This document shows positions 1 to 64,000 of a stretch of DNA of 64,000 bases, in pieces; positions within the stretch are counted from its first letter, which is position 1, and every line of letters starts with the position of its first letter. The translations under genes and the position numbers were made by a program. The notes under the pieces are model-generated. The model ran no database searches. It was not told where the DNA came from and worked only from the letters and a program-made list of their open reading frames with translations. The DNA is from Panagrolaimus kolymaensis (taxonomy: Eukaryota > Nematoda > Chromadorea > Rhabditida > Panagrolaimidae): the NCBI GenBank assembly GCA_028622995.1, contig JAJQJQ010000021.1:1984001-2048000 (forward strand), in the 5' to 3' direction.

Positions 1-63
1 TTTTTTTATTTATGAAATTTTTTTTATGAAAACCGTAGGCTAATGATCTTGTTTCCACCTTAC

Positions 64-2072
64 GCAGTTTATAAATTTTTTTAACAAACCCACCTTATCA
101 TAATCATAAAGGGGTGTGCGACCAGGTTTTGGTGGTGCCATTGATGAAGCATTTGTTATTGCTGATGAAGAAGTTTTTTGATAAATTTCTATCGCGCTAT
201 AATCATTTGCTGCAGTGGGCAATAATTTTTCCATAAGTTCTGATAAACCCTAAAAACCGTTAGTTGTTTATTTGAATCAGTTTAAAAAGTAAAAAATCAT
301 ACTCGATCTGTATGAATTGCAGCAATAAGGACACGCTTATCAATAACGGGGCGTTCGGATTGAAATTTATTAACCGATATTGAAGTCCACTAAAAATTTA
401 AACCCGTTACTAAACGTCTTAGACAGTTTATTTTTTCGAACCTTTAAAACGTCATTAATTATTTCATCAAGAATTGAATATATATAATAAACGACACGAT
501 CCTCCAAATTTCCACCTTTCATAATTTCTTTGAGTTTTTGAACCAAAGCTGCCACACATTTTGCTTCCTTTGACTTTGGTTCACGTCGTCGAAGCCATGA
601 TCTCTCAGTATTGGCTTTAAAATCAGTGTCTGTATTCTAAAAAAGTACCAAAGCTTTGTTGGATGGTCCAGTTTTATAATTTTATATTTTTCCTTACTTT
701 TACAACAAAAGTTCCCCAAGAAGATGGAAATAATTTTTTTATTATTGTTTGCACTGCTGAAATGGAATCCGGCATTTCTTCAACAAATTCATGCAAAACA
801 AGAATTAATATTTTGGAAATAAATTTTACTGCCTCTCCATCGAGTTTCATTCCGGGGTTTATTCGATTTAAAACCTAAAAGTTTTTTTATATTTTTTATA
901 TATGCATTCAAGCAAAAATCAAAACAGTTTTTTTAAAAAAATTTTCAGTGGTAAAAATTTAACTTTTTTTTATTATTCATTTTATATTTTAATTTGTTTT
1001 GAGACTTGAAAAAAGCTAAATTTGAAATGCCCAGTTTAATTATTTTTTGGAAAATTAAATCTTGATTCTTGAGCACTATTCTCAAGAAAATTATCAAAAA
1101 AACAGTTTATTAAATTTAAATTATTTTACCTAATTTTTAATTTTTTGTATAAAAGGCTATGTATGATAACCGACCATAAACTAGCCCGATTCCTTTGCAG
1201 TTTTTTAATTTTGTTTTTGAAACCCTAAAAAAATTACAACACACCAATTCAGTTTAAAAAATATTAAAGCAATATTTGTTCTTAAAACAGTTAAATTCAA
1301 AAAAAAGTTTTTCCCAATAAAATGAAAAATATTTTTATTTTTTCATACTTCTTTCGCCCGTACAGTTTTATTCCCAATTTTTTAAACTCAAGACAGTTTA
1401 TTTTATTTATTAGTATTATTTTGCGAGATGATTAACAATCGCGTTAACCATAAAGACAGTTTATTAAAATAAAAATAAAGGTTTTTAAACGTTTGCTGCA
1501 AAGAAATTTGGAAAGTGGTCTACCATAAAGAAATATATGAAGATTTTATTGCAGTTTTTTTTGAAAATATTTAAAAAAAATTTCTTTTTAAAATATGTAA
1601 AGCAATTGCAGTTTTAAAAATGCAAAATCTATGCTTGGAACTTAACAGTTAAATGTAAGAACGAAATCTTAGAGCAGCAAATAAATAGCAAAGTATTTTA
1701 TTTCCAACTTCTAAAATCCTGCACAGTTTTATTCCATAAATTTAAATCAAAATTAAATAGCTTATTTAATTCACCCTGCAGTTTTAAAAATCCAAAAAAT
1801 ATCTATTTCCTTTCCGCCTTTAAGCTGAAAATCCAGTTTTTTCCTCTTCCTCCACAAATCGAATTATCCATTAAAAATAGCTAATATTTTTGTAAGTGAA
1901 CTCTATGTGTCGTCTTCCCGGTATTAACGTCTTTGGACAGTTTTATCCTCTTTTTTCTTTAATCCTTTTTACTTACCATATAAACGCGTTCAACAAATAT
2001 TTTATCCCATGCTTCAAGTCGCTCATTTTTACGTTGTTCTCGAAGTTCTTCTCGAGTTCTAATTGTCATCAT
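64..2072 (-). CDS. sos-1: Son of sevenless (SOS), 5' exons: double histone-fold region, partial
   Basis: Ras guanine-nucleotide exchange factor acting at the membrane downstream of receptor tyrosine kinases; only the N-terminus is inside the window. Five exons in gene order: 2072-1977, 874-698, 636-442, 389-303, 249-64, all joining in phase 0, 247 codons in total. The next donor is GTAAGG at 63-58, so the gene continues beyond the left edge. The spliced product matches the SOS tandem histone-fold module: first fold about residues 33-91 (starts VLNRINPGMKLDG, ends WGTFVVK), second about 105-180 (RRREPKSKEAK, VYYIYSILDEIINDVLK, then a segment resembling the ITKQDIKVAMCADKVL helix of SOS), ending in YDYDKVGLLKKFINC. 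DH, PH and RasGEF domains would lie outside. The start ATG at 2072 is preceded by a possible trans-splice acceptor (GAGACAG). Intron 1 is 1.1 kb and full of CAGTTT motifs. The exon 3 donor is an unusual GTTCGA. Confidence 0.82.
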
Positions 2073-3162
2073 TTTCTGTCTCTCACAAAAAGCAGCAGTT
2101 AATTAAATTAAAATTTCAACCCAGTTTCAACTAATGACAGTTTTAAAATAATAATAAATTTCTTGCAGTTTAAAAAAAATATATATGAAAATAATAATAA
2201 TAATATAAATATTTATTTCATTAAAAATGCATCACTTTCTTTCTTTTTTTTGCCAAAAAATAAAAATAAATAAATATAAATTCTTCTTTTCTTTCTTTGC
2301 GGTTCCCTAAAAAAAATTGAAAGGTCAATTGTCCGATTATCCCGATATTCTTCTTTTTTTATGGCCATCTTTCATTTTTCGTTCGCGCCTTTCGATAGAA
2401 TGATGGAAGAAAAGAAACGGCAATGAAAAGAATATATAAATAAACCGATCGAAAGAAAAAAATGGATTAGAAAAAATGGAAGAAAAAAAGAGGGAAAAAC
2501 TAAATTTAAAAAAATTTGAATATCGATCAGTTAAAAATTAATTTTCTCTGGCACAGTTAATCCTAAAAGTTCTTGAACTTATTTATAAGAAATTGATATG
2601 GACTCAGTTAAAGTTAAAAACAAAAAGGAAATTAAAGAAAAAGGTGGCAGTTATAAACTTGATCAAGACCCAACGTGAATGGACTCAGTTAAACCTCGAA
2701 AACTTTGATTTTGCTTTAAAAAACACAAATTCCCAAAAAAAGGCGAAAGAAAGAATGGCAAATTTTAGAATTTGTGATATTCAAAACACATTTTTCATGA
2801 TGGATTCAGCGTAGATTTAAAAAGTAAACAGTTAACCAAAAAAATTGCTGTTATGCTAATCTGAGCAGTAATTAATTTTGTGAAAAATAAAAACAAAATG
2901 GAAAAATAAAACAGCAAAAAAAGGAAGCAATTATTAATGGGATATTAAAAGCGTCCAAAGCGATCCAGTTAAACCTCGAAGACCTTTAATTTGCTATAGA
3001 AAAAAGATGCAAATTTGCAAAAGGGTGAAAGAAAAAAAAAGAATAAATTCAATCAAACTGAAATACAATATTATTAAAAAGTTTTAAGTTGGTTCGAATT
3101 AGCAAGAAGTCAGTTTATTTCTAAAAATCTTGAATTAATTTAAAAAAAAGATGCGCCAACTC
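2073..3162. other. sos-1 upstream region, no gene seen
   Basis: No reading frame with coding character is visible. The stretch is A/T-rich with several CAGTTAA motifs (2096-2170, 2529-2690, 2829, 2969, 3110). The sequence just upstream of the sos-1 start would contain its promoter or outron, but no promoter element can be named. Confidence 0.4.
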
Positions 3163-3359
3163 ACAAGGGAACCACCAGACATGTAAGCTCGATTTCGATA
3201 TTCTGTTTCGGTAGAAAATTAATTTAGCACTTTTTAAGACATATGGCAAAATCTTAGCGGCGAATGGAAGATGAAAAAAAAGTTATGACTCCTCGAATAT
3301 TCTAATTTTTGACGCTTTTCCTTATCAGTTGCTAAAGCTATTCCCTATTTGTTGTAAGT

Positions 3360-3425
3360 ATGGTGTAGGCGAGAAAGGCGGAATGACCATGCGATGGAAG
3401 TCGTAGGTTCGAATCCGCCTTGTGA
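3360..3425 (+). other. tRNA-like block in left arm of FB-1
   Basis: Contains TGGTGTAGGCG (A-box-like) and, about 45 nt later, GGTTCGAATCC (a consensus B-box). The T-stem is only partly paired and no convincing anticodon arm could be drawn, so this looks like a tRNA-derived Pol III promoter rather than a functional tRNA gene. The inverted copy is at about 4617-4690. Confidence 0.55.
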
Positions 3426-4332
3426 TTTTTCGTTTTTTTACCCTTATTTAATCATCTTTTTCCGCTTTTTATGTTAAATATTAATGAAAGTTATTGTTTT
3501 TTAAACATTTTTTCTTGTTTCATGGCTATTTTTAAATTATTAATCCATTGAATTTTTGTATAAATTTAATGTCGAAAATTCGTTAATTGAGATTTCATTA
3601 CTCATTGAAGTAAAACAATCTTTGCTGGTGAATGATTTTTATTTAATTGCGGCTATTTACTTTTTTATAGAAGCGTTGTTTTTTAAAAGAAAAATATGCT
3701 CGCACTTTTTCTTGTGAAGCATTAGTAACAAGATTGGAAGTTTTCTATGAATTTATTACACGGTGATTGAATAGGTGAATGAACTTTCATATGAGTTACA
3801 TCATGCTTTAAAACATTTTTTCATAATTCCAGAATAAACGTTGCATTTTCAATTTTCACTTGCAAATCTTTATTTAAATTTTCTTTGTTTTTTTTTTCGC
3901 GCCCAAGTTCTAAAAATTTGGAGGATACCCTTTAAGGATGGGTGGGAATTTTTGTTAATGCTGATAAAAATTGCTCATTGACTTATGCAACCAGAGCTGT
4001 TGATTAATCGACCGATTAATCGATAATCGACAACTCTGGACACAACCAATCTTTTCTTCGAAAAAAATAACAAATTTTTTTCCTTATTAAAATGTCTCTT
4101 TATGAAAGTATGTTTATTTTTATAATATTTAATTAATTTTTTTAAAGTGATTTTGCAAAATCTTGATTAATACTTTTATATTTTAAAGCGTTTTTCTTTT
4201 TTTTGACCCTTTTATATAAAATAAAAAAACCAACTTTAATTATCAAAATCCCCTTACTCGTTTGAAGGTAAAGCAATAAGACAAAAAACATGAAAAAATG
4301 TTTAAAAAACAATAACTTTCATTAATATTTAA

Positions 4333-4572
4333 AGGGAGTGTCCCAAACGATGAGAATAATTTTACTACGACGGGTGTTCCTAGCCCGAAAGTTTCATTGT
4401 CTCAAAAGCTTACAAAGTGCTACGAATTTTTGTAGCTTTTTGTAGCATTTAGAGAAAATTTCGTAAGCTTTTGAAAAAACTTTGTAAAACTTTGGAAGAC
4501 TTTGAGACAGTGAAGAAAAACTTTCGGGCTACACCCGCTGTAAGGGTTTTCTCATCGTTTGGGACACTCCCT
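4333..4572. mobile_element. TTAA MITE copy 1, nested in right arm of FB-1
   Basis: A 240-bp element with terminal inverted repeats starting AGGGAGTGTCCCAAACGATG. It is flanked by TTAA at 4329-4332 and 4573-4576 (a TA duplication is equally compatible). The uninterrupted left arm of FB-1 shows the empty site (TATGTTAAATATT), proving insertion after FB-1 formed. Interior repeats contain AGCTTTTG and CTACAAA. A second copy, in opposite orientation, is at 50862-51105. A TTAA target suggests a piggyBac-like driver; a Tc/mariner-type driver cannot be excluded. Confidence 0.88.
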
Positions 4573-4887
4573 TTAACATAAAAAGCGGAAAAAGATGATT
4601 AAATAAGGGTAAAAAAACGAAAAATCACAAGGCGGATTCGAACCTACGACTTCCATCGCATGGTCATTCCGCCTTTCTCGCCTACACCATACTTACAACA
4701 AATAGGGAATAGCTTTAGCAACTGATAAGGAAAAGCGTCAAAAATTAGAATATTCGAGGAGTCATAACTTTTTTTTCATCTTCCATTCGCCGCTAAGATT
4801 TTGCCATATGTCTTAAAAAGTGCTAAATTAATTTTCTACCGAAACAGAATATCGAAATCGAGCTTACATGTCTGGTGGTTCCCTTGT

Positions 4888-7486
4888 CAGTTAAATTTCA
4901 AAAATGAAAAAAATAATACATTCAAGGCAGGTATTAATTAGATCAAGAACATGATTGGATCGAGTTAAATCCCTAAAATCCTTGATTTTGTGCTAATAAA
5001 CGCGCAAAACAGTAAAAGAAAAAAAAGATAAGTCTCGTGCAGTAAAATATTTTGGAATAGTAAAAGTTTTAAATCGGATTACAAAAAATAATAAAAATCA
5101 ATATCAGTTAATTCCAAAAAAAGCCTTGAGTTTATCAAAAAACAAAAAATATATGACTCAAAACTAATCAATTTTTTTTAAACCTTTCAAAAATGAAAAA
5201 AGAAAAAGTTAAAAATATTTCAAAAAAAGAAAGAAAAAATAAAAGAAAATAGCAAAAGTTTTTAATCAAAAAAAACTTTTTCTCTCTCATCTTCGTTTTT
5301 CGTTGTTGTCATCGTCAAAATACATTTTTATATTTTTGGGTTCAGCTGTTAGAGAAAAACGAAACGAAACACGAACGACGAAAAGGAAGAAAACGAAAAC
5401 GATGACGATGACACAAAATTTGAAAAACAGGCGCGCACTTTATTTTTATATATTTTTTTGCTTATTTTCACACACGAAAAAGAATTTTTTTTTTCGTTTA
5501 AAGCATTAATTTTTTTTGTTGCTTTAAAAAATAACAAAAAACGATCGAAACCTTTTTTTCTTCTAGCTTGCTCCATTGGCGGCAGATTTTTTAAAAAAAT
5601 AGAAGAATTTTTTTTTCCTTTTTCGCGCCACACTTTTTTTTTACTTTCTTTTGCTTTGCTTTTCGATTGCTCTGTCTCTCACTTCCCAAAATTTTGTGGA
5701 GAGAGAAAAGAAAAAAATGCAAAAGTGTTTTTCAGTGTTTCATCTCCCATTTTTAATGTCGTCAAAAAGGCAAAAGGAAAATAAGAAAAGGAAGAAGAAG
5801 ATAATTTAATAGTTTTTTAGTGATCGCCGATAACTTATTTTTCTTTTCCTATTTTCTTTATTTCTCTGCCCTTTTTTCCCTTTACTTGCTTTTTTTTTTG
5901 TTTCCCGTTTTGTTTAGTGGCGCTGGATGGCTGGCTGACTGCTACCACTCAGAGAAAGTGTATAACTTTTTTTACACATTCCCTTCATTTATTTTTCTCC
6001 TTCCAGCCTTTCCCAAATAAAGGTGAGTCGATAATGTTGGTGATTGGGAATTTAAAAAAGGTAAAAAGTGAAGAAAAGAAATTTGACCACAAAAAAACTT
6101 GAGAAGAGAGAGAGAAAGACATGATTTAATTAAAAAATTCAATAAATTTGGTAAAAACAGTTTTAATTTTTTTCTTAAGATCAAACATTATAGTTACCAC
6201 AATTTTAAAGAAGAACACAGTTTTATTTTAATTAAAAGGAAGTTTTTAAAGGTAATTTATGTTATTACTCAACAGTTTTTAAATTGAAAGCCAGAAAAAA
6301 ATGGTGAGACAGTTTTAACAAATAAGGAAATAAAGCTATTTTCTCGTTAATTGAAAATAAATAAAATGTTGGTAAATTAGAGCTTGTTTTAGAAGAAAAA
6401 ATTTCAAGTAGCACAGTTAATTTTTTAATAATTATTTAAACAATATTTTGGTAGAATGATAATTACAAAGATTACAAAACAGAGGTAATGAATACAGTTT
6501 TTAAAAATATACTAAAAATAAACCCGATCGGCTCAAACTTAATAAAAAGAAGTTTTTTATTTATCATGAATGCAGAATTTTTTTTATATGCATTTGGATG
6601 GCAGTTTATTTTTGTTATTTTATTATTCTTGTTTTTAACAGTTACAAAATATGATTATATTTTTTCTAAAAATCGCATAGTAATATAAACGACAAAACTG
6701 ATAAGAAAAAAAATTGTATGTTGATAATTGTTATACAGTTTTTTTAGAAATTAATTTTTCTGTTTTACAAAATTACAGGTTTTATTACGTTTATTTTTAT
6801 TCAGACAGATTTTATAAACGCCTTTTTTTATTTTTTTTTATTATAAGCTTCGAATGTCTTCGGACTGCTATGAATTTTTTTGAATGCAAATTATATTAAG
6901 ATGCTCCTCTTCGTAAAAAAACATTGTTATGTTGCTTTCATTCACAGTTTATATTCAAATTTCATAAATAAAAGTCCTCTTTCATACTCGCACGTTAATG
7001 ATAAATTTCAAAACGGTGAAAACAAAAAACACAATAAAAATTACAAAGATATCAAAGCTGAGTCAACTTTGTTCCGAGTGACAACATGAAAGCATGGAAG
7101 CTTTTAAAAAATTCAGTTTACAGCGTTTACAATTTATGAAAAGAAAATTAAAAAATATGGAATCAAAAAAATTTATTATAAACTGTTGAAGAATTTCGTT
7201 ATTTTTTTAAAAATTTTTTTTACTGGCGTATGGCGTTTCGGTTGTGGTACTTTGACAAAAAAAACTGTGTCTTTGCTTTTTTAATCAATAACTTTACTTT
7301 CTTTTTTTATTAAATAAGTAAAAAACTTATTTGTTACAAAGTTGTTCCAAAAATATGTAGTAGTAGTCTCATGTCTATCTAATTAGATGAAGAAAAAAAA
7401 AATTTAAAAAAAAGAGCAAGGAAAAAAAAAATCAATTGATAAAAAAGTAAACCTTTTTTATTCATTGCTTCTTTCGACAGGAAAAA
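4888..7486. other. Intergenic: low-complexity tract plus motif domain
   Basis: 5280-6120 is a poly-T/poly-A, purine/pyrimidine-tract region; its open frames encode only phenylalanine/lysine-rich low-complexity peptides, which I do not regard as genes. 6150-7122 again carries dense CAGTTT motifs. The motif polarity flips between 7122 and 7184. No gene recognised. Confidence 0.5.
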
Positions 7487-8703
7487 ATGTGTATATCAAT
7501 TTCAAATGGAAAAATATGTTTATTATTTTGTTTAATTTTATCAAATATTTTATTGATTATTTCTGTAATTTCATTGATTAATATTTTTAACAATCACGGT
7601 AAATACTGCCTTTTATGATTGTATTTGGGAAATTCTTTTTATGGGTTTTTAAAATTTTATTAGCGTAAAAACTGTTTTTGATTTTTTATATCTGAACATT
7701 GATAGCCGCTTGTAAAACACAAAATAAATAAGAATAAAAACTGTAAAAAAAAAGAACTTATAATTCCAAATTTAAACTTTTTATAAATTTAGACAAAAAA
7801 AACTCTAGTTATCTCAGATTAGGTTTTGCCATAAAATTAAATTAGAATAATTTTGTCTTTCATTTAAATTAAAAAAATATATTTTACTGAGAAATAAAAC
7901 TGCATAATGATGATTGTTAGTGTAAGTGAGTTCTTACTTTTAAACCTTTTTATTTTTCTTTCATTTTTTCCGTTATTTTTTAATTAAAAAAAACTGTTGA
8001 ACGAGGCTATAACACAAAAAGCAAGCTAATAAAGAGGTATGCCAAAAAATAGAAATGGTTAGAAATAATTGCAAAGTTATTCTAAAATCACGAAACAACC
8101 AAATTCTTTAAACAAATAACTTAAAATTTTATTTGGAATTTTTTTTTTTCCTTATCTTTAACTTTTTTTGTTTGAAAAACTGTTGTATGTTGTGTTTGGA
8201 TGAGTTTTATCGAAATTTTGGGGCTAATTTTACAATGATTGTTTTTTTTTCACTGTAAAATTACTTTTGTTCTTGTAGCTCATTCATATTCGATCAATGA
8301 AATCAAAAAAGAAGACATCCAACTCCGAATGAAAATTTCTATTTGGTTAATAATTTTTGGCGAAATTTTAAACTGTTTGATATTTTTAAATGTCGCAATA
8401 TTTGGTTGGTGGGAAACTCGCCCAACTCAATGTTATATTGGAATTAAACGTGGTTCATTTATGGTTCGATATCTCTTTGGTTATTTGATTATTATCGGAA
8501 TCGGTATTGGATTTATTATTCCATTCGAGATGCATTTTTCTTATTCTTCAAATTTATACTTATTATTATCCTATATTTTTTCAATTATTTTAACGGCATT
8601 AGAAGGAATATTGGGGTTTTTTACTTCAAGAAAAATGTATAATTTAATGCGAATTGATCGAAACAAAAAGCATAGCACTTTGAAATTTTTTATTAATGTT
8701 TAA
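7487..8703 (+). CDS. Four-transmembrane protein, uncharacterised
   Basis: Two exons, 7487-7598 and 8279-8703, joined across a phase-1 intron (donor GGTAAATA, acceptor TTCTTGTAG), encoding 178 residues. The start ATG follows TTCGACAG, a plausible trans-splice acceptor. Four hydrophobic segments are visible: about residues 11-33 (LLFCLILSNILLIISVISL), 55-80 (WLIIFGEILNCLIFLNVAIF), 96-118 (LFGYLIIIGIGIGFIIPFEM) and 124-147 (LLLSYIFSIILTALEGILGF). A short loop holds ETRPTQCYIGIKRG. The tail is basic. The topology resembles nematode tetraspan-type orphan families, but there is no signature I recognise. The stop codon is itself part of a TAAACTG motif. Confidence 0.7.
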
Positions 8704-10229
8704 ACTGTAAATAAAAGAAGTTAAATTCTAAATATTGCAAATTGAAATTTCCTTCGGTTAATTTTTGGTATGAAATTTTAGAAATTTTTTAACTCAAAAG
8801 TTGTTTGAGCCGGATTTAAAAATTCATCTTCGGCGTTTGTGATTATGAAAGAATAAACTGTCTTTGAGGGAGGCTTTCTATGTATTTTTGATTTTTGAAA
8901 CTTTTGCTTTTTATGCAAAAAAAATTTTAAACTTATTTTTAAACTGTTCCTCAAGAAGACGGTGAATTTTGTAACAAATTTTTGAATTTTATTTTAAACC
9001 GTAGCTCAAGAATTGAGATATTGGTTAATTAACTGGTCCATTATCCAACGTAAAAGAAGACAACAAAAAGATTTGAAGCATTTACACATTCAAATGAATT
9101 AATTTTTTAAAGTTGCACTAATTTTTGTGGCAGTCGCTTTTTACGGAATAGCTAAAAAATTAAATTTAAAAAAAAATTGAAGGGTATATTAGCCATTTGG
9201 AAATCAGTTAATTTTAAAATAATTTCGTGTATTAAAATTTTATTAACTACGAGTAAAACTGTACGCATTTTTAAATATTTTAACTGTCATCTTAATTATG
9301 ATATTTTAAAATAATATATTTCATCCAAAATTATAATTTTTTTTAAACTGAATCTTTGGAATGTATTTGTAAGGTAAATTTAAAAAAAAAAACTGCAAAA
9401 GACGATGCACATCGCTGAGTAAAAAATTTTAAAAAATTAATTTGTTTTTAAAAATTAAACTATGTGTAAAACTAATTTAATTCTTCTTACTTTCCATCAT
9501 TCCAAGGCGAAACTTTAAAGCTTATAAAAAATAACTTAAAATGACTTCAAAACAATTACCCACTGCAAAAAAAAAATAAACTTAAGGTTGCATCATTTTT
9601 TCTAACCATTTATCATTAATTTTTTTTATATATTTAAACTGCAATTGTGCAACACCAATGTTAATTTTTAGGTGTTGGAAAATTTATTAAAGCTTTTTTA
9701 ATTTTTTTATTTGATATAACTGGATTAATACAATAATAAATAGGAGGTTAGAATAATTAAATTTAAAACTGTGTTCGTTTCGTTTTAAATCTAGATTAAT
9801 GCGAATTAACAAAACTATATAAGCTTTTCCATACGTTTAGTAAAGCTCCGCCGAAAAAATAATAATATTCTTTCACAAAAAAATTTTATAATTAATGTTT
9901 TATAATTGACTTGGTTAAAAAAGTAAAGGTTTTATTACAAAAAGAAACTTGTGATATACCCCTAGCAGCTCTTTTGTCTTTTTTAACTTTCAAGTCTAAT
10001 TAGTTATTTGAGAAAAATTGTGGTCTATTTTCACAGTGTCGAAAAATAAATAACAAAACTTTTTTAATAAAAATAAAACTGCGGCTGTTTGTATGTCGGT
10101 TTTTACTTTTTGTCATTTCTCTTTGACATCACAAGATTTTAAAATTTAATATAAAAATAACTGACAACGAAGATATTTTCGCTTATTTGTGTTTTGAAAA
10201 AATAAAAATTTACATAAAAGTAAAACTGA
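8704..10229. other. Intergenic motif domain, no gene seen
   Basis: A/T-rich sequence with scattered AAACTG motifs. No reading frame above background and no repeat element with recognisable ends. Confidence 0.4.
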
Positions 10230-10830
10230 AGCAATGTTAAAAGATTGGTAAAAAATATTTGATGAACATGTTTATATGGTAAGTAAAAAGGTTTGAAGGG
10301 AAAAAGATGATAAAACTGTCAAGAGAAGGTGAATACCGGGAAGACACATAGAGAGATCACTTATAAAACTATTAGCTATTTTTAATGGGTAATTCGATTT
10401 ATTTAGGAAGATGAAAAAAACTGGATTTTCAGCTTAAAGGCCGAAAGGAAATAGATATTCTTTGGATTTTTAAAACTGTCTTATTCTTTTATAACTTAAA
10501 AAGAAATTTTGTTAAATATTTTATTTTCAAAAAAACTGTAACGGAATCTTCATATATTTTTTTATGATAGGCAACTTTCCAAATTTCTTTGGCAGCAAAC
10601 GTTTAAAAACCTTTATTATTATTTTAATAAACTGTCATCTTGTTTTTCCGTTTTGTTAAATCTTCAGGGGGAACTTTTGTTGTGAAAGTAAGAAAAAATA
10701 TAAAATTTAAAAACTGGAACATGAAACAAATTTTTGGTACTTTTTTTAGAATACAGACACGGATTTTAAGCCTTGTCGCACACCTCTTTATGATTATGAT
10801 AAGGTGGGTTTGTTAAAAAATATATAAACT
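10230..10830 (+). pseudogene. Inverted, internally deleted copy of sos-1 5' region
   Basis: Aligns by eye with the reverse complement of three separate parts of 75-2050: 10230-10640 with 2050-1430 (exon 1 end plus intron 1), about 10661-10770 with 742-617 (end of exon 2, intron 2, start of exon 3), and about 10771-10812 with 119-75 (exon 5). Most of exon 2 and exons 3-4 are missing. The exon 1 relic reads into a stop (GATTGGTAA), while the donor GGTAAGTAAAAAGG is retained. It is therefore a decayed duplicate in opposite orientation. Seven AAACTG motifs occur at aligned positions in both copies. Confidence 0.8.
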
Positions 10831-12756
10831 GTAACCATTCGTAAATGGCGGACATCCACGCGTTTTTGACATTTTTTAAATCAAAAAAAAAAGCTTTTGT
10901 ATTTTTAATTAACTGCATGAAAGTTCAATATCGTCCGTTTTTCGAAAATTTTTTAAATCAAAGAAAAGCTTTTACATTAATTCTTTTTTTGATAAAATAA
11001 AAAAATAAAAGATTAAACTGCCATAGATAATAATAATACATGAATGTTTTCATGAGCAAGCTTTAAACACTTTTATATAATTAAACTGTTCATACCCGTC
11101 TTTTCCTGATCCCATCCTTTTTAACTGTTATAATCGTCTCTCCACCATAGAAATAGTTTTTTTTTTAATTTTATTGCTCAAAAAAAGTTAAAACTGCAAT
11201 GCATATTACAAAACAACTTTGAAAAAAAAAACTGCTTATGATGGACATTTCGCGGCTACCCTTATTTTTTGGCACATTTTAATTATAATTAAACTGATAA
11301 GATTGGAAGGATGCTTAAGTCATCCATGAACATATGATCAAAAACTTTTTTTTTATATAGTAAAACTGCTCAAGTCAGATTCCTCCTTACCCCATTTTTT
11401 TTATAGCTTAATCAAAAGAAAAAGTTTTTTTTGTCATTTATATTGTTTTATATTTTGAAGATAATAATTCTTTTCCCGTGGACTTTTTTTATTGTCCATT
11501 ATTTAAATTTTAAAGAATTGTAAATTTGGCTTAAAATTTTTATATTTAAAGTTATAACTGTGATGAAGTCTTGAGCAATCTAATGGCATTCATTTTCTTT
11601 TTTGTTCGAACAAGAACTTCGAAATTTTGAATTTAAAAAAACTGTTGATAATATTTAAAACTGAATCATTTGGATTAAGTTGTAACACAAATTTTTTTTA
11701 ACTGTCAAGATTTCATTAAATCAAAAACACTGCAAATTTTCTTTCAATCTTTGTTGGCACACCAAATTTATGTTTTTTTTATTCTTACATTCGTTTGATT
11801 TATTTCTTTTTTCATAAAACTGCGTTGGATTAGGAAATCTTGGAGAATAACCTTTTATGTCTACAAATTTCAATGTTTATTATTTAAAAAAAAAAGAAAT
11901 GGATGATGACATTTTTGAAATCAACAAATAGAAAATAAATAAATAAATAAAGAAAAAAGTAAACGATGCAACAACAACATTGCCTTTGTTTTGAATGGTT
12001 GGGAAGAAGAAGAAAAAAATTGGCGCCATTGGATACTGTTTATGGGTTATTTTTATAATTGCCTAAAAATTCTTTTCTTTTTAAACTGAGATGAAAATAA
12101 ACTAAGTTATGGAAAATATTTTAACTGCATTAAATCCCATTACTTTCGTCAGTCAAACAAAAAAATTTTATAGAAATTTTATGTTACGAAAATAAATTAA
12201 TGCTATGTTTTGTAATTAATGATTTTAATAATAAATGTATTTAATTTGCCTTCTTTTGGTGTAAATGGAAGGAGCTCGGCTTGGTGTAATAGAGAGTCTT
12301 AGTTTACTGGAAATGATGAAGCGGTGAATATAGGTAGGATAGTTGAAGGATTTTTTTGTTAGTAAAATATCTTTGGAGCAATGAAAATTGCTGAAAGTTG
12401 GTAAAAAAGCTTTTGAAGAAACCCTGGAATTAATTTTCATGGATTAAAAATACAGCAGTAAACTCGATAAAAAATTTCAAAATATAACAGATTCATTTTT
12501 AACATACAACTTAAAATGAAGGAGCAAAAAATTTTAAATCGCAAAGCACTATGTAACTCCTTCAAGGTCAAATCTAACTTTAACCATTCTCTTAATCTTT
12601 ATAAGTAGTTTAATCACTCTCTTTCCTTCCAGGAATTTGTTTCCAAAAAAGTTGTTGTCAATGCACTAAAATTCTTCGATTTCTTTTAATTAATATAAGC
12701 CCTTTGGAAAGTTTATATTGAAAAGCAACAAAGTGTTTTTTTATAATCTTTTGATA
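10831..12756. other. Intergenic, motif domain ending near 12130
   Basis: Dense AAACTG motifs to about 12130, then ordinary A/T-rich DNA up to the retrotransposon target site. Short frames around 12225-12440 and 12600-12760 show no conserved features. Confidence 0.4.
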
Positions 12757-12761
12757 ATAAC

Positions 12762-12953
12762 TGTTGTAACCTTTGATACAACAAGGAATAAGGTTTATAT
12801 TTATTCTTGCTTGACAGCACAAATTACAGAACAACAACAGATAACAAAACTAGCAAAGGCTAAACCAGCGAGAGTGGGCAATGGAAGCGAGCAGCGATGC
12901 AAGACAAGCGTGTCGAGACTCAGCACTCTTTAAACAGGTGTGCGGTTGCAACA
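12762..12953 (-). repeat. 3' LTR (192 bp)
   Basis: Near-identical to 17540-17731, with one difference seen (CAACAG versus CAACAC). Termini TGTTG...CAACA. Flanked on the outside by the ATAAC target duplication and inside by the polypurine tract at about 12954-12966. Confidence 0.95.
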
Positions 12954-13046
12954 CTCTTCCACCCTCAATAAATAAGCTTAGCTTAACAATTACAATAAAA
13001 TTAACTAACAGTAACTAACAAACAATAGGCGGAGTTCGTTGAACCA

Positions 13047-16000
13047 TTAGCGTCGTGGAGCAGCATAGCCATAAGTTTTCTTTCTTGGATCAGGATCAAG
13101 GAACTTCGTTTGAGTTGTCTTTCTTCCAGTACGACGTCGTTCAGGAGTAGCAGTTGCTCTACCAGGAGTTGATTGAACATTAATTCCATCTTCCATACGA
13201 TCAGCCGTTCCATGTTGAGATACAGTTCGACGAGGAGATTCTAAATCAGTTACAGCTTCATTTGAGATGAACGTAGGAGAGTTTCTTGCAGGCGATGAAT
13301 GAGCTTGAGTTGGTGTATTTCTGAGGAGGCTTCCAGTTGCCGTATCCACATTCCCCTCCATTTGAGAAGAATCATTCATCTTTGATGTTTCTTTATCTTC
13401 AGGGAAGACATAGCGAACACGGTTCAGAAGTTGATTTGTATGCACCTTGTGCTTTCTTCCATTGTCTCCAACGATCCAGTACATCTTTCTACCGATCCTT
13501 GATTTGACCACCCCATTGAACCAATTTGATTTTGGGTATTTCTTTGCATGAACTGCGTCTCCAATCTTGAACGTTCTTTCACGAGCACCATATTGGAGAT
13601 CAAATTGTTTTTCCAGCTTTTCATTAGAACATCCCAATTTCAGCATTTGAGGCTTCAACAGATCCAGTTTTGAGCGAATTTCGCGACCAAGATGAGCCAT
13701 GGCAGGGGTTCCACCATTTGGAGTTGCTTTCGAAGGAGTTGATCGATATACCAATAGGAAGTCGTTCACACATTTGTTGAGATCCAGATTTGGTCCATGA
13801 ATCAAGGAGCTTTTCATCAGGAATCTTTTGAGGATGTTGACAGAGCTTTCAGCTTGGCCATTAGATTGTGGATGGTAAGTTGGCGTTCTCATATGTTTGA
13901 TACCATAATCTTCACAAAATTCGGCAAATTTCTTTGAGACGAATTGGCTTCCATTATCCGAGACGATTACCATTGGTATTCCATTGATTGCCATGAAGCG
14001 ATGAAGAGCATCCATGGTGCTTTCTGTGGTGGCGCTATCCATAGCATAAACATCCATCCATTTTGAATAGCTATCAACAATGACTAAGAAGAACTTACCC
14101 ATGAGAGGTCCAGCATAGTCAATGTGAACTCGATCTCCAGGTTTCAATGAAGCAGGCCAAGAAGCAAGAGTTGTTTTGACAGGAGTCTTTGACATTTGAA
14201 TGCACGAAAAGCAGGACTTGATCATTTCTTCGATATCTTTCGTGATGTTTGACCAATAAGCATATCTTCTAGCAAGGTTCTTTGTTGTTGAGATACCTTG
14301 ATGTCCTTGATGTAGTTGTTCTAAAACCATTGGACGAAGAGCTTTTGGTATAAATACCCGGTCTTGCATCATGATCAGTCCATCTACCAATCGGAACTTT
14401 CCATCCATATTTTCCAAGATTTCTTTGGCTTCCATATCATCATCATAAGCTTTGAGAATATCCGGAGCTTTCAGCGACAAGATTTCAATGTTGTTGATCA
14501 CCATTTCACGATCATTATCCACGTTCCATATGCCATCTGAGAGATCATCTTCTTCTTCGAAGAGTTCAGGGATGTTCTTAGAATCAGCGATGAGTCGAGA
14601 AAGTACATCTGCTTGTCCAAATTCCGAAGTTCTTTTGTATTTGATGTCGAAATCATAAGCGGATAAAGTTATCTTCCATCGATAAAGACGATTGGCAGCC
14701 ACAGATGGAGGTCTGTCCTTCTTATCAAAGATTTTCAGCAGCGGTCGGTGATCAGTCAGGAGAGTGAATTTTCTTCCTTCCAGATATCGGTGAAACATTT
14801 TGACGGCAGTAACCAATGCCAGAGCTTCTTTGTCGGTTTGAGAATACCGTTGTTGAGCAGCATTGAGAGCCTTTGAGAAGAACATAATCGGTCTTTCCAT
14901 ACGTTTCGTTCCATCATTGTACTCGTGAGATATCACACCTCCCATACCAGCTTTTGATGCATCGGCAGCGACAATAATAGGTAGTCGAGGATCAAAATGT
15001 GTAAGTTCACATACTTCCATGAGCTTGTTCTTGATACCATCAACAGCTTGTTGTTCTTTTTCGGTCCAAGTCCATTTGACATTCTTTTTGAGTAAGTTGT
15101 CCAGGTTCTCACGGAGATCACGCATAGCCGGTATGAAGCTTTGGTAGTAGTTTGCCATACCTAGAAAAGTTCTTAAGGTTGGTACATCATGCGGTGTTGG
15201 CATGTTCTTGATAGCTTCCACTTTAGCAGGATCAGGTTTGACACCATTAGCATCGATTAAGCGTCCCAGGAAGGTGAGCTTTGTGCAGAAAAATTTGCAT
15301 TTGCTAAGGTTGAGCTTGAATCCATATTCTTCCATACGTTTGCAAACAGCTTTGACATCTTTAACATGTTGTTTGACAGTTTTGCTTCTGACGAGTATGT
15401 TATCAAGATAAGCACGTGCAGGAAGATTTTGAAGCATTGCATCCATGCATTGTTGAAAATCAGCAGGAGCGGTCTTCAATCCAAATGGCAGCCTCTTGTA
15501 GCGGTAGTATCCTTGTGGCGTTGATACAGTAGCCAGTTCTTGGCTTTCTTCATCCAGTACCAGTTGATGGTAAGCGTCCTTGAGATCCAATTCGGTGTAG
15601 CATTGGTATCCAGCGATGTCATCAAAGATGTCTTCAGGTACAGGCAGTTTGTATGTTTGATATTCCAACATTTCATTCAAACTTGGATTTCCTGCAGCGA
15701 AGTCGATAACAGTTCGTCGTCTTCCATCTTTTCTTAGAACAGTTGAACATGGTGAAGCGAAGGTTGAAAATGGTACTTTTTCAACAATATCAAGAGCTTC
15801 CAGACGGTCGAATTCTTCTTTGATCACTTTTTCAGCATGTGGTGAAGGTCGTCTAGCAGGTATATGAACAGGCATAGAGTTTGGTTTAAGTTGCAGGTGC
15901 ACTTTGAATTTGTTACAGCATCCCATTCCTTCACCAAATAAGCATTTGAAGGTTGATTGGAGTTCTTCCATTACACCAGGAGGAGCATTGCTGTCCATAG

Positions 16001-17405
16001 CAACAAGATTACAGCATATCTCTTTGATACTTTTCTTTTTGAGATTGAAGCATTTGATGAAAGTTTTACCAAGGAGTGAGGAACGGACATCAGCAACATA
16101 GATTTGTAGAGGCTTCTTCATACCATCATAAGCGACATCAGCCATAAAGGAACCATTGAGAGGAAATTTTGCTTTGTTAGCAGCAGTTGCATCTCTTGGT
16201 GGACCAGTAAAGATCGGTTTTCCAACGTTGTTGTAGTCATCCATAGACATAACCGTAATACAAGCGCCAGTATCCAATGGGATCTTCAATTTCTTTCCAT
16301 TGATAGCGATATCCACGAGGTAATTGTCCTCTTCAGCTTCCATATTACAAGCATCGATAACAGGATCCAACGTGAGAGCCTCCATAGCTATTTCGTTGAA
16401 CTTTGGACGCTTCTTCTTGAAGTTCTTCTTTCTTGCATTTTTGCCATGACTACCATAGAATCCATCAGCACGAGGTTGTTGACGTCGTGGACACGCTTCA
16501 GAGATGTGTCCAAGTTTTCCACAGAGCGAGCAAGTTGAATCTTTGTGTCGACAAGTGGAAGCTTCGTGCGGTCCATTGCAACGATAACATTTCTTTTGCG
16601 TTTCCTTCATATTTTGGTTTCCAAAAGATCTTCTTTCACCATTGAAGTTGTTTCCACGGCTTCCATTACCGTTGTTATCTTGAAAGATATAGTCGACATG
16701 TGCTTTTACAGGTAAGCTTTGCTCGTTATTTGTCATAATTGCAGTTTCGATCTTCGCTTCCAAATCAGCAAGCGTAGCATTCGGTGTTGCATTGAGGTGA
16801 GATAAAATCATTGAACGAAATCCTTTGAGTTCATCATCCACCATAGACATCATCAAGACCATAGTTTGCAATTGATCCACTTTGAAAGCGTCCACGTCGA
16901 AGTTTGTAGTTGAATTTCTAATTCTTCCAACAAAGCTTTTGATTGATTCCATAGCAGGACCTTTCCATTGAAGTTGGAACATAGAGTAACGTTTAGCAAA
17001 CAATGATTGTTTAACATCAAACATAGCGATCATAGTGTCCTTGAGATGAACATAGTCTTCGAAGAGCGAGATATCAGGAGCAACCACTAAGAGAGCTTGA
17101 CGAACTTGAGTAGCCACTTGAGCATCGAGAGCAGTCATAACCAGAGATACTTTGTCTTTGTTTGAGAGCAGCGGATGAAGATTGAAAGATAGTTCGATTT
17201 GTGCAAACCAATTTGCAGTACTTTCAGCAACCAACGGATCATTTATAAATTTGTCCAATGTTGGGTAAGTTTTTACAGCTGTGTTTGTAGCATTTGGAGC
17301 AGCATCAGCAGTTGAGAGAGCTTCCAATCTTTGAGTCAGTGTTTCCATCATCCTTGATTGAGCTTCCAACATATCCATCATTTTCCTTTCCATTTCAGTA
17401 ACCAT
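13047..17405 (-). CDS. Gag-Pol polyprotein of LTR retrotransposon, RT motif YLDN
   Basis: A single 1,452-residue frame without gag/pol frameshift. Order of parts: N-terminal coiled-coil-like Gag (from residue 1), two zinc knuckles near 272-303 (CX2CX3HX4C and CX2CX4HX4C), aspartic protease near 377 (PLDTGA), reverse transcriptase (ELDLKDAYHQL), RNase H (AADASKAGMGG, TDKEALAL, TDHRPLL), integrase zinc-binding region (LHQGHQG...CFSC) and catalytic core with D (HIDYAGPL), D (VSDNGSQF) and E (QSNGQAESS), then a basic tail. This order (RT-RH-IN) is the Ty3/gypsy arrangement. The RT active-site box reads YLDN near residue 668 where families normally have YxDD, so the second metal-binding aspartate is asparagine and polymerase activity of this copy is doubtful. 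Otherwise the frame is intact. Confidence 0.95.
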   Translation of the reverse strand: MVTEMERKMMDMLEAQSRMMETLTQRLEALSTADAAPNATNTAVKTYPTLDKFINDPLVAESTANWFAQIELSFNLHPLLSNKDKVSLVMTALDAQVATQVRQALLVVAPDISLFEDYVHLKDTMIAMFDVKQSLFAKRYSMFQLQWKGPAMESIKSFVGRIRNSTTNFDVDAFKVDQLQTMVLMMSMVDDELKGFRSMILSHLNATPNATLADLEAKIETAIMTNNEQSLPVKAHVDYIFQDNNGNGSRGNNFNGERRSFGNQNMKETQKKCYRCNGPHEASTCRHKDSTCSLCGKLGHISEACPRRQQPRADGFYGSHGKNARKKNFKKKRPKFNEIAMEALTLDPVIDACNMEAEEDNYLVDIAINGKKLKIPLDTGACITVMSMDDYNNVGKPIFTGPPRDATAANKAKFPLNGSFMADVAYDGMKKPLQIYVADVRSSLLGKTFIKCFNLKKKSIKEICCNLVAMDSNAPPGVMEELQSTFKCLFGEGMGCCNKFKVHLQLKPNSMPVHIPARRPSPHAEKVIKEEFDRLEALDIVEKVPFSTFASPCSTVLRKDGRRRTVIDFAAGNPSLNEMLEYQTYKLPVPEDIFDDIAGYQCYTELDLKDAYHQLVLDEESQELATVSTPQGYYRYKRLPFGLKTAPADFQQCMDAMLQNLPARAYLDNILVRSKTVKQHVKDVKAVCKRMEEYGFKLNLSKCKFFCTKLTFLGRLIDANGVKPDPAKVEAIKNMPTPHDVPTLRTFLGMANYYQSFIPAMRDLRENLDNLLKKNVKWTWTEKEQQAVDGIKNKLMEVCELTHFDPRLPIIVAADASKAGMGGVISHEYNDGTKRMERPIMFFSKALNAAQQRYSQTDKEALALVTAVKMFHRYLEGRKFTLLTDHRPLLKIFDKKDRPPSVAANRLYRWKITLSAYDFDIKYKRTSEFGQADVLSRLIADSKNIPELFEEEDDLSDGIWNVDNDREMVINNIEILSLKAPDILKAYDDDMEAKEILENMDGKFRLVDGLIMMQDRVFIPKALRPMVLEQLHQGHQGISTTKNLARRYAYWSNITKDIEEMIKSCFSCIQMSKTPVKTTLASWPASLKPGDRVHIDYAGPLMGKFFLVIVDSYSKWMDVYAMDSATTESTMDALHRFMAINGIPMVIVSDNGSQFVSKKFAEFCEDYGIKHMRTPTYHPQSNGQAESSVNILKRFLMKSSLIHGPNLDLNKCVNDFLLVYRSTPSKATPNGGTPAMAHLGREIRSKLDLLKPQMLKLGCSNEKLEKQFDLQYGARERTFKIGDAVHAKKYPKSNWFNGVVKSRIGRKMYWIVGDNGRKHKVHTNQLLNRVRYVFPEDKETSKMNDSSQMEGNVDTATGSLLRNTPTQAHSSPARNSPTFISNEAVTDLESPRRTVSQHGTADRMEDGINVQSTPGRATATPERRRTGRKTTQTKFLDPDPRKKTYGYAAPRR

Positions 17406-17539
17406 GTTTTTGAAAATTCTTTACCAAGAGATTCACAGCACGGGATTCGTCAGTCCAAGGCTTCCACGGTTTTGAGATGAGAGCAGCGGCGAGTCGAAAA
17501 TAGCACCAAAAATAGTACTAATCACTTTCGGCACCAGTT

Positions 17540-17731
17540 TGTTGTAACCTTTGATACAACAAGGAATAAGGTTTATATTTATTCTTGCTTGACAGCACAA
17601 ATTACAGAACAACAACACATAACAAAACTAGCAAAGGCTAAACCAGCGAGAGTGGGCAATGGAAGCGAGCAGCGATGCAAGACAAGCGTGTCGAGACTCA
17701 GCACTCTTTAAACAGGTGTGCGGTTGCAACA
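17540..17731 (-). repeat. 5' LTR (192 bp)
   Basis: Pair of 12762-12953. On the minus strand it is followed by AAAC and then the primer-binding site candidate starting TGGTGCCG. Expected to carry the element promoter; no specific box recognised. Confidence 0.95.
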
Positions 17732-17736
17732 ATAAC

Positions 17737-18629
17737 GCACTTCACAATCAATCCATTATTGAAAAATTCGTTTCAATTTTCAAAGGTAACATTTAGGAAA
17801 TGTGCTAAAATCTTTTTGCATCGCTAGAATTTCAAAATCATTGCTTAAAATGGTCCACGTGTTTTGGTAATCATACTTTTGGTTCAAAGTTGTAAATGGT
17901 GTTGCGCCATAATCTGGTTAAACCACCCATATCACAACCAGAAAAAGAAGCTATTAGTTAAGAATAAAACGGCAGAGAAAAAAAGCAAAGCAAAATAACA
18001 TGTCCAAAGTTTATATATGTAAAAGCAAAAGGATTTCATAAAGAATTAGAAGGACTACAAAGAATAAACGATGAACGATGACAAATATATTGAAAGAAGT
18101 GGGAAACTTTAACGATAACATTTGTGCAATAAAAGGCGTGTTTTTATGTTTAAAAGTTAGTTATAAAATTATAAAAAAGATTCACAATTGAAAATGGTTT
18201 CATTGTTTTGTTTTCAAAAAAAGTTCGAAACTTGTGGGAAAATTTTTTTTGAGATAAAACGAATGAATCAAACGAGCCTTGTCTCCTAAGAAGAATACAG
18301 TCAAGGGATTACGATAGCCATTTTTGATGAAGAAAAAAATGCTGCAACTTTTCGCTTTTTTTCTTCCACTTCTTCGATTAAGAATTTTTTTCAAAGTTGT
18401 TTATTTTTTGTACCAAATTATTGCATTTCCTTACCAGTAATAAAATTACTTATTTCCAAAGCTTTTTATGTTTGAATCCAAACTTTATCTTGCTTTTTTT
18501 ACTCCTGGTTTTTGCGTTGTCAATCACGTGAACTTCTCCTTTTTCATCACTTTCCTTCTCCGCGTTTTTGTTACCTTTTCATTGTTAAAATATTACCATT
18601 ACTTATTCTCTAACCTTTACTTTTTCTAG
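17737..18629. other. rpl-10 upstream region
   Basis: A/T-rich, free of the AAACTG array, with no gene recognised. It ends in TACTTTTTCTAG at 18618-18629, a strong acceptor just before the rpl-10 5' UTR, compatible with spliced-leader trans-splicing. Confidence 0.5.
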
Positions 18630-18641
18630 GTATCAACAACC

Positions 18642-20197
18642 ATGGGACGTCGACCTGCTCGTTGTTATCGCTACATCAAGAACAAGCCATATCCAAAATC
18701 TCGCTTCTGCCGTGGTGTTCCTGATCCAAAGATTCGTATCTTTGATTTGGGAAAGAAACGTGCAACTGTTGATGAATTTCCAACCAGCGATGGCAGCCAA
18801 CTGACAAATCTGTCGGTTGCAATAGACAAGTTGTCGATCGCAACTGACAAAATTTTTTTTTGGAAAAAATGGTTAAATTCAATTCTACGATATTAAATTT
18901 ACATAAAAATCACTTTTTTATTCATAAAAATTAATTTTTGGAATGTTGGTTGCGACTTACAACTTGTCAGTCGCAACTTACAACTTGTCGGTTGCAACTG
19001 ACAAGTTGTATATCGCAACCGACAAGTTGTTGGTCGCGACCAACATACTGTTGGTTGCAATCAACACTTGTTTTTTTGACTTATTTTATTTTTTTTATAG
19101 AGGCAGAAAGAATCAGCATAAAAAACTGAATAGAATACCTTCAATTTAAAAAAAACAAAAAAAACCACTTTTTCTTGGTATCCCCTGTGAATATGTGAAA
19201 ATATGAATTTTTTCTGTTTTTTTTTAAATTGAAGGTATTCTATTCAGTTTTTTATGCTGATTCTTTCTGCCTCTATAAAAAAAATAAAATAAGTCAAAAA
19301 AACAAGTGTTGATTGCAACCAACAGTATGTTGGTCGCGACCAACAACTTGTCGGTTGCGATATACAACTTGTCAGTTGCAACCGACAAGTTGTAAGTTGC
19401 GACTGACAAGTTGTAAGTCGCAACCAACATTCCAAAAATTAATTTTTATGAATAAAAAAGTGATTTTTATGTAAATTTAATATCGTAGAATTGAATTTAA
19501 CCATTTTTTCCAAAAAAAAATTTTGTCAGTTGCGATCGACAACTTGTCTATTGCAACCGACAGATTTGTCAGTTGGCTGCCATCGCTGTTTCCAACATGC
19601 GTTCATATGATTTCAAATGAACGAGAACAAGTTTCATCCGAAGTCAGTTAATTTTTTATAGTCTTCTTCTTTAACGTTTGTTCTTTTAGGCACTCGAAGC
19701 TGCTCGTATTTGTGCAAACAAATACATGGTCAAGAATTGTGGTAAAGATGGCTTCCATATGCGTGTCAGAAAGCATCCATACCATGTCGTTCGTATCAAT
19801 AAGATGTTATCATGTGCTGGTGCTGATCGACTTCAAACTGGTATGAGAGGAGCTTTTGGTAAACCTCAAGGTCTTGTTGCTCGTGTTGAACTCAATGATA
19901 TTCTTATGTCTATTCGTGTTCGTGATCAAGTAAGTTTTGCTTTTAATGATCTTGTTATTACTCTATGTATTCATTTTTTAGCATGAATTACATGCTCTTG
20001 AAGCTTTTCGTCGAGCTAAATTCAAGTTCCCTGGACGTCAATTCATCGTAACATCTCGCAAATGGGGCTTCACCAACTTTGAAAAAGCTGAATATGAACA
20101 ACTTCGTGATAGTGGTCTTCTTGTCAATGATGGAGCAAATGTTAAACTTCTTACACCTCATGGACCTTTGACTCGTTACCTTAAACATCCTATTTAA
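18642..20197 (+). CDS. rpl-10: 60S ribosomal protein L10 (uL16), exon 1 split by a MITE
   Basis: Large-subunit protein at the tRNA/factor corridor, essential in eukaryotes. Begins [19 protein letters not shown]. Exons: 18642-18784 plus 19597-19642 (one exon interrupted by the hAT MITE and one copy of its target duplication), 19690-19929, 19982-20197. With the insertion ignored, all phases close and give 214 residues, the normal family length. Recognisable segments include the loop around VHMISNERE, then [23 protein letters not shown], and the end [12 protein letters not shown]. As it stands, translation enters the element and stops after 84 codons. No GT...AG pair at the insertion borders would remove it exactly. 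The acceptor CTTTTTCTAG precedes the ATG by 12 nt. An AATAAA-like signal lies about 40 nt past the stop. Introns are 47 and 52 nt. Confidence 0.93.
18777..19596. mobile_element. hAT-type palindromic MITE inside rpl-10 exon
   Basis: An 804-bp element at 18785-19588, flanked by the 8-bp target duplication TTTCCAAC (18777-18784 and 19589-19596). Termini are CAGCGATGG...CCATCGCTG, fitting the CAGNG ends and 8-bp duplications of hAT transposons. Almost the whole element is an inverted repeat with arms of about 400 bp that look near-identical. Subterminal parts consist of degenerate repeats of the type TTGCAACTGACAAGT and GTCGGTTGC. It has no coding capacity; the mirrored open frames in the arms are products of the palindrome. 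Confidence 0.95.
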
Positions 20198-21543
20198 GTT
20201 GTTTTAATATTCATTCCATTTTTCCTTTGTTGTTTAAATAAAAATTTTTGTTTCGCAATAATAATGTTTATGTTTTTGAACATTGAAAACTTTCACAATA
20301 TTTTTGTGGGTTTTTGGCCGAGTTTGGTTTTGATTTTTGCACCATTCTTATCAGAAGCTTTTATCGCATTAGTAGTTGTAATAATCACTAACATGCAATG
20401 GTTATTTCGCTTGTATGTAATGAAGAGGATAAAGATGTTGTATTGCGATGGTCCTTTTCTTGTAAAGATCTCACACTTTATTTCTCAAGAATTGTTCCCA
20501 ACTTATACTGAAACGCAGACAGAAAAGGAAAAAAGGTTATAAATTTTGCATAAGCCAACAAAACTGAGAATGTTTTCAATGTAAAATCATTTGACTTCTA
20601 TGATTCGAAGACAACGATTTTTTGACATGCTTTATTCAGTGAATCTTCATTTTATTATCCTATCATCAGACTCAAGATGTAACTATTTGGATAATCATTT
20701 TATGTTTGTATGTCTATTATAATTTTGTAGTTGTGTGTATTTTCTAGAAATAAGTGACTTTTTGTTAATTATTTTGTGGTGAATCAAGGTTTTCAGCGGT
20801 ATTCCTCAAACAGCTTTTTTTCCAAGCTCTTTCTAATCTCTAAAATATGCTTCCTTTTTATTGTTCCCACACTTATTTTCTTTTTCCATCCTTCTTCAAT
20901 ATCAAAGGAAAAAACTTTTTTTTGATTTAAAGCAAAGAACTAAAAAAAAACAAGCGTCTCGCTTGTAACGGTAGATGTTACTTATGTCCGGTGTTACAAT
21001 ATGAGTACACAACTATATAAAATGAGAGCCAGCGATCGCTGCATGCTTTGCTCGCACACTGACTGCCGTTATCCACAACACAGTTTTGCCTTTTATACTG
21101 AGTGCTTCCATTCTTCAAAACGCTTTGCAATAGGCGTTACAAATGGAATAATAGCTTTTTTCTTTTCTTTAAAAAAACTGAATTATTATATTTTGCGAAA
21201 GAACAAAATTTCGGAAAAGGCTTTGAAAGGATTTATTTTTTGATTTGAGTAACTCACAATGATCTTTATTCAGTGTATTTGTAAATTAGACATCAATTCA
21301 ATTTAAAATGGAATAGGCGCCCATCATTTTTGATTATTCAAAACTGATGTACCACACTTAGGCAAGCTTCAACTAAAAAATAATATATAAACTGAGTTGG
21401 AGCATTCTTATTTTCATTTTTTTATAATTTCTAACTTATTTTCTCTTCAAAATTTTAACTGTCATGAATAAACATTAACTGTGAACGTTAAAAACTGGGC
21501 TTGATTTTGTGTTGGTCTTTAATAAACATTTTATTTTGGATAT
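20198..21543. other. rpl-10 downstream region, no gene supported
   Basis: A hydrophobic frame near 20264-20542 has an ATG but no splice structure, no family resemblance, and lies directly on the rpl-10 polyadenylation region; not accepted as a gene. AAACTG motifs resume at about 21175. Confidence 0.4.
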
Positions 21544-22609
21544 TTAAGAGAGGTTCTGTGAGCTGATTCAAATCGAACCAACCATTTTTTTTCAATTTTT
21601 TTATTTTTTGTTATGAATCGGTTCAAAATAATATTTAAAAATTATTGGCGTCAAGCTTTTTCTCAAAAAGTGAGCAGGATATGCTAATTTTTTATATTGA
21701 AGTTGAAACCATGGATTACCTTCAAAAATCCGGCTAAATTCACCCATGAAGTATAAAAATTTGATTTTTATCCAATATTATGCAGTCGATTGCGGGCTAA
21801 TTTATGGTGTATACCATATATCTTAATGTTCTATAAAAATCAGGACAAATTTGAATATTTATACTTCAAATTGATGCCATTTTTCACTCTTGACCTAGGG
21901 GAAGCTGTTCTCAACACCATAATAATGCCCAGAGTCTCCTCTTAATTATGGTGTAGACAAAAAAATTACAATGCCCGATTAAGGATTTAAAAATCAAAAG
22001 GTGCGAGCGACCACATTTTTAACGGGGAAAATGATGTTTTCACTTTTTTTCTTCATAGAAAACAATTTGAACATAATGCCAAAACACAAAGAGAGAAAAG
22101 TGAAAACATCATTTTCCCCGTTAAAAATGTGGTCGCTCGCACCTTTTGATTTTTAAATCCTTAATCGGGCATTGTAATTTTTTTGTCTACACCATAATTA
22201 AGAGGAGACTCTGGGCGTTATTATGGTGTTGAGAACAGCTTCCCCTAGGTCAAGAGTGAAAAATGGCATCAATTTGAAGTATAAATATGCAAATTTGTCC
22301 TGATTTTTACAGAACATTAAAATATATGGTATACACCATAAATTAGCCCGCAATCGACTGCATAATATTGGATAAAAATCAAATTTTTATACTTCATGGG
22401 TGAATTTAGCCGGATTTTTGAAGTTAATGCATGGTTTCAACTTCAATATAAAAAATTAGTATATCCTGCTCACTTTTTGAGAAAAAGCTTGACGCCAATA
22501 ATTTTTAAATATTATTTTGGACCGATTCATAACAAAAAATAAAAAAATTGAAAAAAAATGGTTGGTTCAATCTCAAAATCTTTAAATTTACTCGTAGAGT
22601 CTCTCTTAA
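21544..22609. mobile_element. 1.06-kb long palindromic element with TTAA flanks
   Basis: Inverted arms of about 490 bp meet near 22050-22085; outer ends GAGAG...CTCTC are flanked by TTAA at 21544-21547 and 22606-22609. Arms are similar but not identical (scattered substitutions, and a diverged outer 40-50 bp). No coding capacity. TTAA (or TA) duplication suggests a piggyBac- or Tc/mariner-driven MITE of a different family from the AGGGAGTGTCCC element. Confidence 0.75.
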
Positions 22610-22903
22610 GATCTCAGCAAAAAAGTTTTGGTTGAATTAAACTAAAACAGCTGTCATAATGTGGTAATAGATTTTAGGCTTTACGATTTAATTTAAAATA
22701 AACTGATCCACGATCTTGCTGTTCCATAAAAGCAGAAATGCTAATTTCCATGTCGATAATAAATAAAAATTCAAAAAATTGCAATTTTTTTATTTTCACC
22801 AAAAATTTATTATTTCTAACATAAAATCTAACAAAACCAAAAAACCGCAATAAAATTACTAAAAAGATATTTCTAATATTTGTTTTGTTTAATTTATTAT
22901 TAA

Positions 22904-25214
22904 TTAAAATAAGTGAATAAATAACCGCAATGAAATCATTGATGTTGCAAAAGCAATGAGCATTGAATCAAATTTTTTAAATATAATATAATTTGATGAA
23001 ATTGTATTACATCCATCTGTATCGCATGATTGCACACAACCCGTATATTGATAGCCTTCATATTTAAAATGGCCACAATGGCTTATTCGAACTATTTCTG
23101 AAATGAAAAAAAAATTTAAATATTTAAGGGAGGAATTTTAACTGTGATTGTATGCGTCAAGGTTAAAGAATATTTTAATAATTTAACTGTGTCGCCGCAA
23201 TTTATTTTGAAGTTGTTAGGACAAAAATTTGGTCGTCAAAAAAAGTTTTGTATAATAAATTTTTCAAAAACTGGGTACGATATTCGTAACAGGAAATTTT
23301 GGTTTTTAAGAAATAACTTTAAAAAAATGTAAACTGCATGAACTGCATGAGTTGGAAAATATATGGAAAGCATGGCTATTTTCAGGCAAAAAAATATAAA
23401 AATACAAGGGAAGTTTTCAAAAAAAAAACATGAGGTTTTTAGATAATTAGTGATTTTTTCGTTTAAAAAAATAACTTGAGAAATTTTTTCCTAACTTTAG
23501 CTATTTCTAGAAGCTATCTCTCTCGATAAACATTTTTTAATAAAAATTGATTGTTGGAACAAGGAAAATGGTAGAGATTTTGGAAACAAAAAATGAAAAC
23601 AACTACTTTTATATCTCGATGCTTTAGAAAACTGATGTTTGTAAATTATGCGTGCTTTAAAATTTTGTGGAACAGTACATTAAAATTAAAAGATCTCGAA
23701 TGTTTTTTTTTCATAAAAAATATAACTGTTAGTTTTTTTGTTAGCTTTGTAATTAAAAATTTTTTTAACTGAATTTCGGAAATAATAGATTATAATATTT
23801 AATTATTTAAACTGAGATGGTTTTCTTATAAATTTAATAATAATTCGTGATTTTGGGGAAAAAACTGGAGAGCAAAATAGGACTTTGTTATTGACCCGAA
23901 CAATAACTTAAAATATATATAAATTTTAAAAAACTGGGTTTTGATTTAAATGTTGATCGCTTTAAAAAATATAGCTAAAAAATATGCAAACTGTATCAGT
24001 TGTTTTACAATTCTTTGCAAATAATTTTTTTTTTAAATTAACTAAATTATTTTAAACTGAATTTGAAGTTTTTCTCGTTTAGAATAACGACGAACCTGTA
24101 TCAGCTGTTAAAGTTCCAGAATCCAATGCGCATGTTCGAATTACGATACTTTGAGATGGATCACTACTTTTATATCCACTAACTTTAATACAATGATCAG
24201 CGGGAAAAAGGCCTTGACGATTCTTTTTGAAAGCCCAACATGGAAATTGATAATTTGCAACATTTCCTTTAGCTCCTCGATCCACTGTGGAATTAAAGGT
24301 ATCCTCACATTCTGGATTTGAACCATTAAAGGAACTACATACAAAACAACCAATACCAGTAGCATTAACTAAAAAAATGAAAAAGTGAAAAAGTGAAAAT
24401 TAATTTTTAATTAAAACTAGATTGTTTTAAAACTGAATAAGGAAATGGAGTGGAGCATTGCCCAAATTTATTCTGTAAAAAAAAGCTGAGATTTATAATC
24501 GAGAGTTTTGTGGGTATATTTAATTTTTAATTTTAAAAAATTTAGCTGATAACTGACATAATAAAAAATCTAGTAATTTTAATTGAAAATTTACAAAAAT
24601 TTTTATGGAAAGACTATTAAACTGTGTCTTGAGATTAAGTGAGGCATTGATTTACGAATTAAAAAATCTAAATAAAAATTAAAACTGGATATATTTTTTT
24701 AAATCTTTATTTATTTAATAAGCTTTTTAAAAGAAACTGTCTTTTTCAAGTTTAGCGTAAAAATTTATTAACACAATTTACGAAGTAATTAAAGCTAATT
24801 TTACTTACCAATGGGTATATAAAAACTAATAAAATAAATAAATATTAAAAACTGAATCAGTTTGAATCTCCATATTGTCTTCTTTTTAACATTTGAAAGA
24901 ATTTTAGGGAAATATAAATTTGTATCTAAAAAAACTGTAATTTTAGTACTTTTTTTGCTGTAGCAAACTCACTGATAATATTATTTTTATTGCCATAAGA
25001 TTTGTTTTTATTTTTAGTATTATTTTTAAATAAATTAATTATAAAATCTGACGGCATTGATAATTCAGATTCTTCTTCGCCTTCTCCGTTTTCGCATTGA
25101 AAATTTTGGTGGAGATTTGTTGTTGTTGACAAAATTTTTCGTCGTTTTTTATTTAACTGGAGAGTTGATATTATTGGGAATAGCAAAGATTTATTTGCCA
25201 AAAGTATGAGAATT
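22904..25214 (-). CDS. Quiver/Ly6-type GPI-anchored protein, 5' end uncertain
   Basis: Exons in gene order: 25214-24973 (uncertain), 24925-24809, 24368-24096, 23097-22904. Junction phases close across all four, with donors GTGAGT, GTAAGT and GTTCGT. The exon at 24925-24809 supplies a signal-peptide-like stretch (RFKLIQFLIFIYFISFYIP). The mature domain has the cysteine pattern of quiver/sleepless proteins: GCFVCSS, NPECEDTF, FPCWA, DHCIKVSG, RTCALD, SHCGH, and a terminal SCDTDGCN. The last hydrophobic stretch (MLIAFATSMISLRLFIHLF) fits a GPI-attachment signal. Such proteins modulate ion channels and receptors at the neuronal surface. The upstream exon has no in-frame ATG except inside it (MPSDF), and its acidic, asparagine-rich product is unusual before a signal peptide, so the true start is unresolved. 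Confidence 0.72.
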
Positions 25215-28200
25215 CTAAAAAAGAGTATTTCATTTTTTAAAGTACATTAAAAACTGGGGCATTGAACGTACGACGGGAAAAAATTTGAACTTGAAAAAAA
25301 TGAAGGAAGCAAAAAGGCATAATTATTTTTTAAAACTGTGTTAGGAAGAACAACGACAAAAGCATGGAATGAATATTTTTAAAATTTTTAAATGATTTTG
25401 TCGATGCATAGATTAATTTTCTGTGAAAGCGAACTGTATCAAACGTAATTTTTTTTTCTTATTACAAAGATGGATGGATATCTTTAACATCTAGCAACAT
25501 GTTCAAAAGAAACAATAAACTGAGAAACAACATGAAAGAAGAGGGAGAATTTAAAGTATTTACAAAAACTGCACTTGCTTTATCAGTTTTATATTTTTTT
25601 GCAACAAACGAAGAAAAAAAATTTCTCATAATGAAGCAAGAAAATATTTAGGCACGCAATGGTCGTAAAAAAGTGATAAAACGAGAAAATGCCATGCATA
25701 AAAGAAGATATTTCGCTTGCCTTTTGGCCAAACTTTACGATGAAAAAAAAACTGTTTTATAAGGCCTTTTCATTTTTAAAAAATATAAACTGAACCAAAT
25801 AATTCAACGATGTAAAAAAAACAACCTTTTTTAAAAACTTTAACAAAATCAAGAAAGGGAGCTTAACGAAATTTAAAGAAAAACATAAAAAATAGAGTAA
25901 TGCCACTTTCTCTCTTTTTCTCGCTATCACGTTTTTCGAAAGGTGTGTAATTCAATACACTAACATGTATAATATTTTTCTTTCTTACTTCGTGTTTTCA
26001 TTAATTAAAATGAGAAAAAAATAAAAGGGAGGAAGTATGTATAAAAAATTTATATTTTATTATTAAAAGAACAGAGAAAAAAGAAGGGAAAAAAGTTTAT
26101 GAAAATAATAATGAATCCAATCAATAAACAAATATGAAAGTAGCAATAAAAAGTTTGAGAACCACAAAAATTTAATTCAAAAAAATGTATTTTAATTGTT
26201 TTATTGGACAAACATTTTTAATCCAATAAAGTTAATAAAAACTGTAAAAAAACTATTGAAAGGCGGCAACCATAAACTGAACAAGAGTTTTTAAGATGTT
26301 AATAAGGAATTTCTTATAAAAAGACTAAAAAAGTAAATATTTAATAAACTGTCACTATCCGTTTTTTTTCTTACATATAAAATTTTGACATAAAAAAAAG
26401 ATTAGATTTTGGAGAAAAAAACTATGATTTGAATATAAAGATGCAATTCAACGCGCCAGTTTTTAGAGTATTATTAGCTATTTAAAAAACTGGATATCCA
26501 ATAAGAGGATAGCTCGAACGAAGAAAGAAAAAATAAACTGAATCTAAGCCAAAAAAAAGCTAATATTTTGATTATCGCCGTTTTTTATTTGCCATTTTTA
26601 AATTTAAGAAAAAAAACTCATTTGATCCACAAGAATATATAAAATTAATATACAGAAAGAAGGCCATGATTTATTTTTTTCACCAAGAAGTAAAAAAAAT
26701 AGAAAAAGTAATTTTTCGTTAAAAAAATGAAATCACTTTTTTTCCTTTTTCTTTATTTCGACACCTTAGCACTTTGCTTCAATAAAGAAAAAAAAAGAAG
26801 AAAATATGAAGGTTTTTTGGTTGTCGTCGCTCTTTTGTTGTTTTTTTCTTCTTCATCTTTTTTCACCCCTTTTTTTATTCGCTCAATAAAAAAAAGAATG
26901 ACACAGGAATGCCTCTGCCACAAGGGTTTTCTCCTTCACCATTTTTTTTTATAAAAAAAGGGCAACAATGGTCGTTGTTATTCCAGCGAGATTTGAATAA
27001 ATATTTAAAAAAATAAAAGCATGGCAAAGCAAAGCAAAAAAAAAAAAATGAAGGGTAGTTTATAAAAAAAGTAAGTAAATAAATAGTATGTATGTGTGAC
27101 GATTTGAGGGAAGAAGATTAGGTATTCAAAAAAGAAAGCTTTATTTTTTTATTTTTTTAGACATTAAGGAAGAAAGAAAAGAACGCAACGCGTAGGCTAA
27201 AATAAAATAAAAGAAAAGTAATTGTGTGTAAATGTGTTTGCAAAAAAAAAAGAAGAGATAAATGTCAAAAGGTTAAAGAAAATGGTTTATTTAAGGGTAA
27301 AGTTCACTTTTCTTTTTTTAAGGGTCATGGAATGGAATGAAAAGGATTTAATAATAAACTGTCCATTGTAGAGTTGGGGTTAAGAACTAATCAAATATAT
27401 TAAATTTAACTGTCAACTTTATTTTTATTAGCATTTTTTCTTGAAATCTATGAGAACAAAAATTATTGTTTATTTTTTTTTGCCATAATAACTTTTTTGT
27501 AAAAAAATAAAGATTAAAAACTAAAATTAAAAACTGGATCATTTTTAAATAGCGGGTGCTTTAAAACAAAATTAACCTTGAGATTGTTTTCAAGACTTGG
27601 AGATTTTTTATAAACTGGGGCAGACGTGGCGCGATATTTACATTAAAATTTAAAAATAAATCATAAATATTTTTTTCTTTAACGAATCTAAGCTTATTCA
27701 GCTTTATTATTTTACAAAATTTTATTAACTGGTGGTAGAGGGATTGTACGAATTAAAAGTAAAATGTTCGTGAAATTTTTTTATTAAATTTTTAAACTGG
27801 ATTGTAGGATATAATTTGAGGAGCGCAGAAAACAAGTGTTTATGTTCCGGGGTAAAAATAATAATATTCTAATGTGAATAAAAACTGGCGAAGCAACAAT
27901 TGGGGATTTTAATAATTTTCAAATAAACTGATATGAAAATTATGTGAAGCCTCACAATTTTCTTTTTATTTAAGACAGAATTGGAGCTATTTTAAACAGG
28001 TAAACAAAAACTGAATACTATCTTTGGATATGGGTTTTTAATAATTACAAACTGACATGAATACGATATAATTTATAATGTTTCTTATTGTTATTTTAAA
28101 CTGTAATCGACGTCAACTAAGTAACAAAAAAATAAAACCATAATAGTATTTAAAAACTGCATTTTTTTATAAGTTCGAATCGAAAATGTAAAATTATTTT

Positions 28201-31200
28201 TAGTTTATCCAGTTTTCTATTCGTTAAAAACTGTATTTAAATATCATCCGCTGTAATTAATAAAATTTAACTGATTGCAATGTTTTTTTCTTTAAATATT
28301 AAAAATATTCTTATTTTTTAAATAAATGCTAGGTTAAGTTACAAAGCACAAAAAAATTGATTCGATTGAATTTTAATTGAAAGTAAAAACTGAGTAGTCG
28401 AGTATCAATCTGATTCAAAAGCGTTTTTTACATTTGTTGTATAAAATTAATAACTGAATTTAAAAAAAGTATTATTTGACTTTTATCGAAAATTAAAACT
28501 GTATACAAATTTAATTTATGGGAATTAAGAAATTAGGTAATATTACTATTGGACGATAGATAATAAAAAAAACTGGGTTAAGTTCACATAATATTCGAAA
28601 TAGACATAAAATTAATATTTATTTGTAAAAAAACTGAAAATAAAGGTTCACAACCCGAAACAAAAAAAATATATATAAATATGGGGAAAGCTTGAAACAA
28701 CAACAACCACCAACCAGCAGCAAAAAACCCATTTTTTTGGCCCACTTAAAAACATTTTTTCTTCTTTCTTTCTAAATAAAAAAAAAGCTTTAAAATGAAA
28801 GCAATGCACACGTTTTCAAAAAAATAAATATATACAACAAAAACGATGGAAGCGCGGCTTCAGCGGAAAGAAGAAGGGCCAGTTTCCTCCTTCTCCTATT
28901 TTTCGCTCACTCATCTTTTTTTTTCGAACAAAAAAAGCCAGGAAAGAATTCCCTGCCTTTTTCTTTGCTTACTTGCTCGCTTGTTTTCTTTCTCTAAAAA
29001 AAAGATTCTCCATGTAAGCGAGCAGCTCGTAAGTGAGCTTGGTTTCAGAGAAGAAAATGGGGTAGTAATAGTCACGGCTTGCTTGCTTCAAAAAAAAATT
29101 TTTTTACCGGAGCACCACAAAAAAATAAAATGAAACGAAAACCCAAAAAGAAGAAGAAGAAAAAAAAGCGTTGACATTAACCCCAAAGAAAAAAAAAGAG
29201 TCTCGTTTCTTTGTTGTATTCTTCTTTTTTTTTTGAGCCCAAAAGAAGAATAAGAAAAGAAGAAGAAAAGAGACACCGACGACACTATTTTACCGGCGGC
29301 GGCAACAACAACTACGAATAATAATAAAAAAAAGAAGAATGCATTCATCGCCCTTTTTTTTTGTCTGCCTTTGCTTGTTATTTCTTTGCTGCTGCTTTTG
29401 GCATAACTAAACAAATTTTTTTCTTATGTTTTTTTTCTTCTCTTCAGCTTCTGCGTGTCATCGTTTTTTTTATTGGTATTGTCGAATTTTTGTTTTGTTT
29501 TGTTATTCGTTACCACAGTGGAAAAATTTATTTTTAAAACAAAACAAAAAACTCATTTATTAGGCTTTTGAGAAAATAAAACAAAAGAATAAAAAAATGA
29601 CGATTCCCCCTTTGTTGTTGGTTGTTGCTAAAGAAAAAATTAAGAAAAAAAACTGCCAAGAAATAGAAAGATAGTAGGAAATGTTTTAAGATTTGCTTAT
29701 TTATATTTTAAATATCATCATAAAGTTGTTATTGGCAACGAGGAATAATAATGAAAATAAAAGAAAGATGTTTCTAGGGAATAATTAAAAATTAAAAAAA
29801 GTCTTTTGCAAAATTATTTAGGACTACGGTTTTTTGACTTTTGATTTAAAAAAAGAAAACTGTTTTGGATGAAGTTAGAGCTTTTTTATAAACTGTAAGT
29901 TAATAACAATAAATAATCTCTTAATTTAAAACTGCCAACTATTTATTTTCTTTAGGTGGCTTTTAAAATTCTTGTTCCACAAAATTAATATTCTATTTTA
30001 TCCTTAAAAATTCATTCATTTGAAAAAAAATTAAGAACGATTAAAACTGTTTTTTGTTTTAGATCTTTGTCAGAAAGCTTTTCAAAAATACAAACTATGG
30101 CTCAAAAAGTTTATTGGTTTACCAATCAAAGAAATATTAAGAAAAAAACTGAACAATAAATCGTCAGATGGTAAAGATCAAATGAAATAAGGATAAAGTT
30201 CATAAGCCTTTAAATATTTAGGATAATTAAAAAGGAGGTATCGTAATTTGAAGAAAAAAACTGATATGATGTCTTTATTTTTATCCAACAGGAATATTTA
30301 AAGACAACGTTGATGATGATAAAAAAAACTGTACCGAATTTTAAAAAAGCTTTAACAAATCAAAAATATTATCGGTTAAAAGAAGAAATAAAAAACTGTC
30401 ACAATAAAAAATTCATGGCTTACAATATCATTTCACATTTGTTACACTTATTAAATATATGTCAAAATAACTTTTTACCCCTCTTGAAAAAAGAAGAAAA
30501 GGGCAAAACAACAACAGAAAAAAAAACATGCTTAAAAGCTTTTGACAAAAAAAAAACAATATTTTTTCGAGTGCCTGAAGGGAGAAAAAAAAGGAAGAGC
30601 TTGACAAAATTGATTTACATCGAAGAAGATGCTCCTTTTTCTTTTCCTCTTCTCCTTATAGCTTTTTAGCTTTCTTATACTCATCCCATCATTCTCATTT
30701 TTAAAGCAAGGAAGGAAAAAAAGTGGCAAAGAAGGAGCATCTTCTAGCCTTTTTTAGTCGTTGTTGCTATTTTTCTTGTTGCACATTTGACTTTGAAGTT
30801 GTTGTCTCTTTAAAAATATAAAAAATGGCTCTTCGTTATTAGCATCGCCATCATCGGTTTTTGATGAAGCAAAAGATGAATGAAAAAATACTGTGTTAAA
30901 TGAAGAATAATTTAGAATGAAAGTCGCTCTACGAGAATTTGAGATTATGGAAAGGATCTAATAACAAATTTCGCTTAAAATTGTAATGAGGAAAATCATT
31001 TCGTAATTGAATCTTGATTCTAAAATACATGATCGAAAAAACTGAATTCGGCTACTCATAGCTGAAGTTTAAGTCTAGCACCGAATTCTTAAATTATTAT
31101 AAAAGAACTTTTTTTCTTTAAAAATGTTACATAAAAGTTTATGATTGAATATAAAAATTACTTCAATGCCATAAGTTTTGAGCAAAGGTTATGCAAAAAA

Positions 31201-32631
31201 AATTTCTTTAAAAACTGTGCAGAAGAAAGTTTATTAAAATAAAGAATAATTTTTTTTAAATAATTTGGTGGATAAAAAACTGAATCACATCGCGATCGTT
31301 ATGGAATAAATACAAAATTTAATTTTTCAACAATAAAATTTAAAACTGTCTTATACAATAATTGCATAATTTAAAAAACACTTTTAAAAAAATTAAAACT
31401 TTGACCTCTTTTTTTTCAATCCTTGAAAGTCAGTCTACTACTACTAACATCAAAGCTTTAACCGAACTGAAAATGGCAGCTTGCTTTTATTTTTCTCAGA
31501 CATTTTTTTCTTCTTCTGTCATTCAAAGAGAGTGAAAGAAGAGTAAAAGCCAAAGACGGGATTTTTTCACTTTTTTATTTTAAAAAATAAAATAAATAAA
31601 ATAAGGAAGTCCGATGAACGGAAAATGTCTATAAACTTTTTCGTTTCGCATTTTTTAAAACCAAGAATCTTGATTTTATTAAAAATTTATTAATGCAGAG
31701 AAGTCATAAAAGTTATTTATATGAAACTGAGATACATATAGAATGAAGGCTCACGCCATGGAAAATTGTTTAAGATTTTATTAATCTTTATTAAAACTGT
31801 TTTTTGATAAGGTTTACAACATCATCCATTCTCTGAATGCGTGGAAACCTTTGTTAAAACTGTCGTCTGTTCAACTGTAAACAATTCATAAAAAAAAGGA
31901 ATTAGAAAAAATATATTAAAAAATTTATTTAGAAAACTGACAATTAATATCCATATTTGAAAATTATCAATGAGAAGCAAAACTGAAAATTACAAAGAAA
32001 AATTGAATTTTTGTAGACATTTTTTGGCTTTTAAAATTTTATTTAAAACTGTTTGATATTGATTTTTGTTTTAAATTATAAAACTGGAGATTTTTGACCA
32101 TTCTAAAATCCTCGACTAATAAGTTCATTACTGTGAGACATAAACTTATAAATATTTCAATTTCTTCCCAACGAATTCAAAGAATTTAAAACTGGAGAGT
32201 CACGTGCGTTATGGAGGCACAAAAAAAACTGCTATGTCTTGGTTTTAAAATCAAATTTTAATAATAATAAGCATTATGATGAAACGTCATGAAACTGTCA
32301 AAAATCATGGGAAAGGGAAAGAGAAAAATATATTTAAAATAAGCATTAAAATAGCCAAAAAATGACAGATAAAGGGAATTTTCAATGATAAAGAAATAAA
32401 ACTGCATAAAAAAATAAAAGATATAGAATTTTTTTGGGACATTTTTTAATTTTTTTATATTTTAAAACTGTGAATATTTTCATTTAAAAAATTTAGTAGT
32501 TTGAAAGCTTGATCAATAATTAACTCATTGTCGACCAAAAAACTGAGTAAATAAAAGGGAAATGGAAAAAAAAAATGACGCAAACATTTTAACAAAAAAA
32601 TTTTTTGTGGAATCTACGAAAAATTAAACTG
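25215..32631. other. 7.4-kb intergenic motif array, no gene supported
   Basis: Dominated by AAACTG motifs. Motif-poor low-complexity tracts lie at 26700-27330 and 28670-29640; their frames encode phenylalanine/serine/lysine runs and are not convincing. A 119-codon frame at 30310-30669 contains a motif copy in its body and has no family resemblance. A 14-bp inverted repeat (AGAAGATGCTCCTT) links about 30626 and 30740. Confidence 0.45.
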
Positions 32632-32827
32632 ACAAGGGACCTACCAGACATGTAACTTCGTGTCGAAGAACGTTCCTCTATTAAATGATAGATCCTGTAT
32701 TTTTATAATTGGAGCCGGAGTAACTTTTCCCCACCGATTCAAATGTTTGAAAATTTTTAACTATAAACTTTGAATTAAAATGTCACTTTGCTTATAAGCT
32801 CTTTTGGCAATCAATGCCTTTGATGAA

Positions 32828-32895
32828 GGTTTGGCGCAATGGTTATTGCAGTTGACTTTGATCCGAAGGTTTCAAGTTCGAAGCCTTGGAGGATC
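32828..32895 (+). other. tRNA-like block in left arm of FB-2
   Basis: TTTGGCGCAATGG (A-box) is followed by a T-arm TCAAG-TTCGAAG-CTTGG whose stem pairs fully, including one G-U. The body order resembles tRNA-Trp-type sequences (TGGCGCAA...TTGACT...GAAGG), but the anticodon stem has mismatches, so this is a degenerate tRNA-derived promoter. The inverted copy is at about 34136-34203. Confidence 0.6.
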
Positions 32896-33042
32896 AAAAA
32901 TTCATTTTTGCTTTTTTCACTTTGTTATTTGACATTTTTCAATTATTTTTTTTGTGTTTATTACCTAACTTTATTTTAAATATGTTTATCTTTTTGTTTT
33001 TAAAACGAGGCGCAACAAATCTTCCAATTTAAATTCTTGAGG

Positions 33043-33351
33043 GTTGCAATCAGGGGTGAGCGGACATGACTTTTCCTTAGACGGACGGATACGGAAACGG
33101 ACGTCAGGCAGTTCCGTAAAAGCGGATACGGACACGGAAATCCAAAAGTGCCCGGATATCCGCGGAAACGGACACGGACACGGAAATTTTGTATTAGAAT
33201 TTTCATTTTTAAGGCTTACACGGATACGGATACGGACACGGATATTAAAAAAAAATTTTTCGGACGCGGATACGGATACGGACGTGAAAAAACCACGGAT
33301 ATCCGCGGAAACGGACACGGACACGGATATCCGCTCACCCCTGGTTGCAAT
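33043..33351. mobile_element. hAT MITE nested in FB-2
   Basis: A 293-bp element (33051-33343) with termini CAGGGGTGAGCGGA and reverse complement, and 8-bp target duplication GTTGCAAT (33043-33050, 33344-33351). The interior is a degenerate short repeat of the type ACGGATACGGACACGG in both orientations. No coding capacity. Confidence 0.93.
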
Positions 33352-34397
33352 TCCAGCGCGATTAGAAACATCAAAGGTATTGTGGCGTCTTTTGTTTGAG
33401 AGAAGGCGATAAAAAGATTTAAATTATCTTTCCAAAAAACATCCAATGGCTGAAGTTCTGATGTAGTTGAGGATGGAATGGTACAAATTATTGCATGTTT
33501 TTCATAATCTTCATCATTATTAAAAGCTTTTTTATTACCTCCCGTACAAAAATAAGCAGATGGAGAAGTAAAAAAGCGCTTTGAGAATATGAAACAACCG
33601 GTAAAATATTATGTGGAATGGAAAAACCCTCGGCTTGAAAAAAAACAAATCTACAACAAGTTAAGGATAACAATTACTATGACATCAAATATAATGATAA
33701 AAATAATATTAGGTGGAGGGACTGTTGTCTTCAGAAAATCCTTCGACTGACAAATCAGAACTAACATAAATAATAATCAAAATAATTTCATTTTCTTTTC
33801 TCTTTTTCTTCTTCTTTTGTTTATCAAAAATGAACCAAATAAAAAAAAGAAGAAATTATTGAAAACTTATATAATTTTTGTTGAATGTTTTGTAATCGTC
33901 GAAAATTACTTAAAAAAGCTGTGCGCAATAGCGCCGAAAATAAGAAATTTATTTATTTTAGGAAACCAAAAACAAAACAAAAAAGTTTTCTTTTGGCAGC
34001 GGGAAAATCTGATATTTTTCTTTGCATTTTTAAACAAAGACATAAAAAAATCGGAAGAATGGCTTTTTGAGATACAAAAAAAATAATTGAAAAATGTCAA
34101 ATAACAAAGTGAAAAAAGCAAAAATGAATTTTTGATCCTCCAAGGCTTCGAACTTGAAACCTTCGGATCAAAGTCAACTGCAATAACCATTGCGCCAAAC
34201 CTTCATCAAAGGCATTGATTGCCAAAAGAGCTTATAAGCAAAGTGGCATTTTAATTCAAAGTTTATAGTTAAAAATTTTCAAACATTTGAATCGGTGGGG
34301 AAAAGTTACTCCGGCTCCAATTATAAAAATACAGGATCTATCATTTAATAGAGGAACGTTCTTCGACACGAAGTTACATGTCTGGTAGGTCCCTTGT

Positions 34398-35469
34398 GAG
34401 CTGTTATATGAAACATGGAATTTTTTGATGCGACGATTAAATTTTAACAAATTTTCAATAACAAAACTGTTTGATATTGCATATAGATTTTGGATTTTCG
34501 CTTTTAAAACTGAGCATTTCCATAGAAGAAAATAAGTAAACCATCTTCGAGTTAGCGGGATAGCTCTTGAAAATGGTAACTTCCTTATCCACTAAAAGAA
34601 TTAAAAACTGTGTTTCTATCATCACAAAGGAAACGAAGAAAACTTTTGTTATCACAATTTTGTTGTGCTTTGAGACCAAACTTTTATGGATATACATAAT
34701 TTAATTATATTTGAAAAATTTGTTGCGGAAAAAAACTGATAAAAAATTTTTTAATTAGCCTCGTTATTTGATTTTCTTCCACAATAGATTACGTTAAACT
34801 GAGCTTCATCTTATAAAAAAGTAGCTAAATTTATAAAAAACAAATAAAGTTTTTATGTACTTTTTTATGTTGCAAAAAAAGCAAAAATTCATTGCAATTC
34901 ATTTATTTTATTATTTTATAACATTTTTTGAGTATCATATAAAAGCAAAAAGCCACAACCAATAAAAATAATAAAAGCAAGCCACCGATAATAAAATAAA
35001 AAATTAATAAATAAAACTGAGAATGAAAAAATAAGAGGGATAAAGCTCGATATTCAATTCAATGCTGCCGCAATAATAATAAAAACCCATTTGGAATAAA
35101 TTAAATAAAATAAATGTGAAAATGAGAGAAAAGTGAAAAAGCGAAAACAATAATAAATACTTTCAAGAAAGAAAGAAAGACCCGAGGTAGATTGATTTAA
35201 AATAATAAAAGCAAGCAAAAGAGATAATATTAAAAAAGCTTCTTTGGTTTTTTTTTGTTGGAGAAAAATATTTGTACCTAATACTAAATTTTTTTTTAAA
35301 AAAATGTAAAACTGTGTATGGAGTTCAATGAGGAACAAAAGTTTAAAAAAAAATAATTCTGTGAAACCATTGATCGAATTTTTTTTCGCTCCAAAAAAAA
35401 CTGTCCCATAATTCTTGATCAATTTTCGTGATAAAAATAAAGAAAAATAAACTGCAGCAACGGCTTTAA
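34398..35469. other. Intergenic, motif array
   Basis: AAACTG motifs near 34464, 34506, 34605, 34735, 34797, 35015, 35310, 35400 and 35450. No gene supported; frames here are lysine/isoleucine/phenylalanine-rich background. Confidence 0.4.
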
Positions 35470-37696
35470 TTATTCTAAAGCATTAGAAAATAGAGATACT
35501 GAACGGGCATCCACGCCTCGAGGAGTAATAATGGGTGAAAATGAATTTTGTGAAGAATGCTGCGTGAATGGGCCACTTCCATTTTCTGGATCATCTGTTA
35601 ATTCAGCTGTACTACTTGAAGAATCCGTACCAATTTTAAATGCAACTGGTTCGCGATTAATTGGCTGAAAAATAAGAAAAAGAGTAATAAATAACTGAAT
35701 ACATATGTAAGAATTAAACTGTTGAACATGGCAGAGCCATGAGAAAGAAATACAAATGTTGTCTTTTTTTGAAGTAATAAAACTGGTGAAAATTATAATT
35801 TTCGGAAGCTTTTTGAATTCAAGCTTTTACATCGAAAAAAATCTTAAATTTGTTTGCAGAAAATTAAACTGCATATTTGCAATCGCCATTATTCAATATT
35901 TTTGGCAGCGACCCGAGCAAAAACATGGTAATTTTTGTAAGAAAAAAAAAACTGATCCTTCTGTTCATACCTCATTATCAATTTCATTTTCATCATTTAG
36001 ATGTAAACTCTCAGTCATGGATTTAGCCATAAGAGTATTTTCACTCCAACATGCATTTGTTGATTTATCACTGACTTTCAAAGTGTCATATTCTTCTTCT
36101 TCGTCGATGACATCTTTATCTTCATATGATTCATTTATATGTGATAGAGAACATTGTCGTCCATGGACTTGATGCTTTTTATATTCATTGTTGCTGCTGC
36201 AACAATTAACAACACCAAATCCGTTGTCGTTTGCTTTTAAATCAATTCCATTTTCACAACCGCCGACAATTATGGAATCCCTCGCTGATGCAGGTTGACT
36301 TTCCAAATCGATTGAAGATAAATCAGAAAATTCATGAGTTGGCATTCGTCGAGATGAAAGGGTTGAACCTGATTCAACAAGATCAAGCCCACGAAAATTT
36401 ATTTCAAAACTTGATCGCCGACTTGATGGTGACCCATATGAAGCTAATTCAGCTTGTTCATCATCGGCATCACCACCATTTGAATCAGTTTTAGCAGAAA
36501 AATCCGAAACTGTTCGAGACGATGAATCGGTGGAAGTTTTAATTGATGGTTTTCCAATTAATTTACGTCTAATGGGTTCCATATGGGCATGTTCCCAAGG
36601 AGAAAATATAATTACATGTGGGTCCAAGCAATTTGGTGGATCATATACGGTGGATTGGTTGATACTGAAACTGGAATAATAAAAAAAACTTATAAATCTT
36701 TAAATTATTCTACCGAGAAAAAAAAAACTGTGAACATTGAAGCAACAACGTTGATCAATTTTTACTTAACAAAATTTTAAAACAAAAGCATTTAGAAAAA
36801 AAACTGTGAATTAGAGTATTTAATTTTCCTTTTTTTTAAACTGTGTCCTTGAACCCTCTGTGGTTCAGAAAAATTTTAAAACTGTTTTATTGGAAATCAA
36901 CTTCATCGAAGCCCATCAACAAAACAAACAAAAAACTTACGCAATAATTTCTTCAGCTCTCAATTGAAAATTATCGTAATCCCTTGAAAATAAATTCGCA
37001 GCCATTTGGTTTAAAATTGAATTAGGGTCTAATGGAAAGTTTTCTGTTAGAACCGCAAAAATTTCTTGTAAATACAACAAAATATCAATTATTTTATTTT
37101 TATCTCGCTTCCAAACTTTTGTTGGAAAACATCCTTGTAAATTTAATTCTTGATTCGCCGGATCGACGTAAGGATGAAATAATGGGGAATCAAATGTCAC
37201 TGTCTAAAAATTTGGTTTTTAGCATTTTTTTAAACTGAGTTATTTCGTTGTGTGGAATTTTTAAGCTTTAAACTGAACAAGTAAAAAAACACAAAGGTCT
37301 TACAGGAATTATAGGTGAGTCAGGAAATTCTTTGGGTAAAGTTAAAGTAAATCGAAATGTTCCACCGCTGTAACAACCTGATCGAACCATAATAAATCCC
37401 TTCCAAATTAGGTAATTCGTGTAAAGTGGAACAACATAAACACCATCGACTGGATCTTGACATAATCGTGAGCTAAAAGTGATACATATTTTTTTTATTA
37501 AAGCATTGGAGTTTAAAAGTCTTTAGAAAAGAAAAACTGGAGGTTTGATTGAGCATGTTTCGATGTAAATAATATTCGAAAATGTTGTTGTTAGAAAGAA
37601 ACAAATTTCAATGAACACAATAACTTACAATTCTGCAGTAACATAATTACTTTGATCTTGATCAACAACTGCAGGTGCTGATCGGCTTGATAACAT
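35470..37696 (-). CDS. AKTIP: AKTIP/FTS homologue (UEV-like, non-catalytic UBC fold)
   Basis: Five exons in gene order: 37696-37629, 37472-37304, 37203-36941, 36670-35971, 35664-35470, closing exactly to 464 residues. The N-terminal UBC-like domain (about residues 20-185) follows AKTIP closely: VTAEF, DGVYVVPLYTNYLIWKGFIM, CYSGGTFRFTLTLP, FDSPLFHPYVDP, VWKRDKNKIIDILLYL, LDPNSIL, and finally DPHVIIFSPWEHAHMEPIRR, the family's DPYAISFSPWNP segment. No active-site cysteine is apparent at the usual place, as in the family. AKTIP works with Hook proteins and FHIP in dynein-linked vesicle transport. The long C-terminal half (about 190-464) is serine/aspartate-rich, probably disordered, and much longer than in vertebrate AKTIP. 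Introns contain AAACTG motifs in the orientation opposite to transcription. Confidence 0.9.
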
Positions 37697-37951
37697 TGTG
37701 TATCTAAGCAACAAACAAAAAAGTAATAAAAACTATAACAACATTCATCAAAATATATTCAGGTAATCCTCGGTATATTCCATTTTCAAATAAGTTTATA
37801 TACTCCTCTTTTTTTCTATCATTTATTTATTTAAATCATGACAAAATAAACCGACTCAATACAAATGTTACAATTTTAAAAAACCAATATGAGTAGGTTT
37901 TACATATTCTAAGATAATAAACACATAAATGAATGTGATGATGCATCTATT

Positions 37952-38724
37952 TTATTCTTGTTTCTTGACAAAGAGATTTCCTGGCCAAAGAGGTTTTCCA
38001 TAAGTGATTGAAGCAAGATTATAAAAAGCCATAGCTAAGCAAAAGTAAGCCAAAACTTTTGCAACTCTTGTAAGATTAGCATCGAATGGAGTAGCTTCTT
38101 CACTTTTTAAACCAGCATCAAGACCAGCCTAAAAAAGAGAAATCGTTAGTTAGAATATATGATTTAAGACATGTTTGATTTAGTGTTTACTACAACATTT
38201 TAAAATTATAAAACTTACTGAAAAAGCTTCAACAGTTTTACGAAGTTTAGGATCATAGAGGCCATATTTTCCCATAACAAGTTTACCACAACGAGTTCCT
38301 TCAGGAAGACGAGGAAGGATCTTTCCAGCAGCTCCAAGTTGCCATTCACCAGGATTTAAAGGATCAAATTCTTCAAGTGTTGGTGGTTTTCTGCCTGCAT
38401 TTGTTGGAATTCCAGAAACAGCTCGAGATGAAACTCGACTAATATGTTGTGCACCAGCTTGAGCTCCACGACTTAACATACTGACTTGATCTTGATAAAT
38501 TATTTGAGCTGGAGGTTGTACAGTTGATGAAACAGACACCTGAAATGGAAGACTTTAACACACTTTTGTTAAGACGTAAAAGAACATATATTGATTTCTC
38601 GCAAAATCAACAAGAATTACATATAAAAGGTTTAAAAAAAGAAACAAACAAAATGACTGACTTGTGGGCCAGATTTCAATGGAACAACACGATTAAATAC
38701 TTGTGAGAAGCGATAAGAAGACAT
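37952..38724 (-). CDS. Small single-pass membrane protein, mitochondrial-like
   Basis: Exons in gene order: 38724-38662, 38539-38219, 38128-37952, all phase 0, 186 residues. The N-terminus (MSSYRFSQVFNRVVPLKSGP) is basic and lacks acidic residues, like a mitochondrial presequence. The middle is polar with RKPPTLEEFDPLNPGEWQLG. One hydrophobic helix lies near 150-170 (VAKVLAYFCLAMAFYNLA), followed by a short tail GKPLWPGNLFVKKQE. Size and shape fit a nematode accessory subunit of a respiratory complex or a similar inner-membrane protein; I do not recognise the family and assign no function. Codon use and tight exons indicate a well-expressed, conserved gene. It sits 255 bp downstream of the AKTIP start on the same strand; an operon is possible but unsupported. 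Confidence 0.8.
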
Positions 38725-40495
38725 TTTAGTTGATTACCAGCTAAAAAAATGAAAGATGAGAAAAGAAAAGATGCAAGAAAATTAGTAAAAAAAAGTTCAC
38801 GAAATTGACGCAACGGTTAGATGGACGACAATAATGGTTTTGTGCTAAAGCCAAAAATGGTGTTATTGAAATATGCTAATTTTCAATAATAAAAAAAAGG
38901 TAAATCTTTACAGCGCTTGCTTGAAAGATTGAAAAACAAAAAATTCCATATTTTTTTGTTGCAAAAATTCACGTTGTTATGCATTTATCTGTTTCGTGTC
39001 AAAACCAAGTAGCTTTTAATTCAATTTGATGAACAAAAACGCAGGCAAAAGCAAACATGCAAGAAATGGATTTGTTCATTTTCAACCAATGCAGCATAGC
39101 TCTTTATTATTTATACTTATTATTTTTTTAAATAATTTTACAAGACTGAATTTGATAATAGTATGCAAGTGGCTAAGAAATCACATGAATTCCAAGAAGA
39201 AGAAAAACAACAATTATTTTAAAAATCAATTATGTGTTTTTTAATAATGTTCCGAGTATTTAGAAAGAGAAAATGAATAAAACTTTGCAACCAATTTTGT
39301 TTGGTGATGCTTCTTGATCAAATTTGTCTTTTTTACTTGAACTTCTAAGATAAAATCGAACTTAAAAATTTATTCAAATCATTTCTTTTCCAAGAACTTT
39401 TTCAGGATTCAAGAATTGAACACATTGAATAATTTTTGTTTTTTCTTGTTTAAATCAAAAAAGTAGATTTTAAAAAATAACTTTCTAAAAGTTTGGCATC
39501 TGTTATTGTTTCAAAAAAGAAGAAGATAAGGCGCAACAATTCGCCCTCAATATGTTGCACACCGAATTAGTTAAAGATAATAAAAAAACATTCTATCTTC
39601 CAATTATGTGACATTTTGACGCCCTCAATCATATGTGTAAAGCTTCACAGCTGGAAACCTCTTGGAATGGAGTGGATTGCTAATGGAAAATGGAATGCTA
39701 GTTAATTATTTCAGTCTTTCACCCATGCTAATAAAATAATTAAAGGGTTTCTTTTACCATAAAAATTGACAGATGCGTAAATAATGTTTATTCAATGGCC
39801 CGAAAATAGATAATTCAAAAATCAAGAAGGATTCAAAATACTTCAGTTCATTGTTATTTTTCCTTGTAATACTTCTTTTCCTTTTTAACCCGAGGCACAT
39901 TTTTTTTTTCTAAACAAAAACTTTATTTTCCTAATTTTATCTTGTTTTTGATGAAACATTTTATCGAAACTCTGAACGTCTGGCGAATATCGTGGTCATT
40001 AAAACTTTGCAATCATTTTCGAAAAAACTGCCGAGGTTTATTTACTTCAAAGACTTCCAAGTTTTTATTTACTCTTATCAGAAAATTTTACGCAGCACAA
40101 TATTTATTAATATAGAACATAAAATTCGTAAAGGCCTTCCTAATTCTTTGATCTTGCACAATTTTTTACTTGTCGTGTTATTAAAAACTTTTGTCGTTGT
40201 CGTCCATAAAATGTTTGAGAGGTCAAAAAGATAAGCTTGTTTCTTTTGTAGTTTCCGCATTATTTTTTGAGTAGAATGATATTCGTATTTGCTTTTGTGA
40301 TATCTGTTGTTACACAATAAACATGCCACGATTTTTTGTGGATATAGCGATGGCGACTGTTGGATAACGACAGTTGCGCGAACAAAAAAAGGGCGGAGGA
40401 CAATATTATTTCTGTTTTGCGTCGGTATTCTTTTGAAGCATAAGCGTTAAAAAAAGTCCAAAATCCAAAAAAAACAGACGCTAAAATAAAAAGAG
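38725..40495. other. Intergenic, largely motif-free
   Basis: No gene or element recognised. Only isolated ACTG motifs (near 39145 and 40026). This stretch lies between the two convergent motif domains. Confidence 0.4.
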
Positions 40496-41350
40496 ATCGG
40501 AACCAGGGATGAGCGGAATTCCGCTTCCGTTTCCGTTTCCGCGGAATTCCGTGGTTTTTTTGCTTCCGTTTCCGTTTCCGCTTCCGTAAAAAAAATTATA
40601 AATTTCCGTTTCCGTTTCCGCTTCCGCTGAAAAAATGGCGGAAATCTTAAACGGAAATGCTTTATTTTTTCCCAGAAAACTTATAGAAACTTCACTTTTT
40701 GAAGGGAATTTCTCTATTTCCAACCTTTTTTAATATCTAATTTTTATTTTAAATCTGTTTAAATGTTTCTAAAAAAAGTCGAAAACATGCTTGTTTCAGT
40801 CTTAAATGGTATCAATTAGCATTCTTTGAAGTCAAAAAACTTCGAAAATTCGTTTCATTCAAATTAATCCGAAATAGTTAATTAATATCTAATAAACATT
40901 TAAAGAGCAAACACATGTATATTTTTCATTTCTATGATACATTGCAATTCGCAAATATGAGTGAGCATAAAACTATACTAATTACACTAACTAATAGACA
41001 AAAAGTTTAAAAACATATGTGAATTTTTTATTAAAAGCTTTTAACTGATTCACTTTAACTAAAAGTAAAAAATTTTATAAAGAGAAAACAATATATTAAA
41101 CTCTGAGCATTAAGAAGTCAGTTTCAAAAGAAAAATTTTAGAAAGCAAATTTTAATAAGAAAAAAAAATTACCGCTTCCACTTCCGTTTCCGCGGAATTC
41201 CGCCCTTTTTTCGCTTCCGTTTCCGTTTCCGCTTCCGTAAAAAAAATTTTAACCTCCGTTTCCGTTTCCGCTTTTACGGAACTGCCTCAGTTCCGTTTCC
41301 GGTTCCTTCCGTTTAAGGAAAAGTCACTTCCGCTCATCCCTGATCGGAAC
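40496..41350. mobile_element. hAT MITE with subterminal TTCCG repeats
   Basis: An 839-bp element (40504-41342) with termini CAGGGATGAGCGGAA and reverse complement and 8-bp duplication ATCGGAAC (40496-40503, 41343-41350). The subterminal regions (40515-40680, 41170-41300) are degenerate tandem arrays of TTCCGTTTCCGC-type hexamers in inverted orientation. The middle 480 bp is unrelated A/T-rich DNA. The terminus differs by one base from the MITE at 33051 over the first 14 bp, so they share a family of ends. Confidence 0.94.
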
Positions 41351-41512
41351 CAGCAAAGATCGAATTAATCGTATCCTTTAAAAAAAGTTATTTGGTCTAT
41401 TTTCCTATCTCAAAATTGAGGTATATTTTTGTGGTGGCTTTAAAATTTTTTAACCAAAATTTTATAACTTACAGATAACCAATTCAAAACTATTTCAAGG
41501 CTTTCTTCCATC

Positions 41513-43855
41513 ATGTCACTTTCTGATTTTGAAGGCTATCCTTTGCAATATCGCGCTGCCGTTGAAAAACTTTTCAAAGATGTTGAAGCAACTTCTGAAA
41601 TTGCAACAAAAAAAAATGTTATTTGAAGCTTTTTTGGATAAATACACTGGAGTTGTTTCAATTTTTTTGAAATGGGAAGAGTAAGATTTAAAAAATGCTA
41701 AATTTATTTAAATATTGAGATGGTGTTTAATTTAGAGAAGAGTCGATTGTTGATGAACATGGGATAGCAGAATCAGCATTCGACGAAATTTTACCGAGGA
41801 ATTTCAACCATTTATATTATGATGACATTAAAAGTGTTGGTATGATGAATGTTCGAGCGTTGGTATGTTTTTAAAAAATTACTAAAAAATACCGTTTTTG
41901 TCCTTGTCAAATTAGAGACTTATCTTCTCTTGGCTTCACCAAATTTTTTAATTGTTACATTTTACACTAAAAAAAATTTCTTTCTCGGAGTTTCATAAAA
42001 TTAAAGAAAACTTACATATTCGAATCCTTAAACTTTGTAGGGAAACATCAAAAAAGGAATTCATTTTTCTCGTAAAAACCTCTTCGCGTTTTCTCGAAAT
42101 GAATTCCAAAATTTAGAAGACTTGGAAGATCTCATTTTTCTTCCACATGAAAAAATGGAAGAAATATGGGAACATTATTTACGCGAATCAGGTGCGTTTT
42201 CTTCCACTCTTAAAACTATAATAAACATGAGACTTTTTTAAGCCAAATTATTAACCAAAGAAACGGAAGAAAAGTTCAAAAAAGCGTGTGAGATTTACCA
42301 AAAAATTAGTGAGGCTGATGCTGAAAATGATGATGAAAAATGGTTTCATGCAATTAAAGAAGTGAATGACGAAGATTTTGTAATCCAAAACGTTGAATGC
42401 CGAATTGGAAGAAATCCATTGAATTTAAAAATGTGGAATCTTTATTTTGAGCATTTGAAGGTTAAAAACTCAATGGTGAGTTAAATTATTAAAATATGTT
42501 CATCCTAAAATCGAATATGCTCAAGGTTAAAACTAAATTATTTTTAGGCAATTTTGGATGTGTACCGTAGATATTGCCGCTTGTTTTTGGGAGATGTTGA
42601 GACCCGTCAAACCTACCACAAGGAAATACAAAAATTTAAAAAAATGGGAAAAGATGTTTCCAAATGGATTTTGGATTCCATTAAATTTGAACATGATTTT
42701 GAAAATGAAGAAAATGCTTTAGCTTTAATGCATTTTTTAGATGCTCATGCTTTACAAAAAATCGAAGAAAAAGCCGATAATAAGATTTTTGAAGCTTTCA
42801 AATCCACGATGATTCAGCAAAAACATAAAGTTTCCTCCAATGCTAATTTACCAAAGATTAAACTTTCAAAAAGCTCTAATTATATTTATCAAAAATTCTC
42901 CCTTCCTCCGGATGTTATTGACCAACTTCGAAAAAAGGCAAATCCTTGGATTCTACAAAAGCTTCAAAAAACAGCAAAGTTTTTTTTTGCAAAATCAAAA
43001 ACTCCTATCTGTCAAAATCTTAAAATTGCTGATATAGGATATGGAGATAAGTCAAAATACGTTCATGATTCCATTTTCATCTACCCAAAAAATCCTCTCA
43101 AATTTGAAAGACTTTTCCTCGTAAACAAAATTGATGTGACAACATTCATGGGCCCTAAAATTCTATCAAAATATATTTCAAAAATTGCTATATCTAAAAT
43201 TCTGTTTTTAAACATTTTGAGTGAAAACATTACTCTTGCTGAACTAAAATTTTTGGCTCCAAATTTGCGTGAATTCCAATTTCAAGACGCTAAATTCATG
43301 ATTGATGCTAATAACATTGCGTCCTTTCATGAAGTTCTACAAGTTTTACCAAAAATTGAAGAATTAGGGTTAGTTTTGAACATTTATAAAATTAATTCTT
43401 TATTGATTTATTTTTCAGTATTTTTACTAATCCTTATTTTAATAATGAAACAAATCAAAAAATGGTTGAAATCGAACGTGAAACAAAATATAAAAAACTT
43501 GTAATTTGGGATTTACCATCTTTTTTTGATCCTATTTCTTTTTGTGCTTTTGTTAAAGTAAGTTTGTTTAATTATTTTAATTAAATGAAAACAATAGCAA
43601 AAAAAAAAACAGTATACTTCGAATTTTTTGAATATTTGAACAACGAAGATCCAATTTAATAAAATTAAATAAAGTAACACTTATCTTTCCTTTTATTTTT
43701 TTCAGAAAAATGCAGCATCCACAGCCTTTTTTGCTATTGGATACGAAAGCGATGTAACAAATGAAGTCAGAACCAACACTGGCGCTGTTTTTAAAACTTT
43801 TAATGATTCATTCGATGGCGAAGTTCGTCTCATCAGTAACACGTTTGCTTTTTAA
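41513..43855 (+). CDS. HAT-repeat (PRP39-like) protein with F-box-like C-terminal half, frameshifted
   Basis: Seven exons: 41513-41680, 41736-41862, 42041-42191, 42243-42475, 42548-43368, 43419-43557, 43706-43855. All later phases close. The first exon needs removal of one base in a run of nine A (41608-41616); otherwise translation stops after 37 codons. The frame-corrected length would be about 595 residues. The N-terminal third (through MWNLYFEHL...ILDVYRRYCRLFLGDVETRQTY) has the aromatic/acidic spacing of half-a-TPR repeats as in PRP39-type splicing factors. After residue about 300 the sequence changes to SLPPDVIDQLRKKANPW followed by KFFFAKSKTPIC and leucine-rich LAELKFLAPNLREF, like nematode F-box proteins with their associated C-terminal region. 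A PRP39/F-box chimera is my inference from motif resemblance, not a search. The frameshift may be a homopolymer error or real inactivation. Confidence 0.68.
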
Positions 43856-44442
43856 TTCTTATTATTAATGCATAATTTTTTTAAATCGCTTTTATATTAA
43901 AAAAGAGTCTTGAATCAAAAGCTTATGTCTCAAAATATTCCATTTAGCGAGAAAAAAAACTTTCAAGTTTCATTGCCTTGTTTTCTTTTTTTTATGACAG
44001 TTTTCATTTTTCCTCCATTTTCTGTATGATTTTTATTCCTTCGGAAAATTATTTATTAAATTTTCTTCTATCATCTTTACTTCCTATTTTTGTTTAGCAA
44101 AACTTTTTCACCCATATTTTTTTGTTCTAAAGTTTTTCAATCCAATCAATGAAAACAAACTTTATTTTAAAAAGTAACAATAAAAAAAATCTTTACAGTT
44201 TTATTCTTTAATTTATTTTTCTAAAAAGCATTTACTTTTTTGGTATTATTTTTGTTGTTTGCAAAATCAATAAATAAATAAAAGAAAATAAAGATAAGCG
44301 AAGAAAGTGTTTTAAATACAAATTAATTAAGTGGTTTATTATTTGGTTGGTTGATCCAATTTTTGTTGAGCTCTCTGCGTTTTTTTGATGATGATAATAA
44401 AAAAAGATGGTGGATGGTGGTTGTTTTGGGTTGCAAAAAATA
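43856..44442. other. Short intergenic region between convergent genes
   Basis: Between the HAT/F-box gene (+) and the calcitonin-type gene (-), both ending here. CAGTTTT motifs near 44000 and 44197 mark the start of motif domain D. No gene seen. Confidence 0.4.
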
Positions 44443-45156
44443 TTATTTCCCTGGTCCGGCAAAACTTGAAAATTTTCCTGCCTAAAAAAATAAAAAATCA
44501 TAGAATTATAATTTTAATTTTTTACAGTTTTTTTACACTCGGAAAGAAAAAAGAAAGAACAGTTTTTCAAAAACCTCAAAAAGGCTAATCCAGTTTTAAA
44601 AATGTTCCAAATTGGTTGCGAAATATCAAGGTTTTTTTTAAAGGAAGATCCCGAAAAAAAAAATAATTCCATTTAATTTTTACAGTTTTTTAAATACAGT
44701 TTTGTGTCACTAAACACGGCGAACTCAGTTTTAAATAAAATTTTAAAATTGGTGGAGAAAAAATCATAGATTTTTTTCCCATCTTGACGAAGGAACAAAC
44801 TACGCAGTTAAAAAATCTTACTTGAAATTTAGCAAACATCATATCGGATAAATCACATCCTTGTGAAAGGCCAGCATTGATCAAACATGGGCGATCTCTT
44901 CTGACTAATCTTGGCCTATAAAAAATAATATAGTTTTCACGGTACTCAGTTTTTATGTATTTTTTCTATAATTTTTCAGTTATAAATTCACCAAAAATAA
45001 AACCCAAAAACTTTAGAACTCCTCCAGTTTAAAAAAAGTAACTTACTTTTCTTCAAAAGTTTTGGGGAACATCCATTCAATTGATTGGGCATTGGTTAAA
45101 GAAATAAAAATAATTGAAAGAAATAAAGCAAAAAATAATTTTTTTAACGACCACAT
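44443..45156 (-). CDS. Calcitonin-type neuropeptide precursor
   Basis: Three exons in gene order: 45156-45047, 44915-44822, 44481-44443, closing exactly to 80 residues. Signal peptide at about 1-24 (MWSLKKLFFALFLSIIFISL then TNA). A short spacer ends PRLVRRDRP, giving a dibasic processing site. The predicted peptide starts near CLINAGLSQGC with a disulfide-forming cysteine pair, continues DLSDMMFAKFQ, then AGKFSSFAGP, and ends with GK before the stop, giving a C-terminal proline amide. CxINAGLSxGCD followed by an amidated Pro is the hallmark of arthropod and nematode calcitonin-type peptides (nlp-73-like in Caenorhabditis, from memory). Expected to be secreted from neurons and to act on a class B GPCR. 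The last exon encodes only 12 residues, so contiguous-frame scans miss this gene. Confidence 0.85.
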
Positions 45157-48100
45157 ATTTTTGCAATTAATTTTGATGACGACGACGCGCACTTTTTTCC
45201 AAGTAAATGAAGCTTTTATGCTGAAACAAATTCAAAGAAATTAATACTCAGTTTATTATTTTCCAAAAAAAACGAGGAATCACAGTTAAAAACAAAAATT
45301 CAAAAAAATCGAGAAATCAGTTTAAAATAAAATAAAAACGAGGAATCACGTATTGCAAAGGTATATTTCTCCGAATCGAAAACAAAATTTAATAATGAAA
45401 ACAAAAGTTCTTCAAAATTAAAAATAGCTTTGAATAAAACTATTTATGGCAAAAAAAATTCAGTTCATAAAAAGTCATTAAACTTGCAAAAAAGCAGCAA
45501 AATGGAAGGTGGTTTAATTAATAATAGAATTTTTTATAAAGAAAAAAAGAAAAACAAGCGTAAGAATAACAAAAAATTCCAAAGATAGCAAAAAATAATA
45601 AATTATAAATATTTTTGGTTGAGTTTTTATATGAAAAGAAAATGAGGAAGGCTAGGTTAGTTTTTTTTTGGTAATTGAAAACTATTTTTAAAGCCACCCA
45701 AACATAAATAAATAAATCAGCAACAAAAATAAAAAATAAACGTGACAAGCATTTTTCTTATTAATTTTAGAAGAATTTTTTTATGGGTTTCTTTGTTATG
45801 GAAACCTTGCTTTGATCTTGTGGATTACAAGGCAAGGTAGACGAGGGATATATAAAAAGTGATTTATAAAAGGCTTTAAATTAAAGGGAAAAAACAATGA
45901 AACTCGAGTATTTCATCAGTTAGATTTTTTTTTTGCTTCCGTCGGAAATCAAGCACGACAGTTTTTATGTTAAATGTTTTGGCGAAAATGGGTTCATGAA
46001 ATTAATTTTTTTTATACCAAAAATTATAATATTGATTTCCAGTTATAATAAACTCAAAGAAAAATTTTAATTTAATTTTTTAATATTTTCTTTTCAAACC
46101 TTCTTAATAATAAAGTAACTGAGATCAGTAAAAAAATATTTTTCCTCATCGATGAAAGTCTCCCAAAGCAATTCAGTAACCCAGTTTTTTTAAAGAATTT
46201 TATTTAGATTGTTTCAAGAAAAATATTCATTTTTAAGAATCTCCAGTTTATATATGATAAAGCCATGAAATTAAATGACACGTTTAAAAAAAGGCAACCG
46301 TATGCTACTTGCTTTCACGTTGAGGAAGTGGAATTTTAATATTTAATATATTCATTCGCATATTAAAGCTGTAATTAAATGACTCCATCCATCCTTCATG
46401 AAACAATGAGAAACATACATACATCATTTTTTCAATTTATTTTTTAAACTAAAAATAATCTTTGACTTTTTTTTTCTTTCCTTTTGTTTTGCCTTTTTTG
46501 GTTATTCGTTAGATAAACCTATTTTTAATCAAAACGAAAACGACGGACGTGAATGATGCCCTTCGTTTCTTTTTTTGTTGTCATTTTAATATATCCCATT
46601 TAAAAAATAAAAATAAAAGAAGATGGAAACTAAACTAAATATGCTGTCAATCCCCCATTTTTTTCCCTTCTAATTTACAATTCATTCTTTTTAAAACCTT
46701 CTAATTAACACTTTTGAAAAGGACGACGGCGACAAAGCTATCCATCTTCCATTCAGAAAAGGAGAATTCTTAATTTTAACAATATATAAAAAAAAATACG
46801 TGAGCAAAAAACAAAATAAAAAACACCCACTTTAAATCCGTCAAAAATTAGTTTTTTAACACTCCATTTCAGTTTTAGTTTTTTCTCTTTCACAGTCACT
46901 TACTTCCTTTTACTCATTTTACTGACGTTTGCAAAACTTTTCCACAACCCGAAAAAAAACTTTGAAAAAAAGTGCTTTGAAAAAATTGGGAACAAAAGAA
47001 ATGCAGAGGGTCAGAAGACAGTTTAATAATTTTCTTTATAAAGAATTCTTGAAAAAAAAAGCCATTTTTGTAGTTTTTTGTACGAATTTGAAGAATCGAC
47101 AGTTTTTTTTAGAAATCAAACTCGTAAGACAGTTTTTTTTAATATTTTAAAAATGGGCCAAATAATTTTGCCATCGCAGTGTTCTTATCTCAGTTTTTTT
47201 ATCCACGGGATTTATTTATTATAAAGCATATGCAAGAGATATGATAATGGATAATTTATGACTCGCATGGGAAATCCTAAAAATAACACTCCAACTTACA
47301 GTTTTTTTTATTAAAAATAAAATTTGTCGTTTGATTTGCAGAAAAAAAAATATGATGTAAAAAAAATTTTTGCAAGTTAGCGTAACTTTTGAATTGCAAA
47401 ATTATAGTTTTTATTTTTCATAAGCTGTAGATTCATCAAATGCAGTTTATTTTTAAAATTCTAAACATATTTAAAAATGTGTAGCCCCTTACTAACCATA
47501 TATGATTTTACAAGGACTATGATAATATTTTACCAAAAGTTTTATGTGTTTTCAGTTTAAAAAAATAAAGGATTTTTAAAATTAAAACTTTTTTGTAAAG
47601 ATTAAAAAGAGAAAGAAAAAAGTTAATGCTTCTGCGACATTCATTAAACAGTTTTTACAAAAATTAAAAGTACCTCAATTCATGAATCAGTTTTTTAATA
47701 TGAAAGAATTATATAATTATTTGCTCTCAAACAAAAGGATGCTGATATTAATATGAAAAATTGAACTCAATAGTTAAAAATAAAAAAATTAAAATGTTCT
47801 TTTTTGTAAAAGATTTTAAGATTCAGTTAAGATTATTAAAGAAAAGTGCTACGACATGTTATAAACCACACACCCAGTTTTAACAAAATTAGATTTAAGA
47901 AAGACTTGCAGTTACAGTTTTCTTTCCATTACATTCATAAATGTTAGAAACAGATCCTCAGTTTAAAAAAAAATTATATTGTTTTAGAGAATACCTCGAT
48001 AATAAAATTGTAACAGTTTAAAGAATTTTCTAAACACGTTTCAAAGATGAGAGAAGATTTTCCATTTTTAAAACCCCTTAAAAGCTTTTTTGCAAAAAAA

Positions 48101-49729
48101 AAAAAATGTATGCAAAAGCCAGAATAAATTAATTTTTTTTCTTTGCAACGAACACCCAACAAAAAAAAGAAAGAGAAAAAGAAAGAAAGCGACGATGATG
48201 AATTCACAAATACGAAGACGAATGACTTTAAATTTCAGGAGTTTTTATAACATTTTTTTCTTTCTCTCCCCAGCTTGCTTCTTCTCATTTCCATGAATAA
48301 AAAGCATTAACAATAAATAAAAAAACAACAACAATTTTGAGAAACAAGAAATAACGAAAGAAGAAAAAAAATTTTAAAGAAAAAAATACGAGGGTGGAAG
48401 AAGAGATGGAAGAATCTCTCAAATGGCAAATACATATTTATTCCATTTTGGTGCTTCAGTTTTACCAAAAAACTTTTAAAAAGTAAAAGTAAAATGAGTA
48501 GTATCAAAAAAACAAAGGCGTGAGAAAAAAAAGTTAGTTTTTTGCTTTTTAAGTGGACTTTTAAGTTTTTTAAAAACTTATCTGTTTTCTTTCTTTCTAA
48601 GTTTTATGAATGAATGGAAAAGAATCCTCCATCCACTTTGAGTAATGGGGATTAACGATGGTGAAAGAAATATTCTTACGTAAGCAATTTATTTTGTGTT
48701 TTTGTGGTGAAACAAAAAAAATGTGTTAGTAATTTTCTTATTTTTAGAAAACAAGGAATTCAGTTTTTTTGTTTCTATTTTCATCATCATAAAACAACAC
48801 CTCTCTGCAGTTTTTTATTTTGGGAAATTTGAAAAAAATGATTAACACTTAATTTTGAGAAAATCATTTTATTGTTTTTCTTTCTTTAATGACGCAACAC
48901 ATCGAAATCATCAATAGAGCTCAAGAAGTCACAGTTAATAAAAATTTTCGCCAGGATTTGGGATATTTTTCACATTCAGTTTTATAGAATAAATTATTTG
49001 CTTATTGGAATCTTGCAAATAGTTATTTATTGTAAAATCATGGCGTGTTTACACAGTTTAAATAATAAAAATAATAAAAACAAAAATATTTAAGCCTTTT
49101 TCTACCTTGATATTTGGTTTCGATAACTCACATTGTTCTAATCAGTTTAAATGCTTTTAAAATTAAAAGATCGAATAAATCTAATATCAACAACGATTAA
49201 ATCAGTTTATTAAAAAAATATATATTCAAAAGTGGTAATTCTTTTTTGAAGCAAAGCACTCTGACCAAACCATTATCACAGTTAATTTAAAAAAAAGCAT
49301 GTGAAAGATTTGTATTTTCTAAAATGTTGGTGACAGTTTTAAATATTTTAACCAACTTTCAAATAAAGTCAGTTTAAACTTTAAATATCTATACGCAAAA
49401 AATTTCTCCTACTTTTTGAATTTCCCGTTTATTTTTTCAACATAAAATGTTTATTTCAATTTAAAAAACCTTAAAATTAAAAATCATTCAAATTGCCTTA
49501 ATTTGTACCAGTTTTTTAAAGTATTCTTTCTTTTTTAAAAAATTTAAACTCTTTGGTTATCATCATCCTCAGTTTATTAAACGCACAAATCACGTGTAAT
49601 TTTTAATAACCATTTGAATTATTTTAATTACAGTTTCATCTTCATTTTTTGTATGTCAAAAACTTATATTAATAGTGTAATTTTTGAATTTTATAAAAAG
49701 AAAACATTTCTAAGCTCACAAAAAAAAGA

Positions 49730-52700
49730 TGTTTCTCAAATGGGCAGTTGATATATATTTGTAATTTGAAACTTTCAAAATTAAAAAATATTTCATGGAA
49801 TATGTTTTTTAAAACATAAACACACAGAAAAAAAGATAATAAATTTTGTTTGCATCATGAATGTGAGAAATGTTTACGGCAGTTTTTAGTTTAAAAATAT
49901 TTAAAACTTATATTAAAAAACAGAATTTCAAGGGAGAAAAAAATATTTTTTCCAATATATTAAAACAATTAATAACCATTTGCCCAGTTTTAAATTCAAA
50001 AATTATACAATAAAAAAAACATTATTTAAAGTTATTGTGAGGTAAGATAATGGGAAAAGCATCAGTTTTATAACTAAAAATCTTTCAGTTTTACTCAAGT
50101 TTAAGAATAACCCCATATTTGTTCTTGCAGTTTTTTTTTTGCACTTCCAACTTTTTCCTTATTTCTGAAAAAACTTTTGCTTCTTTAGATTTAAATTTTT
50201 TTCATGCATTGATTCGTCCTGCTCAGTTTAAAAATTAAAAAAACATTTGTTGCTATTTTTATTTTTACGAGATGACTTTAATGTTTTTCGTTAAATTTCG
50301 GTGTCAGTTAAAAATAATAATGCTATAAAATAATTTTTTAAGTGATTTTTTCATAAAAAATAAATATTCTGTCGACATGCAGAAGAACTATCTACAGTTT
50401 AAGAATTATTAAAACTCTGCAATAATCAAGCCATTATTTGTAATTTTTTTTTGAAAAATGAGCACTTTTATTTTGTCGTTGTCAGTTAAATTTTTGTGTT
50501 TATGAGTAACATCTAAACTCCAACCATAAAAAGCAAATAATTTTAAATTCGTTAATCTCAAAGGATTAGAAATCATGGTTCAAAAAAATAAATGAAAAAT
50601 AAGGTAAAGATTGTGGACAGTTAATTATAACAAGCATTCAGTTCAGTAGTTTCCACCACTTTCTTGATTCAACAGTTTTAAGAATCCTGTCGACAAAATC
50701 ATAAGTTTTTATTCTTATTTAATTAATGTATCTGTTTCACAAAAAAGTGAATTCCCTTTAAAGCGTTCGCCACAGTTTTTTTTTGTTACTATCTTTCACA
50801 ATGTCTTCATTGGCAAGTTTAACTTCGTAAATGAAGGATTTTTTAACATTATTTCCTTTAAAGGGAGTGTCCCAAACGATGAGAAAACCCTTACAGCGGG
50901 TGTTCCTAGCCCGAAAGTTTTTCTTCACTGTCTCAAAGTCTTACAAAGTTTTACAAAGTTTTTTCAAAAGCTTACGAAATTTTCTCAAAATGCTACAAAA
51001 AGCTACAAAAATTCGTAGCACTTTGTAAGCTTTTGAGACAATGAAACTTTCGGGCTAGGAACACCCGTCGTAGTAAAATTATTCTCATCGTTTGGGACAC
51101 TCCCTTTAAAAAGCATAAGAAATTTGCAAAACAGTTAAAAGTTCAAAATAATAAAAGTATTATTAATAGTTTTATGAAAGAAAAAAGACAAATATTTTTA
51201 AAAGTGCAACTTTATTTAATAATATTTATTTTTACTTCCCCAAATGGAATACCAGTTTTAAAAAAAACTACAAATCTTTTTGTCCTACAGTTTTATTTTT
51301 AAAAGACGGATGTAAAAATTACACAATTTAAAGTTCAATATTTAGATTTTTTTATTATTGATATATTTTTCGGCTACAAAAAACAGGAATAAAAAAAAAT
51401 AACAACAATAATAAAAATCATTAAGAAATAACAAAAATTTAAATATTTTGTGGCGAATTTTTAATAATTATAATGAATTTTTTTATTTTAAATCTTTCTT
51501 GACAAACCTTCGCATCTTGATTTATTTAGACAGTTTTTATTCAAAATCAATTCTGAAAATTAGAAAGAAATGGATGTTATACAGTTTTTTTCGGACCTCG
51601 GTTTCTTTATTTCACAGTTTAAAAAGTTATTTGTATATTTATTTATTTTTTCGTTCCTGTACCAATTTTATTCAGTTATTTGATTTTCGTCAACTAGTAA
51701 TTCAACTCAGTTTAAAAGCTTTTAAGACTACAAAATCAAATAACATTCATGGTTACAGTTTATAAAAAAACACCAAAAAGTGATATTTCTTTTATTAAAA
51801 GAATATAAAATCAATCAACATTTTATAAAAAAGATATTTGATCTTTTCAGTTTTTATTTAAAATTTCCAATTTTTCCACCATGTTTCTTTATATTCAGTT
51901 AAAAACAATAACAAGCGGAATTTTTTTTGCTTATTTTAATTTTCTATGTAAAAATTTTTGGAATTACCAACAATAGGGTCTACGTATCTCAGTTTTTAAA
52001 ATTTAATAAAAAAATTTATAATAATTCAATTATCTTCCAAAGTACCAGTTTTAAAAGTATTACTTCTTGAATTAAGAATTCAAAAAACATTTGAGGAAGT
52101 CGCCGTCATCTCAGTTTATAAAACACACAAATTAACTAAAAAAAATTAATTACCATTTTTATTTGTCACTGTGCAGTTTCACCTGCATTTATTTTTTTAA
52201 ATTTGCTTATCAAAACAGATATTTTATTAATATTTTAATTCTTAATATGTCTAAAAAAACATTTCAAAATTCAAAAAATGATAAACGTTTCTTCAAAGAT
52301 GATGATAGTTTTTACATGTAATTTGAAACTTTTGGAATAAAAAAGTTATTCGAAGAAGAATGTTTAATAAAAAGCTAAACAGACAGAAAAAAATAACATA
52401 ATTAAATTGTTAGCATGACGTTATGGTTTTGTAGTTTTCGCATGTTTTTAGTTAAAAAACTTAAAAGAATTTATATAAAAAAACTAAAGTTAGAATTAAT
52501 TTGTTTGCAAACTTTTCGAAAATTGGATAACCGATTGCACAGTTTCAAATTAAAGAATTTTTTAAATTTTTATATTAAAAAAATAAGCTATTTTTAAAAA
52601 ACGGTTTGATGCTATTGTCTTCTAAGGTCGAAAGCAATCAATGTTATAACAAAATAAAAAATTCCACAGTTTTACACAAGTTCTAGAATAAAGCCACCAA

Positions 52701-54030
52701 ATTTGGTTGCCTACGCAGTTTTTTTATAACGCCCGCCTTTCATCCTTTCCAGTTTAAAAAATATTCCTTTTTGTGTTTTACTTTAAACGTTTTCTTGCTG
52801 TTGTTCTCAGCTTTTGTTTTAAAAATTCAACAGTTTCTTAAATAAGTCGTCAAACCTTTGTAGTTTTTTTGTTGTTGACATTAATGGTGTATAGTTTGTT
52901 AGCTATTCTTAACAGTTAAAAATAATATTTATTAGTAATTTTTTAAGTAATTTTTAAATATAATGCACATCCATCCGTCAGTTTTCGTTATCATAAAAAT
53001 AAATTGTCTGACAACAAGAAGATCATTGAGCAGTTATTTTTCTCCTTTTGCCCTCTCTACCAGTTTTAAAAAAAGGATTCCTTTTCTGCTTTAGCCACAA
53101 AAATATCTATGACCAAATCCAGTTTAAAGAATGTTAAAATTCCCCAATAAAATCACGCCCTTTTTTATGAACTTCCTAAATAATGGTACCCATTTTACTT
53201 TCGTCAGTTAAAATATTACGTTAATGTTTTTAAAAATCTTTAAACTCCAACCAAAAAGCAGATGATTTTAAATTGGTAATTATCAAAAGTATAAAACCCA
53301 TATGTCCAAAAAAATTGTAAATAATAAAGTAACCAACCAATACATGTATATGACATTTTATATCAAATTTCAGTTTTAAATAATAATTAACACCCAACTT
53401 TTTTATGCTTTCAGTTTTTAACGACAGTTATAAACCTGTTGAAGTCAACACAGTTTTATTTTAATTTTATTATGGATTTCAAAAAAGATGCTTTATTAAA
53501 AACGTTTAGCATTTTCATTCCTGACAGTTTTACTTTGTAAATTTATTGCTTTTCAAATTTATAAATACTACAGTTTCCAGAATTAAAAAAAACGTTATTG
53601 ATAATGTTTTTTGAGTCTAATATAATAGTTTTAGAAACTATGTACCTCAAAATTAATAATATTAATAATGTGAAGCACATATTTCTGGTATGTATAAAAA
53701 CCAAAGTGCTAATGGATTGAAGTTTTGAAAAAGAAATATTCAACAATTAGGACACGACAGTAAACTATAATATGCAGTTTAAAATTTTTTGTGGGGAGCT
53801 TAATTAACAATTATTATAAATCTTTTTTTTTATTATCTTTAAACATTCGTATTTTGGTTTATGTTGACAGTTTTTATTCAAAGTTAATTATGCAAATCAG
53901 AGAGTTGATCTCTACAGTTTTTTTGTTATTGAAATTATTGGTTTTTTCTATCAAAGTTTAAAAGTTGCTTGTATATTTTTTTTCCATCCTGTATCATTTT
54001 GATAAAGTAGATGGAAATGGTCCACAGTTT
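49730..54030. repeat. Diverged direct duplication, two copies of about 2 kb
   Basis: Copy 1 about 49730-51870 and copy 2 about 52240-54030 align in order by eye: TGTAATTTGAAACTTT (49760/52320), CAGTTTTACnCAAGTT (50090/52670), CAGTTAAAAATAATA (50304/52913), AACTCCAACC then AAAAGCA (50516/53243), GACAGTTTTTATTCAAA (51531/53872). The MITE 50862-51105 is only in copy 1, so it inserted after duplication. Most motif sites are retained in both copies although the intervening sequence has drifted. Confidence 0.65.
50862..51105. mobile_element. TTAA MITE copy 2
   Basis: 244 bp, same family as 4333-4572 in inverted orientation; ends AGGGAGTGTCCC and GGGACACTCCCT, flanked by TTAA at 50858-50861 and 51106-51109. 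High identity to copy 1 over the full length indicates recent spread. Confidence 0.9.
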
Positions 54031-54537
54031 AAAGTTTAATATTTAAAAAAGTTCTGTTATTAACATTTTTGAGCCGTAAACAATAATTTAAAAATGCCAC
54101 ATGATTAATAAATAATTTACACTGGATGTTTGTTCAACTATCATTTCTCAAAGGAATAAAAAGGCATATGTCAAAAATTTAAAAAATGAGAAAATGAAAA
54201 AACGAAAATGAACGAAACCATAGAATAAATAAATTACATTAAAGTATTATTAAACAAAAGAAGCACTTAATTTATTTTCAAAAAGAGCAGAAACGAAGAA
54301 AAAAAACATAAATTAAATTGCTTCAATATAAATGAAAATGGGATTATTTAAAAAGGCAAATTTCATGGAGAAAGAAAGAAAAAAAACTAAATTAAAAAAG
54401 TGTTTTTCGGGCGAAAGGCAGTATTTTTTTTTTGAAAGAAAGAAAAGAAAAGTTTCGGCTGCTTTCTTTTTTTTTGAAGTTAGTTTTAAACAAAAAAGAG
54501 CCACTTTGCAGCCACCGAATAAAGAAAGAAGCTAGTT

Positions 54538-55597
54538 ATGGCATTTGGAGATGTTTATGTGTATGGAAAAGATACAATTGGATCAATAATATTTGATATA
54601 GCTTTAATATTAAATTATATTTGTTCATTTATGTTATTTTTTATTGCAATTTTTATTATAAAACAGTTTATGAATCTTCAATCTCCAATTCGATCAGGAT
54701 ATTATGTTTTTATTTTAATTAATTGTGTCACACACGTTATTGTTTTTACTATTTATCGAACGTGCGAATGGATAGAAAAATATTCTCCGAATGTGACGAT
54801 TGAAACCATCGAAGGTTTTTGTCTTTGGTATCATTCATTTAATATGGGTTTTGCTACAACTATATTAGCAATAAATCGATTTACAGCATTAATATTTCCA
54901 ACAAAATATGAGCAAATTTGGAATCGACATATAACTTTATTGGCGGGAATCCTAGTAATTTTATATCCTGCAATCGTGGATTTCCCAACTTTTTATAATC
55001 CCTGCAAATTTATTATTGCGATTACTTATTCATGTAAAGAATATTCATTCCTCAATCAACTTTACGCTGCAATTCATACTGGATCTCATGCAATATTTTC
55101 ACTTTTTGTTATCATTTTTGCGTTGATTATTGCCCATCAACGAAGTTCAATAACAACCACATCAAAAATTGAATCCAAACTTCTTTTTCAATCAATTATT
55201 AGTTCGATAATGTTAACCGCTTTTGGGCTTACGCAGTTTTTTGCTGTAATTAAAATGAATTATGGAGATGAAAAGGGTTATACAATATTGAATAATTCTT
55301 CAGATATTTTTCATACCATGTATCATTTTAATTATATTATTATTAGTTTTATTGCGAGGTAAATTTTTTACGCCCAAAATACATCACAGTTTTTTTAACA
55401 AAATTATATTTTTTAGTCCATCCTTTCGACATGAATTTGTTGAATTTTATAAATTAAATTTATGCTTTAAAGGCTTAGCAAAACCTTCAAGTGCCATTTC
55501 ACCTCCAACTCCTCCAAAGCAACCTAACCACCTTCATCATCAACAAGCAAATCGAGTGGAACCATATAAATTGGAAATAACTATAACAACAATTTAA
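54538..55597 (+). CDS. Serpentine receptor, srg-like nematode GPCR
   Basis: Two exons, 54538-55358 and 55417-55597, joined in phase 2 across a 58-nt intron; 333 residues, a usual length for this class. Seven hydrophobic segments are visible: TM1 about 14-42 (IIFDIALILNYICSFMLFF), TM2 55-75, TM3 97-116 (MGFATTILAINRFTALIFP, a DRY-region equivalent typical of srg/srv receptors), TM4 130-150, TM5 180-205, TM6 220-245, TM7 about 260-275. The end of TM7 reads into PSFRHEF, the motif that closes nematode chemoreceptors. The cytoplasmic tail is proline/histidine-rich. Probably a chemosensory receptor; ligand unknown. The small intron contains a CAGTTT motif. Confidence 0.87.
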
Positions 55598-58185
55598 CCC
55601 AAAATTATTTGAAGTGTTTAAGTTTTTTATAAATATAAGGAAAATTTTATATCTTTCTTCCATTCCCCATAACTGATGGCAGTTTTTTAAATAAATGAAT
55701 TTCTGATTTATGGCTCTTTTTTTAAACAAAAAGTAAGAAAGTTAAACGAAAATCGCAGTTTTATTTTCTAATTTTACAATGTATCATCACAGTTAAACAC
55801 GATTTTTGTTGCTAATTGAAAAGTGAGACATGTCAGCATTAAAAGTAAAAAAAACAACGAAATGCATTCATCAGTTATAAACTCAAATTTCTAAAAATTT
55901 AATAAATCCAAGGTTTAGCTTACTAACTTTATATTTCTATTTTTATTTTTAAACTTTGACGTCAAAAAAACTAACCAGTTTTTTAATGAAATAAAAATGA
56001 TAATCCTTTTTTATAATAAAGACATTTCTTGTTTATGCAATGTTTGTTTGTTACAGTTTTATTTTAATTTTTTGACACCAATTTTTAGCTTTTGTAAATG
56101 AATTCCGAAAAAAACCAAGCACAGTTTTTAATATAAAAAAAGAAAATTTTGGAACCTATTTAAATAAATTATCTTTAAGATTTTTTTCTCGATGTATTAT
56201 AAATGAATTTTATAGTTTAAGCATCATTGAACAGTTTTAAGTTTTTCATTTAAAAATTTCTGCTTAATTCAATATATTTTTATTTGTTTTAATAAATTTT
56301 TTACAATTTTTCCATTTAATAAATGTTATTAAAAAAATAAAATAACCAATTTCTTTATCTAAAAATCAGCACAGTGTTTGTTGTTGAATCGAATTAAATT
56401 TATGACAGTTTTGAAAACAAAAAAACATAAGAAAGTTAATAAAAACGCAGTATTATTTTCAAACTTTTCCTTGCATCGAAGTTAAGACGAATTTGGGTGC
56501 CATTTTAAAAGTGACAGCACAGTTTTAAAAGTAAAAGAAAGCCCAAAATAATTATCTCAGTTTTATACCTAAATTCTTCAACGCAGTTTTAAATGAATAA
56601 ATAAAAAATCAAAACCTTTTTTATTTAAAGTCCTTCATAATTGGTACTATTATATTTCTAAGAATATTTTCTGATTTTTAAATAAAAAATTTAACATAAA
56701 ATTCAGTTTGAACCATAGAAATGTTTTTCCTTCCTAGTAATTTTCATTGTTCGTTATTTCGTCACCTGGAAATGATTCATGGGAAAGTTGGAAAAGAATG
56801 AATAAATGAAAAAATTAGCATAAATGTGAATGGAAAGTTCCGGGAAGGAAGCTTTGGTTGCATTGCATGAAAATGACGCGGCAATGAGCGGTGGTCAACT
56901 TGGAGGAACAATTAACAATCGGGGATCTTTGAAAATTGTTTTATAGGATCCAAATTGAGAGAAAGCTGAGAAACCGTTTGCAATTAATGAGTATGCTACG
57001 GGAATCGTTAGGGGCAATTTATAACAAGTTTATAGGACCTTAAAGAAGTAAATTAGCCTGGGATGTTGCGGAGATGGGGATCTAATCTTCCAGACTAAGG
57101 ATCAAATAATTAATTACAAAATTTTCGTAATAATTTACATAAATCAAGCTTCATGGCGGACCGAAGGTCCGCGCTTCATGGCGGACCGAAGGTCCGCGTA
57201 GCGCCTAGTAAAAAAATTAAAATTCATTAATCTCATCCGTCATTAATTATAAATTACAGCTTTTTTTTATCGATAATGAATTTTATAATGTGCCAACCAA
57301 AAACAAATCCGTGTCAGTTTTTAATAAAAAATAAATAAAAAATTTTGTTAAAATTAATGCATTTCGTGTTGATCAACTCTTGTAAGAGTTTTAATTTTTG
57401 AGATTATTTTGTTATTTTTTTAAATAAAAAAAATTACGATTCCTTACAGTTTAATTTAAGATAAAAAACGAAAATTCATGGAACCTATTTAACGAATGAA
57501 AGCATTTTAAAGAATTTTTGTTTGTGTTGTTTTATCATAGTTATAAAATAGCCATTTTCAGTTTAATTCTTTTTATTTAAAAAAATAGTTTAATTTTATA
57601 ATGTTTAACAGTTTTTTGTTTTGTTGCAGTATACCAATTTATAAAATGCTGAAAATCGTACACAGTTTTTTATTTTAACAAAAGTAATTAATTATGATTC
57701 ATTTATCATTCGACAATATGCATGAAGTTTCAGTTTTTTCTTTCTGTATCATTGATCAAAAACCAAATAATTTTCGATGTTCCCAGTTTATTTTTCAAGT
57801 CAGTTTTATGCGCATTCATACTCTTTTTTACGGTTTTGTTTTTGTCACTTAAAAAATATTTTTTAAACTTTTTATTGTGATGATGTAATCAATTTATTGA
57901 TTCTTCAGTTAACCGGTCAAAAAACGTATGTCGTTAAGATTAATTTTATTTTTTTATTTTATTTTTAAATATGAATTTATAAATTTATTAGAAAATGACA
58001 AAAATAAACTTTGATAAAATGCTTCAGTTTACCCGAAGAAAAAAAAATAATGTACAAATAAAAGAACAAAATGTGCAACTCCTTCACAGTTTAAAAAAAA
58101 AATCCTCCTACAAAAAATTTTTGAAAACAGTTTTCTTTCTTCTTCATAGTTTAAAATAAACTATGAAATGTTCCCTCCTCTGATG
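55598..58185. other. Intergenic: local duplications and a G/C-richer insert
   Basis: About 55680-55900 resembles 56402-56610, and about 56125-56225 resembles 57440-57545 (shared GGAACCTATTTAA after a CAGTTT). Between them, 56790-57240 is richer in G/C and lacks the motif. No gene supported. Confidence 0.45.
57148..57197. repeat. Two tandem 25-bp units each forming a GC hairpin
   Basis: Two head-to-tail copies (57148-57172, 57173-57197) containing GCGGACC-GAA-GGTCCGC, a 7-bp stem with a 3-nt loop, followed by GTAGCGCCTAG. Strongly G/C-rich against the surroundings. May be the end of an inserted element of unknown family; partners elsewhere in the window were not seen. Confidence 0.7.
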
Positions 58186-59156
58186 TTAAGATGAATATCC
58201 ATAACTTTTTTTATAAGTTTTTGGTGGAATTGGTGGTGGAGCAAGTTTCGTAGGAATTGATGAAGTTGAAACAGAAAGGCTTGACGACCTTGATAAATGG
58301 CAAGGTTTTGGTGGCCTTGGAGGGAATAAAGCAGGAGATTCTTCCACAACTTCCTTATCCATTTTTAATACAACTTTTTCTAATGCTCCAGCTAATATTT
58401 CTGGATCAATTTCTTGAGAGCCTTCTTCAGAAGCATCTATCTCAGTTAAACTTGTTGATGGTTCACAACATGGAGGAAGAGGTGGAGGCTTTTTCTTTTT
58501 ACCCATTATCATGCTTAAAGGTCTTGAAGCCCTTCCAGTTGGTGGCTTATCCAGAACTATTGCAGCAGGAGATAAAGTTGTGGGATAAGCGGAAGTGGGT
58601 GTGGGAGAAATAGTGTTGTTGGAAAAATTAAACGCTGCCCCAGCACTTTTTGGAGATAATGGATTTTTTGATTGTGGAAGGTTTTTCTGAAAAAAATATT
58701 CTTTGCGAAATTCAGTTTTAAAATTTTTTATTAATAAATTTCTAAGTTATGTACATTGGCGAAACTCAGTTTTTTAAACCCCATTAAAAGTCCCCGTAAC
58801 CAGTTTATTAACCATCGAAAAAAATATTTATCCACAAAAAGTCCCCAAAAATTAAAAATTAATTATTTAATAAAATCCGAAAAAAGGTACGCAGTTTAAA
58901 AAAATAAAATAAACTTACATCAAGCGTAGAGCCACTGTTACTTGGATCAGATGATTGTGAAGGCATTGCTTCGCTACCTGAGGACGCATCAGTTTTATAA
59001 CTATTTAATGGATTAAGATTTTCAAAGAATTGCTAAAAACACTATTACTCCTCAGCTTCAGCTTAAAAAAGAAATGTATAAAATCTTTACCATAGCAATT
59101 TTGCGTGGAGTTGATGGTGGAGAAAAATATGCCATTGCATTATTTAACATTTCCAT
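58186..59156 (-). CDS. Proline-rich SH3-ligand protein with SOS-like FFENLNP motif
   Basis: Three exons in gene order: 59156-59091, 59032-58919, 58686-58186, all phase 0, 226 residues. Residues 23-30 read QFFENLNP, as at the end of the RasGEF domain in SOS proteins (RFFENLNPMGN in vertebrates, from memory). The rest is serine/proline-rich with SH3-ligand motifs KKKKPPPLPP, PPRPPKP and APPPIPPKTYKK, the sort of tail that SOS uses to bind Grb2/SEM-5. No RasGEF catalytic sequence precedes it; the first exon (MEMLNNAMAYFSPPSTPRKI) is not SOS-like. It could be an unrelated adaptor-type protein, or a relic or detached piece of a SOS C-terminus. It lies on the same strand as sos-1 but 56 kb away, on the wrong side to be that gene's own 3' end. 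Confidence 0.68.
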
Positions 59157-62100
59157 AACATAAATTAAAAAAATATAAAATAGTAACTTCGTGAATCAGT
59201 TTTTTAATCTATAAAATAAAAAATAAAGTCTTAATCAATTTGGCGCCAAAATAAAAATTAGGCAGTTAATCAAAAACGGAAGTAAAAAAAATTAACGATT
59301 AAATATGTGTGTTAATTTTATAAAATGAAAAAGGGCTGAAAACGATAGGGGTTTTTCTTTTTGTTACTAAAAACTAAAAGGCGTTCTTTTTTGTTTTAAA
59401 CAATGAAGAAGGAAAAAATGGATTGTGACGGAATAATTTTTGGACGACCGAATACATATTTTTTTGTTTTAAAACAAACAAAAAAAGTGTGGTTGAAAAT
59501 GAAAAAAAAAGATGTGCACAAACACCGCGTGATTACTAATACTTTCAACTTCCGATTGGAAAGATTGAAAAATTAAAAATATCATGAAGATGTTAAATTC
59601 GCAATGACAGTTTTTTTTATCAATGTGTAGTTGTTAAGAATGATGATAAAGTTAATAAAATACAAATTAAAATTCATCCGAAGGAAGAAAGTATAAACAG
59701 TTTAGGAACATAAAATGAGTGAAAACAAAAGATATCAGTTTTTTACTTCCTTCACAAAAGGATAAAAACATTAGCCTAATCATAGTTTTTCAAAAAAATA
59801 TAATATATAGTTTATTTAATTAATAATATAAAACGAAATAACAATAAAAGATGGGTTGCAGTTTATAGTTTTTTATGTTTGACAAATTTTGTGGCTTTAT
59901 TTTTTAAGTTTAAACTTTGAAAAAACAATTGCAGTTTAACTTTCATTTTCTCTAAGTGACATATGTTTAAAAACATCTTCCTTTCGGGCACGATCAATGA
60001 CAGTTTTTATAAAATACAAAAATATCTTAATATGTGGTTAATTAGTATATCTCCGAACATAAAAATGCTTAACGGAATTCTAAACAACACAGTTAAATAC
60101 AAAATCATAAAAAAAAAAGCTTCTAAAATTGGCTTGAAAATCATACAATAATCGTCTCTAATAAAAGACAGTTACTTACAAATGAGAAAACAATAACTAT
60201 TGATTTTTACAAACTCTCAACCTCTCAAAAAATAATTTAACAATCAATGAAACAAAAAATAAAATAAAACTAAAACTTGTTTTAAAAAAAGAAAAGCTTT
60301 TTTGATATCTTTTTTATTTTTATATATAAAAAACCCCTTTCATTTCCCGGAAGTGAAAGAACAACTGAAACCTTCTTTTTTTGGAAGATCAATCATTTTT
60401 TTCATTCGTTTGATAATTTCACGCTTGATTGAAAAAAAATATTTCACAAACGTTCCATAATTTTATTATTTATTTTCGACATTTTGGAGTTGGATTATTG
60501 AACAAAAAAAACAAAAGCCTCCGCAAAATCTATTTTTAAATTCTACCGCAAAAAAAAATGGAGTAAGAAACCACACAAAAAAATTAATAAAAAGCCGGTA
60601 TTCATTTTCATCCTTTGTTTTCAAAAGTTTATTTATATGAGTGAGAAATTGATGATCGATCAGAAATCAAATTTTTTTTTGTTTCTAAAATTGGGTCACA
60701 AATTAAAATAAAAAATGAATGAATGAAAGGGTTCAACTTGAAAAAAATAAATATGTGTGGTTTTCATGTTTTTAACAGTTTTTTTTTATTATTGATGACT
60801 TCCGGCGTATGTTTCTTCATTTCTTTCTTTTACAAGTGTTTAGTTTTAGGCGCGTTTCCAAAGACATTCGTGTAAGTGAATTTTTTTTTTAATATAAACT
60901 TTTTTACGTTTAAAAATTCAGGCAATGGAATAACAGTTTTTTAATTACAAGAAAAATAAATTATTTAGCTTAGAAAAACTCTTAAAAATAACCAAAAATA
61001 AATATAACCTCCCTAAAATGGTATTGGTTCTTACTACAGTTTTAAATAAATATTTTATTATTAAAATTAAACCAAACAGTGTTGTTTCAAACCCACAACG
61101 AATAGTCATCTCAGTTTTAATTTTTTTTTGTTCTAAATTCTTTTATCGTTAAACAGTTTATTAATTAATGCCTTTATTAAAAACTGAGTTTGTTTTATAT
61201 TAAAATGCGAATTATCAATCATCTTGTCCAAGCACACAAATCCGCCATAAGCATTTGAATTAAACAAATACAAGGTTGAAAAAAAACTCATTCAGTTTTT
61301 ACTATTTTAAAACTCCGAATTCAATTTGAAAACATCTAATAAAATTCCAAAACCACAAAAAATAATTTTTTAGAATTAATTTCTTTCGAAAACCTTTCGA
61401 CGGTTTTTTTAATATTTTGGTTTGACGTAGTCAAATTTTTAATATAATAAATTCCACCAAACCCCAACCACCAGTTTCTAATAAAATCTTGCAATAAAAA
61501 AAACTTTTATTTTATGTGCTTTATTTTTGCATGAAAAAAAGAGAAAATAAACGACTCAATAAACGTAGAACCTCAGTTTTTTAAAAATTTTTTTAATCTT
61601 CACGATCAAATTTTACAACAAAACCATTTTTTTTAATTTTACAAATAATTTTACAAAATTTTTACCATTTATTCATGCCCCTTTATTATCCCTCTCTCAT
61701 TCTTCATATTTTCATCCATTGATACAGCCATGCGCCAAAGATGACCACAGTTAAAATATTTTAATAATAGCAAATGTATGCCGATATAAAACCTATTCAA
61801 TTAATATAAAAAATCAACAAAAAATATTATTTATATGCCACGAAACCATAATCACTATCGACCACCTGTTAATTCAGTTTAAAATATGTCATTGGAATGT
61901 GACACCGATAAATTATTGTTAAAAGCCTTTTTGAAACTTGGTTTAAAAAAGAAATGACATCTAAAAAAATTTAGTTATCGTAATCTTCATAAAATCATCT
62001 TTTTTTAACATTATCTTCATCATGGATTAATAGATTTCCACATTACAAATAGATATTCAGTTTAGAAAAATTTTAAAAGACTTTTTTAAATTCAAGAAAA

Positions 62101-62561
62101 TAGTTGTAACAAAATATGCTTTTCAAAATAATTATAAAGCTTCTGCAAAAAAGATGAAAACAAATACAGTTTTTACAAAAACAATTTTGATAATTATCAC
62201 TCAACATTTGCATCATTTTTTTGTTAAGGATAACGTCATTGGCAATGATTATGGTCAGTTTTATTGTTATTAGACATAAAGTTGCACTAGAGAATGCAGT
62301 TTTAATTAAAAACATAAGTCAAAAGAATTGGAGCCATCGAATTTGTAATAAACGCATAATAAAGTTAGTGAACTTTCCATTTTGTTTCCTTTGTGAACAT
62401 TTTTTTTAAATGTTTTCTGCCGCTTCAAGTGTGAGCTAACTCATGAGCTTCTTCATATGAATGCCATACTACACACAACAATAAAAATAACGCCAGTTTA
62501 TTTCAATTTATAAATTTCAAACAGTTTATTGACAAAAAAAAATAATAACAACATCAAGAAT
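59157..62561. other. Intergenic motif array, no gene seen
   Basis: CAGTTT motifs throughout, with low-complexity A/T tracts at 59330-59580 and 60240-60760. No reading frame with coding character and no element ends recognised. Confidence 0.4.
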
Positions 62562-64000
62562 TTATTCAAAAATACCACGATCAATGTAATGAAAAGCTCG
62601 AAATTTGCCAATGCGATTATCGCCTTCATAATGGAACGCATTGAAACAATTTGTACACATAAAAGCAGGATGATGAGGTATTCGATCGCTTTCATCAATA
62701 ATAAACCTAAAATTTATATCCATGATTATATAAAAGTTATCAGTTTAGAAAAGCTTACGTTGCCATATCAACTTTGCAAACGCAACATTTTGGTGATGTA
62801 CTTTTATCAGAAAGGAAAACAGGATAAACATCAATTTCTTGATTATCACTTGGATGAAGTAATCGAAGATCGGTAAAGATGAGAAGATGTTCACAATCAC
62901 CCAAATGAACAAAAACATAAGGTTGACCAAGACGAAGCAATAAATCTTTCACTTTTGTTTGAGCCATATCAGCTACTTGAGTTGAACCAAAATTGGTTTT
63001 TTTTGATGCCATGTACTTTCGGATTGGTCTAGAATATTCGATAGTTAATGGTTGCAGTTAGAAAGAATAGTTTACTCTGAAATATCTTGAGCATTTGGAT
63101 TTCGTTTGTCTATGTAAAAAGTGTCATGAACAAAGATGAATGAACTTGGATATCGATTCTGAAAACGATTTTATCTTTATCAGTTAACAACGAATATAAA
63201 ATAAAGAAAACGTACGAGATAGTAATCTTCAGGATTTGTAGCATCTTGAAAATCTTGTAAGTTTGAAAAATAATCATAAGTACAGAATATTTTATCTCGT
63301 ACTTTCGTCAATGGCATATCACCACGTAATAAGAGACGAACTTCTGCATTCAGCTGAAAAACAAAAACATCAATTAAAGAAATACGGTAAGCAGAAGCCG
63401 ATAAACTAAACCAACCAATTGTTGACGATTCGCTTGATGAGGAGTTTTAGGCGAAACAATATGAGCAGTAATAACAATATCTTTAGCAGCCATTTTTCCA
63501 GGTTCAGTATATCCTTTTCGAAGTTCACCAGGTCGATAATTGAAATATTTTCCTTTCTTTAAATATTTATGCTTCTGATTTCTTGTATTTGATTCAGCTC
63601 GAAATGCTTCAAGCACCTTGTGAACTTTAAGTTTACTTTCTTTTGGTGGACAAGCGGATGCAAGAGTGTCAATTGGATTCGTTAGAAGCAAATCTTGTAA
63701 TGTATCACTAAAAGATGATGATTAATAAGAAGGCTGTTAAAAAGGAAAAACTTACTCCATGTAATTGATAACTTCATCACCGTCATCCAAAGCAAGACCT
63801 TTAGAATTGAGAAAATATTTGAACGTTAGACGACAATCATTTTCAAGATCAGATAAATCTGGTGCTTGAATTTCTTCTTCTGTTGTTGCTGTTGAAGTTG
63901 AAGCTTGTAATTGTTGAAGATGAAGAAATGCAGGAACTTGAAAATATTCTGTTAATTTAGCATCAGCTTTTACAGCTTTTTCACGAAATTCTTCAACATT
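62562..64000 (-). CDS. SNAPC3: snRNA-activating protein complex subunit 3 (SNAPC3/SNAP50), 5'-partial
   Basis: Zinc-containing subunit of SNAPc, the factor that binds the proximal sequence element of snRNA and spliced-leader promoters. Exons in gene order: (64000)-63756, 63707-63416, 63353-63216, 63158-63076, 63028-62759, 62706-62562; phases close throughout, giving about 390 visible codons. The family signature is clear: TFYIDKRNP, PIRKYM, FGSTQVADM, LLRLGQPYVFVHLGDCEHLL, FTDLRLLHP, then CCVC and CTNCF cysteine pairs and FHYEGDNRIGKFRAFHYID near the C-terminus. The N-terminal part, rich in Gln/Ser/Thr, continues past the right edge. One donor is GTTGGT (63415). Introns carry CAGTTA motifs. 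Confidence 0.9.

What the first reader, a model, noticed from the sequence alone, without database searches (positions are those of the whole stretch)
64..63190. Strand-polar AAACTG/CAGTTT motif array across most non-coding DNA
Seen: hundreds of short sites, T/A-rich then AAACTG, spaced about 40-130 bp, filling introns and intergenic DNA outside transposons and the 12.1-21.2 kb interval. By-eye counts in the first 7 kb give about forty in one orientation against a handful in the other, roughly ten times composition expectation. Known: nematode piRNA loci carry a dense upstream motif (CTGTTTC), but this core differs, and Piwi is reported lost in clade IV, to which the host may belong. Inference: an array of mini transcription units or of binding sites for an unknown protein.
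Basis: partly seen in the sequence, partly recalled or inferred. Interest (0 to 1): 0.88.

Follow-up and report, generated by a model that had tools for sequence, protein, structure and literature searches.

The report
Fast-evolving piRNA-like superclusters, strand-polar
A roundworm, probably from a lineage reported to have lost piRNAs, carries tens of thousands of tiny repeated units by estimate, each a fixed six-letter signal followed by a 19-letter stretch that changes about twice as fast as the DNA around it, and each unit likely makes a 21-letter guide RNA for genome defence.

Summary
The core is WAACTG: 357 sites on one strand against 13 on the other in 52 kb of oriented domains. It is not genome-wide. 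It fills two megabase superclusters, each found in three homeologous contigs, of a 265.8-Mb genome that I infer to be the triploid nematode Panagrolaimus kolymaensis (Clade IV). I estimate about 25,000 units per haploid set. Orientation switches in blocks of tens of kb.

The decisive result came from aligning homeologs. The motif is conserved and flanks diverge about like fourfold sites. The 19 nt immediately 3' (+6 to +24) diverge 2.3 times faster than the flanks (95% CI 1.98-2.63), and the best-fitting interval is +6 to +24. With the fixed T-G of the motif that is 21 nt with a 5' U, preceded by AT-rich DNA and followed by a mild AT-rich dip.

I read each unit as a predicted 21U-RNA (piRNA-like) mini-gene. 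It differs from the C. elegans kind in motif, motif position and block polarity, and five Argonaute groups tested were not Piwi-like. No RNA data were available. Published small-RNA work reports no piRNAs in the relative Panagrellus, whereas Strongyloides ratti (Clade IV) has clustered 21-22U RNAs.

The parts
65..7114 (-). Minus-oriented WAACTG domain (sparse between 2.2 and 6.6 kb); the same orientation is seen just left of the window
   Evidence: 31 CAGTTT against 2 AAACTG between 65 and 7,114 (run table); strict-pattern hits at C20:1,982,233 and 1,983,331, also minus
7180..12083 (+). Plus-oriented domain, first part; sharp switch at about 7.1-7.2 kb
   Evidence: 35 consecutive AAACTG
12100..21150 (.). 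Interval almost free of units: a 1,457-aa gag-pol-like ORF (named by eye), inverted repeats and a ribosomal protein L10/L16 fragment
   Evidence: densities
21175..37534 (+). Plus-oriented domain, second part; partly aligned to homeologs on C5 and C23
   Evidence: 94 AAACTG against 6 CAGTTT in the run table; homeologs show the same polarity, 126:12 and 121:7; alignment
41119..62741 (-). Minus-oriented domain: 122 consecutive CAGTTT (41,119-61,154), one opposite site, then 11 more; part aligned to the C5 homeolog
   Evidence: homeolog polarity 2:108; alignment
36833..36863 (+). Example unit: TTTTTAAACTGT N17 GG, the one window match of the strict genome-wide pattern
   Evidence: C20:2,020,833-2,020,863; window begins at C20:1,984,001
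60000..62700 (-). Stretch used to find the homeolog (C5:2,202,223-2,204,003 and 2,204,232-2,204,936, 86 and 88% identical); also 100% duplicated 13.9 kb further on

Best explanation
The array belongs to two megabase superclusters of short units (AT-rich leader, WAACTG, then a 19-nt body that evolves 2.3 times faster than its flanks), and each unit is likely an autonomous mini-gene whose transcript is predicted to become a 21-nt guide RNA with a 5' UG, working like the 21U-RNAs (piRNAs) of C. elegans. Shown: motif, polarity, restriction to the superclusters, motif conservation, and the sharp fast-evolving interval +6 to +24 between homeologs. Inferred: transcription would start in or next to WAAC, by analogy two nucleotides before the 5' U at +4. 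The mild AT-rich dip from about +30 would help the polymerase pause and release a precursor of about 28 nt. Trimming to +24 would give the guide. An Argonaute outside the Piwi clade (AGO-like or worm-specific) would load it to recognise foreign or transposon transcripts. Block polarity is inferred to reflect a requirement read over tens of kb, such as avoiding convergent transcription of a dense array; sites come and go, often by a single base, yet off-strand sites stay at or below background. The fast body evolution is either diversifying selection on guides or locus-targeted mutation; my data do not separate the two.
For: (1) The best-fitting fast interval is +6..+24 (window-C5 sites; +6..+23 is within 1.5 log units). 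With T at +4 and G at +5 this is 21 nt, 5' U. Rate ratio to flanks 2.30 (CI 1.98-2.63) over 192 kept site-pairs, in which 24.7-38.3 kb sites count twice (C5 and C23); window-C5 alone gives 2.35 and 2.15. Of 132 window-C5 sites 100 have body above flank, 30 below, P = 1.7e-13.
(2) Seen in supercluster A in two regions and with two homeologs, and in a small supercluster B sample (body 0.768, sides 0.894 and 0.871).
(3) Fourfold-site identity is 0.874-0.878 in three exons and 0.941 in a fourth, near the flanks (0.900); the body (0.789) is lower than all of these.
(4) Ten control motifs made by permuting the core show no one-sided drop (0.904 before, 0.905 after, largest single drop 0.065; WAACTG 0.892 and 0.789).
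(5) Each WAACTG position is kept at 0.951-0.996 when the other five are kept.
(6) GC architecture: AT-rich before the motif, raised GC in the body with T/G preference at +24/+25, mild dip at about +30 to +40. C. elegans piRNAs have an AT-rich spacer and a low-Tm downstream pausing signal.
(7) Two superclusters, hits spanning roughly 2.5 and 3.3 Mb, and about 25,000 units per haploid set (estimate), against two C. elegans clusters of 2.5 and 3.7 Mb with GTTTC at 4.0 per kb. S. ratti 21-22Us form clusters of 1 and 2.7 Mb.
(8) Units rarely overlap: 10 of 353 spacings below 25 bp.
Against: No RNA was seen; transcription, strand and 5' end are inferred. Sarkies 2015 found no 5'-U-biased small RNA outside Clade V and cites absence of piRNAs in Panagrellus redivivus; a M. 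incognita juvenile library had none either, and PRG-1 was not found in plant-parasitic Clade IV species. The motif is not the Ruby motif and abuts the predicted RNA instead of lying 35-42 nt upstream. Eight of 26 host U1 promoters, read by eye, show no WAACTG or CAGTTT, so I have no link to SNAPc. Five PIWI-domain groups tested match AGO-type structures better than Piwi-clade ones. C. elegans clusters are said to lack prominent strand bias, so polarity is not predicted by the model. No YR initiator is visible. The interval scan could start only at +6 because the motif was required to be kept. The downstream dip is small (GC about 0.21 against 0.245 background).
Confidence: 0.7

Rival explanations
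1. WAACTG is the binding site of a sequence-specific chromosomal protein (for example a zinc-finger or Myb-type factor for chromosome pairing, axis or chromatin), and the array is a polar protein-loading platform without RNA.
For: A short conserved core with an AT-rich side, megabase confinement to two regions, and domain polarity over tens of kb would suit an oriented platform.
Against: A bound site should be protected, not flanked on one side only by a 19-nt segment evolving 2.3 times faster than the rest of its flanks and ending at a fixed distance. The exclusion distance near 25 bp and the GC pattern fit a transcript body.
Confidence: 0.13
2. WAACTG directs a nuclease or a replication/transcription lesion that damages the next 19-20 nt; the body is a mutation scar with no product.
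For: Elevated substitution and gaps strictly downstream; substitution classes in the body resemble those of the flanks, 58% and 56% transversions.
Against: Does not explain why the motif is kept (161 of 221 site-views against 100 of 190 for control hexamers), why sites are about ten-fold enriched with one polarity, nor the composition signals at +7 and +24/+25.
Confidence: 0.1
3. Composition artefact, an old dispersed repeat or local duplications.
For: Some local duplicates exist in the window.
Against: Shuffles and Markov simulations fail to reproduce it; apart from the core, positions show only weak preferences; only 4 of 225 aligned site-views sat in a gap of the other copy, so units are not inserted blocks; 18 of 20 arbitrary loci show no dense array.
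Confidence: 0.02

Closest known systems
C. elegans type I 21U-RNA (piRNA) loci
   Same: Short units in introns and intergenic DNA, two megabase superclusters, AT-rich upstream DNA, low-Tm DNA downstream, 21-nt 5'-U product (here predicted), thousands of loci.
   Different: Motif is WAACTG touching the predicted RNA, not CTGTTTCA 35-42 nt upstream; block polarity; body faster than fourfold sites; five Argonaute groups tested here are not Piwi-like.
Strongyloides ratti 21-22U RNAs (Clade IV)
   Same: Clade IV, 5' U, 21-22 nt (here predicted), AT-rich upstream, two megabase clusters, same-strand grouping.
   Different: No motif was found there; those RNAs were sequenced, these are not; the S. ratti clusters lie on the X chromosome, the linkage here is unknown.
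Plectus / Pristionchus piRNA loci
   Same: Short transcription units; in Pristionchus mostly within introns.
   Different: Carry Ruby-type upstream motifs (with a SNAPc-like half in Plectus); Pristionchus loci are dispersed and about equal in sense and antisense to genes.

Membership tests
C. elegans-type piRNA (21U-RNA) loci | Ruby motif (GTTTC core) 35-42 nt upstream of a T | tested here: not met
   No strong positional signal from -60 to -18; the only strong motif is WAACTG adjacent to the body. AACTGTTT occurs 20:0 by strand, but T is depleted at +7 (0.22 against 0.38), so the Ruby core is not part of the unit
C. elegans-type piRNA (21U-RNA) loci | Loci concentrated in megabase superclusters | tested here: met
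   94 of the 100 listed (of 129) strict matches lie on C3, C5, C18, C20, C23
C. elegans-type piRNA (21U-RNA) loci | 21-nt RNA with 5' U | not testable with these tools
   DNA register only: variable interval +6..+24 plus fixed TG = 21 nt
C. elegans-type piRNA (21U-RNA) loci | Piwi-clade Argonaute PRG-1 in the host | tested here: inconclusive
   143 PIWI-domain matches; ten loci fetched, five tested against the PDB, all best to AGO-type chains; the other groups not tested
C. elegans-type piRNA (21U-RNA) loci | AT-rich / low-melting DNA downstream of the RNA | tested here: met
   GC 0.19-0.22 at 8 of 11 positions +30..+40; background 0.245; body positions 0.20-0.41, mean about 0.30. The effect is mild
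S. ratti 21-22U RNAs | 21-22-nt 5'-U monophosphate RNAs, clustered, AT-rich upstream | tested here: inconclusive
   Clustering and AT-rich upstream met; RNAs not testable
SNAPc (PSE) promoters | Shares the snRNA promoter element of the same genome | tested here: not met
   Eight of 26 U1 promoters, by eye, share a CTGTC...ATTCA-type block and no WAACTG or CAGTTT; U2 could not be tested

The most novel reading that the evidence does not exclude
A Piwi-independent, self-diversifying 21U guide-RNA system in a parthenogenetic nematode: about 25,000 loci per haploid set whose start signal is fused to the guide, whose guides are renewed faster than neutral by a targeted process, and whose transcription runs in oriented blocks. 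It would be a genomically encoded repertoire with built-in hypermutation.
Probability: 0.3. Interest if true: 0.96.

Novelty: new variant of a known kind. Interest (0 to 1): 0.87.

Why it matters
Piwi and piRNAs are reported lost in Clade IV, with an open question of what replaced them. A DNA signature that marks candidate loci makes that question testable in one small-RNA experiment and by scanning other Clade IV genomes. A 19-nt segment evolving faster than fourfold sites across an array of thousands of loci would be rare evidence for diversification of guide RNAs, and block polarity is a feature that the C. elegans model does not explain.

Tried and rejected
Rejected: composition or chance; dispersed repeat or tandem duplication (one search finds only local duplicates); a general strand asymmetry of replication as the cause, since background GC and AT skew do not flip with the domains; SNAPc PSE; deaminase-like hypermutation, since A/G and C/T exchanges are balanced in the body, 71 and 77. 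A first guess of Meloidogyne as host was dropped. Rfam found nothing in the window. A paper search for 'nematode' with 'CAGTTT' showed nothing that I judged relevant from titles and abstract starts (20 of 29 listed). Searches for Panagrolaimus with piRNA (4 papers) and Panagrellus with piRNA and PRG-1 (3 papers) listed no description of such loci; I did not read all of those papers. U2 promoters could not be tested: the tool was busy each time.

Left out of counts: sites near alignment ends; sites with three or more gaps in the motif (4) or any gap in it; sites not kept in the compared copies; two C5 hits (one copy of a dispersed repeat, one isolated) in the strand-run table; 49 of 59 permuted control motifs with fewer than 15 kept sites; matches beyond the first 100 listed. 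AKTIP, gag-pol and the piRNA features not tied to a call are names from recall.
Full report
OBSERVATION. AAACTG is 4.9-fold and CAGTTT 5.8-fold above a first-order expectation in the window. The oriented blocks are a minus domain (65-7,114), a plus domain (7,180-12,083 and 21,175-37,534) and a minus domain (41,119-62,741). The wider motif is WAACTG: AAACTG 284:11 and TAACTG 64:3 in 48.2 kb of oriented sequence; no other one-base variant shows a strong bias in that direction with many sites. One hundred dinucleotide shuffles gave at most 60 and 58 sites against 162 and 224 observed. In the second minus domain an Srg receptor lies on + and SNAPC3 on -, so polarity does not follow gene direction.

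UNIT ANATOMY. Counting the first base of WAACTG as 0: about 17 nt of AT-rich DNA; WAACTG; a segment +6..+25 with raised G+C and preferences at +7 (T depleted), +24 and +25 (T/G, then G); a mild AT-rich dip from about +30 to +40 (445 distinct sites). GG at +24 is 38 against 8.3 expected among 350 sites. Only 10 of 353 same-strand spacings are below 25 bp. The nine exon pieces that I checked hold 5 sites in 3.3 kb, 1.5 per kb.

HOST. A UBC-domain (AKTIP-like) protein of the window matches Panagrolaimus at 71%, Panagrellus at 48% and Halicephalobus at 42%. The genome has 265.84 Mb in 807 contigs. The P. kolymaensis paper gives a triploid assembly of 266 Mb in 856 contigs and 49 mitochondrial contigs (passages read, PMC10374039); 856 minus 49 is 807. 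I infer P. kolymaensis, Clade IV; the genome tool names no species.

GENOMIC DISTRIBUTION. Of 20 arbitrarily chosen 10-kb stretches, 2 are dense: 92 sites on C18, with a sharp switch near 1.7 kb, and 23 sites on C50, all one strand; the others hold 0-14. A strict pattern has 129 matches against 22 for its reversed control; of the 100 listed, 94 lie on C3 (6.98-10.01 Mb), C18 (0.25-3.57), C5 (0.52-2.61), C20 (0.13-2.56) and C23 (0.16-2.62). The C3 hits run close to the contig end, so that cluster may be cut. Searches with window DNA group C20 with C5 and C23, and one 4-kb probe groups C18 with C3 and C42: two superclusters in three copies each. Polarity is the same in the homeologs. A looser pattern has 6,216 matches against 1,614 control; C1 and C2 give 85 in 23.3 Mb as background. 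With 58 such matches per 877 WAACTG in 134 kb of cluster DNA and none in 180 kb elsewhere, the total is roughly 70,000-80,000 units, about 25,000 per haploid set. This is an estimate. Adjacent pattern hits on C3 and C5 (87 typed hits) agree in strand in 21 of 22 cases within 10 kb, 12 of 14 at 10-30 kb, 8 of 26 at 30-100 kb and 15 of 23 at 100-300 kb; distant pairs (0.3-1 Mb) in 301 of 641. Blocks are therefore tens of kb long.

EVOLUTION. I aligned window 47-63.7 kb to C5, and 24.7-38.3 kb to C5 and C23. Motif sites were kept in 161 of 221 site-views (each pair read both ways, 4 gapped set aside), against 100 of 190 for control hexamers, and in all three copies at 49 of 68. Over 192 kept site-pairs the body +6..+24 diverges at 0.211 and the flanks at 0.100, ratio 2.30 (1.98-2.63; sites of 24.7-38.3 kb enter twice). 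For the 132 window-C5 sites 100 have body above flank, 30 below (P = 1.7e-13). The best interval is +6..+24, with +6..+23 nearly as good. Fourfold-site identity is 0.876, 0.874, 0.876 and 0.878 for three exons (one in two comparisons) and 0.941 for a fourth exon of 51 sites, 323 of 365 pooled. Against these the body is about 1.8-2 times faster by my own arithmetic. Ten permuted control motifs (of 59; the rest had fewer than 15 sites) with 245 sites show no side effect on average, 0.904 and 0.905. In supercluster B, C18 against C42 gave 0.894 before, 0.768 in the body, 0.871 after (24 kept views, that is 12 pairs). Of 111 ungapped site-views not kept, 62 differ by one base and 49 by two or more.

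MECHANISM. The fixed T-G plus 19 variable nucleotides is 21 nt with a 5' U. C. [quoted passage not shown] The same register here would start at A +2 and end near +29, just before the dip. S. ratti, also Clade IV, makes clustered 21-22U RNAs with AT-rich upstream DNA and no motif found (passages of PMC9203780). The units look like what the DNA source of such RNAs would be, with a motif attached. Transcription, the Argonaute and the function are inferred.

AGAINST. Sarkies 2015 found no 5'-U-biased small RNAs outside Clade V and cites absence in Panagrellus redivivus (passages of PMC4323106). A Meloidogyne incognita juvenile library showed no piRNAs (passages of PMC4524723), and PRG-1 was not identified in plant-parasitic nematodes (passages of PMC5934874). 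Five PIWI-domain groups of this genome resemble AGO-type proteins more than Piwi-type ones; the other groups were not tested. Polarity is not explained by the C. [quoted passage not shown]

Noticed in passing
window 60000-62700: An identical (100%) copy lies 13.9 kb further on in the same contig (C20:2,057,891-2,060,591), just beyond the window: a very recent tandem duplication or an assembly artefact.
   Followed up: no
window 19690-19983: Fragment of ribosomal protein L10/L16 (Pfam E 3.2e-18) beside repeats in the unit-free interval, possibly a captured or processed copy.
   Followed up: partly
window 62758-63057, minus: SNAPC3 gene, a subunit of the snRNA-activating complex, lies at the edge of the minus domain (Pfam E 2e-27).
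   Followed up: partly
window 18782-19591 and 21518-22636: Self-inverted (palindromic) stretches, 96.7% and 90.8%.
   Followed up: no
window 3158-3478 and 4572-4892: Inverted repeat pair 99.7% identical; a piece of it recurs at 50.8-51.1 kb; looks like a young mobile element.
   Followed up: no
G000 contigs C1, C5, C8: The sequence TTTAAACTGTTTTGGGTGAATTTTCATGG recurs outside the superclusters, probably inside a dispersed repeat.
   Followed up: no
unit positions +17 to +19: Divergence in the body is not even: +17 to +19 (0.12-0.17) vary less than most of +6 to +12 (0.18-0.27).
   Followed up: partly
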